This document shows positions 1 through 64,000 of a stretch of 64,000 bases of DNA, piece by piece. Positions within the stretch are counted from its first letter, which is position 1; each line of letters begins with the position of its first letter. The translations under genes were made by a program, and so were the position numbers. This stretch comes from Leisingera aquimarina DSM 24565 (lineage in GTDB: Bacteria; Pseudomonadota; Alphaproteobacteria; Rhodobacterales; Rhodobacteraceae), in contig NZ_AXBE01000012.1 in the NCBI RefSeq assembly GCF_000473165.1, positions 107,644 to 171,643 on the forward strand. The letters are read 5' to 3'. A model generated the notes under the pieces. The model did not search any database. It saw nothing but the letters and a program-made list of their open reading frames with translations, and was not told where the DNA came from.

Positions 1-733
1 GGATTTGTTGTACCAGTCGGAATCCTGATCCGGCTGCAGCATGGTATAGGTGCCGGGGTCGTGCTCCGGCTCCTCGATCATGGTCACATCATAAAGCGCA
101 TGCACGTAGTGCGGCTCATAGCAGTAGAAGACCACGCCCTCTTCCTGATCGATGGCGTCCTTGAGGCGGGCGTAAAACACTGTCTCGTCCTCGGTCGAGG
201 GCTCCAGGAAGGTCTCGATCCCGTAGTCGCGCACCTTCACCTTGTGCACATTGGTCGAGGCCCAGCCGGTGGCGCCGAGCCAGATCTCGCCCTTGCCGTC
301 GCCATTGGTGTCATACAGCTCCTGGGCCATCGGCGTGGCTAGGTCGAAAACGGAGGAAATGCCATGTTTCTCGACCATATAGGTTGGCGTGCAGAACCCG
401 GTGCGGCCCTGGTAGCTGCCCGAGGACAGGCCGACGGTGCCTTTCTGATCCACGTATTCATCGGTAAAGGACAGGTGGTTCGGCAGCCAGACATCGGGGT
501 GCACGTCGATGTCGCCGCGGCCGCCGTCCATCGCGGCAAAGATCACCGCATTGGCGCCGGGGGCATAACCGGCTTCGCCACCGAGGCGGGTTTCAATCAC
601 CTGGCCGATCACCCGGCTCATCACCTTGGCGCCCGGCCAGCTCGGCTCCCCCACCATCACCTTTTCCTGCGCCATGGCGCCGGTGCCGATGCTGAGGGCC
701 GCAATTGCGGTAAGGGTTTTCAGCGGTTTCATA
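1..733 (-). CDS. ABC transporter substrate-binding protein, glycine betaine/OpuAC type (3' end outside window)
   Basis: Periplasmic binding protein for a betaine or choline-like quaternary amine, by family. The start at 731-733 follows an AGGAG at 742-746. The product begins MKPLKTLTAIAALSIGTGAMA, a typical signal peptide cleaved before QEKVMVGEP, and continues with OpuAC-like text (SWPGAKVMSRVIGQVIE, GDIDVHPDVWLPN, AYDTNGDGKGE-like region read as LYDTNGDGKGEIWLGATG). About 244 residues are present and no stop occurs before the window edge. It lies 34 bp downstream of the DUF1989-GcvT gene on the same strand, so the two are probably one operon pairing uptake with demethylation. The ligand is not determinable here. 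Confidence 0.85.
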
Positions 734-767
734 TTTTCTCTCTCCTGTTGGGGTTGGATTTGCGCGC

Positions 768-3095
768 TCAGGCGCGGGCCCGCTTGCGTTGCGGGTCTAT
801 GAAGGGAATGTCCGAGACGGTGGCGCCGAGGCGCTTCATCCGCCCGTCGAGCTGGCCGATTTCCAGCCGGGCGCCGTTCTCCGCGTGCTCGACGTTCAGC
901 CGGGCGATGGCGATGGCGTGCTCCAGCGAGGGCGAGCGGGTGGCGGAGGTCACCGTGCCCACCTGCCGCTCGCCGTCATAGACGGGGCTGCCGTGCAGCG
1001 GCACGTCGTTGCAGCCCAGCAAAAGCCCCTTCAGCGCCCGGCGCGGCTCGCGCGTGTTGCGCTCCAGCGCCGCCTTGCCAGTAAAAGAGGGCTTAGTCAG
1101 GTCGACGGCAAAGCCCAGCCCCGCCTCGAACGCATCCACACCCGGTGCGAACTCCGCGTTGGCGGCGGCCAGCCCGGCCTCGATCCGAATGATCTCCAGC
1201 GCGGCAGAGCCCATCGGGGTGATTCCGAACTCCTCGCCCGCTTCGATCACTGCGTCCCAGATCGTGAGAGCATCGGCCTTGGAGCAGAATATCTCGTAAC
1301 CCAGTTCCCCGGTGTATCCGGAGCGGGACAGCATGAAGGGCGCACCCTCCCGGTCGTTCAGCCGCGCCACTGTCACGCCGAACCATTTCAGCTGGTCCAG
1401 CTGCGGCACATGCGGCTGCGTAAAGGCGATTTTGCGCAGCAGGTCCCGCGACTTGGGTCCCTGGATCGCCAGATTGGGCATCGCACCGCGCATGTCGTGG
1501 ATGCGCACCTGCAGCCCCATCTGCTGTGCCAATGCCTCCAGCACCCTCCCGCTTTCCTCCGAGCCGCAGCACCAGCGGAACAGGTCCGGGGCCAGCCGGA
1601 ACAGGGTGCCATCGTCGATCACCGTGCCAGCCTCGTCGCACATCAAGGTGTAGGAGCCGCGCCAGACCGCCAGCTTGGCCACGTTGCGGGTGGTGGCCTG
1701 TTGCAGCAGCACCTCGGCATCGGGTCCGGCAATGTCGTATTTGCGCAGCCCGCTCATGTCCTGCACGGTCACCGCGTTGCGGCAGGCCCAGTATTCGCCG
1801 GTGGTGCCATGCGAGGGAAAGCTCACCGGCGCCCAGAGGTCGCGGGCCGGCGCGAAATGCTGGGTCAGCGGCTCAAGCCGGTCATGAAAGGCGGAGTTCT
1901 GGCTGATCGACATCGGGGCGTCTTCCTTTTCGCGGTAGGCAACGGCACGGCGCAGGGGTGTTTCGGGGCGGTAGATGCGCACATGCACATCCGTCGGGTT
2001 CCAACCATTGATTGGATCAATGTCGTCCGGGCAGGCGGTGGAGACGCAGACCAGATCCTCCAGCGCCCGCATCGCCACGTAATCGCCGGGGCGGGAATGG
2101 GACTCCTCGGTCAGGATGTGGTGCGAATGCGGATCGACCCAGGTGTTCCAGAAGAAATTGATCGCAGGCCAGGCCGCCCTTCGCGCCACACCATAGGGCG
2201 CCAGCGCATGGGAGATGTTGTCGGAGCAGTTCACATGGCCCGGAAAGCCGCGCTCCTCATAGCCGCGGGCGGTGCAGGCGAGGCCAAAGGTGTCGTGCCG
2301 CCCGCAAGTGTCCTGCACTACGTTCAGCAGGGGGCGCATATCGCGGTCAAAGAACTTGTCCAAGAGCCCCGGCCCCGGATAGGCGCGCCGCACCATCGAC
2401 CGCGTGGCTGTGCCGTCGATCATCAGCTCCTCGCCCCGCTGCAGCGCCGCCGCATTGAAGGCGGTGAAATCCGAACACTGCTGACCTTCGATATCGATGA
2501 TCTGGACGATCTCGCCCTGTTTCACCTCATAAGACATGGCTGTGGCGCTGCTGACGGTGAATTCCTCGCGGGTATCGCCCAGCAGCGGCGGCAGCAGCGG
2601 CCCCGTTCCCGCCGCTGGCTGCCAGGTCACCCTGGCGTTGCCCGCCACTCCGCCAAAAACCAGCTGCCGGCGCTCCGCCGGGCAGCCGATCCACACGGTG
2701 ACAGCCGCCCCGGCCTTCAGCACCAGCGGCTCTTCGGGCATATCCAGCGTGCAGGCCGGGATGTCCGCCGCAGCTTCACCGCCGTTGCCGGCGATCCAGC
2801 CCAGCAGCTCCGCGGCGTCGCAATCCGCCAGGGGCATCGGCGCGTCCGCCTGCAGCCCTAGCGCCGCCAGAGCCGGCCGTCCGCCATCATCAAAGGCGGC
2901 AATCTGCAGCGCGGTACCGCCCAGCGGCACCTCCAGCGACAGAAGGTCCCCGGCCCGCATCTCCTGCTTCAGCAGTTCGCGCGGCGCCAGCACCCGGGGC
3001 GCCCCGCTCTGCCCCTTAGCGAAGCCCGGAAAGGCCCTTTCAGGAGTCTGGAACCCCATGTTGTCGAAGTCGTGAAGCACGGCGTAGCGGGTCAT
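768..3095 (-). CDS. DUF1989 - aminomethyltransferase (GcvT-like) fusion protein
   Basis: A 775-residue protein. Roughly residues 1-180 are a poorly recognised lead. Residues about 180-385 match the DUF1989/urea-carboxylase-associated family (QGEIVQIIDIEGQQCSDF, HVNCSDNISHAL, NFFWNTWVDPHSHH). Residues about 395-770 are a GcvT/DmdA-type folate-dependent aminomethyltransferase (GEYWACRNAVTVQDMSGL, SGYTGELGYEIF, C-terminal VGTVTSATRSPSLEHAIA). By family it should transfer a methyl or one-carbon unit from a small N- or S-methylated substrate to tetrahydrofolate. It is divergent from a LacI regulator and upstream of a betaine-type binding protein, so a betaine-like substrate is likely (inference). 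An internal methionine (MSISQNSAFHDRL) marks the junction where a separate gene would start. Confidence 0.85.
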   Translation of the reverse strand: MTRYAVLHDFDNMGFQTPERAFPGFAKGQSGAPRVLAPRELLKQEMRAGDLLSLEVPLGGTALQIAAFDDGGRPALAALGLQADAPMPLADCDAAELLGWIAGNGGEAAADIPACTLDMPEEPLVLKAGAAVTVWIGCPAERRQLVFGGVAGNARVTWQPAAGTGPLLPPLLGDTREEFTVSSATAMSYEVKQGEIVQIIDIEGQQCSDFTAFNAAALQRGEELMIDGTATRSMVRRAYPGPGLLDKFFDRDMRPLLNVVQDTCGRHDTFGLACTARGYEERGFPGHVNCSDNISHALAPYGVARRAAWPAINFFWNTWVDPHSHHILTEESHSRPGDYVAMRALEDLVCVSTACPDDIDPINGWNPTDVHVRIYRPETPLRRAVAYREKEDAPMSISQNSAFHDRLEPLTQHFAPARDLWAPVSFPSHGTTGEYWACRNAVTVQDMSGLRKYDIAGPDAEVLLQQATTRNVAKLAVWRGSYTLMCDEAGTVIDDGTLFRLAPDLFRWCCGSEESGRVLEALAQQMGLQVRIHDMRGAMPNLAIQGPKSRDLLRKIAFTQPHVPQLDQLKWFGVTVARLNDREGAPFMLSRSGYTGELGYEIFCSKADALTIWDAVIEAGEEFGITPMGSAALEIIRIEAGLAAANAEFAPGVDAFEAGLGFAVDLTKPSFTGKAALERNTREPRRALKGLLLGCNDVPLHGSPVYDGERQVGTVTSATRSPSLEHAIAIARLNVEHAENGARLEIGQLDGRMKRLGATVSDIPFIDPQRKRARA

Positions 3096-3117
3096 TGCGG
3101 TATCCGAATCTCAGATT

Positions 3118-3154
3118 TGAAACTAGTTACATGGTTGATGAAACCAGTTACATG
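3118..3154. promoter_or_regulatory. Tandem 16-bp direct repeat / candidate LacI operator
   Basis: TGAAAC(T/C)AGTTACATG occurs at 3118-3133 and again at 3139-3154, with one mismatch and a 21-bp offset (two helical turns). Within it TGGTT-N5-AACCA (3132-3146) is an inverted repeat. It lies in the 111-bp gap between the divergent DUF1989-GcvT and LacI genes, so it is a plausible operator for one or both promoters. Confidence 0.5.
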
Positions 3155-3206
3155 TGTCAAGGTTTTCTTCAACGCCGGAATTCGGGGCTGTAGATGGCAG
3201 GCAGGG

Positions 3207-4259
3207 ATGAGCAGTAAGATGACCAAAAAGCGGGCGAACCTCAGGGATGTTGCTGCGGCGGCAGGCGTTTCCGTTGCCACCGCGTCGCGGGTCATGAACA
3301 CCCCCGAGGCGGTGTCCGAGGCGACACGCCAGAAGGTGCAGGCGGCGATGGACAGCCTGCGGTTCATGCCCAGTGCCGCCGCACGCGCCATCAACAGCGG
3401 ACGGTCCCGTTTCGTCGGGGCGCTGGTGCCAACGCTGGACAATGCGATTTTTGCCCGCTACCTCTCCCGGCTCGAAAGCCAGCTGGACAAGCACCGTCTG
3501 TCGCTGGTCGTCTCCACCACCGACGGCATCCCGGAAATCGAAGCAGAAAAGGCCCGGACGCTGATCAACATTGGTGCCGAGGGCCTGATCATGTCCGGAA
3601 TCACTCACCGACCCGCCCTCTACGAGCTGATCAACCGCGGGGGGATCCCGGCCATCGCAACCTCCTACTATGATCCAGACTTCGCACTGCCGACTATCGG
3701 CTACGACAACGCCGCCGCGGCCTTCACTGCGCTCAGCCATCTGACGGGACTTGGCCACAGCCGCATCTCGGTGATCCATGGGCCGACGGAAACCAACGAC
3801 CGGACCGGGACCCGCGTCGAGGCGCTGCGCCGTCGCCCCGATGGCGCAAAGATTGAATTCTACCTCGAACCGCTGTCGATCGAAGGCGGCTGTAGCGGCG
3901 TGCAGCGTGTGCTAGAAGCCCGGCCCGACACAACCGCCATCCTTTGTATGTCGGATGTTCAGGCTACCGGTGCGCTGTATGAGCTGCAGCGATGCGACAT
4001 CTCAGTGCCGGGCGGGCTATCACTGTTGGGCATCGACGACTTGCCCGGCTCCGCTCACCTGTGCCCTGGGCTTACAACTGTGCACCTGCCGGTGGCCCGC
4101 ATGGGACTCGCGGCCGCGGACGCGATTGCTGGCTGGGTCGAAAACGGGACGGTGCCGGAGCCCGTGCTGCTGGAGTCCAGGCTTGTGAACCGGAGCTCGA
4201 CAGGTCGATTAGGTGATGTCACGTTAACTGAGGTCACCCGGACAGGTGCAGCGGATTGA
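3207..4259 (+). CDS. LacI family transcriptional regulator
   Basis: DNA-binding repressor or activator of sugar or small-molecule catabolism genes. The N-terminal HTH is RDVAAAAGVSVATASRV followed by the hinge helix region FMPSAAARAINSGRSRFVG. The rest is a periplasmic-binding-protein-like effector domain (VGALVPTLDNAIFARYL, GLGHSRISVIHGP, LLGIDDLPGSAHLCPGLTTV). The reading frame is open from 3072, but ATG at 3207 has a purine-rich GGCAGGG in front and puts the HTH at the usual position, giving 350 residues. It is transcribed divergently from the DUF1989-GcvT/binding-protein unit, which is its likely target. The effector is unknown. Confidence 0.88.
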   Translation: MSSKMTKKRANLRDVAAAAGVSVATASRVMNTPEAVSEATRQKVQAAMDSLRFMPSAAARAINSGRSRFVGALVPTLDNAIFARYLSRLESQLDKHRLSLVVSTTDGIPEIEAEKARTLINIGAEGLIMSGITHRPALYELINRGGIPAIATSYYDPDFALPTIGYDNAAAAFTALSHLTGLGHSRISVIHGPTETNDRTGTRVEALRRRPDGAKIEFYLEPLSIEGGCSGVQRVLEARPDTTAILCMSDVQATGALYELQRCDISVPGGLSLLGIDDLPGSAHLCPGLTTVHLPVARMGLAAADAIAGWVENGTVPEPVLLESRLVNRSSTGRLGDVTLTEVTRTGAAD

Positions 4260-4329
4260 CTATTTTAAGCGATGTTTTCTGCTGCTTTTCAGGCACTAAG
4301 TGCTTCGAGGCGGTGGTAGCGGATGATCA

Positions 4330-4573
4330 TCAAGGCGCTGCTACCCGCCGGGTGACCGAAAGCTCTGTATTGCTCGTTCCCGCTTTCGAAATGGCAGGTG
4401 ACTGTTCTCGGCTTGATTGTTGAGGCGCTTGTGCGACCAAGGACCCAGGGTGGGCGCCGCCCTTTTTGTTTGGCAGCGCCATAAGAGCGAAGCTTGCCGG
4501 TGATGATCCCCCTTGCGGGCGTGTCATTTGATCAAACGGAGCGGCATCTGTTTCGCTGTCCGTTTGTCGCGCC
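4330..4573 (-). pseudogene. Decayed IS6-family transposase, C-terminal remnant
   Basis: Read on the minus strand, two frames carry transposase text. GKLRSYGAAK (near 4470-4500) corresponds to the second-Asp region VTDKLRSYGAAK of IS6/IS26-type enzymes. In another frame HKRLNNQAENSHLPFRKRE (near 4385-4440) corresponds to the catalytic-Glu region. At least one frameshift lies between them, and no intact start or N-terminal domain is present. It abuts the left end of the complete IS6-family element but differs clearly in sequence, so it is an older insertion of another IS6-type element. Confidence 0.6.
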
Positions 4574-5382
4574 GGCATTGCCAACTTATTTGCTCCCGCC
4601 CGAATGCGGCCTGACCCACGCCCGTCAGGCGGTCATTTCGAGTGTGTAGGCGCTCCAAAGATCGAAGGCATCGGCTCTGGCATGGTGATAGGATTTGGCG
4701 GTAAGACGATAGCGGCGGGGACGGAAGATAGTGTTGATCTGGTCATGTGCGGCCAGAAATCTCTGCGCCTGTCCAGGTAACTTGAACCGCCCCATGAGTT
4801 TCTCTCGCTTTCGGGCCGGCCGATGGGATCCTTCGATCCGGTTGTTCAAGCCCTTGTGCGCCCGATGATCAGCATTCGGCGCAAGGTTGCGGATCGGCCT
4901 GATGTAACTGCGCAGCTTGTCGGTGATCACGGCCCGCGGAGCGTCAAACCGGTCGATCAGCCGCTTTAGGAACCGGCTGGCGGCCTTCGCATTACGTTGC
5001 TTTTGCACGAGAATATCGAGCACGTTCCCATTCGCGTCGACTGCCCGCCAGAGCCAGAACTTCTCGCCATTTATCGGAACAACAACTTCATCCAAGTGCC
5101 ATTTGTCACTGGTGCCCGGCCTGTCGCGCTTGATACAATCGGCGCAATGGCGGCCAAACCGGTTCACCCAGTTCCGGACGGTTTCCCGGCTGACCATCAC
5201 GCCGCGTTCGGCAAGCCGATCCTCGACATCCGCCGTGCTGAGCGCAAAACGATGATACGCCCAGACCGCATAGGCGACGATCTCGCGAGGAAAACGGTAG
5301 CCTTTCAGGCCAGGCATCGTGCAAGGTATTTTCATCCCGGTTGCCTATGCGAAAGCCGACGGGCAAACAACTGGGCAATGCC
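4574..5382 (-). mobile_element. IS6-family insertion sequence, complete (809 bp)
   Basis: The ends form imperfect inverted repeats: GGCATTGCCAACTTATTTGC at 4574 against the complement of 5363-5382, GGCATTGCCCAGTTGTTTGC. The length of 809 bp and a single transposase gene are typical of IS6. No 8-bp target duplication is visible (GTCGCGCC on the left, CCCGGCAT on the right), so the present flanks were probably joined by recombination or deletion rather than by a simple insertion. Confidence 0.8.
4625..5335 (-). CDS. IS6-family transposase
   Basis: A 236-residue DDE transposase, full length for the IS6 family. An N-terminal HTH region (TADVEDRLAERGVMVSRETV) is followed by the catalytic triad: first Asp in WHLDEVVVPI, second Asp in AVITDKLRSYI, Glu in NNRIEGSHRPARKREK. 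The ATG at 5333-5335 sits 47 bp inside the right inverted repeat. It appears intact and could be active. It overlaps nothing else and is bounded by the IS ends. Confidence 0.9.
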   Translation of the reverse strand: MKIPCTMPGLKGYRFPREIVAYAVWAYHRFALSTADVEDRLAERGVMVSRETVRNWVNRFGRHCADCIKRDRPGTSDKWHLDEVVVPINGEKFWLWRAVDANGNVLDILVQKQRNAKAASRFLKRLIDRFDAPRAVITDKLRSYIRPIRNLAPNADHRAHKGLNNRIEGSHRPARKREKLMGRFKLPGQAQRFLAAHDQINTIFRPRRYRLTAKSYHHARADAFDLWSAYTLEMTA

Positions 5383-5621
5383 CCCGGCATCTCGATTTCT
5401 TAGAACGGCACTCAGACAAGATCGAGGCAGCGGGACCTTTGTCTGACACCGCGCGACTTGGACGTGACGGCATGTGGATTGTCGAAGCCGATGCCGAGGA
5501 AGATGTTGATCGGCTTGTCCAAGAAGATCCGTTCTGGCCGACCGGGCTTCGCAAATCCTACGCGATCATCAAATGGACCCAAGTCTATGCAGCCGGGTCA
5601 AGACTGATCGCGCCGTCCTGA
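5383..5621 (+). pseudogene. YciI-family protein, N-terminally truncated at the IS6 end
   Basis: Immediately after the IS right end the plus strand encodes HLDFLERHSDKIEAAGPLSD ... DGMWIVEADAEEDVDRLVQE ... DPFWPTGLRKSYAIIKWTQV, the typical back half of a YciI-like (muconolactone-isomerase-fold) protein. The usual N-terminal strand (MLFALICxDKP-type) and the start codon are missing. The open frame simply continues into IS sequence. The gene was therefore broken at the IS boundary. Confidence 0.75.
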
Positions 5622-6072
5622 CAGCGTCTTGGCCTTCAAACGGAAAACGGACACTTGCCGCGCGGACGCGAAGGTCTGCTGCGTCTGCGCTCTGCGTGAA
5701 TTCGTGGTTTTAAATTTGCTGCAGGCTGCCGGAATGGCCGCATTTCTTTCTGCCGATCGGCGGGAGAAATTCGGCTGTGCAGCCCATAGGCGCGCTGCGA
5801 GCGCTCGCAGCAAAAAATCATGATGTCCGGGTAGGGCTCTGACCGAGCGTTAGCCGCGCCAGGCGTGAATGGCTGATCCCCGAGACCAGGACCGTTCAAC
5901 TGGTCGGGCTTGGACTGGAAGTGTGCGGACAAAGTTGCCATCGCCCGAAAGTGATTGAATGTCCGCAATACCACCGTTTTTGGCTTATGTTTTTGGAAGA
6001 GTAGCTGGCTTTGGGCGTTCGTCAGCCCATTCAAACAAGCCGGCTTGGCCGAGATAAATGACAAAACTGTTC
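5622..6072. other. Gene-poor intergenic region (about 450 bp)
   Basis: Open frames exist on both strands (5629-5823 plus, 5636-6064 minus), but neither has a recognisable domain or a convincing ribosome-binding site, and they overlap each other. I see no gene, tRNA or terminator here. The sequence resembles the anonymous repeat-like spacers common in Roseobacter genomes, but I could not confirm that it is repeated in this window. Confidence 0.4.
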
Positions 6073-6963
6073 TCAGCAGCGGCCAAAATCAATCCGGGTG
6101 CTTTGGGCTGTCAGCCAGTCGATGGCGGCCCGGGTTTGCCGACGCGCCTGGTTGCCTTTGCCCACGTCCAGGAAATACCCGTGGGTTGGCGTGATGTCTT
6201 CGCTGAACAGGCGCACCACTCTGCCTTCGGCCAAATCCTGGTCAATCAGCGGCAGCCATCCTACGATCACGCCCTGGCCTTCCGCAGCACCGCGCAGCAG
6301 AACATTGGCGTCCTCAAACACCGGGCCGCGCAATGTGTCCGGAACCCGTACGCCCCTTGCTGAAAACCAGTCCAGCCAGCCCCAATGGTTCCGCTGGTGC
6401 AGCAGCGGCAGGTGCAGTAGGTCCGCCGGTGTTTCCACAGGGCCGAACCGGCTAAGGAAGGCCTCTGACGCAATCGCCACCGGACTGAGTTCTAGCAGTT
6501 TGACGGCCCCTTCCGGCATCTCCGACATGCGTTCCCAACGGATCACGATATCCACGTTTTCGCGGTCCTGCGCGCCCGGCTGATACGTCGGCACTACCTC
6601 CAGTCCGGTTCCCGGGTGCTGTTCCCAGAAATTGCTGATCCGCGGCATCAGCCACCGGGCGGTGAAAATAGGGCCGGCGGCGATACGCACGGTTCTGCGC
6701 GAGGTACGCCTGAGAGCGCGTACGGCGTCTTCGAGCATGCCAAAGGCCTGAACTGCGGTTTCCGCCAGCCGCTGCCCGTCTTCTGTCAGGACCACATCGC
6801 GTCCGGAGCGTTTGAACAACCTGACGCTGAGCTGCTCCTCGAGGCCTCGGATATGGTGGCTGATCGCAGTGGGGGTCACAGAGAGGTCCTCAGCCGCAGC
6901 GCGGAAGCTGCCCGTTCTGGCGGCGGCTTCGAAGGCGCGCAGGGCGGAGAGCGATGGCAGCAT
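6073..6963 (-). CDS. LysR-family transcriptional regulator (GcvA-like)
   Basis: A 296-residue LysR regulator. The N-terminal winged HTH is LSALRAFEAAARTGSFRAAA ... TPTAISHHIRGLEEQLSVRLF, with a substrate-binding domain from about residue 90. The tryptophan-rich NHWGWLDWF and the C-terminal layout resemble GcvA-type members. The ATG at 6961-6963 is the first start in frame. It is divergent from the MttB-led operon starting at 7069, and a LysR-type box lies between the two genes, so it very likely controls that operon and itself. The inducer is unknown. Confidence 0.88.
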   Translation of the reverse strand: MLPSLSALRAFEAAARTGSFRAAAEDLSVTPTAISHHIRGLEEQLSVRLFKRSGRDVVLTEDGQRLAETAVQAFGMLEDAVRALRRTSRRTVRIAAGPIFTARWLMPRISNFWEQHPGTGLEVVPTYQPGAQDRENVDIVIRWERMSEMPEGAVKLLELSPVAIASEAFLSRFGPVETPADLLHLPLLHQRNHWGWLDWFSARGVRVPDTLRGPVFEDANVLLRGAAEGQGVIVGWLPLIDQDLAEGRVVRLFSEDITPTHGYFLDVGKGNQARRQTRAAIDWLTAQSTRIDFGRC

Positions 6964-6988
6964 GCGGAATCCATAGATGAGTACAGTT

Positions 6989-7022
6989 CATTAGTTGCTG
7001 AGCAATGACCATTTGTAAATGG
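6989..7022. promoter_or_regulatory. LysR-type box and adjacent palindrome in divergent promoter
   Basis: CATT-N11-AATG at 6989-7007 fits the T-N11-A LysR consensus. It is directly followed by CCATTT-GT-AAATGG at 7009-7022, a 6-2-6 inverted repeat. Both lie between the LysR gene and the MttB-led operon, matching the usual recognition-site plus activation-site arrangement. Confidence 0.55.
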
Positions 7023-7068
7023 GCAGTTCCGGCGCCACGGTTTGGGAGAATTTAGCTGGACTCATGAA

Positions 7069-8616
7069 ATGGCGGCATACGGAAAACGAAGGCGTGGGCG
7101 CAAGGAGCGGCTTAGTGCGGCCAGCGAGGCTGGCGGCGTCAGGCCGGTGTGGCCCGGGGTTGAAGGCGGGCGGCTGAAACCTCTTGCGGCGGAGGAGGTA
7201 GCGCTGGTTGAGGAAACGGCGCTGTCGCTTCTGGAAACGCTGGGGCTGAGCCAGGCCATTCCGTCCATGATCGGCAAGGTTTGCAGCGCCGGCGGGCAGC
7301 TGACCGAAGACCGCAGGCTGCTGTTTCCGCGGGACTTGGTGCGATGGGCCGTGGAGGACGCGCAGAAGGCATTCACGCTGTGCGGCCAGGAGCCGGAAAA
7401 GGATCTGCAGCTCAGTGGCGCGCGGGTCCACATGTCGACAGGCGGCGCAGCGCCGGGGGTGTTTGACCTCGACACCGGGGCCTACCGCGACTCGACGCTG
7501 GCGGACCTGTATGACGCGGCGCGGATTGTCGACCGGATGGAGAACATCCACCACTTTAGCCGATCGGTGGTGGCCCGCGACATCGAGGACAACGCGGCGA
7601 TGGATCTGAACACCGCCTATGCTTGCCTGATGGGCACCTCCAAGCATGTCTCGATCTCGATCAGCGCCCCGGAGAACGTGCGGCCAATCGCAGATCTCTG
7701 CTATCAGATCGCCGGCGGCGAAGCCGCGTTCCGGGCGCGGCCCTTCCTGACGGTGATGGTCTGCCATGTGGTGCCGCCGATGCGGTTTGCCGAGGAAGCC
7801 TGCGAGGTGCTGGAGGCGGCGATCAGGGCCGGCTTCCCGGTGCAGCTGATCAGCGCGGGTCAGGCCGGGGCAACCAGCCCCGCCACAATCGCCGGGTCGC
7901 TGGTGCAGGCGGTTGCCGAAACATTGGCCGGGCTGGTTTTTGCCCGGCTGGTGGACCCGGAGGCCAAGTCGATCTTTGCCCCCAAGCCGCTGGTGGCCGA
8001 TCTGCGCACCGGGTCGATGTGCGGCGGCGGCGGCGAGCAGGCAATACTGATGGCGGGCGCGGCCCAGATGGGGTGGCATTTCGGCCTGCCGGTTTCCTCC
8101 ATCGCGGGGATCACTGATTCCAAATGCCTGGACGCGCAATACGGCGCCGAGAAATCGCTGGCCGTGGCGATGGCCGCCCATGCAGGGTCCAACATTGTGA
8201 CCCAGGCGGCGGGCATGCAAGCGAGCCTGCTGGGCGTCAGCCATGCGGCCTATGTGAGCGACAATGACCTGCTGGGCAACATCCTGCGCACGATCCGCGG
8301 GGTCGAGGCCACGCCGGAAAATATTGCCGCCGATGTGATCGCCCAGGTGTGCCGCGGCGAAGGCCACTATCTGGGGGAGCAGCACACTTTTGAGCGGATG
8401 AAGTGCGACTACTTCTATCCGCACATCGGCGACCGCCGGTCCCCTCGCGAATGGCAGGAGGATGGCGCCCGGCCGGTTGGCGACGCCGCGCGGGACACGG
8501 CCCGTGAAATTCTGGGCGCGCATTTTCCGCAGCATGTCAGCGATGAGACCGACCGCGCACTGCGCGCTGCATTTGATATCCGGCTCACCCGTGAACAGAT
8601 CGGCAGGCCCGCATGA
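7069..8616 (+). CDS. MttB-family (trimethylamine methyltransferase-like) protein, non-pyrrolysine
   Basis: About 515 residues across the whole MttB superfamily length (VEETALSLLETLGL near the N-terminus; FLTVMVCHVVPPMRFAEEA, FAPKPLVADLRTGSMCGGGG, TDSKCLDAQYGAEKSLAVAM). MttB homologues move a methyl group from a tertiary or quaternary amine to a corrinoid protein. There is no in-frame UAG, so this is the pyrrolysine-free branch that includes MtgB and MtpB. The open frame extends upstream to a TTG at 7042; ATG 7069 is preferred but its Shine-Dalgarno is weak. It is first in an operon, overlapping the next gene by 4 bp. No corrinoid protein gene is nearby. Confidence 0.85.
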   Translation: MAAYGKRRRGRKERLSAASEAGGVRPVWPGVEGGRLKPLAAEEVALVEETALSLLETLGLSQAIPSMIGKVCSAGGQLTEDRRLLFPRDLVRWAVEDAQKAFTLCGQEPEKDLQLSGARVHMSTGGAAPGVFDLDTGAYRDSTLADLYDAARIVDRMENIHHFSRSVVARDIEDNAAMDLNTAYACLMGTSKHVSISISAPENVRPIADLCYQIAGGEAAFRARPFLTVMVCHVVPPMRFAEEACEVLEAAIRAGFPVQLISAGQAGATSPATIAGSLVQAVAETLAGLVFARLVDPEAKSIFAPKPLVADLRTGSMCGGGGEQAILMAGAAQMGWHFGLPVSSIAGITDSKCLDAQYGAEKSLAVAMAAHAGSNIVTQAAGMQASLLGVSHAAYVSDNDLLGNILRTIRGVEATPENIAADVIAQVCRGEGHYLGEQHTFERMKCDYFYPHIGDRRSPREWQEDGARPVGDAARDTAREILGAHFPQHVSDETDRALRAAFDIRLTREQIGRPA

Positions 8617-9902
8617 GCAACAGTGAACTTAGCAGCCGCGCCCGTGCGGCGCTGCCCGGCGGCGTCAGTCACGAGCTGCGCTACCGCGCGCCGCATCCGG
8701 TCTTCATCGAACGCGCCGCAGGTGGCGAGAAATGGGATGCGGTGGGGCGCCGCTACATCGACTTCAAGATGGGGTCCGCCAGCCAGATGCTGGGCCACGG
8801 CCACCCTGCAATTGTTGAGGCGCTGCAACGGCAGGCCAACCGCGTGATTTTCAGTGCCGACTGCCACGCGGCCGAGACCGAATGGGCGGAATGGGTCAAC
8901 CGGCTGTTTCCCTGCGCTGAACGCACCCGTTTCACCTCCTCGGGCAGCGAGGCGACGATGCTGGCGATGCGGCTGGGCCGGGCCTGGTCCGGCAGGGACA
9001 AGGTGCTGCGGGTGGACGGCCATTACCACGGCTGGCACGACCACGCATTGAAAGGGGCCAAGGCGGGCAGTCTGCAGACAGCGTCATTGGGGGTTCCAGC
9101 TGCGGTGACGGGCCTGATCGAGGTCTGCGCTGCTGATCCGCAGGCGATGCAGGCGGCCCTGCAGGACAGCAGCATCGGCACCGTGATTATTGAGGCTTCC
9201 GGGGCCAATTATGGTTCTGTGCCGCTGTCTGCGGACACTTTGCGTGCCCTGCATGACGCGGCCCGGGCTGCAGGTGCAGTGCTGATCTTTGATGAGATCA
9301 TCACCGGCTTGCGCTGGTCGCCCGGCGGGCGGCAGGCGCGCGACGGCATCGTGCCGGACCTGACGACGCTGGCCAAGGTGGTGACCGGCGGCCTGCCGGG
9401 TGGTGCCGTCTGCGGCCGGACGGAGATCATGGAGCTGATGAACAACGCCGCCGCGCGGGACGGGCTGTCGCCGCCGGTCAGCCACAAGGGAACCTTCAAC
9501 GGCTCCCCGCTGATTGCCGCGGCCGCCTGCGCGGCGATGCCGTTGCTGGCCACCGGAGAGGCGCAGGTGCAGGCCGATGCCATGGCAGAGCGCCTGCGCC
9601 GCGGCCTTAATGCCCTGATGGCGCGGCACGGGATTGCGGGATGCGCCTATGGGGAGAGTTCAACCTGCCACCTGCTGTTTGGGGCAGCAGACCCAGAGGG
9701 GCTGAGCCCGGCTGCAATCCGCAGCGTGCCGCCTGCCTTGGTGGCCGGCCTTCGCGGCGGCCTGCTGGCGCGCGGCGTGGATCTGATGAGCCATACCTCC
9801 TGCGTGACCTCCGCGGCGCATACCCCGGAACTGATAGACGAGGCGCTGGACGCCTTTGATGCTGTGTTTGCCGCACTTATCCAGGACGGAGTGCTGCAAT
9901 GA
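8613..9902 (+). CDS. Class III PLP aminotransferase (glutamate-1-semialdehyde aminomutase-like)
   Basis: A 429-residue fold-type I PLP enzyme. GSEATMLAMRLGRAW binds the cofactor phosphate, the PLP Asp lies in LIFDEIITGLRW, and the Schiff-base Lys lies in TTLAKVVTGGLPGGAV. By family it moves an amino group between an omega-amino acid or amino alcohol and a keto acid, or performs a 1,2-amino shift. It starts in an ATGA overlap with the MttB-like gene and ends in an ATGA overlap with the next flavoprotein, so it is part of the catabolic operon and is unlikely to be the haem-biosynthesis HemL. Substrate unknown. Confidence 0.85.
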   Translation: MSNSELSSRARAALPGGVSHELRYRAPHPVFIERAAGGEKWDAVGRRYIDFKMGSASQMLGHGHPAIVEALQRQANRVIFSADCHAAETEWAEWVNRLFPCAERTRFTSSGSEATMLAMRLGRAWSGRDKVLRVDGHYHGWHDHALKGAKAGSLQTASLGVPAAVTGLIEVCAADPQAMQAALQDSSIGTVIIEASGANYGSVPLSADTLRALHDAARAAGAVLIFDEIITGLRWSPGGRQARDGIVPDLTTLAKVVTGGLPGGAVCGRTEIMELMNNAAARDGLSPPVSHKGTFNGSPLIAAAACAAMPLLATGEAQVQADAMAERLRRGLNALMARHGIAGCAYGESSTCHLLFGAADPEGLSPAAIRSVPPALVAGLRGGLLARGVDLMSHTSCVTSAAHTPELIDEALDAFDAVFAALIQDGVLQ

Positions 9903-12304
9903 CCCTGCCATCCTGCGCCCGCACAGTGATCATCGGCGGCGGTGTCATCGGCTGCTCCATCGCCTATCACTTGGCCCGCGAAGGGCGGACCGACATCGTG
10001 GTGCTGGAACGCTCCAAACTGACCAGCGGCACCACCTGGCACGCGGCAGGGCTGGTGCGCCGGCTGCGGCCCTCGGCGGCGCTGACCAGGCTGATCAACT
10101 ACTCGATCGACCTTTATGGCGCGCTGGAGGTGGAGACCGGCCAGGCCACCGGCTGGACCCAGACAGGTTCGCTGACGCTGGCGACCAACCCGGACCGGCT
10201 GATCAACATCAAGCGGCAGGTGTCGCTGGGCCGTGCCTTTGGGCTGGAGGCCGAGGTGGTGGATGCCGCCCGAGCCAAGGAGCTGTGGCCGCTGATTGAA
10301 GCAGACGATGTGATTGGCGCGGTCTGGTCGCCTGCCGATGGCCGCGTGAACCCCTCTGACGTGGCGCTGGCGCTGTCCAAGGGTGCGCGGGCGCGGGGGG
10401 TGCAGATCTTTGAGGACACCGCCGTCACCGGGCTGCGGAAGAAGGGCGGGCGGATTTCCGGCGTCGCGGTGGGCGATCATGTGATCGAAGCGGAGGAAGT
10501 GGTGATCGCCTGCGGCCTGTGGTCGCGCGAGGTTGCGGCGATGGCGGGGGCGCATATGCCGCTCTATGCCTGCGAGCATTTCTACATCCTGACCAAGCCG
10601 TTGCAGGAAGTGCAGGCGCTCGGCAAGGGCGCGCATCTGCCGACATTGAACGATCAGGACGCGTTCCTCTATGCCCGTGATGATGTCGAGGGGCTGCTGG
10701 TCGGCTGTTTTGAACCGCACGCCAAGGGGCTGCCGCTGGACCGGCTGCCCAAGGATTTCTCCTTCGACCTGCTGGACGAGGACTGGGACCACTTCATGCC
10801 GATGATGGAAAACGCCTTGCGCCGCATCCCCGCCTTGGAGAAGGCCGAGGTGCGGATGCTGCTCAATGGCCCCGAAAGCTTCACCCTCGACAGCCAGTTC
10901 ATGCTGGGGGAAAGCCCGGAGGTGCCGGGGCTGTTCCTGATGGGCGGTATGAACTCCACCGGCATCGCGCTGGCGGGCGGGGCTGGGCGCGCGATGGCGG
11001 AGTGGATCATTGCGGGCGAGCCGGCGATGGATCTGAACGAGGCTGACATCCGTCGCTTCAGCCCCGAGATGAACGTGCTAGGCGCGCTGGAGGCCCGCAT
11101 TCCCGAGGTACTGGGCCGCCATTACGACAACCCTTATCCGGGCCAGTCGATGGAGACCGCCCGCGGCCAGCGCCGCTCGCCCATCCACGCAGGGCTTGTG
11201 GCGGCCGGTGCCCGTTTTGAGCCCCGCGGCGGCTGGGAGCGCGCGGTGCATTTCGGCGGTGAGGAGGCGCATCTGCCACTGACTTTCGGCGCGCCTGCCT
11301 GGCGCGATCAGGTGGGCCGCGAAGTGGAAGCCTGCCGCAGCGGCGCCGCCATTCTGGACCAGAGCGTCTTTGGCAAGATCATGGTCCAGGGGCAGGATGC
11401 CTGCGCCTTCCTCAACCGCCTCTGCGCGGCGCAGATGGACATCCCTGAGGGCCGTATCGTCTATAGCCAGGTCCTCAACGCCAGAGGGGGAGTTGAGAGC
11501 GACATCACCGTGCGCCGGCATGGGCCGCACAGCTTTCTGATGACCGTAGGTGCGGGCGAAGTGGTGCGTGACTTAAAGCGGATGCGCGAGACCAAGGGCG
11601 ATTTCCACGTGGAGTTCACCGATGTGACCAGCGGCTATGCGATCCTTGGCCTTGCGGGCGCAAAGGCCCGCGAGGTGCTGCAAGCCACCTCAAACAGTCC
11701 TGTACCGGATCTGAGACGTTTTCAGTTTGCCCCGGTTGAGATTGGCCTAGCGCGCGGCTGGGCCGGTCGCCTCAGTTTCACCGGCGAGGAGGGCTATGAG
11801 CTTTACATCCCTGCCGACATGGCGATGGCGGCCTATGAGGCGCTGTTGGCAGCGGGCGCGACCCACGCCGGGCTTTATGCCAGCGGTTCGCTGAGGATCG
11901 AAAGCGGCTTCCGGGCCTTTGGCCATGAACTGGGTCCCGGCACCACGCCGCAGGAGGCTGGATTGGGTGCCTTTTGCGCCTTTGGCACCGGCTTCGCTGG
12001 TGAGGAAGCGCTGACGGGCCACACCCCGGAACGCCGGATCGTCTCGATCCTGTTTGATGATCCGGAGGCGATCCCGATCCATGACGAGCCGATCTATTTC
12101 GATGGCAAAGCCGTGGGGCAAATTACCTCGGCCGCCTGGAGCTACCGCTATGGGCGCTCGGTTGCGCTGGCGATGATCCATGCACCCTTGGACCAGCTGG
12201 CCAAAAATACTGTTGTCAGCGGTTTTGAAGTTGAAATCGCCTGCACCCGCCATGCCGCCAAGGCCTCCTTGAAACCCGCCAAAGAGGCGTTTGCACATGA
12301 CTGA
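9899..12304 (+). CDS. Dimethylglycine/sarcosine dehydrogenase-like FAD-GcvT fusion (first copy)
   Basis: 801 residues. The N-terminal DAO-type FAD domain (about 8-370) has the dinucleotide motif IIGGGVIGCSIAYHLA and TTWHAAGLV, whose His matches the covalent FAD-His of dimethylglycine dehydrogenase. A GcvT-type domain follows (about 430-790; GYAILGLAGAKAREVL, SFTGEEGYELYIPA). These enzymes oxidise an N-methyl group and hand the formaldehyde equivalent to tetrahydrofolate in the C-terminal domain. The ATGA start overlap and an 8-bp overlap with the next homologue suggest co-translation. The pair may act on successive methyl groups or different amines (inference). Confidence 0.88.
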   Translation: MTLPSCARTVIIGGGVIGCSIAYHLAREGRTDIVVLERSKLTSGTTWHAAGLVRRLRPSAALTRLINYSIDLYGALEVETGQATGWTQTGSLTLATNPDRLINIKRQVSLGRAFGLEAEVVDAARAKELWPLIEADDVIGAVWSPADGRVNPSDVALALSKGARARGVQIFEDTAVTGLRKKGGRISGVAVGDHVIEAEEVVIACGLWSREVAAMAGAHMPLYACEHFYILTKPLQEVQALGKGAHLPTLNDQDAFLYARDDVEGLLVGCFEPHAKGLPLDRLPKDFSFDLLDEDWDHFMPMMENALRRIPALEKAEVRMLLNGPESFTLDSQFMLGESPEVPGLFLMGGMNSTGIALAGGAGRAMAEWIIAGEPAMDLNEADIRRFSPEMNVLGALEARIPEVLGRHYDNPYPGQSMETARGQRRSPIHAGLVAAGARFEPRGGWERAVHFGGEEAHLPLTFGAPAWRDQVGREVEACRSGAAILDQSVFGKIMVQGQDACAFLNRLCAAQMDIPEGRIVYSQVLNARGGVESDITVRRHGPHSFLMTVGAGEVVRDLKRMRETKGDFHVEFTDVTSGYAILGLAGAKAREVLQATSNSPVPDLRRFQFAPVEIGLARGWAGRLSFTGEEGYELYIPADMAMAAYEALLAAGATHAGLYASGSLRIESGFRAFGHELGPGTTPQEAGLGAFCAFGTGFAGEEALTGHTPERRIVSILFDDPEAIPIHDEPIYFDGKAVGQITSAAWSYRYGRSVALAMIHAPLDQLAKNTVVSGFEVEIACTRHAAKASLKPAKEAFAHD

Positions 12305-14708
12305 CACCATCCGCACCACGCAGGTCGCGATCATCGGCGGCGGCATCATGGGCGTGGCTGCCCAGTTCCAGCTGGCGGAAAATGGCTGGACTGATACGAT
12401 CCTGTTTGAAAAGGCCGAGCTGACTTCCGGTTCCACCTGGCACGCGGCGGGGCAGATCGCCCATGCGGTGGGTTCGCGTCTGGCCGGCTGGATCAACAAG
12501 ACCTCGATCGAGACCTACAAACGGGTCGAACAGGAAACCGGCCAGTCCATCGGCTGGCACGAGGTTGGCGGCTTCCGCATCGCCACAACCGAGGACGAGG
12601 TGGACTGGATGAGATCCATCATGGGGGTTGGCAAGCTCCTTGACCTGCCGATGGAGCTAGTCGGCCCGGAAGAGGTCGCCCGCGTAAACCCTTTCTACAA
12701 GGTGGACGACGTCAAGGCGGCAGTGCGGACATTCGAGGACGGCCATATCGACCCGTCCTCTGTGACCATGGCGCTGGCCGCTGCGACCCGGGCGCGCGGT
12801 GCCAAAATAGAACGCCGCAATCAGGTTCTCGGCGCTTCCCGCAAGGGCGGTATGTGGCTGCTGCGCATGGAAAAGGGCGATGTTCTGGCGGAACACGTGG
12901 TGATCGCCGCGGGTTCCTATGCCAATCAGGTCGGGGAGTGGTTCGGGCTGAAGATCCCTTCGGTCAGCTGCCTGCACCATTATCTGGTGACCGACACTGT
13001 TCCGGAGTTTCTGGGCCGTCCTGAACTGCCTGTGATGCGCGACAACGCCTATGGCGGCTATATCCGGCAGGAGCAGAAATCCGGCCTCATTGGCATCTAC
13101 GAGGGTCATGTCTGTCCCACCGTCTGGGAGATGCCGCAGGGCGCGCCCTGGGCTGCAGAGAATGAGCTGTTTGAGGCGGACTACGACTCCATCGGCGAAT
13201 TCCTGATGATGGCGTTTGAGAAGATGCCGGTGCTGGCGGAGCTGGGCATCAAACGCGTGGTGCGCGGAGCGATCACCCATACGCCGGATGGCGGCATGCT
13301 GGTGGGGCCGTCGGGTGCGCCGAATGTCTGGCTGTCCTGCGGCTCCTCCATCGGGCTTGCCTGGGGCGGCGGCGCAGGCAAGGTGCTGGCTGACTGGATG
13401 GTGCATGGCGAGACCCAGATCAACACCCGCGGTCTTGATCCGCGCCGTTATGGCAATTTCTCGACCGATCATTTCATCGTAGAGCGCACCAAGGATGAAT
13501 TCATGCGCCGCCATGACACCCCGTGCCCCGGCAAGCAGTTCGAGAGCCTGCGGCCGTTGAACCGCCATGTGCTCTATGACCGGCTGGCCGCAAAGGGTGC
13601 GGTCTTCGGCGAGGTCGCAGGCTGGGAGCGCCCGCGCTACTTCGGCGCGGTTGGCGAGGTTGAGCAGATCGGATGGGGCCATCAGCCCTGGCATGCCAAG
13701 GCGATGGCGGAGGCCAGGGCAACGCGGGAGGCGGCGGGTGTCATTGATCTTTGCGCCTTTGCCCAGTTTGAGATCACAGGCCGGGATGCAGGCGCGCTGC
13801 TGGACCGGCTGTCGGCCAACAGGGTCCCGTCCCGCGACGGGCGGATGAGCCTCAATCACCTGCTGACAGATAAAGGCCGGTTCGAGACCGAGATCACCAT
13901 CTGGCGCATGGCCGAGGACCGCTTTTTCACCGGCTCGCCGATTGCCCGCGCTAACCCGGATTTCGGCTGGATCAAGTCGCATATCTGCGACGGTGAAGAC
14001 GTTCAGATGATCAACCGCAGCCAGGATTGGGGCATGCTGGCGCTCTCTGGCCCGGCCTCGCGCCGGATCCTGGCGGAGCTGACGGATGCGGACCTCTCGA
14101 ACCGGGAGTACCCGTGGCTGTCCGGGCAGGAGATCACCGTGGCGGGCATACCCTGTTACGCGCTGCGTGTTTCCTTCGTGGGGGAGCTTGGCTGGGAGCT
14201 GCACGCGCCGCTCGCGCAGATCGGTGCTCTCTATGACGCTCTGTTTGCCGCCGGGCAAAAGCACGGGCTGACCGATCTGGGGTCTTATGCTTTTAACGGG
14301 ATGCGGATGGAGAAAGCCTACCGCGCTTCGGGCGAACTGACCACCGACGTGGGGCCGCTGGATGTGGGGCTGGAGCGGTTTGTGGCCGCCGAAGGCCGCA
14401 GCTTCCTGGGCAAGGACGCCCTGCTGGCGTGCGATCCGGCTAGGGAACTGCTTTACGCGGAACTTCACGCGGACGGAATCGACATCCACGGCGGCGAGCC
14501 GGTGCTGCTGGATGGTCAACCGGTCGGGCTGACCACCTCCGGCGGCTATGGGTACACCGTCGGCAAATCGCTCGGCTGGCTGTTTGTGCGCAAGGGAACC
14601 CCGCGTGAGGGCCTCAGTGTGCAGATCCTGAACCGTAAAATTCCCGTGACCGTCCACCCGGACGCCATCTTTGACCCGCAGAACCTGCGGCCCCGATCCG
14701 AGGATTAA
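12297..14708 (+). CDS. Dimethylglycine/sarcosine dehydrogenase-like FAD-GcvT fusion (second copy)
   Basis: 803 residues with the same architecture as its upstream neighbour. The FAD motif is AIIGGGIMGVAAQFQLAENG, the flavinylation-type segment is GSTWHAAGQIAHAV, and the GcvT part includes ALRVSFVGELGWELHAPLAQ. The two copies are clearly diverged, so this is not a recent duplication. ATG at 12297 (ribosome site AAAGAGGCG upstream) is preferred over an in-frame TTG at 12291; it overlaps the previous stop by 8 bp. It is followed 3 bp later by the ThDP enzyme. Likely role: N-demethylation with transfer to tetrahydrofolate. Confidence 0.88.
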   Translation: MTDTIRTTQVAIIGGGIMGVAAQFQLAENGWTDTILFEKAELTSGSTWHAAGQIAHAVGSRLAGWINKTSIETYKRVEQETGQSIGWHEVGGFRIATTEDEVDWMRSIMGVGKLLDLPMELVGPEEVARVNPFYKVDDVKAAVRTFEDGHIDPSSVTMALAAATRARGAKIERRNQVLGASRKGGMWLLRMEKGDVLAEHVVIAAGSYANQVGEWFGLKIPSVSCLHHYLVTDTVPEFLGRPELPVMRDNAYGGYIRQEQKSGLIGIYEGHVCPTVWEMPQGAPWAAENELFEADYDSIGEFLMMAFEKMPVLAELGIKRVVRGAITHTPDGGMLVGPSGAPNVWLSCGSSIGLAWGGGAGKVLADWMVHGETQINTRGLDPRRYGNFSTDHFIVERTKDEFMRRHDTPCPGKQFESLRPLNRHVLYDRLAAKGAVFGEVAGWERPRYFGAVGEVEQIGWGHQPWHAKAMAEARATREAAGVIDLCAFAQFEITGRDAGALLDRLSANRVPSRDGRMSLNHLLTDKGRFETEITIWRMAEDRFFTGSPIARANPDFGWIKSHICDGEDVQMINRSQDWGMLALSGPASRRILAELTDADLSNREYPWLSGQEITVAGIPCYALRVSFVGELGWELHAPLAQIGALYDALFAAGQKHGLTDLGSYAFNGMRMEKAYRASGELTTDVGPLDVGLERFVAAEGRSFLGKDALLACDPARELLYAELHADGIDIHGGEPVLLDGQPVGLTTSGGYGYTVGKSLGWLFVRKGTPREGLSVQILNRKIPVTVHPDAIFDPQNLRPRSED

Positions 14709-14711
14709 TAC

Positions 14712-16382
14712 ATGACCATGATTAATGGCGGCGAGGCCGTCTATCGCGTTTTGAAGGCCAATGGCATTGATACCGTATTCGGCCTGCTGGGCGGGTCCAT
14801 GCTAGAACTGTACGACGCAATTTATAAGGGCGGGGAAATAGCCTATGTCGGTGCCCGGGATGAGCGTGCAGCGGGTCATATGGCTGACGCCTGGGCGCGG
14901 ATGACCGGCAAGCCCGGGGTGGTGCTGGGGGCGCAGGCGGGGCCGGGGGTGGTCAACACCGTGACGGCGGTTGCAGAGGCGCAGCTGGCCTATTCGCCGC
15001 TGGTGGTGATCGCCGGAGCCATCACCCGGGCCGACCAGTGCAAGGACACCTTTCAGGAAGTGGATCAGGTGGCCCTGTTTGCGCCCATCTCGAAACGCTC
15101 GGTCATGGTCACTGATCCTGCGCGCCTGGCGCCGATGCTGGAGGATGCGATCCGGCTCGCCAATTCAGGCCGCCGCGGGCCGGTTGTGCTGCATGTGCCG
15201 CGCGACCTGTTTGCTGCCGACGTGCCGGCCACTGCTCCCAAGCCGGTGAATATCGCCCGCCCGGGGCCTGGGGCGCCGGAAGACATCAGCGCCATCGCGG
15301 CAATGCTTTCCGCTGCAAAACGTCCGGTGATCTTTGCAGGCGGCGGGTTCAAATGGGGCAGGGGGTGTACCGCGCTGACCGCTCTGGCCGAAACCTTGGA
15401 GGTGCCGGTGGTGGCTTCGACCGGCCATGCCGACGTGATGCGCCACGGCAATCCCTGGTTTGCAGGTCAGGCCGGGCCGCGCGGCAACCGGGTGGCCAGC
15501 CGCCTGACCAAGGAAGCCGATGTGATGGTGGTGCTGGGCGCGCGGCTGGGTTTCAACTCCACCTTTCACAGCAATGATTACGTCGGCGCGGAGACCCGTA
15601 TCGCCCATGTGGACATCGACGGCTCTGCCGTGGGCCGCTACTTCCCGGCCGAGATTGCGGTGCAGGCCGATGCCGGGCTGACGGCCGAGGCGCTGACCAC
15701 GGTGGCATCTAAACCGGCGGCGGATGAATGGCGCGCTGCCTTCAAGGCGGACATGGCTAGCCTTGCCGCTGAACGCGCGGAGGAAGCGCGGATCGCCACC
15801 CTGCCGATGCATCCGCGCCGGGCGCTGGCGGAGATCCGAGCCGCGTTGCCGGAGAACGCCATCGTCACCCTGGACACCGGCAACACCTGCCTGCAGGCCG
15901 CCGACCGGCTGGCCCACTATGAGCCGATGAGCCTGATCACGCCGCTGGACTTCGGTCTGGTCGGCTTTGGCCTGGCCGCGGCCATCGGCGCCAAGGCTGC
16001 CGCGCCGGAGCGCCCGGTGGTGGCGGTGATGGGTGACGGCGCAGTGGGCTACACGATGATCGAGATCCAGACCGCCATTCAGCACAGGCTGCCGATCATT
16101 GTGGTGGTCCTGGATAATGAGGCCTGGGGGGCTGAGAAAGCCTACCAGCAGGAATTCTATGGCGGCCGCCTGCTGGGCGCGGAAATCACCTCGCCGCGCT
16201 ATGACAGGTTTGCGGAGCTTTGCGGCGGCAGAGGCATCTGGGTCGATGGGCCCGGCGAGATGGGTCCGGCCCTGGAGACTGCGCTGGCCAGTAATGAGAC
16301 CACCATCATTCAAGGCAAAATTGATCCGGGTGCGCTGATGACCCTGCGCAAGGATCTGTTCAAGGCACCGCACAAGGACTGA
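14712..16382 (+). CDS. Thiamine-diphosphate-dependent enzyme, acetolactate synthase-like
   Basis: 556 residues with three ThDP-family domains. The activating Glu is in GARDERAAGHMADAWARM near residue 50. The ThDP-binding motif is VMGDGAVGYTMIEIQTAI followed by VVVLDNEAWG. Members decarboxylate or condense 2-keto acids (acetolactate synthase, oxalyl-CoA decarboxylase, sulfoacetaldehyde acetyltransferase); I cannot choose between them. A separate small regulatory subunit, as found with biosynthetic IlvB, is absent, and the operon is catabolic. It probably processes the keto acid left after demethylation and transamination (inference). The start is ATG 14712 with GAGG upstream. Confidence 0.8.
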   Translation: MTMINGGEAVYRVLKANGIDTVFGLLGGSMLELYDAIYKGGEIAYVGARDERAAGHMADAWARMTGKPGVVLGAQAGPGVVNTVTAVAEAQLAYSPLVVIAGAITRADQCKDTFQEVDQVALFAPISKRSVMVTDPARLAPMLEDAIRLANSGRRGPVVLHVPRDLFAADVPATAPKPVNIARPGPGAPEDISAIAAMLSAAKRPVIFAGGGFKWGRGCTALTALAETLEVPVVASTGHADVMRHGNPWFAGQAGPRGNRVASRLTKEADVMVVLGARLGFNSTFHSNDYVGAETRIAHVDIDGSAVGRYFPAEIAVQADAGLTAEALTTVASKPAADEWRAAFKADMASLAAERAEEARIATLPMHPRRALAEIRAALPENAIVTLDTGNTCLQAADRLAHYEPMSLITPLDFGLVGFGLAAAIGAKAAAPERPVVAVMGDGAVGYTMIEIQTAIQHRLPIIVVVLDNEAWGAEKAYQQEFYGGRLLGAEITSPRYDRFAELCGGRGIWVDGPGEMGPALETALASNETTIIQGKIDPGALMTLRKDLFKAPHKD

Positions 16383-16386
16383 GACC

Positions 16387-17862
16387 ATGACGACCTGGGA
16401 CACGATCATTATCGGCGCCGGCAATGCGGCCTTCTGCGCCGCCCACGCCGCGCGGGAAAAGGGGGCAAGCGTGCTGATGCTGGAATGCGCGCCAGAGGCG
16501 GAAAACGGTGGCAACTCCCGCTATACTGCAGGCGCCATCCGCTTTGCCTATGACGGGGTCGAGGACATCCGCGCGCTTTGCCCGGACCTGAGTGAAGAAC
16601 AGATCGCCATCACCGATTTCGGCACTTACACCGAGGCGCAGTTCTTTGACGACATGTTTCGCGTCACCCGCTTCCGAACCGATCCCAACTTGTGCGAACG
16701 GCTGGTAACCACCTCGCGCGAGACCATGCACTGGATGCGCGGCAAGGGCATCCGCTTCATGCCGATCTACGGGCGGCAGGCGTTCAAGGTCGATGGGCGG
16801 TTCAAGTTCTGGGGCGGGCTGACGCTTGAGGCCTGGGGCGGCGGCCCCGGCCTGGTGGATGCACACACCAGAATTGCCAAAGAGGCCGGTGTCGAGATCC
16901 GCTATGAAACCCGGGCAGTGGAGATCTTGACCGACGGTTACGCAGTGACCGGCGTCAAGGTCCGCCACGGGGGAGAACTTCAGGATCTTCACGCGAAATC
17001 CGTGGTGATTGCCTCAGGCGGCTTTCAGGCCAGCCAGGAGATGCGCACCCGCTACCTTGGCCCCGGTTGGGAGATGGCCCGGGTGCGCGGCTCCCGCTTC
17101 AACACCGGCGAGGGGATCAAGATGGCGATGGCGGCCGGCGCCTCCACCTATGGCAACTGGTCGGGCTGCCACGCGGTCGGCTGGGACTACAACGCACCGG
17201 AGTTCGGCGACCTGGATGTGGGCGACGGCTTCCAGAAGCATTCCTACCCCTGGGGGGTGATGGTCAACGCAACGGGGCGCCGTTTTGTCGACGAGAGCGC
17301 GGATTTCCGCAACTACACCTATGCCAAATACGGCCGGGTGATCCTGAACCAGCCGGACCAGTTCGCCTGGCAGGTTTTCGACGCCAAGGTAACCCATCTG
17401 CTGCGAGACGAATACCGCATCAAGCGGGTGACCAAGGTGACAGCCCCGACGCTGGAGGAGCTTGCGCACAAGCTGGAGGGGATCGACCCGCAAGGCTTTC
17501 TCGATGAAATCCGCACCTACAATGCAGCGGTGGACACGGACACGCCGTTTGATCCGAACATCAAGGACGGCCGAGGCACCCGGGGGCTGAGCGTGCCGAA
17601 ATCCAATTGGGCCAACACCATCGACGAAGGCCCGTTCGAAGCCTACCAGGTCGGTTGCGGCATCACCTTCACCTTCGGCGGGCTGAGGATCGACCCGGAC
17701 AGCGCGCAGGTGCTGGACAATGACCTTGCGCCGATCCCGGGCCTGTTCGCGGCAGGGGAACTGGTCGGCGGGGTCTTCTATTTCAACTATCCTGGCGGGA
17801 CCGGCTTGATCAGCGGATCTGTTTTCGGCCGGCTGGCGGGGGCGCATGCCTTTGGCGGATAG
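16387..17862 (+). CDS. FAD-dependent oxidoreductase, tricarballylate dehydrogenase (TcuA)/fumarate reductase flavoprotein-like
   Basis: 491 residues. The FAD motif is IIIGAGNAAFCAAHAAREKG, ENGGNSRYTAGAIRFA matches TcuA and flavocytochrome c flavoproteins, and the C-terminal nucleotide loop is GLFAAGELVGGVFYFNYPGG. No signal peptide or haem motif is seen, so it is a cytoplasmic flavoprotein. TcuA homologues dehydrogenate a C-C bond next to carboxylates. It is the last gene of the LysR-linked operon, 4 bp after the ThDP enzyme, and probably desaturates a dicarboxylic intermediate. Substrate not known. Confidence 0.82.
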   Translation: MTTWDTIIIGAGNAAFCAAHAAREKGASVLMLECAPEAENGGNSRYTAGAIRFAYDGVEDIRALCPDLSEEQIAITDFGTYTEAQFFDDMFRVTRFRTDPNLCERLVTTSRETMHWMRGKGIRFMPIYGRQAFKVDGRFKFWGGLTLEAWGGGPGLVDAHTRIAKEAGVEIRYETRAVEILTDGYAVTGVKVRHGGELQDLHAKSVVIASGGFQASQEMRTRYLGPGWEMARVRGSRFNTGEGIKMAMAAGASTYGNWSGCHAVGWDYNAPEFGDLDVGDGFQKHSYPWGVMVNATGRRFVDESADFRNYTYAKYGRVILNQPDQFAWQVFDAKVTHLLRDEYRIKRVTKVTAPTLEELAHKLEGIDPQGFLDEIRTYNAAVDTDTPFDPNIKDGRGTRGLSVPKSNWANTIDEGPFEAYQVGCGITFTFGGLRIDPDSAQVLDNDLAPIPGLFAAGELVGGVFYFNYPGGTGLISGSVFGRLAGAHAFGG

Positions 17863-18370
17863 GGACAGCTGGCTTTCTCAAATGGAGACGGGCAGGCCAC
17901 AGGATCTAAGTGAATGGGCTGATGGCTGAGTCGCCTGCACGACGTTGCATGATGAAACCACTTTCCGGAAACTGTTGTCTCTGACTGGCATGTCAGCTTT
18001 CTGACAAGTATCAGCCGTTCGCTGATCCTGAAGAATCCGGCATTCTGGGCTCGTTCCAGGTTTTCGCGGCGTCCGGCGTGAACGTCCGGTCTCGGCCGAC
18101 CCAATAGTTAATGCGCCAGTTATAAACTGATGTAATTCAATGACTTAGAAGACGTCGAAGTCAGCCTTTTTGTGTGTAGGCGGTTAGCCGGGGTGCCGCG
18201 GCCCGGATGCCTCCTGGGCCACGCTGTGAGTGCCTTGTAAACCCCATCCAGGAATGTCACCGGCTGCGCAAAGCAGTAATGTCACCACAGGGCGCAACGG
18301 GAACAAGGCTTTTCAGCCCGCAGATCTCAAATATCGAAGGGCTGGAAAGCCTTGTGGGTAAAGGGGATGC
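17863..18370. other. Intergenic region without recognised genes (about 500 bp)
   Basis: No ORF with a domain, no RNA gene and no clear hairpin terminator were found between the TcuA-like gene and the small minus-strand membrane ORF. A plus-strand frame at 18207-18602 is mostly the complement of that small ORF. Confidence 0.4.
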
Positions 18371-18577
18371 CTATAGCGATTTTGACCTTGCGAGCTTAAT
18401 GATCAGCGCTAGGAAAACCGCCGCCACTGCCGGTATTGCAACAAATGTGATCGGGATGCAGAAAAACACTGCGCCATGTCTCGCGATCAACTCGTCGCGT
18501 TCCGAAAGTTCGAAAGGCAGGTATCCCATCAGTGCAATCAACACGGCACCTGTTAGGAATGTCGCTCTCTTGAGCAT
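18371..18577 (-). CDS. Small membrane protein of unknown function
   Basis: 68 residues. There are two hydrophobic stretches (about 7-24, FLTGAVLIALMGYLPFEL; about 36-60, AVFFCIPITFVAIPAVAAVF) joined by a charged loop, ending in a basic tail. The ATG at 18575-18577 has a GAGG about 14 bases upstream, which is rather far. No family recognised. It sits beside the ISNCY remnant. The clear two-helix pattern favours a real gene but it could be chance. Confidence 0.45.
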   Translation of the reverse strand: MLKRATFLTGAVLIALMGYLPFELSERDELIARHGAVFFCIPITFVAIPAVAAVFLALIIKLARSKSL

Positions 18578-18648
18578 TACAGATTGCTCGCCTCTTTTTT
18601 AATGAACTATGAGCCGCCTTTATTGGTAACTTGCCCACCGCAAACCGG

Positions 18649-19476
18649 TCAATCACCGATAACCGGCACCTCTGGCACACCCAGCTTGCGAGGCCTGGGC
18701 TGATACCCCATCTTCTCGGAGTTGGTCCGCAGCTTGGGCTTTGGCGGCGCCTTCTCCTGCATCTCTTTGACATAGGCAAGGACCGCGCCGAGCCGCTTGT
18801 TCTCGGTGACGGCCGCATGGGTGACGCGCTGGTCCATATCAAAGATCCTGTAGGGCAGGGCCTGGCCTTTCCAGCGCACCTCGAAGCCCCCATCCGCAAA
18901 GGCATAGGTATCAACGTATTTTCCGATAAGGGCGCGTGACAGCGCGTTCTCTTCCAGCATGATCCGCTTGCGGTCATAGGAGAACGTGAGCTGCTTGCCG
19001 ACATAGCGGTTCTCGCGCCAGCACAGAACTTCCGCCAAACGGCCCGGTTCCACATTCAACGCCCGGTGCAGGTTATCCGGTTTGGCCGGGGCCTTGGAAA
19101 ACTTGGCGTTGAAGCGAGTTTTGAAGCCTTCCAGAAAGGCGTTTCCGGCCTCCATATTCGAAACACCTGCCAGTCTCAGCTCTTTGACAAGCCGGTCCTG
19201 AAGCGTGCGGTTGGCCCGTTCAACGCGGCCTTTGGCCTGAGAGCTGTTTTCGCACAGGATCTCGATGTTCAGCTCATTCAGCGCGCGCCCGAGCTGGGTT
19301 ATGCCTGCGCCATTCCTGGCGTCTTCTTTGCCACCCCGGAATACCGAATGTTTGTCGCTGTAAAAGGCCACGGGACGGCCATGCTGAAGCAAGTAGCTGT
19401 TCAGCGCCTCGAAATAGCTGAGCGTGCTTTCCGACTTCACAAACCGCAGTTCGGCGAAGACCTCAGGAAGCTACAT
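18649..19476 (-). pseudogene. ISNCY-type transposase, N-terminally truncated
   Basis: About 275 residues match the back part of ISNCY-type integrase-core transposases: VKSESTLSYFEALNSYL, HGRPVAFYSDKHSVFRGG (an active-site Asp region), NSSQAKGRVERANRTLQDRL (Glu region), and a C-terminal YQPRPRKLGVPEVPVIGD. In-frame reading upstream runs LPEVFAELRFVKSE and then hits a TAG near 19477. The HTH and first-Asp domains normally ahead of this are missing, so the element is a dead 5'-deleted fragment (full-length proteins are about 430 residues). Confidence 0.75.
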
Positions 19477-19540
19477 CTTGGCTAACTGTAACGACCTGCG
19501 AACATAAACGACTCGACCTGCAATCATAGTGATTATCGGC

Positions 19541-19650
19541 CCGAATTATTTGCATCTATCGAAGGGGCCAAACCCGAATAATCTGCGAATGAACCCACAT
19601 TGTTTGCAACCAGCCTGCAATCATCCGGGCCGAACCCAGATTACGTGCGA
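19541..19650. repeat. Four iteron-like 15-bp repeats next to ISNCY remnant
   Basis: CCGAATTATTTGCAT (19541), CCGAATAATCTGCGA (19574), CCACATTGTTTGCAA (19595) and CCAGATTACGTGCGA (19636) share a CC-N2-ATTA-N2-TGC pattern. The offsets of 33, 21 and 41 bp are close to whole helical turns. They may be transposase- or regulator-binding sites belonging to the old element. Confidence 0.4.
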
Positions 19651-20020
19651 ACGGTAGGCCGGTTGGAGTGCTTGGCATGTTTAGGTTGAGCGAAGGCAGC
19701 GCAGCAACTGCCGTTCGCTGCACGGGTCATAAACACGAAAGACGCCGGACAAAGTGCCGTTTCGCTGCATGCTGCCACAATGGCAGGAAACTGCGTACTT
19801 TGTCTGGGGCGGTCCTGATGAGCGCGGAAGCAGAAGTTCGCGGCAGCCTCTTGCCGGTCCTAAGGCGGGAAAGAAGCCGACGATCAGAACCGGCACCCGG
19901 ACCGTTGCCCCTTAGCAAGGAGCTACCTGAACAGTTCAACACCGCCAACGGGCCGAAGCCCATGCAATTTCAAGCGGAAATTCGTTTACGCCCAGAACCC
20001 CTGTTAAGTTGCTGACTGGC
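19651..20020. other. Intergenic region without recognised genes (about 370 bp)
   Basis: Frames on both strands are open for 70-115 codons but show no family features, and they overlap each other. I see no RNA gene. The region separates the ISNCY debris from the 3' end of the TetR gene. Confidence 0.35.
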
Positions 20021-20695
20021 TTAACTACCAGCCTTTGCCTGGAAAGCCTCCGCATGGCTGGGAAACAGTGTCTGAAGGAAATTCAGTGTCTGCTCCAGCG
20101 CCCCTTCCCGAGTGTAGATGTGCGGAAACAAGTGCAGCTTCTGCCAGTATCCGTCGGTCAGCGAGTCAATCCAGCCGCCGGCCTTGTCGGCCTTGCCGGG
20201 GTCCTCCGGTATCAGTTCGTGGCAGATCTCGGCGAGCATTTGAGACCTCTTTTCCTCGAACTCACCGGTGATTTCGGCGTATTGAGGCACGAAATTCTGC
20301 TCCCCGAAGAAGGCAAACCAGATGGCGAGCGCGCTGGGGTTGCAGATCTTGGGGCTGAAGTCCGCCTCGATGATCGTGCGCAGGCGGGCCGCCGGGTCCT
20401 CGGGCGCTTTTTCCAGTGCCGCCTGCCAGTGAGCCTCGTAGGTCTGGTACTGATCGCGCAGCGCCTCGGTCAGAATGCCGGTCTTGGACTTGAAATAGAA
20501 GACGGCAACGCCCTGCGACAGCCCGGCTTCATTGGCCACGGTTGCCAGCGTCGTCTTGGCCAGGCCATTGGCCACGATCGATTTCAAGGTAGCATCGAGA
20601 ATCTGCCGCCGCCGCATGTCGGCGTTTTCCTTGCGTTCCTTGCGCGGCTTCCTGCCGCTGCCCTGCGATGCCACCATGAGAAATCCAGATTTCAA
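20021..20695 (-). CDS. TetR/BetI-family transcriptional regulator
   Basis: About 225 residues. The N-terminal HTH is ILDATLKSIVANGLAKTTLA ... EAGLSQGVAVFYFKSKTGIL, and the BetI-like C-terminal domain includes SALAIWFAFFGEQNFVPQYA. BetI relatives repress uptake or catabolism of choline-type compounds. TTG at 20695 has an excellent AAGGA eight bases upstream; ATG 20677 and GTG 20713 are alternatives. It is divergent from the PYROXD2-like operon, with the perfect palindrome TTTGAGCGCTCAAA between them. The same motif recurs in two other divergent promoter regions, so it probably autoregulates and controls the whole 20.8-35.9 kb block (inference). Confidence 0.85.
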   Translation of the reverse strand: MKSGFLMVASQGSGRKPRKERKENADMRRRQILDATLKSIVANGLAKTTLATVANEAGLSQGVAVFYFKSKTGILTEALRDQYQTYEAHWQAALEKAPEDPAARLRTIIEADFSPKICNPSALAIWFAFFGEQNFVPQYAEITGEFEEKRSQMLAEICHELIPEDPGKADKAGGWIDSLTDGYWQKLHLFPHIYTREGALEQTLNFLQTLFPSHAEAFQAKAGS

Positions 20696-20746
20696 TTTTC
20701 TTCCTTGTTCCACACTTCTTCGCGGCTGTCAGCCGGATTATTTTTA

Positions 20747-20760
20747 TTTGAGCGCTCAAA
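20747..20760. promoter_or_regulatory. Candidate TetR operator 1 (perfect palindrome)
   Basis: TTTGAGCGCTCAAA is a perfect 14-bp palindrome between the divergent TetR gene and the PYROXD2-like operon. The same core recurs at 28926-28945 and, with one mismatch, at 34314-34327. Confidence 0.7.
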
Positions 20761-20826
20761 AAAACTTTACCGGAAAATTCTTCTCCTCTAGGCTCCGGTG
20801 AACGACAGCCGGACCAGGAGAGATTC

Positions 20827-22464
20827 ATGGGGCAACACGACAGATTTGACGCCATTGTGGCCGGGGCCGGGCACAACGGGCTGACCGCGGCCTGCTACCT
20901 GGCCAAGGCCGGGCTGAAGGTTCTGGTGGTGGAAAAGAACGATTGGATCGGCGGCGCCGCGGTGAGCCGGTCCCTGCATGAGGGCTGGACCTATTCCAAT
21001 TGCTCTTACGTCTGCTCGCTGCTGCGACGTGAGATCGTGCGCGACCTGGAGCTGCCGAAATACGGGCTGCAGGTGATCCCCTATGAAGGCGGCGCCAGCT
21101 TTGACAGCGATGGCGACTACTTTGCCTATATGTCGGATCATGACGCCTTGCGCCGGGAAATCTCCCGCCATAGTGCCCGCGATGCCGATGCCTATGACCG
21201 GTTCAGCCAGACGGTGATCCGCCAGTGCCGTTTCATCCGGCCCTTCCTGCTGCGTAACGCGCCGGACCCGACCTCGCTGAAGCCGCGCGATATTGGCGAG
21301 CTGCTGTTCCTGATTAAGCAGGCGCATGGGCTGGGCAAGAAGGAGCTGGGCGAGACCCTGCGTTTCTGGTCGATGTCGATCGGCGATTTCCTGGATGAGC
21401 ATTTTGAGAATGACCTGATCAAGGCGCATATCGCCGGCGCGGGCATCATCGGCACCGGGCTGGGCGTCTACTCCCCCGGCACCGCCTATGTGCTTCTGCA
21501 CCACTACATGGGCGATGTGGACGGCGCGATCGGGGCCTGGGGCTTTGCCCGCGGCGGCATGGGCGCGATCTCCAACGCGCTGGGAGCCTGTTTCGAGGAG
21601 GCAGGCGGCACCATCGTCACCGGCTCCGGCGTCGACCGGTTTCTGGTCAGCAATGGCAGGGTGACCGGAGTGGCGCTGGCCAACGGCGACGAATACCACG
21701 CGCCCATCGTCGCCTCCAACATGGATGTGAAACGCACGTTCCTGCAGCATACCGGCGAGCAGTACCTGCCTGGCGATTTCGTAAAGGCGGTCAAACGGTT
21801 CAAGATCCGCGGCTCCTCGGGCAAGCTGAACATCGCGCTGGACGCGCTGCCGGAGTTCCCCGCCGCTCCCAAGGGCGCGCCTTTCCTGCGCGGCGATCTG
21901 CATTGCGCCGAAAGCCTGAACGAACTGGAGCGCGCATACGACGACTGGAAGGAGGGACGCTGGTCGCAGAACCCTTACTTCGACATGCTGATCCCCAGCC
22001 AGATCGATCCGACAATGGCACCGCCGGGCAAGCACATGATGACTGTCTTTGTGCAATACGCCCCATATGACCTGGAGGTCGGCGGCGTGCGCGCGGGCAC
22101 CAACTGGAACGGCCAGACACGCGGCGCTTTTGCCAATTGCGTCTTTGACAAGCTGGAGCAGGCCTGCCCCGACATCCGCAGCAAGACTGTGCATGCAGAA
22201 GTCCGCACCCCCTGGGACATCGAGCAGGAGGTGGGCCTGACCGAAGGCAACATCTTCCAAGGCGAACTGACCTTTGACCAGCTGCTCTTCAACCGCCCGG
22301 TGCCGGGCTACGCGCAATACGACACTCCCATCAACGGCATGTATATCGTCGGTTCCTCCGCCCATCCGGGTGGCGGGGTGATGGCGGCGCCGGGGGCAAA
22401 TGCCGCCCGCGAAATCCTGCGAAATATCGGCCGGGGCGGCAACATGACCGGCTACGCGGCCTGA
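20827..22464 (+). CDS. NAD(P)/FAD-dependent oxidoreductase, PYROXD2/phytoene desaturase-like (first copy)
   Basis: 545 residues of the CrtI/PYROXD2 amine-oxidase-fold family. The Rossmann motif is AIVAGAGHNGLTAACYLAKA followed by LVVEKNDWIGGAAVSRSL. The C-terminal FAD segment is MYIVGSSAHPGGGVMAAPGA. No carotenoid genes are nearby, so a role in amine or fatty-chain desaturation is more likely than carotenoid synthesis. AGGAGAGATTC precedes the ATG. It is first in a four-gene operon and has the palindrome operator upstream. Its partner copy starts 11 bp downstream; the two may form a heterodimer or act in sequence (inference). Confidence 0.8.
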   Translation: MGQHDRFDAIVAGAGHNGLTAACYLAKAGLKVLVVEKNDWIGGAAVSRSLHEGWTYSNCSYVCSLLRREIVRDLELPKYGLQVIPYEGGASFDSDGDYFAYMSDHDALRREISRHSARDADAYDRFSQTVIRQCRFIRPFLLRNAPDPTSLKPRDIGELLFLIKQAHGLGKKELGETLRFWSMSIGDFLDEHFENDLIKAHIAGAGIIGTGLGVYSPGTAYVLLHHYMGDVDGAIGAWGFARGGMGAISNALGACFEEAGGTIVTGSGVDRFLVSNGRVTGVALANGDEYHAPIVASNMDVKRTFLQHTGEQYLPGDFVKAVKRFKIRGSSGKLNIALDALPEFPAAPKGAPFLRGDLHCAESLNELERAYDDWKEGRWSQNPYFDMLIPSQIDPTMAPPGKHMMTVFVQYAPYDLEVGGVRAGTNWNGQTRGAFANCVFDKLEQACPDIRSKTVHAEVRTPWDIEQEVGLTEGNIFQGELTFDQLLFNRPVPGYAQYDTPINGMYIVGSSAHPGGGVMAAPGANAAREILRNIGRGGNMTGYAA

Positions 22465-22474
22465 GGAGCGGAAG

Positions 22475-24046
22475 ATGACCACACCAAACTACGACGCAAT
22501 TGTCATCGGCGCCGGCCACAACGGGCTTACCGCTGCTGCGACACTGGCCCGCAAGGGTAAATCCGTCTGCGTGATCGAGAAGAACGCAACCGCCGGAGGC
22601 ATGGCCCGCAACACCACGTTTGCAAATGGGATACAGGCGCCGGAGATCGCGCATCTGCTGTATAACCTGCACCCCAAGGTGAAGAAGGAACTGGGCCTTG
22701 GCTCCGTCCGCGCACCGCTGGAGGTGCGCGATCTGCCCGCGGTTTCGCTGTCGGAGGACGGCAACCACGCTGTGATCCGCAACGGCAAGGCAGAACTGGC
22801 TGATGGCCGCCCGCACCCCGAAACCGCGCCCTTTGGCGAACTGATGCGCCGCCTGACGCTGTTTGCCGGGCTGCTGGGGCAGCTTTCAACCAAATCCCCA
22901 CCCTCGCTTGAGGACGGCCTGGCCAGCCTGGACAAGCTCACGGAACTTGCCGGGCTTGCAAAGCTGGGGCTGGATCTGAAACGGATGGGCAAGAAGGACA
23001 TGCGCGAATTCCTCCGCGTGCTATTGTCCAACGCCTATGACCTGATCCTCGACGACCTCGAGGACGGTCCGCTGGCGGGCGCACTGGCAGCGGATGCGGT
23101 GCGCGGCGCCTTCGCCGGGCCGCGCTCGCCGGGGACAGTGTTCTCTCTGATGTACCGTCTGGGCCAAGGCGGCGGCGCGCAGCTGCCGTTGGGCGGCATG
23201 GGTGCGGTTGCAGCAGCATTCGAGACCGCGGCCCGCGCCGCCGGGGCGGAAATCCGCACCGGTACTGGCGTGGCCCGGGTGCTGACCGAAAACGACCGCG
23301 CGGCAGGTGTGGTGCTGGAGGACGGCACCGAAATCTCCGCCCGGGCAGTTCTGAGCAACACCGGACCGATGCCCGCGATGATACTGGCGGGGGCGGAGCA
23401 TTACGACGTGGAAGCGGTGCGGCGGATGCGCAACCAGCGCTGCAAGGGCACCGCGGCCAAGGTGAACCTGGTCCTGAACAGCGCGCCGAAGTTCAAGGGC
23501 CTCAGCCCGGAACTCACCGCAGGGCGGCTGCTGATCGCCTCCAGCGCCACTTATGTAGAGCGTGCCTTCAACCCCGCGAAGTACGGGGAAATGCCTGAAA
23601 ATCCGGTGATTGAGGCGGTTATTCCCAGCCTGTCCGAGCCAGGGCTGGCCAAAGACGCGCAGCATGTGCTTTCCGCTGTTGTCAGCTCCGTTCCCTACGC
23701 GTTGGAGGGCGGCTGGGATGAGGCCGCACGGGAAAGTCTGGCAGCCGTCACAATTGCCACGCTGGAAAAATACGCCCCCGGCATCGGCGCGCTGGTCTCG
23801 GACTGCCAAGTGCTCAGCCCCGCCTGTATCGAGGCACGCACGGGCGCGCCGGGGGGGCATTGGCACCATGCGGAGATGGGCATCGATCAGATCCTGACGG
23901 TGCGGCCCGCCAACGGCATGGCGCACTACCGGTTCGGGCCGGAGGGCTACTACCTCTGCGGCGCAGGTGCCCATCCGGGCGGCGACGTGACCGGGCTGGC
24001 CGGCCGCAACAGCGCTTTGCAGCTTCTAAAAGACGGGGTGATCTGA
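22475..24046 (+). CDS. NAD(P)/FAD-dependent oxidoreductase, PYROXD2-like (second copy)
   Basis: 523 residues, same family as the preceding gene. It has AIVIGAGHNGLTAAATLARK, VIEKNATAGGMARNTTF, and the C-terminal YYLCGAGAHPGGDVTGLAGR. It is strongly diverged from copy one, and its middle section (TKSPPSLEDGLASLDKLTEL) is shorter. The start has GAGGAGCGGAAG directly upstream. Its stop and the next start overlap as TGATG, indicating translational coupling to the GcvT-like gene. The reaction is unknown; the conserved context with an aminomethyltransferase and an aminotransferase argues for amine catabolism. Confidence 0.8.
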   Translation: MTTPNYDAIVIGAGHNGLTAAATLARKGKSVCVIEKNATAGGMARNTTFANGIQAPEIAHLLYNLHPKVKKELGLGSVRAPLEVRDLPAVSLSEDGNHAVIRNGKAELADGRPHPETAPFGELMRRLTLFAGLLGQLSTKSPPSLEDGLASLDKLTELAGLAKLGLDLKRMGKKDMREFLRVLLSNAYDLILDDLEDGPLAGALAADAVRGAFAGPRSPGTVFSLMYRLGQGGGAQLPLGGMGAVAAAFETAARAAGAEIRTGTGVARVLTENDRAAGVVLEDGTEISARAVLSNTGPMPAMILAGAEHYDVEAVRRMRNQRCKGTAAKVNLVLNSAPKFKGLSPELTAGRLLIASSATYVERAFNPAKYGEMPENPVIEAVIPSLSEPGLAKDAQHVLSAVVSSVPYALEGGWDEAARESLAAVTIATLEKYAPGIGALVSDCQVLSPACIEARTGAPGGHWHHAEMGIDQILTVRPANGMAHYRFGPEGYYLCGAGAHPGGDVTGLAGRNSALQLLKDGVI

Positions 24047-25224
24047 TGACCAAACATGTACCCATCGGGCTGATCGAAACCCCGTTCCAGCCACGGCTGG
24101 AGGCGCTTAGCACCGCCAAGAGCTGGACCAATTGGGCGGGCTATGTATCACCCGCGATGCTGGACACGGTGGAGTTCGAGTATTTCGCGATCCGCAACCA
24201 GTGCACCCTTTTCGACATCTCGCCGATGCACAAGTACCGCATCACCGGGCCGGATGCCTTGAAGGTGGTGAACCGGCTGGTGACCCGCGACGCGGCCAAG
24301 CTGCGCGACGGGCGGGTTGGCTATGTCCTGTGGTGCGACGAAGAGGGCATGGTGATCGACGACGGCACTCTGTTCCGCTTCTCGGAGACTGATTTCCGCC
24401 TGTGCTGCCAGGAGCCGATGTACACTTGGCTGCTGGACACTGCCTGGGGCTTTAACGCGGAGATCACAGACGAAAGCCAGGACATCGCGGCGCTGTCGCT
24501 GCAAGGCCCCACGTCGTTCTCGTTGTTGCAGGACGCGGGCCTGCAGGTTGTGGCGGAGATGAAACCCTTTGACTGGCGCGAAATAGAGCCGGATCTCTGG
24601 GTTTCGCGCACCGGGTTCACTGGCGATCTTGGCTATGAGCTGTGGGTTCCGAACGGCAAGGCGCTGGAGCTCTGGGACCGTTTGTGGGCCGCAGGCGGCC
24701 ATTGGGGCCTGAAAGCGATTGGATTTGAGGCGCTCAACATCTGCCGGATCGAGGCCGGGTTCATCGCCGCCGGCTTTGACTTCCAGCCAGTGCATACCGC
24801 CATGCGTCTTGGCCGCGGCCGGAGCCCGCTGGAGCTGGGTTTTGGCAAGATGGTGGATTTCACCAAGGGTCACTTCAATGGCCGCCGCGCTTTGCTGAAA
24901 CAGCAGGAAGCCGGTCTGCGTTACCACCTGCGCAAGATTGACATCGGCGGCTTCAAACCCGCGGATGGCGCGCTGATCTACCACAAGAAAAAGAAAGAGG
25001 TGGGGCATGTGACCTCCGGCGTCTGGTCGCCCACCACCAAGCGCAACATTGCGCTGGCCGAGTTCAAGGCGCCGTACGGCGAGAGCATCACCGATGACCT
25101 CTGGGCCGAAGTCTACGTTAATGAGGAAGGCCAATGGGACAGGCGGCTTGTGCCGGTCGCCATCGAAGAAAAGCCCTTCTTCATCAATAGCCGCGCGCGG
25201 GCGACCCCGCCGCGCCCGTTCTAA
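24046..25224 (+). CDS. Aminomethyltransferase (GcvT-like), stand-alone
   Basis: 392 residues. Features are DTVEFEYFAIRNQCTLFDIS, the folate-site region SRTGFTGDLGYELWVPNGKA, and a C-terminal VGHVTSGVWSPTTKRNIALA. By family it is a folate-dependent one-carbon transferase, like GcvT or DmdA. ATG 24046 overlaps the previous stop by one base; the frame is open further upstream but inside the preceding gene. No GcvH or GcvP is present, so it is not part of a glycine cleavage system. It probably takes a methyl or methylene group from the operon's substrate. Confidence 0.85.
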   Translation: MTKHVPIGLIETPFQPRLEALSTAKSWTNWAGYVSPAMLDTVEFEYFAIRNQCTLFDISPMHKYRITGPDALKVVNRLVTRDAAKLRDGRVGYVLWCDEEGMVIDDGTLFRFSETDFRLCCQEPMYTWLLDTAWGFNAEITDESQDIAALSLQGPTSFSLLQDAGLQVVAEMKPFDWREIEPDLWVSRTGFTGDLGYELWVPNGKALELWDRLWAAGGHWGLKAIGFEALNICRIEAGFIAAGFDFQPVHTAMRLGRGRSPLELGFGKMVDFTKGHFNGRRALLKQQEAGLRYHLRKIDIGGFKPADGALIYHKKKKEVGHVTSGVWSPTTKRNIALAEFKAPYGESITDDLWAEVYVNEEGQWDRRLVPVAIEEKPFFINSRARATPPRPF

Positions 25225-25242
25225 TCCGTAACAGGTATCCCA

Positions 25243-26622
25243 ATGACCAAGATGAAACCGAACACATTCGCAAACGAACCAAGCCCGGACACCCTGCATG
25301 AGTGGGATCGGACTCATCAGCTGCATCCTTGGATGGCAATGGACGACTGGCGCGGTTACGACAACATGCTGATGGAGACCGCCGATGGCATCCATCTGTG
25401 GGATGCTTCCGGCAAGCGCTATATCGACGGGCCGGGCGGCATGTGGTGCACCCAGATCGGCTATGGCCGCCAGGAGATGGCCGATGCCATCGCCGCACAG
25501 GTGATGAAGCTGCCCTATACCTCGCCCTTCACCAACACCACCGAGCCGTCGGCTGTGCTGGCGAAGAAGATCGCGGACATTGCCCCAGGGGATCTCAACA
25601 ACGTCTTCTTCACCACTGGCGGCTCCACCGCTGTGGATACCGCACTGCGCACCATGCAGTACATGAACAACCGCCGCGGCCAGCCGCAGAAGAAAAAGAT
25701 CATCGCCCGCGAGAAGGGCTATCACGGCTCCACCTATCTGGCCCATTCGGTGACCGGCAAGGAGCGCGACCAGAGCCAATTCGACTTCGAGACCCGGCTG
25801 GTGCATTTCTTGCCCGACGTGAACCCCTACCGCCGCCCCGAAGGCATGAGCGTCTCGGACTGGTGCGACGCCAAGGTCGCGGATCTGGAACACGCAATTG
25901 CAGAGATCGGCGCGGACAAGATCGGCGCCTTCATCGCCGAACCGATCCTGTCCTCCGGCGGCGTCATCGTGCCCGCGCCCGGCTACCACAAGCGGACTTG
26001 GGAGCTGTGCCGCGAGCATGACATCCTCTACATCTCCGACGAGGTGGTGACCGGCTTCGGCCGCCTCGGCCACTGGTTCGCGTCCGAGGAGGTTTTTGGC
26101 ATCCAGCCCGACATGATCACCTGCGCCAAGGGGCTGACCTCCGGCTATCTGCCGCTGGGCGCCTGCATCATCTCCGACCGGGTGATGCAGCAGATGAGCC
26201 ATCTGGGGACGCCCTCCTCCTACACCAACGGTTACACCTATTCGGGCCATCCGGTGTCCTGCGTCGCGGCGTTGAAGAACATCGAGATCATCGAGCGCGA
26301 GGGTATTCTGGAGCACGTCCGCGCCGTCACCCCGCATTTCCAGGCCCGCCTGCGCGACCTGATGAAATTTGATATCGTCGGCGACGCCCGCGGCGAGGGG
26401 CTGCTGGGCTGCATCGAATGCCAGGCAGAGGATCTGGGGGCCGAGCGCAGGATCGGTTCGATGATTGATGATGCCTGCGAGGAGATGGGCCTGATCGTGC
26501 GCCCGCTGATCAACATGGCTGTGTTCTCGCCGCCGCTGATCATCACCCTGGACCAGATCGACGAGATGTTCGACATCCTGGAGCGTGCCATCCAGCAGGT
26601 CGAGGCGCAGCTGGCAGCGTGA
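25243..26622 (+). CDS. Class III PLP aminotransferase (omega-aminotransferase-like)
   Basis: 459 residues. It has FFTTGGSTAVDTALRTMQYM, the PLP Asp in ILYISDEVVTGFGRLGHWF, and the Schiff-base Lys in MITCAKGLTSGYLPLGA. This layout matches beta-alanine/pyruvate, taurine/pyruvate and putrescine-type omega-aminotransferases. It lies 18 bp after the GcvT-like gene and is the last gene of the palindrome-linked operon. It probably deaminates the demethylated amine. The exact donor cannot be set from sequence. Confidence 0.85.
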   Translation: MTKMKPNTFANEPSPDTLHEWDRTHQLHPWMAMDDWRGYDNMLMETADGIHLWDASGKRYIDGPGGMWCTQIGYGRQEMADAIAAQVMKLPYTSPFTNTTEPSAVLAKKIADIAPGDLNNVFFTTGGSTAVDTALRTMQYMNNRRGQPQKKKIIAREKGYHGSTYLAHSVTGKERDQSQFDFETRLVHFLPDVNPYRRPEGMSVSDWCDAKVADLEHAIAEIGADKIGAFIAEPILSSGGVIVPAPGYHKRTWELCREHDILYISDEVVTGFGRLGHWFASEEVFGIQPDMITCAKGLTSGYLPLGACIISDRVMQQMSHLGTPSSYTNGYTYSGHPVSCVAALKNIEIIEREGILEHVRAVTPHFQARLRDLMKFDIVGDARGEGLLGCIECQAEDLGAERRIGSMIDDACEEMGLIVRPLINMAVFSPPLIITLDQIDEMFDILERAIQQVEAQLAA

Positions 26623-26847
26623 GGCTGGAGGAGGTGGCACAGGCTCCCGTCACCCTTCCCGAACTGGCGCGCGCCAAGGGTTTCCGGTGCCCGCCCTTTT
26701 TGCTCCTGCACTATCATGCCGCCGGGCATGCGGCCGCCATGCACACCACTGAACAAGCGGTGCGCCGATCCTCTCACAGTCAGTTTTGGAGAACGTGCGG
26801 TGCCGCGGACACTGCCGCGAAACCGGTATTTTTAGAGGGCTTCCCCC

Positions 26848-28887
26848 TTACACGGTATGCTCGCGCCGCCCGTATTTCTCGGCAATATCAATATTCTGGC
26901 CTAGGTCCATCGCCGCGCGGTAGCCGCTTTGCACGGCGGCGGCGATGAGATGCGGAGCTTCGGCATCGCCGATCCGGGCCACCGATTTGATGCCGGCCTC
27001 CTGCAGCCCGTCTCCCATCGCCTTCAGCCCGTCGTATAGCCTCAGAACCGGCAGGCGGCGAGTGAGGGGGATGATGGCGTCGCAGACAAAGATGCTGCGG
27101 GCGCCCGAGAATATGCAGGAAAGTACTGCTTCCCCCTTCTGTGCGGCCACCAGCATCCGATTGGGCACCACCGCGACGCCTGACTCGATCAAGGCGGCGT
27201 TCGACTGGTAGACCTCCGTGGTCCACTGTCCCCAATCGCAGGGGCGGCCTGCGGGTGTCACCAGGGTGACCCGGTGCCCCTCCTTGCGCAATTGCAGCGC
27301 CAGCACCGAGCCGAGGTAGTAGTGGTCGTCATCATAGATCACCACGTGATCCGCGTTAAGCGCTGCGCCGTTCAGCACGGTTTCTGCCGAAACGATCATG
27401 CCGGGCACTTCCTCCTCCAGCCCGGTGTCGGAATGTCGTCCGACGGTGTCCGTTGCCCAGACCGCCCCGGTGGCTGCAATCACATGGGAGACGTCCAAGT
27501 CCAGCACATCAGACGCCTCCAGCGGGCTTTCCGGATAGACCTCCACATTGGGCAGCTTTTCGATCTGCCCGACGCGCCAGTCGCGCACGCGGGCCCATTC
27601 GCTCATCCCCGGCAGGCGGGATTCGCGGGTGACACGCCCGCCCAGGGTCCGGCTGGCTTCTGCCAGCATCACCGAATGGCCGCGCTCGCCCAGCACCCGG
27701 GCCGCTTCCAGCCCGGCGGGGCCGGCGCCTACCACCAGCACCTTCTCAGGGGCTGTGCTGCGGCCAGTTTTCTCCGGATGCCAGCCCTGGCGCCATTCCT
27801 CGCCCATGGTCGGGTTCTGGGTGCAGCGCAGTGGCACCCCCAGAGAGTCGTGGGCGTAACAGATGTTGCAGCCGATGCATTCGCGGATGTCCTCGCTGCG
27901 CCCCTCTTCGATCTTCTTGGGCAGAAACGGATCGGCAATAGACGGCCGCGCCGCGCCGATAAGGTCCTGCCCGCCCTGGCGGATCACCTGCGCCATTGTG
28001 TCGGGCGAGGTGTAGCGGCCCACTGCCACCACCGGTTTCGAGGTCAGCGATTTCGCCTGCGCAATGCTGTCGGTGAATGAAGCTTCTTTCACAAACCGGC
28101 TCGCTCCCATCTCGACGCCGTAGTCGGGCACCACCAGATCCCAAAGGTCCGGCAGATCCGCCAGCATCGCAAAGGCGTCATAGCTTTCCGCATCCCCCAG
28201 TCCGACGCTGAAGCGGGTGGCGACGGCGCATTTGTGGCCGACCGCCTCTTTGGTTTCCTTGATCAGCTCGCGCACCAGCCGCACCCGGTTCTCCAAGGAG
28301 CCGCCGTATTCATCGCTGCGGGTGTTGTTTACCGGGTCAAGGAATTCCGACAGCAGGTAGCCGTGGGTGGCGTAGACGTAAACAACGTCGAACCCGGCCT
28401 CGACAGCCCGCAGCGCCGCATCGCGGTGCCATTTGCGGATGTTGCGGATGTCCTCGCGGTCGATCTTTCGCGCTTGGCCAGGATGCAGCACGGTGGCATC
28501 CGTCTGCGGCCGGTTGCGCAGGCCCAAGGGCGCCAGCCGGGTGCCGAAATTGGTCACCATGCCGCCGCCGATCCACAGCTCCACACCGGCCAGCGCGCCA
28601 TGCTCATGCACGGCGTCCGTCATCAGCCGGTTGGCGCGGATGTCATCCTGATCCCACAGCGCGGCATAGGGGTAATAGTCGTTGTCCGAGGTCGGGTGGA
28701 TTGAGCAGAACTCGGTGTTCACAACACCCCAGCCGCCTTCTGCCTTCATCCCGCGCATCGCCGCCACGGTCCGCGGCCGCCGCCAACCCATGCCCGCGCA
28801 GTGCGGCACCTGGTAGAACCGGTTTTTTGTCTCCACCGGGCCGATTTTCAGCGGCTGGCACAGGATGTCATGACGGGGATCGCGCAT
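26848..28887 (-). CDS. TMADH/DgcA-family flavin oxidoreductase with 4Fe-4S centre (first copy)
   Basis: 679 residues. An N-terminal old-yellow-enzyme FMN barrel (about 1-335; EYGGSLENRVRLVRELI) is followed by the 4Fe-4S cluster with Cys near 337, 340, 343 and 355 (CIGCNICYAHDSLGVPLRC), then a C-terminal dinucleotide domain (VLVVGAGPAGLEAARVLGER). The family includes trimethylamine and histamine dehydrogenases and the demethylases DgcA and StcD, which oxidise N-methyl amines to formaldehyde. ATG 28887 has AAAGG in front; an upstream TTG at 28893 is possible. It is divergent from the binding-protein gene across a 20-bp palindrome. Partner DgcB or ETF genes are not in the window. Confidence 0.87.
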   Translation of the reverse strand: MRDPRHDILCQPLKIGPVETKNRFYQVPHCAGMGWRRPRTVAAMRGMKAEGGWGVVNTEFCSIHPTSDNDYYPYAALWDQDDIRANRLMTDAVHEHGALAGVELWIGGGMVTNFGTRLAPLGLRNRPQTDATVLHPGQARKIDREDIRNIRKWHRDAALRAVEAGFDVVYVYATHGYLLSEFLDPVNNTRSDEYGGSLENRVRLVRELIKETKEAVGHKCAVATRFSVGLGDAESYDAFAMLADLPDLWDLVVPDYGVEMGASRFVKEASFTDSIAQAKSLTSKPVVAVGRYTSPDTMAQVIRQGGQDLIGAARPSIADPFLPKKIEEGRSEDIRECIGCNICYAHDSLGVPLRCTQNPTMGEEWRQGWHPEKTGRSTAPEKVLVVGAGPAGLEAARVLGERGHSVMLAEASRTLGGRVTRESRLPGMSEWARVRDWRVGQIEKLPNVEVYPESPLEASDVLDLDVSHVIAATGAVWATDTVGRHSDTGLEEEVPGMIVSAETVLNGAALNADHVVIYDDDHYYLGSVLALQLRKEGHRVTLVTPAGRPCDWGQWTTEVYQSNAALIESGVAVVPNRMLVAAQKGEAVLSCIFSGARSIFVCDAIIPLTRRLPVLRLYDGLKAMGDGLQEAGIKSVARIGDAEAPHLIAAAVQSGYRAAMDLGQNIDIAEKYGRREHTV

Positions 28888-28925
28888 CGGCAAGGACCTT
28901 TCAGGAGGCGGGTTTCATCTCTAAT

Positions 28926-28945
28926 TTATTTGAGCGCTCAAATAA
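28926..28945. promoter_or_regulatory. Candidate TetR operator 2 (20-bp perfect palindrome)
   Basis: TTATTTGAGCGCTCAAATAA is fully self-complementary over 20 bp and lies between the divergent TMADH-like and substrate-binding-protein genes. It contains the same 14-bp core as the site beside the TetR gene. Confidence 0.75.
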
Positions 28946-29053
28946 TTCTTGTGTCAAGCCGATTTCCCTCCTAACCTTTTCCTATCACGGCCGGACCTGT
29001 GCCTGAGAGGGTAAAGCGCGGGGGAATAGGGCCGCGGCAACAGGGAGACTTTC

Positions 29054-30115
29054 ATGAAAATTTTGAAAACAGCCACGGCGCTTGGCATGGTCCTGTCCCT
29101 TCAGGCAGGCGCGATCCTGGCCGCCGATGCGGACCTGACCGTATTCGACTGGGCCGGCTATGAGGATCCTGAGTTCTTCTCTGCCTATATCGCAGAGCAC
29201 GGGGACGGTCCGACCTTTGCCTTTTTCGGGGATGAGGAAGAAGCCTTCCAGAAACTGCGTTCGGGGTTCCGCGCGGATGTTGTGCACCCCTGCTCGCAAT
29301 CGGTCCCGAAATGGATCGAGGCAGGGCTGCTGGCACCGCTCAACACCGCCCGGATCGAGCGTTGGGATGAGCTGGAGCCGAGTTTCCGCGACATCGAGGC
29401 CTACACCAAGGATGGTAAGAGCTACTTCATCCCGGCCGACTGGGGCAACACCGCGGTCACCTATCACACGGAACACCTGAGCGAAGCGGATGTGGCCAGC
29501 CTGCAGGCGTTTGCGGATCCCAAGCACCAGGGACGGATATCCATCGGCGACAATGTGGATGACGCTTACGCCCTGGGGTTCCTGGCAACTGGTGTCACAG
29601 ACTGGACCAACGCAACGGACGCGCAATTCCAGGCGGCCTCCGGCTTCCTGCGCAAGGTGCATCAGAATGTGCGCACCTACTGGTCCGACGGCGCCTCGCT
29701 GGCGCAGTTGATGCAAAGCGGCGAAGTTTATATGGCCTGGGCCTGGAACGAGACCTACTCAACGATGAGCTACGAAGGCCACCCGATCGCAATCAGGCGC
29801 GACACCGAAGAGGGCGCATCCAGCTGGGTTTGCGGCTATGCGAAACTCGCCAATGCGCCCGGCTCCGAAGACAAGTTCTATGACTTCATCAACGCCTGGC
29901 TGGAACCGAAAACCGCCAATTATCTCGTCAGCAGCTGGGGCTATGGCCACGGCAATGCCAAGGCGATGGCGAACATGAACGCCGGGGACTTGGCGGCAAT
30001 GGGGCTTGAAAGCAGCGAAAGCCTGCGCGCCAAGACCCTGTGGCAGGCACCCGTTCCTTCGGCGTTGCGCGAGAAGATGATCGCTGAGTTTGAACTGATC
30101 AAGGCCGGGTTCTGA
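29054..30115 (+). CDS. ABC transporter substrate-binding protein, PotD/PotF-like (first copy)
   Basis: 353 residues. The signal peptide is MKILKTATALGMVLSLQAGA, cleaved near ILAADA, and the mature chain starts DLTVFDWAGYEDPEFF. DVVHPCSQSVPKWIEAGLL and YFIPADWGNTAVTYHTEH follow the polyamine-binding-protein pattern. The start has AGGGAGACTTTC upstream. The matching ATPase and permeases are convergent, 100 bp away on the minus strand. It is related to the binding protein at 43824, with both reading VFDW-GYED near the N-terminus. The ligand is probably a cationic or zwitterionic amine (inference). Confidence 0.88.
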   Translation: MKILKTATALGMVLSLQAGAILAADADLTVFDWAGYEDPEFFSAYIAEHGDGPTFAFFGDEEEAFQKLRSGFRADVVHPCSQSVPKWIEAGLLAPLNTARIERWDELEPSFRDIEAYTKDGKSYFIPADWGNTAVTYHTEHLSEADVASLQAFADPKHQGRISIGDNVDDAYALGFLATGVTDWTNATDAQFQAASGFLRKVHQNVRTYWSDGASLAQLMQSGEVYMAWAWNETYSTMSYEGHPIAIRRDTEEGASSWVCGYAKLANAPGSEDKFYDFINAWLEPKTANYLVSSWGYGHGNAKAMANMNAGDLAAMGLESSESLRAKTLWQAPVPSALREKMIAEFELIKAGF

Positions 30116-30140
30116 CACAAGCCCAGAACCACCGATAATG

Positions 30141-30172
30141 AAACGCCCCGCCGGTTTGGCGGGGCGTTTTCT
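30141..30172 (+). terminator. Rho-independent terminator
   Basis: AAACGCCCCGCC (30141-30152), GGTTT loop, GGCGGGGCGTTT (30158-30169): a perfect 12-bp stem followed by TCTTG on the plus strand. It lies 25 bp after the substrate-binding-protein stop and may also end minus-strand transcripts from the convergent ABC operon. Confidence 0.9.
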
Positions 30173-30214
30173 TGTTTGCCGAAGTGCTTTACGAGGGGTG
30201 TCGTCCGGCCCTCT

Positions 30215-31318
30215 CTATTGGAACAGCACGATGGAGTCCGCGCCCCACCCCACCGGCACCTCGCTGCCGGGCGGCACGATGGACCGGCCTGCGGTGTTGC
30301 GCATCGAGATGGTCACATCCTCGGCGTGGCCCGGCAGGCGCACGCTGTAGTAGGTCATGTCGCCATAGTAGGCGGTGCCCGTTACCTCGCCCCTGGCAAC
30401 GTGTTCGGTCTGCTCGCTGCCTTCGAACAGGATGGTCAGCATCTCCGGGCGGATGCCGATGGTCTCCAGGTTCCGCAAGTCCAGCCCTTCGGGGACCTGC
30501 GCCGACGACAGCTCGATGCTGCCAAGCGCCGGAATGTCGAGCGCCAGATGGCCGTTCATCCGGCCGGTGGCGCGGGCGTCGAGGAAGTTCATCACCCCGA
30601 TGAAGGATGCCACCCGCCGGTCTACAGGACGCCGGTATAGCTCCTCCGGCGAGGCCAGCTGGGCGATGCGGCCGTCGAACATCACCGCGATGCGGTCCGA
30701 CATGGTCAGCGCCTCCTCCTGGTCGTGGGTCACCAGGATGAAGGTGATGCCGAGCCGCTGCTGCAGCTGGCGCAGCTCCACCTGCATCTGGTCGCGCAGC
30801 TGCTTGTCGAGCGCCGACAGCGGCTCATCCAGCAGCACCACCTTGGGCTTCATCACCAGCGCCCGCGCCAGCGCCACCCGCTGGCGCTGACCGCCCGACA
30901 GCTCATGCGCAGCACGGGACCCCAGCCCGCCTAGATCCACCATCTGCAGCGCCTGTTCCACTTCGCGGGCGATCTCGGCCTTGGGCGTTTTGCGGGTCTT
31001 CAGGCCGTAGCCCACGTTCTCGGCCACGCAGAGGTGCGGGAAGATCGCATAGGACTGAAACACCATATTGGTGGGGCGCCGGTTGGCGGGGACGCCTGCC
31101 ATGTCCTCACCCGCGATCACGATGGTGCCGTCCGTCGGCGTCTCGAACCCGGCGATCATCCGCAGCAGGGTTGTCTTGCCGCAGCCCGAAGGCCCCAGCA
31201 GCGAGAAGAACTCGCTCTCGTGGATGGTTGCATTGATGCCTTTCAAAGCCTGGAAGCTTCCGAAGGTCTTGGTGACGCCCGCAAGGTCAATGATGGGCTT
31301 GGTAGATAGGCTGGCCAT
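30215..31318 (-). CDS. ABC transporter ATP-binding protein, PotA-like (first copy)
   Basis: About 367 residues. Walker A is LLGPSGCGKTTLLRM, the signature is HELSGGQRQRVALARAL, Walker B is VVLLDEPLSALDKQL, and the switch His is in FILVTHDQEEAL. A C-terminal TOBE domain follows (FIGVMNFLDARA onward), as in spermidine/putrescine importers. ATG 31318 has GGAGG eleven bases upstream; an in-frame TTG at 31327 lies too close to it. It is the last gene of the minus-strand Rieske-PotB-PotC-PotA run, placed so that uptake and first-step demethylation are co-expressed. Confidence 0.9.
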   Translation of the reverse strand: MASLSTKPIIDLAGVTKTFGSFQALKGINATIHESEFFSLLGPSGCGKTTLLRMIAGFETPTDGTIVIAGEDMAGVPANRRPTNMVFQSYAIFPHLCVAENVGYGLKTRKTPKAEIAREVEQALQMVDLGGLGSRAAHELSGGQRQRVALARALVMKPKVVLLDEPLSALDKQLRDQMQVELRQLQQRLGITFILVTHDQEEALTMSDRIAVMFDGRIAQLASPEELYRRPVDRRVASFIGVMNFLDARATGRMNGHLALDIPALGSIELSSAQVPEGLDLRNLETIGIRPEMLTILFEGSEQTEHVARGEVTGTAYYGDMTYYSVRLPGHAEDVTISMRNTAGRSIVPPGSEVPVGWGADSIVLFQ

Positions 31319-31319
31319 G

Positions 31320-32153
31320 TCAGGCAAATCCTCCGGTGGCTGAAGCTTCGATACCCTGTTTCCGCGCGGCGCGGCGGCGGAACCACTCGGCCAGGATCAA
31401 GAGCAGGACGGACAGGGCCAGCAGGATGGTCCCCAGCGCCATCACCGACGGCAGCTTTCCGGGGAAGCGCAGCTGGCTCCAGATGTAGACCGGCAGGGTG
31501 ACCTCCGTGCCGGTCAGGAAGAAGGCGATGATGAACTCATCCAGCGAGATGGTGAAGGTGATCAGCAGGCTGGACACCACGCCCGGCATGACCAGGGGCA
31601 GAACCACGCGGCGGAAGGTGCCCCAGCGGCTTTCGCCCAGGTCATAGGAGGCCTCCTCCAGGCTTTGATCCAGCCCCTGAAAGGCGGAGTTCAGGATGAC
31701 GATGGAGAACGGCGTGCAGATCAACACGTGGCCCAGAACCACGGTCGCCAGCGACAGCGGCATACCCAGCTGCATCAGCAGCACCAGCAAGGCTACCGCC
31801 ACGATGATTTCCGGCAGCACCAGCGGCAGCATGATGAAGCTCATGATGCCGCGTTTGGCGGGAAACCGGTAGCGCGCCGCAGCCCGCGCCGCGCAGGCGC
31901 CGAGAATGGTGCTCAGCACCGCCGACGACAGTCCAACGACCAGCGAATTCCGCACCGCGCCATGCAGGGATTCGGTCTGCCACAGCACGTCGAACCATTG
32001 GGTGGTGAAGCCGGTCAGCGGAAAGGAAATGATCGTGGCATCGTTGAAGGCAAACATCGGCAGCAGGATCACTGGCGCGTAGAGAAACACCATGTAGGCA
32101 ACGGCGTAGAGTGCCAGCCATTTGGCCGAAAGACCTTTTAAGGCGGATTTCAT
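31320..32153 (-). CDS. ABC transporter permease, PotC-like (first copy)
   Basis: 277 residues with about six membrane helices (MVFLYAPVILLPMFAFNDA at the N-terminus, TILLALSVLLLILAEWF at the C-terminus). The ATPase-docking EAA-type loop is EEASYDLGESRWGTFRRVVL. It starts in a 4-bp overlap with the PotB-like gene upstream, and its stop lies next to the PotA-like start. Inner-membrane half of the importer. Confidence 0.9.
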   Translation of the reverse strand: MKSALKGLSAKWLALYAVAYMVFLYAPVILLPMFAFNDATIISFPLTGFTTQWFDVLWQTESLHGAVRNSLVVGLSSAVLSTILGACAARAAARYRFPAKRGIMSFIMLPLVLPEIIVAVALLVLLMQLGMPLSLATVVLGHVLICTPFSIVILNSAFQGLDQSLEEASYDLGESRWGTFRRVVLPLVMPGVVSSLLITFTISLDEFIIAFFLTGTEVTLPVYIWSQLRFPGKLPSVMALGTILLALSVLLLILAEWFRRRAARKQGIEASATGGFA

Positions 32154-33007
32154 TGCACTTTGCCTCCAAACCGTTTGCCAAGAAGGAAAATCACTGCGCT
32201 GATGCTGGCTACGATCAGCATTGATGTGATTGCCAGCGCAGCCCCCAGCGGCGCGTTGTTTGCCTTGCCGAATTGAATCTGGATCATGTTGGCGATCATC
32301 AGCCCGTCGGTGCCGCCAACCAGTTTCGGGGTGATGAAATCGCCGATGGTCGGGATCAGCACGATCAGGGTGGAGGCGACCACACCGGGCATTGCCAAGG
32401 GCAGGGTGATCCGGAAGAACCGCCGCACCGGCCCGTCGCCCAGGTCTTCCGCCGCCTCCAGCAGCGAGCGGTCGATTTTCTCAAGCGCCACGAAAATCGG
32501 CAGGATCGCAAAGGGCGCCCAGGCGTGCGCCAGAGTCAGCACCACGGCGTTGGCATTGTAGAGCAGGAAGGTCAGTGGCTCGTCGATGATGCCCAATCCC
32601 GTGAATGCTGTGTTCAGCACACCGTTGTAGCCCAGGATGACTTTCCACAGGAACACCCGCAGCAGATAGCTGGTCCAAAAGGGCACGGTGATCAGGAACA
32701 GCCACAGCGCTTTGCGCTGCTTGACGTGAAAGGACAGGTAATAGGCGATCGGAAACGCCAGACCCACGGTCACCGCCGTGACGATCAGCGAGATATTCAG
32801 CGAGCGGAGCAGCAGCGCACGGTAGATTGGCTTGGTCCAGGCCTCGCGGTAGTTGTCCAGCGTGAGTGTGGTGTCGAGATCCAGATAGTTCTGGGTCCAG
32901 AAGCTGAACGTCAGCACCATCACCAGCGGTGCGGCCAGCATCAGCAGCGAATAGAGCAATGTCGGGCTGATCAATGCGAGGCCCTGGCGCCTCTCTCCGG
33001 TTAACAT
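32150..33007 (-). CDS. ABC transporter permease, PotB-like (first copy)
   Basis: 285 residues with six predicted helices (ALISPTLLYSLLMLAAPLVM near the N-terminus) and the docking loop LLEAAEDLGDGPVRRFFRIT. The frame is open upstream to 33169, but ATG 33007 is directly preceded by GGAGGAGCCAG and gives the usual N-terminus. It lies 58 bp after the Rieske gene and overlaps the PotC-like gene by 4 bp. Confidence 0.9.
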   Translation of the reverse strand: MLTGERRQGLALISPTLLYSLLMLAAPLVMVLTFSFWTQNYLDLDTTLTLDNYREAWTKPIYRALLLRSLNISLIVTAVTVGLAFPIAYYLSFHVKQRKALWLFLITVPFWTSYLLRVFLWKVILGYNGVLNTAFTGLGIIDEPLTFLLYNANAVVLTLAHAWAPFAILPIFVALEKIDRSLLEAAEDLGDGPVRRFFRITLPLAMPGVVASTLIVLIPTIGDFITPKLVGGTDGLMIANMIQIQFGKANNAPLGAALAITSMLIVASISAVIFLLGKRFGGKVQ

Positions 33008-33065
33008 TCCTGGCTCCTCCTGGCCGGTTTTCAAGGCGCCGCCGGTGCTGAGGCGGCGCCCGCAC

Positions 33066-34271
33066 TCATGTGCTGCCCTGCTGCGCGAGCAGTGCGGCGT
33101 TGCGGGCTTGCAGCTGCCCAGATTCCGGTTCGTCATGCTCCAGAACCGGAAACAGCTTGCGCAGCTCATCGTGGTAGCTGCGCACGCCGTGCTCCAAATC
33201 CGACAGGATCACGCCATCATAGCCGCTGGAGAAGGCCGCCTCCCAGCACCATTCGATCAGCTGCTCGTCCTCTTTTGAAGTGATCCGGTCGATCCGCCCG
33301 CTGAGGTAGCGCGCAGCGCGCAGCTGCCGGTCCTCGGAGGGCCGTTTGTAACAGGCGGCACGCTGGATGGTGCGGCCGTTTTCCACCGGAAACTCGTGGT
33401 AGAAGATCACCGAGTCCGGGTAGATGCCGAACACCAGGTTGGGGAAAAGCCCCAAATAGAGCCAGGCGGCTTGATGTTCGTCGTCGAGTGCCTCGGTGCG
33501 GGGCAGCAGCTTCTTGTAATTCTTCACACTCCACATCCGCCCGGAACCGGGGCGGAAAGCGCCGAACGACCGCGCAGCGCCATTGCTGAACGGCTGGTCT
33601 GCATAGTTGCTGCCGAACAGATCATGCAGGCCGGGATGCGCCAACGGCACATGGTAGCCTTCGTTGTCCACATCGCGGACGCATTTCCAGTTGGCGGCAA
33701 TTTCCGTGGAGCTGATTCCGCTCCCGTCCGGCAGCAGCTCTGCCAGGCCGTAAGGCGCCAGCTCTTCTTCGAACTGCGCCATCACCTCGGAAACGGCGGG
33801 CTGCGGTCCCGGCTTGAAACGGACAAAGACAAAACCGTGCCAGATGTCCATCTCAACCGGTTTCAGGCCCCATTCCACCGGATCCAGATCCGGCAGGGTC
33901 TCGGGCCGTGCTGCCCCGCGCAGGGTGCCATCCAGATTGAAGGCCCAGCCGTGGAACGGGCAGATGATAGCGTTCTTGCAATGGCCCTTGTCCTCAGCCA
34001 CGACACGGCTGCCGCGATGGCGACAAAGGTTGTGAAAGGCGCGCACTTCGCCATCCGCCCCACGGACCACCAAGGCCCGCTCGCCAGTGAAATCCGCGGC
34101 CATGAAATCGCCGGGCTCCGGCACATCATTGACGTGGCAGACAAGCTGCCAATGACGGCGGAATAATAGCTCCTTTTCTTCTTCCAGAAGTTCCGGATTG
34201 GTATAGCTCCACGCAGGCAATCCAGTACGGCCGGCTCTCGGATCAGATTTAAACAGCACGTCGTCCTTCAT
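33066..34271 (-). CDS. Rieske-type oxygenase alpha subunit, GbcA/Stc2-like (first copy)
   Basis: 401 residues. The Rieske 2Fe-2S ligands are C83-x-H85 and C104-x2-H107 (CRHRG ... CPFHGW). The mononuclear iron site lies in RDVDNEGYHVPLAHPGL, with His near 207 and 212. Relatives GbcA and Stc2 remove a methyl group from glycine betaine or stachydrine by monooxygenation. The ATG at 34271 has AAGGAGACCCAC upstream; the longer frame to 34307 is not needed. It heads the run with the ABC genes and is divergent from the MttB-like gene. A dedicated reductase is not found nearby. Confidence 0.88.
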   Translation of the reverse strand: MKDDVLFKSDPRAGRTGLPAWSYTNPELLEEEKELLFRRHWQLVCHVNDVPEPGDFMAADFTGERALVVRGADGEVRAFHNLCRHRGSRVVAEDKGHCKNAIICPFHGWAFNLDGTLRGAARPETLPDLDPVEWGLKPVEMDIWHGFVFVRFKPGPQPAVSEVMAQFEEELAPYGLAELLPDGSGISSTEIAANWKCVRDVDNEGYHVPLAHPGLHDLFGSNYADQPFSNGAARSFGAFRPGSGRMWSVKNYKKLLPRTEALDDEHQAAWLYLGLFPNLVFGIYPDSVIFYHEFPVENGRTIQRAACYKRPSEDRQLRAARYLSGRIDRITSKEDEQLIEWCWEAAFSSGYDGVILSDLEHGVRSYHDELRKLFPVLEHDEPESGQLQARNAALLAQQGST

Positions 34272-34313
34272 GTGGGTCTCCTTCCCTCTGACCGGAATCC
34301 GTAGCATTTTTTA

Positions 34314-34327
34314 TTTAAGCGCTCAAA
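34314..34327. promoter_or_regulatory. Candidate TetR operator 3 (one mismatch)
   Basis: TTTAAGCGCTCAAA differs from the TTTGAGCGCTCAAA core by one base. It lies 43 bp upstream of the Rieske start, between the divergent Rieske and MttB-like genes. Confidence 0.6.
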
Positions 34328-34387
34328 CAAAAAATTTTTGCCGGGATTTGCATTCGTGGCTGGACAAAGCAGGAATCCGGCCTCAAA

Positions 34388-34405
34388 TTTGAGCGGTCAC
34401 TCAAA
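34388..34405. promoter_or_regulatory. Half-sites TTTGAG/CTCAAA with wider spacing
   Basis: TTTGAG-CGGTCA-CTCAAA carries the same half-sites as the other palindromes but with 6 bp rather than 2 bp between them. It ends 17 bp before the MttB-like start, so it could be a second, weaker operator. It could also be a coincidence. Confidence 0.4.
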
Positions 34406-34422
34406 CGTCGAGGGGAGAAGCA

Positions 34423-35925
34423 ATGCGCCGCGCGAGAAGCCGCAGAAGACCCGCCGCCTCCGTTGCAGCACCTGTCAGCAAGGGCCCGCACTCGCTGGCC
34501 ACGCCTGCCTACGCGCCGCTTACGCAGGCGCAGGTGGACCGGGTCGTGGACACGGCGATTGAGTTGCTGGCTACCTCCGGCGTGGTATTCGAACCTGGCG
34601 GCGAAGCGGACACCCTGCTGCGCGGTGCCGGCTGCACGCTGTCGGATGAGGGCATCGTAACGATCCCGGAAACCGTCACCCGCAGGGCGCTGGAAACCGC
34701 CGCCCGCTCCGCCACGCTATGGGACCGCAACGGCGAAAACCCCATTTCAATTGACTGCGATCACACCTGGTTCATGCCCGGCATGACCTGCATCGCGGTC
34801 TATGACGAGGAAACCGGCGAGCCGCGCCCCTCGACCCGCGAGGACCTGGCCCTGATCACCCGGGTTGCCGACAAGCTGCCGCATGTCGACGGCGTTTGCA
34901 TTGCAGTGAAGAACGTCGAAGAGTCGAACCAGTTCGGCGAGATCGACGAATTCGCCTGCCTTATGGAAAACACCACCAAGCCGCTGGAATACCTTTGCGA
35001 ACACCCTTCCTCGCTGGATGCGGTGATCGAGATGGCGGCCGCGCTGCGCGGAACGCACCAGGCGCTCCGGCAGAAGCCTTATTTCCTGCATCTGATCACA
35101 CCGCTGCCGGTAAACCTTGCGCGGATCCATTCGGACCAGATCATTACCGCCGCCAGGGTGGGCATCCCTGTGAGTGTCGGCACCCTGCCGATTGGCGGTG
35201 CGTCGTCGCCCATCACCCTGGCCGGCTGCATCACCCACGCGCTGATGACGGACTTTGCTGCAGTCGTCCTTGGACAGCTGGCTGCCGAGGGCAGTTTCTG
35301 CGTGGGCAGCTCTGACGTGAATTTCATGGAGCCGGTCACCGGCGCCATCGGCAGTTTCTCCCAGACATCAGTCGGCGACATGGCGATGTGCCAGGCGCGC
35401 CGCTCGCTGGGGTTTCCGTCGCTGACAGGGATCGGCGGCTGTTCCGTTGCCCGCCGTTTCAACCAGGATGCAGTCTGGGAAATCTCATCGAACATGACCC
35501 AGATGTTCTACAACCGCCCGGCCACGATCGATTACATGGGTTCGCTCGATCAGGGGCTCACTTATTCGCTGCACGCCCTGCTGTTGTGCAACGACCTTGC
35601 GGGGTTGCTGCGCAAGATGTGGCAGGGCCTGGAAATCTCGGCCGATCAGATGGCCATCGACCTGATCCGCGAGGTTGGCCCCAACGGTAATTTCCTCGCC
35701 CATCAGCACACGGTCGACAACTGCCGGACCCAGGTCTGGAATTCCCGCTACTTCGGCCCGAACATCCCGCTGAGCAACGCCGGGCTTGCGGATCAGGACC
35801 TGCTGAAGCGCATTGACAATGACCTCAAGGAGATGCTGGCAGTGCTGGAGCAGCCGGAACTGCCGCCGGAAACCAAGGCAGCTGTTTCCGCGATTTTAAA
35901 CAAGTACAGTGATCACGCGGTCTAA
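34423..35925 (+). CDS. MttB-family (trimethylamine methyltransferase-like) protein, non-pyrrolysine (second copy)
   Basis: 500 residues across the MttB superfamily (VDTAIELLATSGVVFEPGG, DHTWFMPGMTCIAVYDEETG, HLITPLPVNLARIHSDQI, SSPITLAGCITHALMTDFAA). No in-frame UAG is present, so it is pyrrolysine-free. The N-terminus is rich in arginine (MRRARSRRRPAASVA). GAGGGGAGAAGC lies directly before the ATG. It is only distantly similar to the copy at 7069. It stands alone on the plus strand, divergent from the Rieske gene across palindrome sites. As with the first copy, no corrinoid partner or reactivator gene is seen. Confidence 0.83.
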   Translation: MRRARSRRRPAASVAAPVSKGPHSLATPAYAPLTQAQVDRVVDTAIELLATSGVVFEPGGEADTLLRGAGCTLSDEGIVTIPETVTRRALETAARSATLWDRNGENPISIDCDHTWFMPGMTCIAVYDEETGEPRPSTREDLALITRVADKLPHVDGVCIAVKNVEESNQFGEIDEFACLMENTTKPLEYLCEHPSSLDAVIEMAAALRGTHQALRQKPYFLHLITPLPVNLARIHSDQIITAARVGIPVSVGTLPIGGASSPITLAGCITHALMTDFAAVVLGQLAAEGSFCVGSSDVNFMEPVTGAIGSFSQTSVGDMAMCQARRSLGFPSLTGIGGCSVARRFNQDAVWEISSNMTQMFYNRPATIDYMGSLDQGLTYSLHALLLCNDLAGLLRKMWQGLEISADQMAIDLIREVGPNGNFLAHQHTVDNCRTQVWNSRYFGPNIPLSNAGLADQDLLKRIDNDLKEMLAVLEQPELPPETKAAVSAILNKYSDHAV

Positions 35926-36310
35926 TCCGGGACGCAGCTTTGATTTTTTCCCGGGCACGTCATAAAAGCTGGCTTCCTGCCCTTTGAGTCTAAGCCGACC
36001 GCTTCCGCGGAGAGGTTTTGGCTTGCAGCGACAGTTCGGCTGGATCAGCACCGCGGTCAGCTAGCACTGGCAAATGCCGCCGGGCGCACAAACGGCAGGA
36101 ATGCTAAGCCTGCGCTGCGACGTCAGCCGGCCTGGCGAATGTCTTTTGGGGCCAACCCTACCGTGGTCGACGTCAATATCGCGAGCTTGGCGCTAGTTCA
36201 TGCAAGACGCAGAAATCGGTAATAATGGGCTCGTTCGTTGAATCCGCCGCGCTAAGGACGAACGTCGGCTTAGCCGAAAATCCTTAGACCCCATGATCGG
36301 TTTCTGAACA
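35926..36310. other. Intergenic region without recognised genes (about 385 bp)
   Basis: No supported ORF or RNA. Just after the MttB-like stop, CCGGGA ... TCCCGG with a long loop is a weak hairpin that may act as a terminator. The right edge merges into the conserved leader of the first IS110-type element at about 36311. Confidence 0.4.
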
Positions 36311-37550
36311 GACTGGGTTAGCGGCCTCTCCCGCGGCATTCTCCGTTCGAGGGTTGCGCCCGGTTGGCGGGTGCCGTGCCTCAAGAATGGGGGAGAGACC
36401 ACATGCAGGATAGCACGTTCATCGGTCTGGATGTCCACAAGGCGACAATCTCGGTTGCAATTGCAGAGGGCGTACGGGGCGGAGAAGTCCGCCACCTGGG
36501 GAAGGTGCCGCACCGCCCTGATCAGGTCCGCAAACTGGTCGTAAAGCTGACGGCCAAGGGGGCACGGCTGCATTTCTGCTATGAAGCAGGCCCCTGCGGC
36601 TATGGCCTCTATCGCCAGCTTGTCGAGATGGGGCATGACTGCATCGTGGTGGCGCCATCGCTGATCCCGGTGAAAGAGGGCGACCGGGTGAAGACCGACC
36701 GTCGCGATGCAGTGATGTTGGCGAAGCTGCATCGAGCTGGAGAGCTTACGGCGGTCTGGGTGCCGGATGCGGCGCACGAGGCGATGCGCGATCTGGTGCG
36801 TGCCCGCGCGACCGCGATGCGGGTGGCAGGCAAGGCGCGTCAGCACCTTCAGGGCTTTCTGTTGCGCCACAGCCGGAATCTATCCCGGCAAGAAGGGCTG
36901 GACGGGGGCATACCGGCGCTGGCTTGCGACAGTGGGCTTCACACATCCAGCGCAACAGATCGTCCTTCAGGATTACATCGATGCCGTCGCGGATGCCGAA
37001 GCGCGGGTCGAGCGCCTGACGCGGCAAATCGCAGACCTTTTGCCAACCTGGAGCCTCGCGCCGGTCGTTGATGCGATTCAGGCGATGCGTGGTGTCGTCT
37101 TCATCGTTGCAGTGACGGTGGTGGCCGAGATCGGAGACTTCCAACGTTTCGATAATCCGCGGCAACTGATGGCTTATCTGGGGCTGAAGCCATCGGAGCA
37201 TTCCAGCGGGGGCAGCGTGCGGCGAGGCGGGATCACGAAAGCAGGCAGCGGACTTGCCCGGCGCGCGCTGATCGAGGGCGCCTGGAGTTACCGGATGCAG
37301 GCGCGCGTCAGCCCGAAGCTCCTTGCCCGGCTGGAGACGCTGCCGCAAGCTGTCCGCGACATCGCCTGGAAAGGACAGCTCAGGATGTGCCAGCGCTATC
37401 GGCATCTGATTGCGGCCGGAAAAGCCAAAGTGGTGGTCATCACGGCGATCGCGCGCGAGATGGTTGGGTTCATTTGGGCGATCGCCCGCACCGTCTCACC
37501 CGCCAAAGCCTGAGGAGACCACGAGCAACAACGCCTCGACCCTTTCCGGT
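36311..37550 (+). mobile_element. IS110-family element A (frameshifted)
   Basis: The leader GACTGGG...GCGGCCTCTCCCGCGGCATT (from 36311) is shared with element B in inverted orientation, marking the 5' edge. The 3' edge is not defined by repeats, as expected for IS110, and is placed roughly where it meets element B. Confidence 0.6.
36403..37513 (+). pseudogene. IS110-family transposase A, one frameshift
   Basis: The first frame gives MQDSTFIGLDVHKATISVAI through RVKTDRRDAVMLAKLHRAG with the DEDD-type N-terminal domain. It then breaks near 36877. The second frame continues IYPGKKGWTGAYRRWL and the C-terminal transposase_20 part (AMRGVVFIVAVTVVAEIGDF, LMAYLGLKPSEHSSGGSVRR). Compared with element B there is one extra base in the CGGAATCTATCC stretch. 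A single +1 shift therefore kills the protein, unless it is programmed. Confidence 0.8.
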
Positions 37551-38699
37551 GCGCAGGGTTGGGGACGGAACGCGGTGGGGAACCCTTGTGCCCTGTTATG
37601 GGCCGACACTGGAGCAACCTCGCGGGCAATGGCCCAAATGAACCCAACCATCTCCCGCGCGACCGCGGTTGTGGCAACGACCTTCGGTTTGCCCGCTGCC
37701 ATCAGATGGCGATAGCGCCGGCACATCCGCAGCTGCCCGTTCCACGCAATATCGCGCACCGGCTTGGGTAGCGCTTCGAGCCGGTCGTAGAGCTTCCGGC
37801 TCACGCGCGGCTGCATCCGGTAGCTCCAAGCGCCTTCAATCAGCACCCGGCGTACCAGCCCGCTGCCCGCCTTGGTGATCCCGCCGCGGCGGACCTTCTC
37901 TCCGCTTGACGCTTTTGAAGGCGTCAAACCTAAATACGCCATCAGCTGGCGCGGATTGCCGAAGCGGCTGAAGTCGCCCACCTCGGCCACGACCGTCACC
38001 GCCACGATGAAGGCCACGCCTCTCATTGCCTGCACGGCCTCGACCACCGGTGCCAGGCTCCACTCCGGCAGCTGTGCCGTGATCTGGTCCTTCAGGCGTC
38101 GGACGCGGGCCTCTGCATCGGTTACGGCATCGACATAGTCCTGGAATACGATCTGCTGCGCCGGGTGCTCGAACCTGACAGTGGTCAGCCAGCGCCGGTA
38201 GGCCTTGGTCCATCCCTTCTTCCCAGGATACACCCGGCCATGCCGCACCAGGAAACCCTGAAGATGCTGCCGCGACTTGCCCAACAGCTTCATTGCCGCG
38301 GCACGTGCCCGGACCAGGTCCCGCATCGCTTCATGCGCCGCATCCGGCACCCAGACCGCGGTCAGTTCTCCGGCACGGTGCAGCCTGGCCAGCATCACGA
38401 CGGTCTGTCTTCACCCGGTCTCCAGCCTTCATTGACACCAGAGATGGCGCAACCACGTCACAGGCATGGCCGAGTCCGGTGATCTGCCGGTGCAGACCAT
38501 ATCCGCACGGGCCGGCTTCATAGCAGAAATGCAGCTGCCGGGCTCTTCTACTGATCCTCTCGACGAGCTTGCTGATATGATCGGGCCGGTTGGGAATGTT
38601 GCCCCAGGCGCGGACTTCGCCGCCGCGTTCTTCGCTCGCAACCGCAACCGAAACCGTGGCTTTGTGGACGTCCAGGCCTATGAATATGATATCCTGCAT
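37496..38699 (-). pseudogene. IS110-family transposase B, 8-nt deletion frameshift
   Basis: On the minus strand from ATG 38699: MQDIIFIGLDVHKATVSVAV to KTDRRDA, then the frame breaks near 38395 and resumes as MLARLHRAGELTAVWVPDAA through MVGFIWAIAREVA. Where element A reads GATGCGGTGATGCTGGC, this copy reads GATGCTGGC, an 8-base loss between two GATG repeats. The last 40 or so residues of the open frame run into the end of element A and are not native. A and B differ throughout, so they are distinct IS110 types. Confidence 0.8.
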
Positions 38700-38791
38700 T
38701 TGGTCTCTCCCCCATTCTTGAGGCACTACGCCAGCCAATCTGGCGCAACCCTCGAACGGAGAATGCCGCGGGAGAGGCCACCGGCCCAGTC
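37551..38791 (-). mobile_element. IS110-family element B (inverted relative to A)
   Basis: The 5' edge is at the GACTGGGCC leader (complement, 38783-38791), homologous to the leader of element A. The 3' ends of A and B meet tail-to-tail near 37550, so 36311-38791 is a large imperfect inverted arrangement. Confidence 0.55.
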
Positions 38792-38818
38792 AACTTGTGA
38801 CCCCGATCATCCGGTCTA

Positions 38819-38962
38819 ATGGGCAACCACCAGGTCCGTCGGCTGCCGGTGCTGGATGAGGAGGGGCGGCTGGCGGGGCTGTTGCCGGTTACGGACATTG
38901 CCGTGCATGCCTCGGAGCAGCAGGCCGGGGAGGCGCTGGGTGGAATTGCCGAGTACCGTTAG
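38819..38962 (+). pseudogene. CBS-domain protein, C-terminal stump
   Basis: The 47-residue frame reads MGNHQVRRLPVLDEEGRLAG, then LLPVTDIAVHASEQ, the typical end of a CBS domain (VRRLPVLD...G.L.G.....DIA). The N-terminal part of the gene was removed at the IS110 element B edge, about 28 bp upstream. Too short to be functional. Confidence 0.65.
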
Positions 38963-38971
38963 CGGCGGGGC

Positions 38972-40008
38972 CTAGGGTCAGGATTCATAACCAGTAAATG
39001 ACTAACGCCGCGCGGGCGATTGCTGACAGGAATACCTCGGGGCACCTGTCGCAGCGTGTTGCGGCGCGCCTGCAGTCCTTGAGCCTGCCGGACATGATCT
39101 CGATACGGTTGCGCCGTTTGTAGCGGCGTTTGCCGTATTTCACAGGCTTCTTGCGCTGCTTTCGACCGGGGATACAGCCGCGCCCCCTTTGTCTTTTAAC
39201 GCTTCCCTGAACCCGCCGGCGTCATAGCCGCGGTCCCCAAGCAGCCAACCGGCTTTTGGCAAGCTGCTTAGCTGCGCCCGCGCGCCGATGTCGTCGCTGA
39301 CCCGCCGCCTGACAGGCGATGTTTGCATCGCCGAGAAGGGGCCCGGCGGTGATAAACAGGCTGAGCGGCCGGCCCTGGCGGTCGCAGATGGCATGCAGCT
39401 TCGTGTTCATGCCGCCTTTGGTCCGGCCCCTCTCGGGACATTGCTGCGCAATGCCCTGCCGGGCAAGGGATCAGGCGTCCACGCCCCCCTTTTTCACGCC
39501 CGTACCGGTCGCTGTCCGATGGGCTTTCAGATAAGTTGCGTCCACTGCCCGGCAGTCGAAACGCAGTTTCGATGAGAGGGGGTCATCACAGTCTTCTCTT
39601 CCCTGTGACCGGAGACCGGCCCGGCCATCATTCGAGCGAAGATGCCATTCTCGCTCCAGCGCTTCCACCGGCTGTAAAGCGTTCACCGGGCTGACGCCGC
39701 CCCGCTGGGGCGACGGTCCCGCCTCACTGCGCGGACAGTATTCAGCAGGAGCGTCCCGCCAGCGCAATCCATTGCGGTTGATGAAGGTTCGTCGGGAAAA
39801 CGATTCACTGGATCGTTTTCTGATCCTCCTCACTCCCGCTCAAAACGCGCCGGTCATCGACGCGAGGCTTGCCGGGGGACCTGGGAAAGAAGGGTTCAAG
39901 ACGCGCCATCTGCGCGTCGCCCAGCCGGAAAAGATCAGACATGTACACCGCTCGTTTTCGAGCTCTGAATCACACGGCAAATCGGAAATCAATGCATCCT
40001 GACCCTAG
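38972..40008 (-). mobile_element. IS5-like (IS427-type) element, decayed, 1037 bp
   Basis: CTAGGGTCAGGATTCAT (38972-38988) and the complement of 39992-40008, CTAGGGTCAGGATGCAT, form 17-bp ends with one mismatch. CTAG at both outer edges may include the target duplication. The transposase inside has several frameshifts. Confidence 0.7.
38985..39833 (-). pseudogene. IS5-family transposase, multiple frameshifts
   Basis: On the minus strand, three frames carry consecutive pieces. Near 39780-39800 is FINRNGLRWRDAPAEY. Near 39490-39560 is LRFDCRAVDATYLKAHRTA (first Asp). Near 39220-39410 are MNTKLHAICDRQGRPLSLF and WLLGDRGYDAGGFREALKD (second Asp). Near 38985-39160 is VKYGKRRYKRRNRIEIM (Glu region), ending ALVIYWL. 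At least two shifts separate them. Recognisable but dead. Confidence 0.75.
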
Positions 40009-40474
40009 TCCGGAGGGCATTCCCCGCAATAGTCACGTTTCAGGTGAAAGCTTTGGGCAGGCAAAATGTACACCCGAAACTTTGTTACTGTAGAGTATGT
40101 TTTCTCCTCAATGAGGAGACATTTGGGCAGAAAGCAAATCCGTCCATGGGTATTCCCCTCAGTGATTTTGGGCAGGATAAGATCCAACAGTTCCTTGGTC
40201 GGGTTCCAATACCGGTTTGCACCAGGATGGTCTGCGCCGATTGGCGGATCTTCTGCATCCCTGCCTTGGACGGGGTCCTGCAACGCCCACCGAAGAGGCA
40301 TGCACCGAAAGCTTGGGAAGGCGTTGGCTGGGTGCGGGGCGGCAGCGCGAGCCTCGCGACCACCGCTACGGCCCTGGGTTTGGATTTTGGTGACGCCAAC
40401 CATATAGAGGTTTCCGGAAATGTACCAGCAGGCCGTTTCATGCCGCCTGGAGTCGCTTTGAGAGCTCAGGCTGA
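40009..40474. other. Intergenic region without recognised genes (about 465 bp)
   Basis: Long overlapping frames exist on both strands (40044-40493 plus, 40005-40520 minus), but none has family features and both run into the Rieske gene's 3' end. No hairpin terminator is obvious. Confidence 0.35.
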
Positions 40475-41674
40475 TCAGATCATGTTGAAGTAGCTGCGGT
40501 AAAAGCCGGGCAGGCTCCATTCCATCTCGGACAGCGGGCCGGGCGCAAAGCGGTGCGAGTTCACTCCCTCCTGATTGTGGCGGATGATCCGTTCGTCATC
40601 AAGCGAGGTGACATGCCAGAGCCAGGTCAGGGCGCTGGTGTCATAATCGACGCCGGGTTCGGCATCGCCGCGCACATACCACGCGATCTGGATGTCCGTT
40701 TCCTGCAGGGATCTGGGCACAAACCGGTAGCCCACCAGGTGGTCGGCATAGATCAGAAAATAGTTCAGCGTACCGACAGCCAGGTCGGTTGCTCCGCCAT
40801 CGTGGCCGGTCAGGCGGCCCAAGGGCGGGGCCAGCGGCCCGCCCTCCTGGCTGCCGGTCTGGTAGCCGGGGAACAGCGGGTAGCGGCGCCAATAGACATC
40901 GGACCCCGGCGCCAGCGCGTTGGGACCGGTCAGGTCCAGTTCCTGCACCGGCAGGCCAATGGCTGCGGAGCGTTCGCGCAGGGCTTCGCCATATTTTTCC
41001 ACATCCGCAGGATCCTTCAGCGAGTGGCTGCGGGAATATTCCTGGTGCGACGGGGCGCAATGGTAGCACTCAAGATAATTTTCAAGCGCCAGTTTCCAGT
41101 TGGCGGGAACCGGATAGGAAGCCTCATGCGCGAGTTTCAGATTCTCCAGCTGCATCGGTGCAGACAGCGGCGCCAGCAGGTTCAGGCTTTCCTCAAGCGG
41201 CGGCGGATTGTCATCGGCACAGACGAATATCAGCCCCTGGAAGATCTGCACCTGCACCGGGAACAGGCCATAGTCGGCAGGATCAAAATCCGGCCCCATC
41301 GCGCGGCCGCCGCGCAGGCGCCCGTCCAGGCCGAATGTCCAGGCATGGTAGGGGCAGGAGAACACCCGCGCAGTGCCCTGCTTTTCCAGGCAGACACGGG
41401 AGCCGCGGTGGCGGCAGACGTTCAGATGCGCGCGCACTTCATTCTCGCGGTCACGCACCACGATCACCGATTCCGGGCCGTAGTCGAACAGGAAATAGTC
41501 GCCCGGCTCTGCAATCTGGCTGACATGGCCGACCCAGATCCAGTTGCGGTTCCAGAACATCTTGATGTCGTGGTCATAGACCGCTTCCGAGGTATAGAAA
41601 TGGCGGTCCAGCGCAAAGCCCTCCTGATGGCTGTCCATCAGTGCGTGCATCACTTGCAAATCATCGTTGGGCAT
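40475..41674 (-). CDS. Rieske-type oxygenase alpha subunit, GbcA-like (second copy)
   Basis: 399 residues. The Rieske ligands are C87-x-H89 and C107-x2-H110 (CRHRG ... CPYHAW). The non-haem iron region is ALENYLECYHCAPSHQEYSR. This layout matches GbcA-like betaine demethylases and differs clearly from the copy at 33066. ATG 41674 shares its first base with the last base of the upstream TMADH-like stop, so the two are translationally coupled. That pairing is known from glycine betaine and stachydrine pathways: the Rieske enzyme removes the first N-methyl and the flavoprotein the next. No reductase partner is adjacent. Confidence 0.88.
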   Translation of the reverse strand: MPNDDLQVMHALMDSHQEGFALDRHFYTSEAVYDHDIKMFWNRNWIWVGHVSQIAEPGDYFLFDYGPESVIVVRDRENEVRAHLNVCRHRGSRVCLEKQGTARVFSCPYHAWTFGLDGRLRGGRAMGPDFDPADYGLFPVQVQIFQGLIFVCADDNPPPLEESLNLLAPLSAPMQLENLKLAHEASYPVPANWKLALENYLECYHCAPSHQEYSRSHSLKDPADVEKYGEALRERSAAIGLPVQELDLTGPNALAPGSDVYWRRYPLFPGYQTGSQEGGPLAPPLGRLTGHDGGATDLAVGTLNYFLIYADHLVGYRFVPRSLQETDIQIAWYVRGDAEPGVDYDTSALTWLWHVTSLDDERIIRHNQEGVNSHRFAPGPLSEMEWSLPGFYRSYFNMI

Positions 41675-43749
41675 CAGGTGCCTCCCATATCGTTCAGAGA
41701 GATCAGTTCACGGCGGAACCATTCGGCGTCAGCCGCCGCCGGATCGCGTTCGAAATTGCGTGCGGCCAGATGGCCGGCAAAGACCGCATCGGCAATCAGG
41801 CCCGGAGCAGCAGCGTCGCCGATCAGCTCCAGCGTGGTGAAGCGGTGGGCGTGGTTTGCCTTCAGGTCGTCGCAAAGCGCGGTGTCCCGCTGGCGGGAGG
41901 TCACCATCAGCAGGCTGGCGCAATTCACGCGGCGGGTGAGGCTGGTGTAGATGCAGGCCAGCTCCGCGCCGGTGGCATCCGCTGATTGCAGGGCATGCAG
42001 CGGAGCGATCTCCACACCCGCTTCCAGCAGCTCGGCTTGCACCCGGTGCTGTTCCAGCGTGAGTTCGGTGAACGCTGAGGCGATCGAGCCCGGCGTCACC
42101 AGCACAACCTTGCGGCCTGCGGCAGCCAGATGGCTGGCCAGCACCCCGCCGATGTAGCCCTGATCGTCATCGTAAAGCAGCACCGGGCCATTGTCCGGCG
42201 GCAGGGTGCCCGCCATCACATCGTCGGGCGTAAACACGGGTATGCCCTTGATATCCAAGGGCAGCGGCGACGTCCGCCCGCGCCCGTCGCGGTGCCAGGT
42301 GCTGCCGGTGGCAAGGAACACATTGGGGATGCCCAGATCTGCGACCTCCGCTGCGGTGACCGGGCTGCTGGTGAACATCTGCACATTGCCGCGCTGCTGC
42401 AGGTCCCACAGGCGGTTGTCGGCAACCCGTTTCCAGGCGGACAGGCCCTTCAGCCGGCTTTCCTTCAGTACCCTGCCGCCGAAGTCCTCTGCGGCTTCGG
42501 TCAGCGTCACCTGATAGCCGCGCTTGGCCAGCTGCATCGCGCATTCCAGCCCGGCAGGGCCGGAGCCGACCACCAGTGCCGCTTCCTCATTCTGTTTCGG
42601 GGCGATCACTTCGGGGTGCCACTTGCGCCGCCATTCCTCTCCCATGGTGGGGTTCTGGGTGCAGCGGATGGAAACACCCAGATTGTCAGCTGACACACAG
42701 ATATTGCAGCCGATGCATTCGCGGATCTCCTCGATCCGGCCTTCCTCGATCTTTTTCGGCAGGAAGGGGTCGGCAATCGACGGACGTGCGGCACCGATGA
42801 GGTCCAGCACGCTCTTGGAGACCAACGAGGCCATAAGATCCGGCGAGGTGAACCGCCCGACGCCTACCACAGGCTTGTTCGTCACCTGCTTCACGAAATC
42901 GGTGTAAGGGATCTGATAGCCGTCCTCGGGCTGGAAGCGTGTCGTCATACTGTCGTTGCTCCAGTCGGCGACATTCACGTCCCAAAGGTCGGGCAGGTCC
43001 GCCAGCATCTCCACCACGGCGCGGCCTTCCTCGCCGGCCTGCATGCCATCAGCGCCCATCATCTGGTCAACAGCAAAGCGGAAGGCGACGGCGCAGTGGC
43101 CGTCCAGAACTTCGCGGGTGTCTTCCAGCAGTTCGCGGGTCAGGCGGACGCGGTTTTCCAGGCTGCCGCCGTATTCATCGCTGCGGCTGTTGTACTGAGG
43201 CAACAGGAAGTGGTGGGCCAGCGTCATCTGGTGGCCGGCGTAGACATAAACGATGTCGAACCCGGCTTCCTTAGCGCGCAGTGCCGCGTCGCGGTGCCAG
43301 CGGCGCAAGTCGCGGATGTCCTGCTTGTCCATGGCGCGGGCTTGCTTCGGATAGACCGCATCAATGGGGCGGTCGCTGACCCCCAGTGCCGGGGCGCGGG
43401 TCAGGTGGTTGGTGGCGTGATGGCCGTTATGGGCAAGCTGGATCGCCGCCAGCGATCCCTTGGCGTGAACCTGTTCCGTCATCAGCTGCAGTGCCGGGAT
43501 GTCATGTTTGTCCCACAGCCGGTGCTCTGCATAGGGGCCAAGATCGGAGGTCGGGTGGATCTCGGTCTCTTGCGTTGAAACCACGGACCAGCCGCCTTCG
43601 GCTTTCATTGCGCGCACGGCGGCTTCGGCCTGGGGCCGCACATGCCCCAGCCCGGTGCAATGCGGCACCTGGAAAAAGCGGTTGCGGGCGGTGACGGGGC
43701 CGATTTTCACCGGCTCGAACAGAATGGAATACCCATTTGCGCCTGGCAT
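41674..43749 (-). CDS. TMADH/DgcA-family flavin oxidoreductase with 4Fe-4S centre (second copy)
   Basis: 691 residues. An FMN barrel (SILFEPVKIGPVTARNRFFQ, DEYGGSLENRVRLTRELL) is followed by 4Fe-4S ligands C345, C348, C351 and C363 (CIGCNICVSADNLGVSIRC), then a C-terminal pyridine-nucleotide-type domain (ALVVGSGPAGLECAMQLAKR). Likely an N-methyl amine dehydrogenase. The start is ATG 43749 with AAGGATG upstream. It lies 74 bp after the binding-protein gene in the same minus-strand operon. It shares architecture with the 26848 copy but with many differences, so the substrate may differ. Confidence 0.87.
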   Translation of the reverse strand: MPGANGYSILFEPVKIGPVTARNRFFQVPHCTGLGHVRPQAEAAVRAMKAEGGWSVVSTQETEIHPTSDLGPYAEHRLWDKHDIPALQLMTEQVHAKGSLAAIQLAHNGHHATNHLTRAPALGVSDRPIDAVYPKQARAMDKQDIRDLRRWHRDAALRAKEAGFDIVYVYAGHQMTLAHHFLLPQYNSRSDEYGGSLENRVRLTRELLEDTREVLDGHCAVAFRFAVDQMMGADGMQAGEEGRAVVEMLADLPDLWDVNVADWSNDSMTTRFQPEDGYQIPYTDFVKQVTNKPVVGVGRFTSPDLMASLVSKSVLDLIGAARPSIADPFLPKKIEEGRIEEIRECIGCNICVSADNLGVSIRCTQNPTMGEEWRRKWHPEVIAPKQNEEAALVVGSGPAGLECAMQLAKRGYQVTLTEAAEDFGGRVLKESRLKGLSAWKRVADNRLWDLQQRGNVQMFTSSPVTAAEVADLGIPNVFLATGSTWHRDGRGRTSPLPLDIKGIPVFTPDDVMAGTLPPDNGPVLLYDDDQGYIGGVLASHLAAAGRKVVLVTPGSIASAFTELTLEQHRVQAELLEAGVEIAPLHALQSADATGAELACIYTSLTRRVNCASLLMVTSRQRDTALCDDLKANHAHRFTTLELIGDAAAPGLIADAVFAGHLAARNFERDPAAADAEWFRRELISLNDMGGT

Positions 43750-43823
43750 GCTGGCACATCCTTTGTGTCTTGATTGTTTGGTCTTGGCGGTGCGGCGGGT
43801 TTCAGTGCCCGCCGCCGGTTGGA

Positions 43824-44882
43824 TCAGAACCCGGCTTTGATGCGTTCGAATTCCTTCAGCATCCGGCCCTCAAGTTCGGGCTTTACAGCGTCAAAGAACA
43901 GGCTGTCCTCAAAGAAACTGTCCACATCGGCAAAGCCGTATGTCGTGATCAGATCCTGATCAGCTGAGGCAAAGGCATCTGCATTGGCATGGGCGTAACC
44001 CCAGTTCTCGATGATATATTTGCCGCTGGCTTCGGAGCTCAGCGCGTTCAGCATGTCATAGACCTGCTCATCGCTTTGGGTTGAGGAGTTCAAGTGCACA
44101 TAGCCGCAGACCCAGGTGGCAATGCCCTTGTCGGTGTCGCGCATCATTTTGGCGGGGGTTTCGTTCCAGATCAGGTTCAGCTCTGACTGGTTCCAACCCC
44201 AGCCCATGGTGACCTCTCCCGAGGCAAGGGCCTGGTCCAGCTGGCCGGCATCGGACCAGTAAAACCGCACATTCGGGTGGATCTGGCGCAGAAAACCGGA
44301 GGCTTTCTGGAATTCTTCATCCGACATATCGGTATAGCTGGAGGCGCCGGTGGCCAGCGCCGCCATCGCATAGGCAGAGGAGGCGGCGTCCGGGATGGCG
44401 ATCTTGCCCTGGTGTGCCGGATCACCCAGCAATTGCAGCGAGACATCGGCAGCGTCGATCTGGTCGGTGCGGTAGATCAGCCCGGTGTTGCCCCACTCAA
44501 ACGGCACCATGTAGGTCTGGCCGTCGATGGTGATGCCGTCCACATCCTTGATCTGCGGCAACAGATTGTCCCAGTTGCTGATTTTCGAGGTGTCGATGGG
44601 CTTCACCAACCCCGCTGCCACCCATTTGCGCAAGCCGTCGGTGCAGGGGTGGGCAAGGTCGGCGGCAAAACCCGATTGCAGCTTGGTAAAGGCCTCCTCG
44701 ACACTGCCGAAGTAGGTATAGCTGGGGCCGCCGCCGTATTTGGCGACGTAATCGCCATAGAATCCCTGATCCTCGTAACCGGACCAGTCAAAGACCGACA
44801 GGCTGGACGCATCGGCGGATGCGATCCCAGCCGAGGCGGTCACGGCCGCAGCTGCGGCCAGCACTGTGTTGAGATGTTTCAT
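43824..44882 (-). CDS. ABC transporter substrate-binding protein, PotD/PotF-like (second copy)
   Basis: 352 residues. The signal peptide is KHLNTVLAAAAAVTASAGIA and the mature chain reads SLSVFDWSGYEDQGFYGDYV, then DLAHPCTDGLRKWVAAGLV and YMVPFEWGNTGLIYRTDQ. ATG 44882 has AAAGGGAGGGAAACAC ahead of it; the frame opens a little further at 44906. It sits between the ATPase gene and the demethylase pair, an arrangement that ties uptake directly to N-demethylation. Related to the binding protein at 29054. Confidence 0.88.
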   Translation of the reverse strand: MKHLNTVLAAAAAVTASAGIASADASSLSVFDWSGYEDQGFYGDYVAKYGGGPSYTYFGSVEEAFTKLQSGFAADLAHPCTDGLRKWVAAGLVKPIDTSKISNWDNLLPQIKDVDGITIDGQTYMVPFEWGNTGLIYRTDQIDAADVSLQLLGDPAHQGKIAIPDAASSAYAMAALATGASSYTDMSDEEFQKASGFLRQIHPNVRFYWSDAGQLDQALASGEVTMGWGWNQSELNLIWNETPAKMMRDTDKGIATWVCGYVHLNSSTQSDEQVYDMLNALSSEASGKYIIENWGYAHANADAFASADQDLITTYGFADVDSFFEDSLFFDAVKPELEGRMLKEFERIKAGF

Positions 44883-44902
44883 GTGTTTCCCTCCCTTTAT
44901 TC

Positions 44903-46003
44903 TCATGCCTCGCGGGTGCCGAGGTCGATGACGGAGGCGTTCTGCACCCCCAGCCAGACCGGGTCGCCCTGCTTGTGATCAACCGTGTGGAAGTAGTTCG
45001 GCACCGACACTGCAATGGGCTGCTGCAACCCGTCGGCGGTGACGTGGTAATGCACGTTCTCACCGTAGAAGGCGGCGTTGGTGACGGTGCCTTGCAAATA
45101 GCCGTCGTAGCCTTCGGGTTTTTGCGCCGAAATCTCCAGCTGCTCGGGGCGGATGCCCGCCAGCAGCTGCGGGCCGCGCTGCGCCACATTGGAATTTACA
45201 TCAATGGTCAGCGGGCCGAAACCCTGCACCTGGGCCTGCAGCTTGCCATCCGCTTCGCCGGTGACAGCCGCGTCCAGGAAATTCATGCCGCCGATGAAGG
45301 CCGCGACCTCCCGGCTGCAGGGCCGGGCATAGAGGACTTCCGGCTTGTCGACTTGCTTCAGCTGGCCCTTGAACATCACGCCGATGCGGTCGGACATGGT
45401 CATTGCCTCATACTGGTCGTGGGTGACCATGACAAAAGTGATGCCCAATTTCTGCTGCAGGCGCCGCATCTCGAACTGCATCGCCTCTCGCAGGTTCTTG
45501 TCGAGCGCCGACAGCGGCTCATCCAGCAACAGCACCTTGGGCCGCATCACCAGCGCCCGGGCCAGTGCGACCCGCTGGCGCTGGCCGCCCGACAGTTCAG
45601 TGGCCTTGCGCGATTGCAGCCCGCCCAGCTCCACCATCTCAAGCGCTTCAGCGACGCGGTCATTGATCCCGGCCTTTGTGAGCTTCAGTTTGCGCAGCCC
45701 GAAGGCGACATTGTCGCCGACATTGAGATGCGGGAAGATCGCATAAGACTGGAACACCATATTTGCCGGGCGCTTGTTGGCAGGGATATGCGCCATGTCC
45801 TGGCCGCCGATGCGGATGGTGCCCTCGTCATGATCCTGAAAACCCGCAATCATCCGCAGCGCCGTTGTCTTGCCGCAGCCGGAGGGGCCGAGGAGCGAGA
45901 AAAACTCGCCCTCCTTCAACTCGAGGTTCAGATCACGCACTGCCACAAACGTGCCAAAGCGCTTTTCCACGCCGGAGATTTCGATGATGTTCTGAGTGGT
46001 CAT
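44903..46003 (-). CDS. ABC transporter ATP-binding protein, PotA-like (second copy)
   Basis: 366 residues. Walker A is LLGPSGCGKTTALRMIAGF, the signature is TELSGGQRQRVALARALV, Walker B is VLLLDEPLSALDKNL, and the switch His is in FVMVTHDQYEAM. It has a C-terminal TOBE domain. ATG 46003 follows AAGGATCTATT; an in-frame TTG lies directly upstream at 46006. It is third in the operon, 16 bp after the PotC-like gene. Confidence 0.9.
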   Translation of the reverse strand: MTTQNIIEISGVEKRFGTFVAVRDLNLELKEGEFFSLLGPSGCGKTTALRMIAGFQDHDEGTIRIGGQDMAHIPANKRPANMVFQSYAIFPHLNVGDNVAFGLRKLKLTKAGINDRVAEALEMVELGGLQSRKATELSGGQRQRVALARALVMRPKVLLLDEPLSALDKNLREAMQFEMRRLQQKLGITFVMVTHDQYEAMTMSDRIGVMFKGQLKQVDKPEVLYARPCSREVAAFIGGMNFLDAAVTGEADGKLQAQVQGFGPLTIDVNSNVAQRGPQLLAGIRPEQLEISAQKPEGYDGYLQGTVTNAAFYGENVHYHVTADGLQQPIAVSVPNYFHTVDHKQGDPVWLGVQNASVIDLGTREA

Positions 46004-46019
46004 CAATAGATCCTTACTC

Positions 46020-46811
46020 TCAGGCGGATTTGGAGGAGCGGCGGCGGAAGTATTCGGCGGTCAGCAGCAGCAGGACCGAGGCGAGCAGCAGCAGCGAGCC
46101 AAGCGCCAGCGTGTTCGGCAGCTTGGCCGGAAAGCGGATCTGGCTCCAGATATAGACCGGCAGGGTGGGCTGGTTGCCGGACAGGAAGAAGGCCAGCACA
46201 AATTCGTCGAACGACACGGTGAAGGTGACCAGCAGGCTGGCAACAATCCCCGGTGCCACGATCGGCAGGGTCACCCGGCGGAAGGTGCCGATGACGCTTT
46301 CACCAAGGTCAAAGGCGGCTTCTTCCAGCGATTGGTCGAAGTCGTCAAAGGCGGATTTCATGATCGAGACCGCAAAGGGCAGGGCGACAAACACATGGCC
46401 CAGTATCACAGTCGTCAGCGACGGCTTCAGCCCAAGGGAGATGAACAGAACCAGCATAGAGGAGGCGACGATAATGCCAGGAATGACCAGCGGCAGCATC
46501 ACCAGCCCCTCGGAGATGTCACGTCCCTTGAACCGGTAGCGGACATAGGCGCGGGCGGCGAACAGCCCCAGCGACGTGGCAACCACTGCGGTGACCGCGC
46601 CGACGATCAGCGAATTCACCATCGCCTGCAGCAGCGTGTCCTGCGCGCCCAGCAGGGCATACCATTTCAGCGTGAAGCCCTTCATCGGGAACGCAACAAT
46701 CGTGCCGTCGTTGAAAGAGAACAGCGGCAGCAGCAGCACCGGCAGATAGAGGAAGATCAGGTAGCTGATGGCATAGGCCAGCAGCCAGGGGAAACGGAAA
46801 GGTCTGCTCAT
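46020..46811 (-). CDS. ABC transporter permease, PotC-like (second copy)
   Basis: 263 residues with six membrane spans (LIFLYLPVLLLPLFSFNDG; SLLLLASVLLLLTAEYF). The docking loop is EEAAFDLGESVIGTFRRVTL. It starts in a 4-bp overlap with the PotB-like gene. Inner-membrane half of the second importer. Confidence 0.9.
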   Translation of the reverse strand: MSRPFRFPWLLAYAISYLIFLYLPVLLLPLFSFNDGTIVAFPMKGFTLKWYALLGAQDTLLQAMVNSLIVGAVTAVVATSLGLFAARAYVRYRFKGRDISEGLVMLPLVIPGIIVASSMLVLFISLGLKPSLTTVILGHVFVALPFAVSIMKSAFDDFDQSLEEAAFDLGESVIGTFRRVTLPIVAPGIVASLLVTFTVSFDEFVLAFFLSGNQPTLPVYIWSQIRFPAKLPNTLALGSLLLLASVLLLLTAEYFRRRSSKSA

Positions 46812-47671
46812 CGGATCCTCCTGCCCAAGGCGGTGGCGAGGATCACAAACAGGATCGCCACAAAGCCGACCGAGGCCATGGCCACCAGCGACAGGGTTGC
46901 GCCCAGCGGCCAGTTGTTGGCGGGGCCGAACTGTACCTGGATCAGGTTAGCCACCATCTTGCCCTGCGAGCCGCCGACCAGCGACGGGGTCACATAGTCG
47001 CCGACGGTGGGGATAAAGATGATCAGGCTGGCGGCAATGATGCCCGGAATGGTCAGGGGTAGGGTGACACGGAAAAAGCGCTCCAGTTTGCTGCATCCCA
47101 GATCGGTGGCGGCTTCCAGCAGCGAACGGTCGATCTTTTGCAGCGAGACATAGATCGGCAGGATCGCAAAGGGCGCCCAGGCATGGGCCAGCGTCAGCAC
47201 CACGGCAAATTCATTGTACAGAAGGAAGGTCAGCGGCTCGGTGACGATGCCCATTGAAAGCAGCGCTGAGTTCATCACTCCGTTAAAGCCCAGGATCAGT
47301 TTCCAGCTGAACACTCTGAGCAGATAGCTGGACCAGAACGGAATGGTGATCAGCAAAAGCCACAGGGTTTTCTTGTGGGTGCGGAAGGCGATGAAATAGG
47401 CAATCGGATAGGCCAGCGCCACGGTCGCCGCCGTCACCGCCCCGGCGATGGCGATGGAGCGCAGCATCAGGTGGCGCACCAGCGGATCGGTGGCGGCCTC
47501 GGCGTAGTTGGCCCAGGTTAGCGTCTTGTCGATCTCGACATAGGTCTGGGTCCAGAAGCTGTAGGCGACCAGGATGCCCAGCGGCGCCGCAACCAGCAGG
47601 CCCACATAAAGCGACGCCGGCGCGCTGAGCGCCAGACCTTTGCCTGCTTCGGTTTTTAGAATTCCGGCCAT
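46808..47671 (-). CDS. ABC transporter permease, PotB-like (second copy)
   Basis: 287 residues with six spans. GLALSAPASLYVGLLVAAPL is at the N-terminus and the docking loop is LLEAATDLGCSKLERFFRVT. It is the first gene of the minus-strand operon that runs through PotC, PotA, the binding protein, the TMADH-like enzyme and the Rieske enzyme. Two ATGGAC-N4-GTCCAT sites lie just upstream, between it and the divergent TetR gene. Confidence 0.9.
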   Translation of the reverse strand: MAGILKTEAGKGLALSAPASLYVGLLVAAPLGILVAYSFWTQTYVEIDKTLTWANYAEAATDPLVRHLMLRSIAIAGAVTAATVALAYPIAYFIAFRTHKKTLWLLLITIPFWSSYLLRVFSWKLILGFNGVMNSALLSMGIVTEPLTFLLYNEFAVVLTLAHAWAPFAILPIYVSLQKIDRSLLEAATDLGCSKLERFFRVTLPLTIPGIIAASLIIFIPTVGDYVTPSLVGGSQGKMVANLIQVQFGPANNWPLGATLSLVAMASVGFVAILFVILATALGRRIR

Positions 47672-47719
47672 TGCTGGGTATCGCTTACCGTTTTTGTTTG
47701 CGCGGGTGCCGCATTAAAA

Positions 47720-47803
47720 ATGGACAATCGTCCATAAAAGAGTGGCGGTCAGGGCATGCATCTGTCAACAAGATTCTCAAGAAAATGGACAAACGTCCAT
47801 TTT
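47720..47803. promoter_or_regulatory. Two candidate TetR operators, ATGGAC-N4-GTCCAT
   Basis: Site 1 is ATGGAC-AATC-GTCCAT (47720-47735). Site 2 is AAAATGGAC-AAAC-GTCCATTTT, an inverted repeat with 9-bp arms at 47782-47803. They are offset by 65 bp and both lie in the divergent region between the PotB-like gene and the TetR gene. They differ from the TTTGAGCGCTCAAA sites, so this operon has its own regulator. Confidence 0.75.
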
Positions 47804-47902
47804 TACTGGATATTCTGCAGGTGATATGCGAACAATGCTGGCATGGCGCTGCCTGCTGCGGGGTGCCGAATTGTGAATGCCATCAAAAACAACAGTAGTC
47901 AG

Positions 47903-48559
47903 ATGCCGGGAAAACGGGAACAGAACCGCGAGCAGAACCGCCAGGCCCTGATCGGGGCTGTGCTGGATTCGGTTGCGGAGAAGGGTATTTCGGAAACATC
48001 CGTCAGCGAGATTATCCAGCGGGCCGGCCTGTCACGCGGCATGATCCACCTGCATTTCGGCGGCAAGGACAAACTGGTTCAGGCGGCGGCGCATCATTCG
48101 TCGGAGGAATATTACGACGGCCTGGAAGCGCTGTTGCAGACCGCAGGCGACAGCCCGCAGGAACGGGTCGAGATGATCGTGCGCGGCGACCTCAGCGAGC
48201 GGGTGCTGAACCGGCGCAATGTCAGCATCTGGTACGCCTTCCGCGGCGAGGCCAGGAACCGCAAGGCCGTTGCCGAGTATTCCGATACCCGCGACGGACG
48301 GCTGCGCGGCATGATCCACAACGCCTTTTCCCGGATCGTGCGCGAGGCCGGAACACCGGATGCCACCGGTGCGGCCCGGGATGCAACCCATGGCACATTG
48401 GCACTGCTTGAGGGCATGTGGACCGACTTCCTGCTGCACCCCGACCAATTCGACCGGGAAGAGGCGTCGCGAGTCATCTTCCGCTTCCTCGCGGCCATGT
48501 TCCCGACACATTTTTCGCTGAAGGGTGCCATTCCCCCCAAGCAGGCGCGCGCCCGGTAA
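47903..48559 (+). CDS. TetR/BetI-family transcriptional regulator (second)
   Basis: About 218 residues. The HTH is ETSVSEIIQRAGLSRGMIHL, then HFGGKDKLVQAAAHHSSEEY; the C-terminal part (SIWYAFRGEARNRKAVAEYS) is BetI-like. ATG 47903 (MPGKREQNREQN) gives the usual N-terminus; the frame opens at 47843 and a GTG at 47873 is possible. No start has a strong ribosome site. It is divergent from the transport/demethylation operon with a pair of palindromes between, so it most likely represses that operon and itself in response to the transported amine (inference). Confidence 0.85.
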   Translation: MPGKREQNREQNRQALIGAVLDSVAEKGISETSVSEIIQRAGLSRGMIHLHFGGKDKLVQAAAHHSSEEYYDGLEALLQTAGDSPQERVEMIVRGDLSERVLNRRNVSIWYAFRGEARNRKAVAEYSDTRDGRLRGMIHNAFSRIVREAGTPDATGAARDATHGTLALLEGMWTDFLLHPDQFDREEASRVIFRFLAAMFPTHFSLKGAIPPKQARAR

Positions 48560-48574
48560 ACAGCTGGCCCGGGC

Positions 48575-49220
<646 letters not shown>

Positions 49221-49950
49221 AGTCCCGGCCGCGGCGGAAGCTCTCCATTGGGGGTGCGAAGGCCTTGATAGCCATGGCACTCACGGGCCCAATTCCAGGG
49301 GCCGTTTGTAGTCGCGCCGTTTCGGGATCATCGCGTGCCTCGTCGCGCAGGCGACGTTCAATTACAGCGATCCGCTCGTTGCAAACTTGAAGGTGGTCGA
49401 GATGGACGCGGGCCAGTTCGACGACGAGAGGGGGCAGATCAACCTCGGGGTCTTCGATCCGCGCCATGAGCGACTTTATGGAGGCCAATCCCGCTGGCGC
49501 GATGACGCCATATTCCATGAGATGTCCACGGAGCGCGTTGACGATCTGACTGCGCTGCCGGACTAACAGATCGCGTGTTTTGAACACCATGGCGCGGGCC
49601 AGCTGTTCGGCGGACTTTACGGCAACGAAGCGCATTGTCGGGCGGAACGACGCCTCGACGATGGCTTCAGCATCGTTGGCGTCGTTTTTCTGTCGTTTGA
49701 CGAAGGGCTTCACGTAAATTAGTGGGATCAATCGGACTTCGTGGCCGAGTGCTTCCATTATCCGCCCCCAGTGATGTGCAGAGGCGCAGGCCTCCATAGC
49801 GACCCGACAGCGAGGATGGCGCTCCATGAACAATTGGAACTGCGCGCGCGAAAGTTTCTTGCGAAACACAACCGAGCCGTCCGCAGCTGCGCCGTGCAAC
49901 TGGAACACCGACTTCGCCAAATGCACCCCGATCACCGATACATTCTCCAT
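49221..49950 (-). pseudogene. IS110-family transposase C, C-terminally truncated and with a catalytic change
   Basis: The start MENVSVIGVHLAKSVFQLHG at 49950 has AGGAG upstream. Family members normally read GVDLAK there, so the first DEDD acidic residue is replaced by His. It continues RQKNDANDAEAIVEASFRPT and PMESFRRGRDFAA, then stops matching near 49221, where it joins the binding-protein remnant. The last residues of the open frame (to 49114) come from that remnant. Lost C-terminal domain plus lost catalytic Asp means inactive. Confidence 0.75.
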
Positions 49951-50240
49951 GGATACCACTCCTACCTATTGGACCAACCTCAACAGCTTGCCACGAAGCA
50001 GGCCGTTGGGGGTGGGGCATCCACACCATCAGTGTCCGAGTTTCGGGGGGTAGCTCAGTTCCCATAAAAAATGACCCAGAAACGACAGGATCAGCAGATC
50101 GACTTCAACGGGAATCGTACGGTTTAGGCGCATTTGTCGGACTCTCACAGTTTCGTTATATCCCTTGCGGCTTTGTCTTGACTCAAATCATGGCGCTACA
50201 GTGTCGAATCTTGTCGCTCTTAGCTATGGAGAACTGCCAC

Positions 50241-50603
50241 GTGAATCTTTCTGCATGTAAAAATATGCTTCTTGCGGCGTGCCATGCGACGGCATTGGTA
50301 CTGATTGTGGTATCGGTGCTGGCCGCAGGTGTCGCTCACGCTCATGTGGATGACGTCACGGTGGCTAGTCCTAGGGTTTCTGCCGTTACCTCCCTTCACG
50401 ATGTTTCGTCCGAGGGGCCAGTATCCGCAAATGTGATGCCCGCGCATTGCGGGACGGTCGCATCCTGTCACACCCTGTTCTTCGGCAGCGCACAAAGCGC
50501 CACGATCGACCTTGGAGGCGTAAGCATCGTACCTGTCCCTCTGCAGTATTCGACGCCTCCGGCACTCGTTTTCGGTCTGTTTCGTCCTCCCCGGCACGGC
50601 TGA
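50241..50603 (+). CDS. Small exported protein of unknown function (possible metal-island protein)
   Basis: 120 residues from GTG 50241, which has GGAG nine bases upstream; the frame is open further to 50178. There is a hydrophobic N-terminal segment (MLLAACHATALVLIVVSVLA) then AAGVAHAHVDD, consistent with an exported protein. A later ANVMPAHCGTVASCHTLFFG has paired Cys/His that could bind metal. No family recognised with confidence. It is the first gene of the block carrying a Cys-rich peptide, a beta-propeller and a copper-type ATPase. Confidence 0.5.
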   Translation: MNLSACKNMLLAACHATALVLIVVSVLAAGVAHAHVDDVTVASPRVSAVTSLHDVSSEGPVSANVMPAHCGTVASCHTLFFGSAQSATIDLGGVSIVPVPLQYSTPPALVFGLFRPPRHG

Positions 50604-50739
50604 GTGCCTGCCGTTGATGCGGACCGCCAGACGGTTCGTTCAGCATAACTTCGTGCTGTCTCTTCATCGGCGCATTGCCCGTAATGCTTCGCCCTTTGCT
50701 GCGTCTACAGCTTCGAACGCCCATGAAAGGACCACAATC

Positions 50740-50913
50740 ATGGAACCTTCCAAATCACTCCCCCGGGAACAGGTGACGCCGTCAGCGACGCAGACCAACT
50801 CTTGTTGCTGCGGCGATGTCGTAACAGCAGAACCGGCGGCACAAACGCCCCTCGGCACCGACCAGCCCACGCTCGAACCGGCGCGCCGGACAAGCGGCGG
50901 AGGCTCGCGCTGA
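50740..50913 (+). CDS. Small Cys-cluster protein (57 aa), putative metal binder
   Basis: From ATG 50740 with AAAGGA eight bases upstream. The chain is polar and contains TQTNSCCCGDVVTAEP, a triple-cysteine cluster, with the rest low in complexity and proline/threonine rich. No signal peptide or domain. The longer frame to 50614 lacks a good start. It lies between the exported small protein and the beta-propeller gene in a metal-related island. Metal binding is a guess from the Cys cluster. Confidence 0.5.
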   Translation: MEPSKSLPREQVTPSATQTNSCCCGDVVTAEPAAQTPLGTDQPTLEPARRTSGGGSR

Positions 50914-50989
50914 TTTTCCAGTGATCCGGAGCTCTGCTGCGCAAGGCGGACGCCCTACACCCTTCTTCAAGATGAAAAGGACCACTCCG

Positions 50990-52063
50990 ATGAAAACTGC
51001 GACTCTCGCGACGGCTCTTGCCATTTCCCTATCCACCGCTCTAACCGCGGTATCGGCAAATGCCGATACTGCGCGCGTCTACATTCCCGAAGGCCGCGCA
51101 GATGCGATCCGCATCGTCGATGCTGTCACGGGCCAGGATGTAGGCCGCATTGTAGGTACCGAAGCGGTGCACGGCCTCGCTGGCAGCCCGAATTCCCGCT
51201 ACCTCGTTGCAGGCAGCTATATGGAAATTGACCGCGATGACGCCACCGAAATGTCAAAGCCCGCTGCTGTCAGTGACGACGAACACGCGGCACACCATTC
51301 CAAACCCAAGAAAGCACTTGGGCCGAGCGATGCCGGTGTCAGCCTTTTGTCGGTGATCGACGCCGCAACCGGTGATTTGCTTCGCAAAATCGAGGTGCCG
51401 GGTGCCGTGCACCATGTAGCGATTTCGCCGGACGGACGTTTTGCCGTATCCACCCACCCAAGTAGCGACGGGATATCCGTTGCCGATCTCGACAATTTCG
51501 AACTGGTTGCCTGGATTCCCACGGGCTCCATGCCGAACTACGCAGTCTTCGGTACTAATCCAGGCATCGTTTATATCTCGAATGCTGGGAACGGGACAGT
51601 CAGCGAAGTTGATCTCGAGCTCGGGATCGTTCGCCGGAACATGATCGCGGGCGAGGCGCCCGAGCATCTGACGATGAGCTCTGATGGCGGCATGCTCTTC
51701 GTGGCTGACGCAGACATCGGTCGGATCGTTGAGATCGATCTGTCAACCGGCCGGGACGTGCGAACATTTGAAATCGGCGGTGAAATCCACGGCCTGGATT
51801 TGTCCGAGGACCAGGCGCACCTGATGGTCGCCGCCAAGGAAACGGATAGGATCGTGTCGATTGACCTGCGATCCGGCAACATCGTCGACGCTGTTTTGTC
51901 CCCCGCGCCCTACCACCTGACGACGATCCCCGGGACGGGGTCGATCTTCGTGTCAAGCCGCGACGAGCCCAAGGTCTGGATTGTCGACGGAAAAACGCTG
52001 ACGGCAACCAAGGAGATCCCGATCGAAGGCGAGGGGCACCAGATGGTCGCACTGAGCAAGTAG
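50990..52063 (+). CDS. YVTN-type beta-propeller protein, exported
   Basis: About 357 residues. The signal peptide is MKTATLATALAISLSTALTA, then VSANADTARVYIPEG. Repeated beta-propeller blades follow: VHGLAGSPNSRYLVAGSYME, AVHHVAISPDGRFAVSTHPS, APEHLTMSSDGGMLFVADAD, EIHGLDLSEDQAHLMVAAKE. Such periplasmic propellers often bind metals or partner proteins. ATG 50990 with AAAAGG upstream gives the signal peptide; the frame opens at 50921. The next gene is the beta-CASP hydrolase. Its exact role is unknown. Confidence 0.8.
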   Translation: MKTATLATALAISLSTALTAVSANADTARVYIPEGRADAIRIVDAVTGQDVGRIVGTEAVHGLAGSPNSRYLVAGSYMEIDRDDATEMSKPAAVSDDEHAAHHSKPKKALGPSDAGVSLLSVIDAATGDLLRKIEVPGAVHHVAISPDGRFAVSTHPSSDGISVADLDNFELVAWIPTGSMPNYAVFGTNPGIVYISNAGNGTVSEVDLELGIVRRNMIAGEAPEHLTMSSDGGMLFVADADIGRIVEIDLSTGRDVRTFEIGGEIHGLDLSEDQAHLMVAAKETDRIVSIDLRSGNIVDAVLSPAPYHLTTIPGTGSIFVSSRDEPKVWIVDGKTLTATKEIPIEGEGHQMVALSK

Positions 52064-52099
52064 ACGTTCGCGACCCTTATTAGGTGAAAGGAGAACGAT

Positions 52100-53482
52100 A
52101 TGACCTTCCATGGCCAACCGACACTTCGCTTTCTCGGCGCGGCCGGTACCGTGACAGGCTCGCGTTACCTGGTCGAGTGGGCAAACCGCCGGATCCTGAT
52201 CGATTGTGGGCTGTTCCAAGGATTCAAGCAATTGCGGCGGCGAAACCGGAAGCCTTTTCAGGTACGGCCAGGCACGATCGACACCGTTCTTCTGACCCAT
52301 GCGCATCTTGATCACTCCGGTTATCTGCCGGCGCTGATCCATGCGGGATTTCGTGGCCGGGTGCTCTCAACCCCGGCCACGAAGGAGCTCTGCGGCCTGA
52401 TCCTGCCCGACAGCGGGCATTTGCAGGAGGAAGAGGCGAAATACGCGCGGCGTAAGCAATATTCCGAGCACAAGAAGCCGACGCCTCTTTATACGCTGAA
52501 GGACGCGCAGGCGGCTCTGGAGCAGTTTGACACCGTCTCGTTCAACGAACGTATCGACCTTGGCGATGGGATCCGTGCCGAGTTCATTCCCGCTGGCCAC
52601 CTGCTGGGGGCAGCGCAGATACGACTGACCATAAATGGCACCACAGTGCATTTCAGCGGCGACCTGGGGCATGCCAAGGATCCGATGATGCGCGCGCCGG
52701 TGCCATTCGGTGGGGCCGATGTGCTGGTCTGTGAGTCGACCTACGGGAATCGCAAGCACCCCGACATCGACCCTGAGGCGGAATTGGCGCCTGTTTTGAA
52801 GCGGGTCTTTGCGCGGGGTGGTGCGGTTCTGATCCCGTCTTTCGCCGTGGGCCGTGCGCAAGGGCTGATGTACCACGTCGCGCGGCTGATGAAGCGCGAC
52901 GAAATTCCCTTCGCCCCGGTCTATCTCAACAGCCCGATGGCGGTGGATGCGACCGAAATCTATCACCGGCATCATGAAGAGCATCACGTCAGTTGGGAGG
53001 ACTGCGTGAACATGTTCCGTGTCGCCAAACGGGTGAACAGCGTCGAGCAATCAAAGGAACTCAACACCCGACGAGGACCGATGATCATTATCTCAGCCAG
53101 CGGCATGCTCACCGGAGGACGCATCTTACACCATCTGGTCAGCTTTGGTGGTGATCGGCGCAATGCCATCATCCTCTCCGGGTTTCAGGCCGGCGGCACC
53201 CGGGGTGCCTCGCTGGCTGGCGGCGCACGCAACCTGCGCATCTTCGGACAAGAACACCGGATAGAAGCCGAGGTCGTGCAACTCGAGACCTTCTCTGGGC
53301 ATGCGGATGCCGATGAGATCCTGTCTTGGATGGGCGCCGCGGCACCGCCGCGCATGACCTATCTCACCCATGGCGAGCCGGAGGCCGCGGATACGCTTCG
53401 ACGCCGGGTCGCGCATGAACTTGGCCGCAACGTGCGGGTGCCCGAGCATCTTGAGACCATCCGGCTGGACGCTCCGAAATGA
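52100..53482 (+). CDS. MBL-fold metallo-hydrolase with beta-CASP and RNA-specificity domains
   Basis: 460 residues. Metal site motif 2 is LLTHAHLDHSGYLPAL, then HLLGAAQIRL, and Asp in VHFSGDLGHAKDP. The beta-CASP part includes VLIPSFAVGRAQGLMYHVAR, and the C-terminal RMMBL segment is VQLETFSGHADADEILSWM, then MTYLTHGEPEAA. This is the family of CPSF73/YSH1-type RNA nucleases. The start at 52100 has AAAGGAGAACGAT upstream. The stop overlaps the phosphorylase start as ATGA. By context it could degrade RNA to feed the nucleotide phosphorylase (inference). Confidence 0.88.
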   Translation: MTFHGQPTLRFLGAAGTVTGSRYLVEWANRRILIDCGLFQGFKQLRRRNRKPFQVRPGTIDTVLLTHAHLDHSGYLPALIHAGFRGRVLSTPATKELCGLILPDSGHLQEEEAKYARRKQYSEHKKPTPLYTLKDAQAALEQFDTVSFNERIDLGDGIRAEFIPAGHLLGAAQIRLTINGTTVHFSGDLGHAKDPMMRAPVPFGGADVLVCESTYGNRKHPDIDPEAELAPVLKRVFARGGAVLIPSFAVGRAQGLMYHVARLMKRDEIPFAPVYLNSPMAVDATEIYHRHHEEHHVSWEDCVNMFRVAKRVNSVEQSKELNTRRGPMIIISASGMLTGGRILHHLVSFGGDRRNAIILSGFQAGGTRGASLAGGARNLRIFGQEHRIEAEVVQLETFSGHADADEILSWMGAAAPPRMTYLTHGEPEAADTLRRRVAHELGRNVRVPEHLETIRLDAPK

Positions 53483-54981
53483 CAGGACGCCACAATATCC
53501 TGCCGCTTGTGCCTGCCGATATCGACACCTATCGGCAGCCGGTCGTCTACATGCGCGAGGACTGCCACGTCTGTCGTTCCGAAGGCTTTACCACGCAGAC
53601 TCGCGTCGAGATCGAGGTCGAGGACAAACGGATCATCGCGACGCTCAACGTGATCACCGGCGGCGATTGGTTGCCACCTGAAACCGCGGCACTCAGCAAT
53701 ACGGCATGGGAGGCGCTTGCCCTGCAAACAGGTGCTGTCGGCCGGTTTTCGCACCCCGAACAACCGGCATCAGCTTCGGCGATCCGCACCAAGGTCTATG
53801 GCGGCCGGCTAGATAACGCCGCTTGCCGCGCGATCATCTCAGATACCATCCAAAGACGGCTCTCGGACCTGGACCTGGCCGCCTTCGTGACGTCCTGCGC
53901 CGGAGACCGGATGGATGAGGCCGAAACCATCGCTCTGACATTGGCAATGCGGGACGCGGGCGCACGGCTCGACTGGGGCAAGGGACCCGTTCTCGACAAG
54001 CATTGTGTCGGAGGCCTTCCAGGCAATCGAACGACGCCGATCGTCGTGGCGATCGTGGCGGCCGCGGGGCACCTGATCCCAAAGACATCGAGCCGGGCCA
54101 TCACGTCGCCCGCGGGCACCGCCGACACGATGGAGGTCATGGCACCCGTCGCCTTGGACCAGGCGGCAATGCGAAGCGTCGTCGAGGCTGAGGGCGGCTG
54201 CATCGTCTGGGGCCGCCGGCTGGACCTGAGCCCCGCCGACGACATGCTGATCCGGATCGAACGTCCGCTCGACTTCGACAGCGAAGGCCAGATGGTGGCC
54301 AGCATCCTGTCAAAGAAGGCAGCTGCGGGATCGAGCCACGTACTGATTGACATGCCAGTTGGATCTACGGCGAAGGTGCGCACCGAAGCCGCAGCCAAAA
54401 CGCTTGCCGACAGGCTTCAGGCCGTCGCAGCAGCACTGGGCCAAAAGCTTTCAATTCATAGAAGCGATGGCTCTGCCCCGGTTGGTTGCGGGATCGGCCC
54501 GGCGCTTGAGGCGCATGACGTTCTGGCAGTGCTGAGGCGGAGCCCGCAGGCGCCCGCCGATTTGCGCGAGCGTGCCCTCGATGTCGCGGGGGCCTTGCTG
54601 GATCTGGTCGGATCGAACGGGCGCCAATGGGCAGGCGAGCTGTTGGACGATGGCAAGGCAGAGGCTAAATTCATGGCGGTTTGTACAGCGCAGGGTGGGT
54701 TCACCGAACCGGGCAAAGCGCCACAAATCCAACCGATCAAGGCCACTCACGCAGGACAAATTACGGCAATCGACAACCGTCGCATCGCCAAGATTGCCAA
54801 GCTCGCAGGCGCGCCTGGACGCAAAACATCGGGCGTTCTGCTGCACGCGCGCGTGGGAGACACCGTCGAAATCGGTCAGCCCTTGTTCGAAGTTCATGCA
54901 GAGTCACAAGGCGAATTGGCGTGGGCGCTGGAGTATGCCGCCAGTGGCGACAGCCCGTTCCGCGTGGAGGATGCGCCATGA
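53479..54981 (+). CDS. AMP phosphorylase / thymidine phosphorylase family protein
   Basis: 500 residues, archaeal-type long form. An N-terminal domain (about 1-90) is followed by the phosphorylase core: GDRMDEAETIALTLAMRDAG, phosphate loop KHCVGGLPGNRTTPIVVAI, KTSSRAITSPAGTADTMEV, then the C-terminal barrel-sandwich GVLLHARVGDTVEIGQPLFE. It splits (deoxy)nucleosides or NMPs with phosphate. Length and the DKHCVGGLPG sequence match the AMP phosphorylase branch better than classic DeoA, but AMP versus thymidine is not settled. It overlaps its neighbours by 4 bp on both sides, so it is co-translated with the nuclease-like and PRPP synthetase genes. Confidence 0.85.
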   Translation: MTGRHNILPLVPADIDTYRQPVVYMREDCHVCRSEGFTTQTRVEIEVEDKRIIATLNVITGGDWLPPETAALSNTAWEALALQTGAVGRFSHPEQPASASAIRTKVYGGRLDNAACRAIISDTIQRRLSDLDLAAFVTSCAGDRMDEAETIALTLAMRDAGARLDWGKGPVLDKHCVGGLPGNRTTPIVVAIVAAAGHLIPKTSSRAITSPAGTADTMEVMAPVALDQAAMRSVVEAEGGCIVWGRRLDLSPADDMLIRIERPLDFDSEGQMVASILSKKAAAGSSHVLIDMPVGSTAKVRTEAAAKTLADRLQAVAAALGQKLSIHRSDGSAPVGCGIGPALEAHDVLAVLRRSPQAPADLRERALDVAGALLDLVGSNGRQWAGELLDDGKAEAKFMAVCTAQGGFTEPGKAPQIQPIKATHAGQITAIDNRRIAKIAKLAGAPGRKTSGVLLHARVGDTVEIGQPLFEVHAESQGELAWALEYAASGDSPFRVEDAP

Positions 54982-55904
54982 CCCCCTTCATCCTGGCCTT
55001 TCCGGAAATGGCGGCCTTGGCCAAAGACCTTGCCAAGCAGATGGGTGCAGGGACAGCAGCTGTTGACCTGCACCAGTTCCCCGACGGGGAAAGCCTCGTG
55101 ACCCTTCCAGACAACATGAAGCGCCGCGATGTCGTCCTTCTGGCCACGCTGCGGGACCCGGACCCGCTGGCACTGCCGTTGCGCTTTGCGGCGACCACGG
55201 CGCGCGAACTGGGGGCCGCGCGCGTGGGGCTTGTGGCGCCTTACCTCGCCTACATGCGTCAAGACAAACGGTTCGCACCCGGTCAAGCCGTGACGGCCCC
55301 GCTGTTCGCGCAGTTTCTGGAGGACAGTTTCGACTGGCTGGTCACCGTCGATCCGCATCTGCACCGCATTCCGTCGCTTGACCAGGTCTTCGGCATTTCC
55401 GCAATCCGCGTTCGATCCTCGCCGTTTATCGCCGCCTGGATTGCGCGGGAGGTGCCGGACGCGGTCATCCTGGGTCCCGACAGCGAAAGCCAGCAATGGG
55501 TGGCCGAGGTCGCCAGAATGGCCGGGCGCCCCTACGAGGTGCTGACCAAGGTGCGATCCGGTGACAGGCAGGTGGATGTCAGCGTGCCCAAAAGCGACGC
55601 ATTGAAGCACGGCACACCCATTGTTTTGGACGACATCGCCTCGTCCGGGCGCACAATGATCCGCGCGATGGAGCATCTGACTGCGGCCGGAATGCGGCCG
55701 CCCATCTGCGTGATCATCCACGCGGTATTTGCGGGCAGTGCCTACGAAGACATCCTTGCTGCCGGCGCCGCGCACGTGATCACGACGGATAGCATTCCGC
55801 ATCACAGCAACGCCATATCGTTAGCCGATCCGCTGGCCACCAGCATCACTCACGCGATGTCTGCTAAGGTTGAAACACCAAACGGACAGACACTGTGGCC
55901 CTAA
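54978..55904 (+). CDS. Ribose-phosphate pyrophosphokinase (PRPP synthetase), divergent
   Basis: 308 residues. The PRPP-binding loop is [18 protein letters not shown], the catalytic flexible loop is [18 protein letters not shown], and [17 protein letters not shown] is at the ribose-5-P/ATP region. It makes PRPP from ribose-5-phosphate and ATP, or in archaea-like routes interconverts ribose bisphosphates. It starts in an ATGA overlap with the phosphorylase, and GTGGAGG precedes it. It differs from the housekeeping Prs that every alphaproteobacterium carries elsewhere, so it is probably a second, pathway-specific copy (inference). Confidence 0.88.
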
Positions 55905-55929
55905 ACGAATTCTCGACGGAACTGAAAAC

Positions 55930-58284
55930 ATGAACAACCACCAACACCATGCCGACGCCAATCACAACGCCACCGTCTACGTTTGCCCGATGCATCCCGA
56001 GGTGCGTCAGAACGGGCCAGGCGATTGCCCCAAATGCGGCATGCATCTGGTGCCCGAGGGCGAAGCCGGCGAACACGCGCATCACGACCACCACGCGCAT
56101 GAGCATCACGGCCACGCGGGGGCAGGCGGCGGCGACTATGACACCGTGCCTGCAGGCTATTCCGGCGCGGTCTATACCTGTCCAATGCACGCCGAGGTCC
56201 GGCAGACACATCCTGGCTCATGCCCGATCTGCGGGATGGGGCTGGAACTGGAAAATGCAGCCATGGCCGAGGAGGGGCCCAACCCGGAACTGGTGGATTT
56301 CACCCGTCGGTTCTGGATCGGCACGGTGCTGACGATCCCGCTTCTGGTTTTCACCATGGGGCCCTACGTCGGATTTCCGGGCGTACGCGAGATCTTCGGC
56401 GAACGCACGACGCTTTGGATTGAGCTGGTGCTGGGCACGCCCGTGGTCTGGTGGTGCGGCTGGCCCTTCATGGTGCGTGGCTGGAACTCGTTCCGGACAT
56501 GGAACTTGAACATGTTCTCGCTGATCTCGATGGGGGTTCTGGCTGCATGGGCGTTCAGCGTCGTCGCCGTCCTGATGCCGGACATCTTCCCTGACGGATT
56601 CCGCGATGCCGAGGGGCATGTCGGCGTCTATTTCGAAGCCGCGGCGGTCATCGTCACACTGGTCCTGCTGGGGCAAGTGATGGAACTGCGCGCCCGTGAA
56701 GGCACCGGCAAGGCGATCCGGGCGTTGCTGGACCTGGCCGCAAAGACCGCGCGGATCATCCGCGATGATGGGAGAGAAGAGGAAATCCCGCTGGAAGACG
56801 TGCAGGTGGGCGACCGGCTGCGGGTGCGCCCGGGCGACAAGGTTCCGGTGGATGGCATAGTCGTCGACGGGCGGTCATCAATCGATGAGAGCATGATCAC
56901 GGGCGAGCCGATCCCGGTCGAGAAGGTCGCAGGCGAGACGGTCACCGGTGCCACGATCAACGGCACCGGAAGTCTCGTGATCGAAGCCAAACGCGTCGGC
57001 GCAGACACAATGCTGAGCCAGATCGTGGAAATGGTGTCGAACGCACAGCGCAGTCGCGCGCCGATCCAGAAATACGCCGACCAGGTGGCGGGGTTCTTCG
57101 TGCCCGCCGTCATCGGCATCGCACTGCTGTCGTTCATCGGCTGGGCCCTCTGGGGGCCTGATCCGGCACTCTCTTACGCCTTGATTGCGGCAGTGGCGGT
57201 GCTGATCATCGCCTGCCCCTGTGCGCTTGGATTGGCAACGCCGATGTCGATCATGACAGCAACGGGGCGCGGGGCGCAGGCCGGCGTGCTGATCAAGAAC
57301 GCCGAGGCTCTGGAGCGGTTCGAGAAGGTCGACACGCTGATCGTCGACAAGACTGGCACCCTGACCATGGGCAAGCCGCGCTTGACCGCAGTTCTGCCTG
57401 AGGACGGGCATGACGAGGCCGAGGTGCTGCGCCTTGCAGCGACGCTCGAGAAGGGCTCCGAGCACCCGCTGGCCGAGGCCATCGTAGAGGGCGCCGAGGA
57501 ACGCAGCGTGAAAATGGGCGATGCAGGCGACTTCGAGGCGGTCACCGGCAAAGGCGTCAAGGGTATGGTGGACGGCAAGGCTGTGGCGCTTGGCAACCGC
57601 AAGCTCGTGGAGGATCTGGGGTTGGAAGCGGGCCATCTGGCCGACGCCGCCAACACCCGCCGCGACGAGGGTGAGACGGTGATGTTCGTGATTGTCGATG
57701 GCGCGGTCGCGGGGTTGGTCTGTGTTTCCGACCCGGTGAAGGAAACCACGCCCGCCGCGCTGAAGGCGCTGCACGAGTTGGGCTTCCGAATAATCATGGC
57801 CACGGGCGACAATGAACGAACGGCCAGGGCCGTGGCCGCGCGGCTGGGCATCGACGAGATTCGCGCCGACGTCCTGCCCGAGGATAAGGCCCGCATCATC
57901 AAGGAACTGCAGGATCAGGGCCGTAAGGTCGCCATGGCCGGCGACGGCGTGAACGACGCACCCGCGCTGGCCCAGGCCGATGTCGGCATCGCCATGGGCA
58001 CCGGCGCCGACGTGGCAATCGAGAGCGCCGGGATCACGCTGGTCAAGGGCAACCTCGACGGCATCGTGCGCGCCCGCAGGCTGGCCCGCGCGACGATGCG
58101 CAACATTCGCCAGAACCTGTTCTTCGCGCTGATCTACAACGCCAGCGGTGTTCCCGTGGCGGCGGGTTTGTTGTTCCCGCTCTTCGGCATCCTGATCAGC
58201 CCGATGTTCGCCGCCTTTGCCATGAGCGCCTCGTCGATCTCGGTGGTTCTGAATTCGCTGCGCCTGCGAAGCGCGAGGATCTGA
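55930..58284 (+). CDS. Copper/silver-type P1B ATPase with two HMBD repeats
   Basis: 784 residues. The N-terminus has two heavy-metal-binding repeats, [20 protein letters not shown] and [20 protein letters not shown], separated by a His-rich linker ([14 protein letters not shown]). The core has the metal-site [13 protein letters not shown], phosphorylation Asp in [13 protein letters not shown], and hinge [23 protein letters not shown] specificity implies Cu+ or Ag+ export. No classic HMA domain. ATG 55930 lies 26 bp after the PRPP synthetase; an in-frame 55870 start would lie inside that gene. It is the clearest functional call in the island. Confidence 0.92.
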
Positions 58285-58288
58285 ATTT

Positions 58289-58726
58289 ATGGAGCGAAGC
58301 ATGACAAACGACAAACCGATCCCTCGGCCATTGCTGATCGTTGGATCAGCGATTGCGCTGACCACGGCGGCGGAGATTTTCTATCTCGTCGTTTGGGGCA
58401 TGGTTCTGTTCCCGGCGGGCGACTGGGCGGGCAAGGTCGTCTGGACGCTGACATGCGGTCTTGCGATGGGCGCGGTGATCGGAACGCTCACGCTGCTTTG
58501 GGTCGAACCTCGTTACGCCGGCCGATCAGCGCTGCTGCGGGCGGCGCTTGTTGTCGCCGTCATCGGGTCTTACTGCGCCTGGCTGTGCAGCCGGATCGAT
58601 ATCCGCTTCGGCTATTTTGGCGGGGCAGAAGAATCCTCCCTCTTCATCCTGTCAGGAGTCATCCCGGCCGTCCTTGGCGGGCTCTTCTATGGGTGGATCG
58701 TCGCAATACCGAGGCAAAACGGGTGA
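58289..58726 (+). CDS. Small integral membrane protein of unknown function
   Basis: 145 residues with four predicted helices (LLIVGSAIALTTAAEIFYLV; LTCGLAMGAVIGTLTLLWV; LLRAALVVAVIGSYCAWLC; LFILSGVIPAVLGGLFYGW). No family recognised. ATG 58289 and ATG 58301 both have plausible ribosome sites (GAGGATC and GGAGC respectively). It lies 4 bp after the copper ATPase gene and 4 bp before the phosphoketolase-like start, so it is in the operon. Confidence 0.7.
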   Translation: MERSMTNDKPIPRPLLIVGSAIALTTAAEIFYLVVWGMVLFPAGDWAGKVVWTLTCGLAMGAVIGTLTLLWVEPRYAGRSALLRAALVVAVIGSYCAWLCSRIDIRFGYFGGAEESSLFILSGVIPAVLGGLFYGWIVAIPRQNG

Positions 58727-58730
58727 CAAT

Positions 58731-61211
58731 ATGCAGACGCCGGAGAATACAAGCATGAGCGGCCCCGGTCCCGAAAGCCACCGGCAGCGTGACCGGGCCG
58801 CACTTTATCGCGCCCATGACCGGAGTTTCGCCGATTGGGCTGCCGGCGCTGGGGTGCTCGCCCACGATTGCCTGACCCAGGTGCGCGTTCACGACATGGT
58901 CGATGCGCTTCACCAGCGCGGAGCCATCCCCGACAAGGCTTCCGGCTACGCCATTCTCAGGGCTGCGGACCAGATCGCAAACGCCGCGATGTGGCTTGTT
59001 GTACACATGACGTATGCCTGCACCGTCCGCGCCGACGGACAGGCCCTTCGATCCGAGGATTTCAAGCCGAACCCCGACGGTCACACCGGAGGATCACTCA
59101 ATATGGTCCCCGCTTATGTTGGCTATCTCGCAGCCAATGCGCTCAGCGGCACGACGCGGTCCTGGCTGATGGGCCAGGGGCACTGCGTCGCGGCGATCGA
59201 CGCGGTGAACCTCATCGTCGACAACATGTCGCCAGCGCAGTCAGAGCGGTATTCCTTCTCCGACGACGGGCTGACCAGATTTGTTCGGGACTTCTACTCC
59301 TATGGGATCGACGCCGGCGGGCGACCAACGTCGCCGCTGGGAAGCCATGTCAATCCGCATACGGCGGGAGGGCTGATCGAGGGCGGGTATCTCGGCTTTG
59401 CCGGACTTTTCTACGGGCACATGCCGGAGCCCGGAGAGCGCCTCGTCGCGTTCTTGAGCGACGGTGCATTCGAGGAACAGCGTGGCAGCGACTGGGCGCC
59501 GCGCTGGTGGAGAGCGGACGACACCGGACTGGTCACCCCGATCATGATCGCGAACGGACGGCGGATCGACCAGCGCACCACAATGGCCCAGGTCGGGGGA
59601 GTCGAATGGTTTCGTCGCCATCTTCGCCTGAACGGCTTTGACCCGATTGACCTGGATGGCCGGGATCCTGCCGCCTTTGCCTGGGCAATCCTGGAGATGG
59701 AAGAGCGTCTCGGCGCCTGCGCGGCGGCGGTCCTGCGTGGCGAGCAACCCTATCCTGTCCCGCTGCACTACGGCATCGCCGAGACGATCAAGGGCTTCGG
59801 CTTTCCCGGCGCCGGCACGAACCGGGCGCATAATCTGCCCCTCGAAGGGAACCCGCGGGGCGATGCTGGCGCACGCCAAATGTTCAACGAAGGGGCAACA
59901 AGACTCTGGGTGCCCGCGGACGAGCTGGCGACTGCTGTCCGGCAGCTGAACAACCATTCGGCAACCGAGCGCCCGAAAGAGCGCGACCATCCGCTGATCT
60001 CACGCAAACCTGTCACAGCCAACCTGCCGGAGCCGCCATGGTCGGCTGCTGCAGAAGGCGAGCCGGCCTCGCCGATGGCGGGGATTGACCAGCATTTCCG
60101 ATCCATCGTCATAGAAAATCCCAAACTTCGCGTGCGTGCCGGCAACCCTGACGAGATGCGGAGCAACCGGATGAACACGACCCTCGACCAGCTGAAGCAC
60201 CGCGTGACCGCGCCCGAGCCGGGGCTGGCGGAGTCGGTCAGCGGCTCGGTCATCACCGCTCTCAACGAAGAAGCGGTGGTCTGCTCGGTTCTCGCGAACA
60301 AGGGTGGTCTGAACGTCGCGGTATCTTACGAAGCTTTCGCGACGAAGATGCTCGGGGCACTGCGCCAGGACCTGATCTTCACGCGGCACATGATCGATGC
60401 GGGGCGCGAGCCCTACTGGTTGGGCGTGCCGCTGATCGCCACGTCGCATGCCTGGGAGAACGGCAAGAACGAGTTGTCGCACCAGGACACGACGGTGGCC
60501 GAGACGATGTGGGGCGAGATGTCCGATCTTTCCCGCGTCGTCTTTCCCGTCGACTGGAACAGCGCGACAGCCTGCCTTGACGCGGTCTACCGCTCGCGCG
60601 GCGTGATCTGGACGATGATCGTTCCCAAGCGCGAGGTCCCGAACCGGCTCTCTCCCAAGCTGGCGAGAATGGCACTGAAAGACGGTGCGGTCTGCCTTCG
60701 TGATCTGGGTGAGGACGCACCAGAACTGCTTCTTGTCGCGACAGGCGCATACCAGCTTTCAGAGGCCTTGCGAGCCTCCTCCCGTCTGGCTGAAGGTGGC
60801 GTGAGGCACCGGGTCATCCTGGTGCTCGAGCCAGGCCGGTTCCGCCTCCCGCGGGACGGCCGCGAACAGGAACACTTGGCCTCGAAGATCGTGGTCGACA
60901 CGTTGTTTCCTGAAACCGTCAAGGCACGGGTCTTCCTGTCCCACACCCGACCGGAGCCGTTCTGTGGTCTCGTCCGTCCACTCGATACCGGCCCGCGCAC
61001 GTCCAGGTTCCTCGGGTTTTGCGGCCGTGGCGGCACCCTCGACACGAACGGCATGCTCTTCGCCAACCGGTCGACCTGGGCGCACGTCATCACGGCAGCC
61101 GCAGATGTTCTGGGCCGTCACGCCGAGGAATTTCTGACGAGTTCCGAACTCGACGCGGTGAATGGCCGCCGCCCGCCGAAACATGCTCTCTTTGAGAGGG
61201 CCGACTCATGA
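58731..61211 (+). CDS. Phosphoketolase-like protein (divergent Xfp family)
   Basis: 826 residues, close to full length for xylulose-5-/fructose-6-phosphate phosphoketolases, which make acetyl phosphate and glyceraldehyde-3-phosphate using ThDP. Recognisable parts are YAILRAADQIANAAMWL, IEGGYLGFAGLFYGHMP, GFGFPGAGTNRAHN and SHQDTTVAETMWG. The canonical signatures are altered, however: GDGE reads SDGA (FLSDGAFEEQRGSDW), and GPGHGGPA reads GQGHCVAA. So the assignment is by overall family, and activity needs proof. The start is set at 58731 (MQTPENTS), with 58755 an alternative; it overlaps the end of the small membrane gene region by nothing. Confidence 0.78.
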   Translation: MQTPENTSMSGPGPESHRQRDRAALYRAHDRSFADWAAGAGVLAHDCLTQVRVHDMVDALHQRGAIPDKASGYAILRAADQIANAAMWLVVHMTYACTVRADGQALRSEDFKPNPDGHTGGSLNMVPAYVGYLAANALSGTTRSWLMGQGHCVAAIDAVNLIVDNMSPAQSERYSFSDDGLTRFVRDFYSYGIDAGGRPTSPLGSHVNPHTAGGLIEGGYLGFAGLFYGHMPEPGERLVAFLSDGAFEEQRGSDWAPRWWRADDTGLVTPIMIANGRRIDQRTTMAQVGGVEWFRRHLRLNGFDPIDLDGRDPAAFAWAILEMEERLGACAAAVLRGEQPYPVPLHYGIAETIKGFGFPGAGTNRAHNLPLEGNPRGDAGARQMFNEGATRLWVPADELATAVRQLNNHSATERPKERDHPLISRKPVTANLPEPPWSAAAEGEPASPMAGIDQHFRSIVIENPKLRVRAGNPDEMRSNRMNTTLDQLKHRVTAPEPGLAESVSGSVITALNEEAVVCSVLANKGGLNVAVSYEAFATKMLGALRQDLIFTRHMIDAGREPYWLGVPLIATSHAWENGKNELSHQDTTVAETMWGEMSDLSRVVFPVDWNSATACLDAVYRSRGVIWTMIVPKREVPNRLSPKLARMALKDGAVCLRDLGEDAPELLLVATGAYQLSEALRASSRLAEGGVRHRVILVLEPGRFRLPRDGREQEHLASKIVVDTLFPETVKARVFLSHTRPEPFCGLVRPLDTGPRTSRFLGFCGRGGTLDTNGMLFANRSTWAHVITAAADVLGRHAEEFLTSSELDAVNGRRPPKHALFERADS

Positions 61212-61315
61212 TCCTTGTCGCCTATGCGGCCCTCGCGGTCCTCGGTGTCTTTCTGTTTGAACGCGCCTACCTGTCGCGTTGGCTGGCGCCGCAAGATGGG
61301 TCAGCCCACAGTTGA
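61208..61315 (+). CDS. 35-aa single-helix membrane peptide (small ORF)
   Basis: ATG 61208 overlaps the phosphoketolase-like stop as ATGA, with GAGAGGG eight bases upstream. The product is MILVAYAALAVLGVFLFERA, then YLSRWLAPQDGSAHS: one hydrophobic helix and a short polar tail. It ends inside the upstream part of the NhaA gene (61279). The good ribosome site and coupling argue for translation. Function unknown; it may couple translation to NhaA. Confidence 0.5.
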   Translation: MILVAYAALAVLGVFLFERAYLSRWLAPQDGSAHS

Positions 61316-62469
61316 CGGATCATGTCACACAATCGGTTCGCGATGGGCGGCGTGCGGGCCTTGCAATGCTCATCGGTCTTGCTCTGGGTATGGTGGCCGC
61401 GAATTCGCCGCTGGCGGATACCTACGCGCTTATTCACCATCTGCCTCTGCGGGTGGGACCGGTCGCGTGGGCAATCGAAGCCCCCCTGATCGAGTGGATC
61501 AATCAGGGCCTTCTGGCGGTCTTCTTCTTTCTGATTGGCATCCACACAAATCATGAGCTGAGCCGAGGTGCGCTGTCCGAACCCGGCGCGGCCGTGCTTT
61601 CGGCAAGTGCGGCACTCGGCGGCATGATTGTGCCGGCAGCCATCTATCTTGGAGTCAATGTCGGAGATATTGTCGCCCTTCGTGGGTGGGCGATCCCGAT
61701 CGCAACGGATATCGTGCTGGTCCTTGGTGTCCTTTCGCTTGTTTCAAGGCAGGTGGCACCCGCGATCATCGCCTTTGCGACGGCTGCAGCGATATTCGAC
61801 GACCTCGGGTCAGTGGCTGTCATCGCATTGTTCTACGGAGAGTTCGATCAGCTTTGGCCGCTTTGGATCGTGGTTGGCGGCCTGGCAGGTCTGCTTCTGC
61901 TCAATCGAACCCGAAAGGCCTCGCTGGTGCCTTACCTTGCCTTCGGCTGCGTTCTCTGGGCAGGACTGATCATAACCGGCCTCGAAGGAGCCGTTGCAGG
62001 TGCAATAGTCGGGTTTTCCCTGCCGCTTTCGGCGTTTCCGCCAAAAGCGGCCGCGCGCGCCGAGCGGCGCATTTCGCCGTTTGCTCTGTTCTTTGTCCTG
62101 CCGGTCCTCACCTTCTTCAACGGCGGCGTCGTGTTGGATTTTGTTTCCGCTGACCCACAGGCATGGTCTGTCGCAATCGGCATTGCGATTGCTTTAATTG
62201 TCGGAAAGCCTTTGGGACTTCTCGGTGGAACACTTCTGGCGCTTCGCCTGCGCATCGGAACACTTCCTCCCGACACTTCGCTGCGGGACGTATTCGGGGT
62301 CGCACTTCTGGCTGGTGTCGGATTCACCATGAGCTTGTTCATCGTCGGCGCGGCATTCGATTCAACCCCGATTGCTGCAACGGCAAAGCTCGCAGTCGTG
62401 AGCGGTTCGGCTGTCGCCGCCTTGCTCGGCATCTTCGTTTTCAAAACACGCCGATCAGTCAGACAATAG
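61279..62469 (+). CDS. nhaA: Na+/H+ antiporter NhaA
   Basis: 396 residues with about 12 membrane helices. Typical NhaA segments are LLAVFFFLIGIHTNHELSRG, AIPIATDIVLVLGVLSLV (containing the conserved TD), and AIFDDLGSVAVIALFY with the paired Asp. It exchanges Na+ for H+ across the inner membrane. The first start (TTG 61279) has no clear ribosome site and lies inside the 35-aa ORF, so translation may be coupled; ATG 61366 would cut the first helix and is unlikely. Last gene of the plus-strand island. Confidence 0.88.
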   Translation: MAGAARWVSPQLTDHVTQSVRDGRRAGLAMLIGLALGMVAANSPLADTYALIHHLPLRVGPVAWAIEAPLIEWINQGLLAVFFFLIGIHTNHELSRGALSEPGAAVLSASAALGGMIVPAAIYLGVNVGDIVALRGWAIPIATDIVLVLGVLSLVSRQVAPAIIAFATAAAIFDDLGSVAVIALFYGEFDQLWPLWIVVGGLAGLLLLNRTRKASLVPYLAFGCVLWAGLIITGLEGAVAGAIVGFSLPLSAFPPKAAARAERRISPFALFFVLPVLTFFNGGVVLDFVSADPQAWSVAIGIAIALIVGKPLGLLGGTLLALRLRIGTLPPDTSLRDVFGVALLAGVGFTMSLFIVGAAFDSTPIAATAKLAVVSGSAVAALLGIFVFKTRRSVRQ

Positions 62470-62486
62470 AGAAGGTTAGCGCACTC

Positions 62487-62933
62487 CTAGTCCTCTGGTT
62501 CCACGCAGGGCCGCCAGTCCCACAGGCGGTTCATCGTCGCAAACAGGAAGGACGCTGACCAGGCGATCAGCAAGAGCCCGTTCAGCGCCTCGACACCGGT
62601 GAGAAACCGCAGATGCCCGGTTGGAACGATGTCACCGATCCCGAGCGATGTGTAGGTGACGGCCGAGAAGTAGAGGTAGTCAAGCGGGTGTGCCATTGCA
62701 GCCCCTTCGAAGCCACCGATCCCGAACACGGTCTCCGCAATCCAGAAGCCGCCCGCGAAGAGCCCGATCTGCAACAGATGGGTGAGAAACAACAGACTCA
62801 CGATGGAAAGCACGCGCATATGCGGCCGCATGGGAACGGATGCCATGGGGCCTGAGCAGAGGCGCAGGGACATCAGATGCAAATACGCCGTAGCGACAAA
62901 TAGGGCGACGGATATGGTTATCGAAATCAGCAA
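62487..62933 (-). CDS. Two-helix potassium-channel-like (Ion_trans_2) protein
   Basis: About 148 residues from TTG 62933, which has AGAGGG nine bases upstream; the frame opens to TTG 62966. Helices are near the N-terminus (LLISITISVALFVATAYLHL) and in the middle (LTHLLQIGLFAGGFWIAE), followed by the pore segment YFSAVTYTSLGIGDIVPTG and a last helix (LNGLLLIAWSASFLFATMN). The filter reads TSLGIGD where K+ channels have T(V/I)GYGD. Convergent with nhaA (18 bp apart). Probably a small cation channel, possibly K+. Confidence 0.75.
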   Translation of the reverse strand: MLISITISVALFVATAYLHLMSLRLCSGPMASVPMRPHMRVLSIVSLLFLTHLLQIGLFAGGFWIAETVFGIGGFEGAAMAHPLDYLYFSAVTYTSLGIGDIVPTGHLRFLTGVEALNGLLLIAWSASFLFATMNRLWDWRPCVEPED

Positions 62934-63168
62934 TTTACGATCCCTCTTTTGATCTTGTCGACGCAAGAATGGGTTATGTCCGGATTACCGGGACGACTTC
63001 AATCCCTGCTGGGCGGGCCGAGAACCGTTCGCTCCAAAACCTGACCACCGGACAAAATGCCAGACAAACCGTTCGCAATGCGGATCGAGCCGAAACTGTG
63101 GTGACGCCCTGCCGGAAGATTGCTACCGTAGACAAAGCCGCGCAAACACTAATGTCGAGATCTGATCA

Positions 63169-63855
63169 GTGTGCCTGTCCCAAGAAGTCAGCTTTGCAGC
63201 CAGCGCCTTTCTGGTCGTGGGTGGAACCTATGCAGTCACGCGGGCCTGGGCAATCAATCGCCGATATCTGCCCGTTGCGCTGATGCCGGTCTTCGCGGGG
63301 CTGCAGCAGTTCACGGAAGGCAACGTCTGGTGGGGGGTGAACTCCGGCGACCCGGCCACCACGCTTCTGGGCGCGCTGGGATTCATCTTCTTCACCTGGT
63401 TCATGTGGCCCTTCTGGATCCCGCTGGCATCCTGGGTTTTGGAGCCCCCCGACAGTCGGCGTCGGCCCTTGATGGCGGTGATGTCAGTGGCCGGCCTTGC
63501 GTTCGGGCTGGCCCTTTACGTACCGCACCTGGCCAATCCGGATTGGGTTGAGGTGACGGTGAACCAGGATTCGCTGGCCTATGAAGGCACGATGTTCCTA
63601 GATTACCTGATGCCGCGCTGGATGACCTACGTGATCTATCTGGCCTTGATCATCCTGCCGCCAGCGATATCGACCTACTACCACATGCGCTGGTTCGCGC
63701 TGACCATCGTCGGGGTGGTCGTGGTCGACATCCTGTTCCTGCGCTACGCCTATATTTCGTTCTTCTGTCTGCTGGCCGGTCTTGGCACCCTTCACTTGAT
63801 CTATATCATTGCGCGAAACAAATGCGCACGCGAATGTCCTGTCCTGTTTGCTTGA
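63169..63855 (+). CDS. DUF6629-like integral membrane protein
   Basis: 228 residues from GTG 63169. Seven or so helices: MCLSQEVSFAASAFLVVGGT, YLPVALMPVFAGLQQFTEGN, LGALGFIFFTWFMWPFWIPL and later segments, ending IARNKCARECPVLFA. The N-terminal CLS...FAAS and the QQ.TEG.VW motif are what I associate with the DUF6629 family. Function unknown. It is followed 35 bp later by a start with a strong ribosome site. Confidence 0.7.
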   Translation: MCLSQEVSFAASAFLVVGGTYAVTRAWAINRRYLPVALMPVFAGLQQFTEGNVWWGVNSGDPATTLLGALGFIFFTWFMWPFWIPLASWVLEPPDSRRRPLMAVMSVAGLAFGLALYVPHLANPDWVEVTVNQDSLAYEGTMFLDYLMPRWMTYVIYLALIILPPAISTYYHMRWFALTIVGVVVVDILFLRYAYISFFCLLAGLGTLHLIYIIARNKCARECPVLFA

Positions 63856-63890
63856 ACGGCCAACCATCCGCGTGAGGAAGGACAGTAGCG

Positions 63891-64000
63891 ATGTGTAAAT
63901 CCGCAGGCCCAACTCGTAGCCGCGGCTGCGCTGAAAGCCAGGAGCTCTCGCAGACTCTTGTAACAAACCAGAGCGCGTTTTTCGGCTTCCTGATGAAGCG
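63891..64000 (+). CDS. Partial ORF at window end, unknown
   Basis: ATG 63891 has GAGGAAGGA eight to sixteen bases upstream, a strong ribosome site. The frame reads MCKSAGPTRSRGCAESQELS, then QTLVTNQSAFFGFLMK, and continues past the edge. Too short to identify. Confidence 0.4.
   Translation, partial: MCKSAGPTRSRGCAESQELSQTLVTNQSAFFGFLMK

Follow-up and report, generated by a model that had tools for sequence, protein, structure and literature searches.

Gene content of the cluster

The window (the whole stretch of 64,000 nucleotides analysed) contains 12 genes at positions 20021-35925, and their families agree with the original prediction, which had grouped a TetR/BetI regulator, two flavoproteins, a GcvT-like protein, an aminotransferase, a TMADH-like protein, a PotABCD-type importer, a Rieske protein and an MttB-like protein (Table 1). 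Ten products were assigned by Pfam and NCBIfam searches and the two permeases through the annotation of their orthologues. Judged by eye, the raw ORF starts of the TetR, PotB and Rieske genes are too long.

Table 1. Genes and putative operators of the cluster (window positions).
Feature	Position	Strand	Remarks
TetR/BetI-type repressor (putative)	20021-20713	-	TetR_N and TetR_C_6 above cut-off, BetI models below; likely start 20677
Operator O1 (putative), TTTGAGCGCTCAAA	20747-20760		exact; between TetR and P1
P1, CrtO/CrtI-type FAD protein	20827-22464	+	best NCBIfam match CrtO, far below its cut-off
P2, second FAD protein	22475-24046	+	best NCBIfam match CrtO, far below cut-off; ~30% identity to P1
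G, stand-alone GcvT-like folate-binding aminomethyltransferase (predicted)	24046-25224	+	GCV_T/GCV_T_C
Class III omega-aminotransferase	25243-26622	+	NF005447 above cut-off
TMADH/histamine-dehydrogenase-type flavoprotein	26848-28893	-	Oxidored_FMN; VPHC and 4Fe-4S cysteine motif
Operator O2 (putative), TTTGAGCGCTCAAA	28929-28942		exact; between TMADH-like and SBP genes
PotD-like solute-binding protein (SBP)	29054-30115	+	
PotA-like ABC ATPase	30215-31327	-	TIGR01187 above cut-off
PotC-like permease	31320-32153	-	Parasedimentitalea marina orthologue annotated ABC permease
PotB-like permease	32150-33007	-	ORF opens to 33169, likely start 33007; Parasedimentitalea marina orthologue annotated ABC permease
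Rieske oxygenase	33066-34307	-	DVDNEGYHV active-site motif; likely start 34271
Operator O3 (putative), TTTAAGCGCTCAAA	34314-34327		one mismatch
Operator variant O4 (putative), TTTGAG-N6-CTCAAA	34388-34405		longer spacer; before MttB gene
MttB-family methyltransferase (predicted)	34423-35925	+	PF06253; no stop inside frame

Against the BetI models, the regulator scored 104.8 bits (TIGR03384, cut-off 201) and 104.9 bits (PRK00767, cut-off 118), below both thresholds. The PotA-like ATPase exceeded the cut-off of TIGR01187 (363.8 vs 355.6) and fell short of that of the PotA equivalog NF006987 (372.8 vs 482). A structure model of the SBP resembled the Pot family, a likeness that holds for the family and not for the substrate. 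When the SBP was aligned with PotD, three of the four acidic polyamine contacts (E36, D168, D257 and E171) were found replaced (E36 by G35, D168 by N167 and D257 by C260), the fourth remaining acidic (D170), and the aromatic contacts were retained. G35, C260 and D170 were invariant in 22 sequences. These residues suggest a better fit for a ligand with one cationic head than for a polyamine.

The Rieske protein harbours CRH...CPFH and DVDNEGYHVPLAH, that is, the CxH...CxxH signature and a non-haem iron motif whose bridging glutamate aligns with E205 of CntA (PMC7948474, accessible part). Among solved structures, carnitine monooxygenase is nearest to it, and with the GbcA model NF058607 it reached 133.6 bits (cut-off 670); the Rieske oxygenase of the original prediction was borne out, and its GbcA-like label is loose. 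The Rieske domain and the bridging glutamate are common to the group V oxygenases CntA, Stc2 and GbcA, whereas the window protein differs from them in an aspartate replacing Tyr203 of CntA, in the lack of a CxxC pair near the iron (glycine and valine stand there instead) and in the lack of an adjoining reductase gene. Such a pair next to the iron is found in some group V members only, according to the accessible part of PMC10952381. The aspartate, at a position where an aromatic residue is expected for group Va, recurred in the 12 closest copies read, and the wider Rieske ORF cluster showed Asp in 11 of 20 sequences, Asn in three and Tyr in one, the other five having no motif match. No ferredoxin-reductase partner was found in the cluster, the nearest of the genome's seven FAD_binding_6 proteins being encoded 18 kb before the window.

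The TMADH-like protein belongs to the TMADH/histamine dehydrogenase family, with whose members it shares VPHC (at residue 29, the cysteine presumably holding 6-S-cysteinyl FMN) and the CIGCNIC...C motif of a 4Fe-4S cluster; in the alignment, Trp355 of TMADH corresponds to Asp, as in histamine dehydrogenase. The MttB protein falls within the MttB superfamily (PF06253, 186 bits vs a cut-off of 25). It was rejected as a pyrrolysine MttB on the grounds of its TIGR02369 score (211.6 bits, cut-off 525) and of its open frame of 510 codons, which has no internal stop (no TAG).

A palindrome shared by the divergent promoters

Copies of the palindrome TTTGAGCGCTCAAA are present at the promoters, as had been predicted; they occupy all three divergent gaps of the cluster, and a variant precedes the MttB gene. 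Allowing up to 3 mismatches, the window contains 6 matches where 2.2 were expected, a number reached in none of 100 shuffles. Across the whole genome (5.3 Mb) there are only four sites with at most one mismatch, three of them in the cluster, and a reversed control pattern gave none. The half-sites of the variant O4 were kept in seven of seven aligned copies while its inner bases vary, and in six complete clusters all of the 18 sites found with a relaxed pattern fell inside the three divergent gaps. Chance occurrence of the palindrome is ruled out by the genome counts, the reversed-pattern control and the co-occurrence with the cluster.

The operator also follows its putative regulator. We classified 85 loci by the presence of a site within ~300 bases upstream of P1: it was found in 28 of 35 loci whose adjacent TetR has 45% identity or more, in none of the 18 with a more distant TetR and in none of the 32 without an adjacent TetR. 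The seven loci with a close TetR and no site count against the explanation that we favour. The palindrome at the promoters is co-conserved with the TetR regulator, the pattern of an operator and its regulon.

Candidates for a wider regulon were discarded. The fourth genomic site with at most one mismatch (C1:3256623) lies among ORFs that seem to have no connection with the cluster, and an orphan exact site in a genome devoid of the cluster falls inside an ORF with no cluster-gene match within its 15 kb. A second gene cluster of the window (cluster B, 40.5-48.6 kb) was likewise dismissed as part of the regulon: it has no palindrome of spacer 2 within one half-site mismatch, its TetR is 26% identical, and its region holds a single 3-mismatch match, at 40457. 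Among 15 upstream regions of Rhizobiaceae-type loci no common operator was found, just two motifs recurring, each in two regions; applied to 34 positive controls, that motif method found the known site again in 24-26.

Conservation of the P1-P2-GcvT unit

Full-length P1 was found in 7 of the 21 genomes of the host genus, and an MttB orthologue (at least 87%) in the same seven. Each of these genomes has at least two sites, and all of their 15 sites are at the cluster; the other 14 genomes have three sites in total, two of them at decayed remnants that keep the TetR and aminotransferase genes (having two or more sites goes with having the cluster at Fisher p 8.6e-6, among 21 genomes that are not independent of each other). 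The gene set also recurs in Parasedimentitalea marina, Fuscovulum and Rhizobiaceae, and the operator travels with it in the genus and relatives. Genes and palindrome are thus conserved together, and the outcome that would have refuted the original prediction, a neighbourhood confined to this strain, did not occur.

The best of at least 568 relatives gave 80 loci, a selection biased to close kin, of which 51 exceed 18 kb. The counts of gene presence refer to tblastn matches rather than proven orthologues, with flanks of 10 kb cutting off outlying genes; the ORF clusters keep the longest ORF per place, some genes being lost to antisense ORFs. P1, P2 and G were contiguous in all 73 P1 copies with room for them, in 72 of 86 loci (after merging of split pieces; 72 of 74 before). 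Among 299 Pseudomonadota genomes, drawn separately and scored for their top candidates only, seven have a P1 of at least 55% (our own genome included), all of them with P2 and G beside it; 27 have P1 matches of only 34-42%, and in none of these does G (E 1e-40) match next to P1. The conserved core is both narrower and wider than originally proposed: P1, P2 and G, contiguous.

Around this core, the transaminase, importer and regulator are usual companions, and the Rieske, TMADH-like and MttB genes differ from locus to locus. Of the 51 loci longer than 18 kb, 48 have an aminotransferase match and 44 a match to one or more further enzymes of the demethylation type; the other seven showed no other demethylation enzyme in their stored flanks. 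MttB matched (at least 60%) in 3 of 86 loci, a lower bound as many stored flanks end short of its place (~14 kb from P1 here), and in none of six plasmid loci. A SAM methyltransferase, for which the scheme proposed below has no place, was matched in 32 of the 51. Two genus genomes have P1-P2-G deleted and keep TetR and aminotransferase at 91-94%, which suggests that the transaminase may also serve a separate purpose. The idea that the importer and TMADH-like genes of Roseovarius-type loci belong to the cluster B kind was abandoned, these genes being about equally distant from both sets.

The invariant flavoprotein pair with GcvT is the unusual element of the cluster. A structure model of P1 resembles carotenoid desaturases and amine oxidases, putrescine oxidase among others, which informs about family and not about substrate. 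G resembles the folate parts of TMAO demethylase, T-protein and dimethylglycine oxidase, its closest solved relative being the C-terminal folate part of TMAO demethylase. In TMAO demethylase, dimethylglycine oxidase and sarcosine oxidase, a folate domain of the same family, probably serving as in G to capture the methyl carbon, is part of a large chain of 793-965 residues, whereas in the cluster GcvT has a gene of its own, next to those of two CrtO-type flavoproteins. We found no description of the P1-P2-GcvT unit in the open full-text literature, most subscription journals lying outside its reach.

The original prediction had taken both the flavoprotein pair and the MttB-like gene as departures from the textbook glycine betaine route. 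The pair, together with GcvT, remains one; MttB lies outside the shared core and alone does not set the cluster apart, because MttB-family (pfam06253) proteins rise with MtgC/MtgD in Ruegeria pomeroyi grown on glycine betaine (Mausz et al. 2025, PMC12478193, accessible part). That aerobic roseobacter resembles ours in having an MttB-family protein, and the single B12-binding_2 protein of our genome, a candidate MtgC, could serve MttB. The accessible part of the MtgBCD account (PMC12478193) describes no flavoprotein pair with GcvT; here, in contrast, the MttB and Rieske genes share an operator region.

A proposed route for an N-methylated amine

For marine bacteria, methylated nitrogen compounds matter as food and as a source of energy, and many enzymes of their breakdown have yet to be discovered. 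That the cluster is one regulated gene set, as predicted, is supported by its conservation and operator; that it serves an N-methylated amine is plausible. We regard as reasonably probable a regulon under TetR repression whose products take up an N-methylated amine or betaine, strip it of methyl groups step by step, treat the remaining methyl with a folate-coupled flavoprotein unit and then transaminate what is left. The analysis shows the genes, the operators, their joint conservation and the contiguity of P1-P2-G; that the TetR represses, what each enzyme catalyses, in which order and on which class of substrate is what we infer. The TetR-type repressor would hold the three divergent promoter regions shut through its operator until the compound, or its product, enters the cell and repression is lifted. 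The PotD-like protein and the PotABC-like transporter would import the compound, and the front-end enzymes (Rieske, TMADH-like and, in the host genus, also the MttB-family protein, which would pass its methyl to a shared corrinoid protein) would remove the first methyl groups. P1, P2 and the GcvT-like protein would then act as a split folate-coupled N-demethylase, oxidising the remaining N-methyl and delivering its carbon to tetrahydrofolate, and the class III aminotransferase would finally remove the exposed primary amine. Counting against the scheme, besides the loci with a close TetR and no site, are the absence of a reductase partner from the cluster, the missing Cys pair and aromatic residue of the Rieske protein, the seven loci showing no other demethylation enzyme in their stored flanks, the SAM methyltransferase and the two genomes that have lost P1-P2-G and kept the transaminase.

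Other substrates have to be weighed against this scheme. A known betaine (glycine betaine, stachydrine, carnitine or gamma-butyrobetaine), degraded by isofunctional enzymes in place of GbcAB/DgcAB/Sox, Stc or Cnt, is unlikely: the established glycine betaine and stachydrine pathways are not known to need a class III aminotransferase, the equivalog cut-offs for BetI, GbcA and pyrrolysine MttB were all missed, and the Rieske active site is unlike those of CntA and Stc2, even if the TetR is of the BetI type and the Rieske, TMADH-like and MttB families include amine- or betaine-demethylating members (PMC12478193 and PMC7948474, accessible parts). Of the four, gamma-butyrobetaine may still be the substrate. 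Still less credence goes to a methylated polyamine pathway, in which N-methylated putrescine- or spermidine-type compounds (e.g. from diatom silica) would be imported, demethylated or cut by the flavoproteins and handed to a transaminase of the polyamine:pyruvate type. The Pot-family importer and binding protein, the likeness of the P1 model to putrescine oxidase among others and that of the aminotransferase to transaminases for putrescine and polyamines, as to many more, speak for it, as do glutamine-synthetase-like ORFs near P1-P2-G (loci L069, L104 and L105 by search; L055, L060 and L109 by ORF cluster), AmaA/PuuB-like cluster ORFs (L069, L105 and L109) and a PuuC-like one (L069), but the replaced acidic contacts of the SBP and its probably better fit to a ligand with a single cationic head argue against it. 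Identity of the cluster with the gene set lately described for homarine catabolism is highly improbable, also in view of Mgd (N-methylglutamate dehydrogenase). A conserved homarine pathway was reported in 2026 (cited in PMC13390433) and many of our loci come from marine bacteria, going by record titles, but Mgd is said to take part in it (PMC13390433, accessible part), and none of the ten cluster proteins searched was of a ring-opening, hydrolase or aldehyde dehydrogenase family.

Returning to the regulon for an N-methylated amine, the joint presence of P1, P2 and G in every checkable copy and their link to import, transamination and exchangeable demethylases point to a general N-demethylation machine, and the well-defined putative operator makes inducer screening easy. 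One candidate for the substrate is a methylated omega-amino acid, for instance methyl-lysine. A bolder proposal, which we hold to be doubtful, is that P1-P2-GcvT represents a hitherto undescribed class of split N-demethylases, coupled to folate and found across Proteobacteria, and the bacterial counterpart of PYROXD2, in a regulon degrading an omega-N-methylated amino acid by oxygen- and cobalamin-dependent front ends under one operator; the amino acid would most likely be a lysine methylated at N6 (trimethyllysine, 'laminine') of algal or protein origin. The PYROXD2-like label of P1 and P2 reflects a presumed family resemblance to this orphan human flavoprotein; if the kinship is true, a tractable bacterium offers a direct route to the reaction of the human enzyme. 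In one cohort, the PYROXD2 locus explained about half of the variance in plasma N6-methyllysine (PMC8109053, accessible part).

Gene content and layout

Family searches confirmed the gene families of the original prediction for ten proteins of the first set, which lies in a window from a contig of 242,809 bases: a BetI-type TetR, two FAD proteins (P1 and P2), a lone GcvT-like protein, a class III aminotransferase, a TMADH-type flavoprotein, a Pot-type binding protein (SBP) and ATPase, a Rieske oxygenase and an MttB-family protein. Both permeases were identified through annotated orthologues. P1, P2, the GcvT-like gene and the aminotransferase share one direction and are separated by no more than about 20 bases, and P2 and the GcvT gene touch; the ATPase, both permeases and the Rieske gene run in the opposite direction, with overlaps or a short gap between them. 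Three divergent gaps therefore result: TetR/P1, TMADH-like/SBP and Rieske/MttB. In the second, paralogous set, the TMADH-like protein, binding protein and TetR are 48%, 43% and 26% identical to those of the first, and the flavoprotein pair is absent.

Features of the window and of related loci (window coordinates unless a locus is named)
Feature	Coordinates	Description
P1	20827-22464 (+)	CrtO/PYROXD2-type FAD protein
P2	22475-24046 (+)	CrtO/PYROXD2-type FAD protein
GcvT-like gene	24046-25224 (+)	
SBP gene	29054-30115 (+)	
Palindrome	20747	TetR/P1 gap
Palindrome	28929	TMADH-like/SBP gap
Palindrome	34314	Rieske/MttB gap; one mismatch
Spaced palindrome	34388	directly before MttB
Second set	40475-48559	Rieske, TMADH-like, PotD/A/C/B-like importer, BetI-type TetR
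Third, methylated-amine-like set	6073-17862	LysR, MttB family, class III aminotransferase, two dimethylglycine-dehydrogenase-type FAD-GcvT fusions, TPP enzyme, FAD_binding_2 protein
DUF1989-GcvT fusion protein	768-4259	divergent from LacI-type regulator
IS110-type transposase gene	36767-38398	between first and second sets
IS110-type transposase gene	49114-49959	after second set
Gene row	52100-62469	beta-CASP RNase-like, pyrimidine-phosphorylase-like, PRPP-synthetase-like, heavy-metal P-type ATPase, phosphoketolase, Na+/H+ antiporter
Remnant, L129 (genome G018)	6720-10005	TetR, predicted operator, aminotransferase kept; most of P1-P2-GcvT deleted
Remnant, L130 (genome G007)	6458-9056	as L129
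SAM-dependent methyltransferase, L061	15476-16261	
Broken second MttB copy, L040	12428-13078	contig C1 of the same genome; 72-85% identical

Predicted operator and joint inheritance

One predicted operator and one conserved gene set are inherited and lost together, a real finding and better supported than could be known when it was predicted. The palindrome TTTGAGCGCTCAAA is present in all three divergent gaps, and a longer-spacer version precedes MttB. Allowing up to one mismatch, the whole genome contained four palindrome sites, three of them in the cluster, and none of a control pattern. With a relaxed pattern, all 18 sites found in five same-genus copies and Parasedimentitalea marina occupied these three gaps as well; P. 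marina lacks MttB, and its third site stands before the Rieske gene. The half-sites of the spaced copy were preserved in 7/7 aligned copies.

Among 21 Leisingera genomes searched, seven had P1 at 95% or more, and these were exactly the ones with an MttB orthologue at 87% or more. They carried 15 palindrome sites, all at the cluster, as counted with a pattern that overlooks some sites of the TMADH-like/SBP type. The expected joint conservation of gene set and palindrome was thus borne out, and the set recurs beyond the genus. The other 14 genomes had three sites in total. Two of them sit next to a TetR (91-93% identical), and after it come a P1 stump, pieces from the end of GcvT and a complete aminotransferase gene. 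These two sites mark remnants of the same cluster, with differing deletion ends. As the aminotransferase is retained in both, the transaminase alone may be worth keeping.

We also surveyed 86 loci with P1 relatives (L042-L127, 85 classified) for a relaxed site no further than about 300 bases upstream of P1. It was found in 28 of the 35 loci where the neighbouring TetR is at least 45% identical, in none of the 18 where that TetR is more distant and in none of the 32 lacking an adjacent TetR. Regulator and predicted operator change together, as expected of a TetR-operator pair.

Spread and likely function of the P1-P2-GcvT trio

Four annotated plasmid records (Shinella zoogloeoides, Rhizobium sp. 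SL42, Fuscovulum ytuae and P. marina) carry TetR, two NAD(P)/FAD oxidoreductases, aminomethyltransferase, aminotransferase, Rieske and ABC importer genes near each other in varying order; the aminotransferase, binding protein and permeases of Fuscovulum are only distant relatives of ours. The Ensifer and Shinella PSBB067 records are unannotated at the locus, and the same genes were matched there by tblastn. Scanning bacterial genomes with an alignment of P1 identified at least 568 relatives, and we kept the top 80. Among these, the 51 loci longer than 18 kb all matched P1, P2 and GcvT; aminotransferase was matched in 48, TetR in 47, importer parts in 37-40, TMADH-like and Rieske in 24 each, and MttB in four (three at a stricter limit), a count limited by the flanks. 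A SAM-dependent methyltransferase, which has no place in the proposed demethylation scheme, was matched in 32 of the 51; the searched example fell under all NCBIfam cut-offs shown.

P1, P2 and GcvT were adjacent in 73/73 copies with room for all three. Of 299 Pseudomonadota genomes drawn separately, seven (our own included) had P1 at 55% identity or more, and in all seven P2 and GcvT adjoin it by coordinates; 27 further genomes had 34-42% P1 matches only, and in none of them was an adjoining GcvT matched at E 1e-40. The trio therefore forms a unit that differs from the lone flavoproteins of this superfamily. Three gammaproteobacterial bins (L105, L109, L115) have two P1-P2 pairs inside 22 kb.

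The closest solved structure to the GcvT-like protein was TMAO demethylase (C-terminal folate part), then T-protein, with dimethylglycine oxidase and sarcosine oxidase next, so one-carbon capture on folate is the natural guess. The P1 AlphaFold model (mean pLDDT 83.6) was nearest carotenoid desaturases, then amine oxidases (nicotine oxidoreductase, monoamine oxidase, putrescine oxidase). P1/P2 with GcvT thus read as a putative flavoprotein N-demethylase whose folate partner is a separate protein, a mechanism that we infer from families and context.

Candidate substrates and demethylating enzymes

The binding protein is PotD-like. It retains all five aromatic residues that we take to be PotD ligand contacts (W34, Y37, W229, W255, Y293); at the presumed acidic contacts, E36 is replaced by Gly, D168 by Asn, D257 by Cys and E171 by Asp. 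A ligand with one cationic head would suit these residues better than a polyamine would. The class III transaminase points to a primary amine as the product of complete demethylation, usually one distant from the carboxylate. Human PYROXD2 is presumably a relative of P1/P2. Its locus is associated, in parts of PMC8109053, with N6-methyllysine, dimethyl- and trimethyllysine, N-methylpipecolate and N-acetyl-isoputreanine, and a passage of PMC5780481 also reports the N-methylpipecolate association. Eight loci, mostly Ruegeria, encode a flavoprotein nearest L-pipecolate oxidase, under cut-off (one representative searched). Binding protein, transaminase, PYROXD2 locus and pipecolate-oxidase-like protein together favour, without deciding, omega-N-methylated amino acids, methyl-lysine included. 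Evidence to the contrary comes from glutamine-synthetase-like ORFs, which lie close to the trio at six loci (three identified by search, three by ORF cluster) and at three of these are joined by AmaA/PuuB-like ORFs; they would suit amines or polyamines.

The TMADH-like protein has the flavin-linking VPHC and the 4Fe-4S cysteines, both found in 19/22 proteins of its ORF cluster. The first-set Rieske oxygenase retains the bridging glutamate of CntA, whereas Asp occupies the place of CntA Tyr203 and the CxxC pair is absent (roles of these residues from sections of PMC10952381 and PMC7948474). Besides the window, this DVDNEGYHV type occurs in 12 copies, six from the genus and six from plasmid loci (L042-L047); in the wider ORF cluster the Tyr203 place holds Asp in 11/20, Asn in three and Tyr in one, the motif being unmatched in five. 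An acidic side chain at this place might favour a protonated over a quaternary amine. The CntA-like Tyr, Glu and CxxC are present in the second Rieske types of some loci (17/17 proteins) and in the second-set Rieske, which is 37% identical to the first over 190 residues.

The MttB-family protein lacks pyrrolysine and matches PF06253 clearly; the related solved structures are those of MttB and glycine betaine methyltransferase. The only B12-binding_2 protein of the genome, a 247-codon open frame with DIHDIGKN, is a fair candidate for MtgC, which in R. pomeroyi serves both methionine synthesis and glycine betaine demethylation, according to portions of Mausz et al. 2025 (PMC12478193). Their Discussion includes the suggestion that further MttB-like proteins act on other methylated compounds. 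Novelty had been placed in the PYROXD2 pair and MttB; MttB is of a kind already described in roseobacters in that paper, and the new element of the cluster is its flavoprotein pair together with GcvT.
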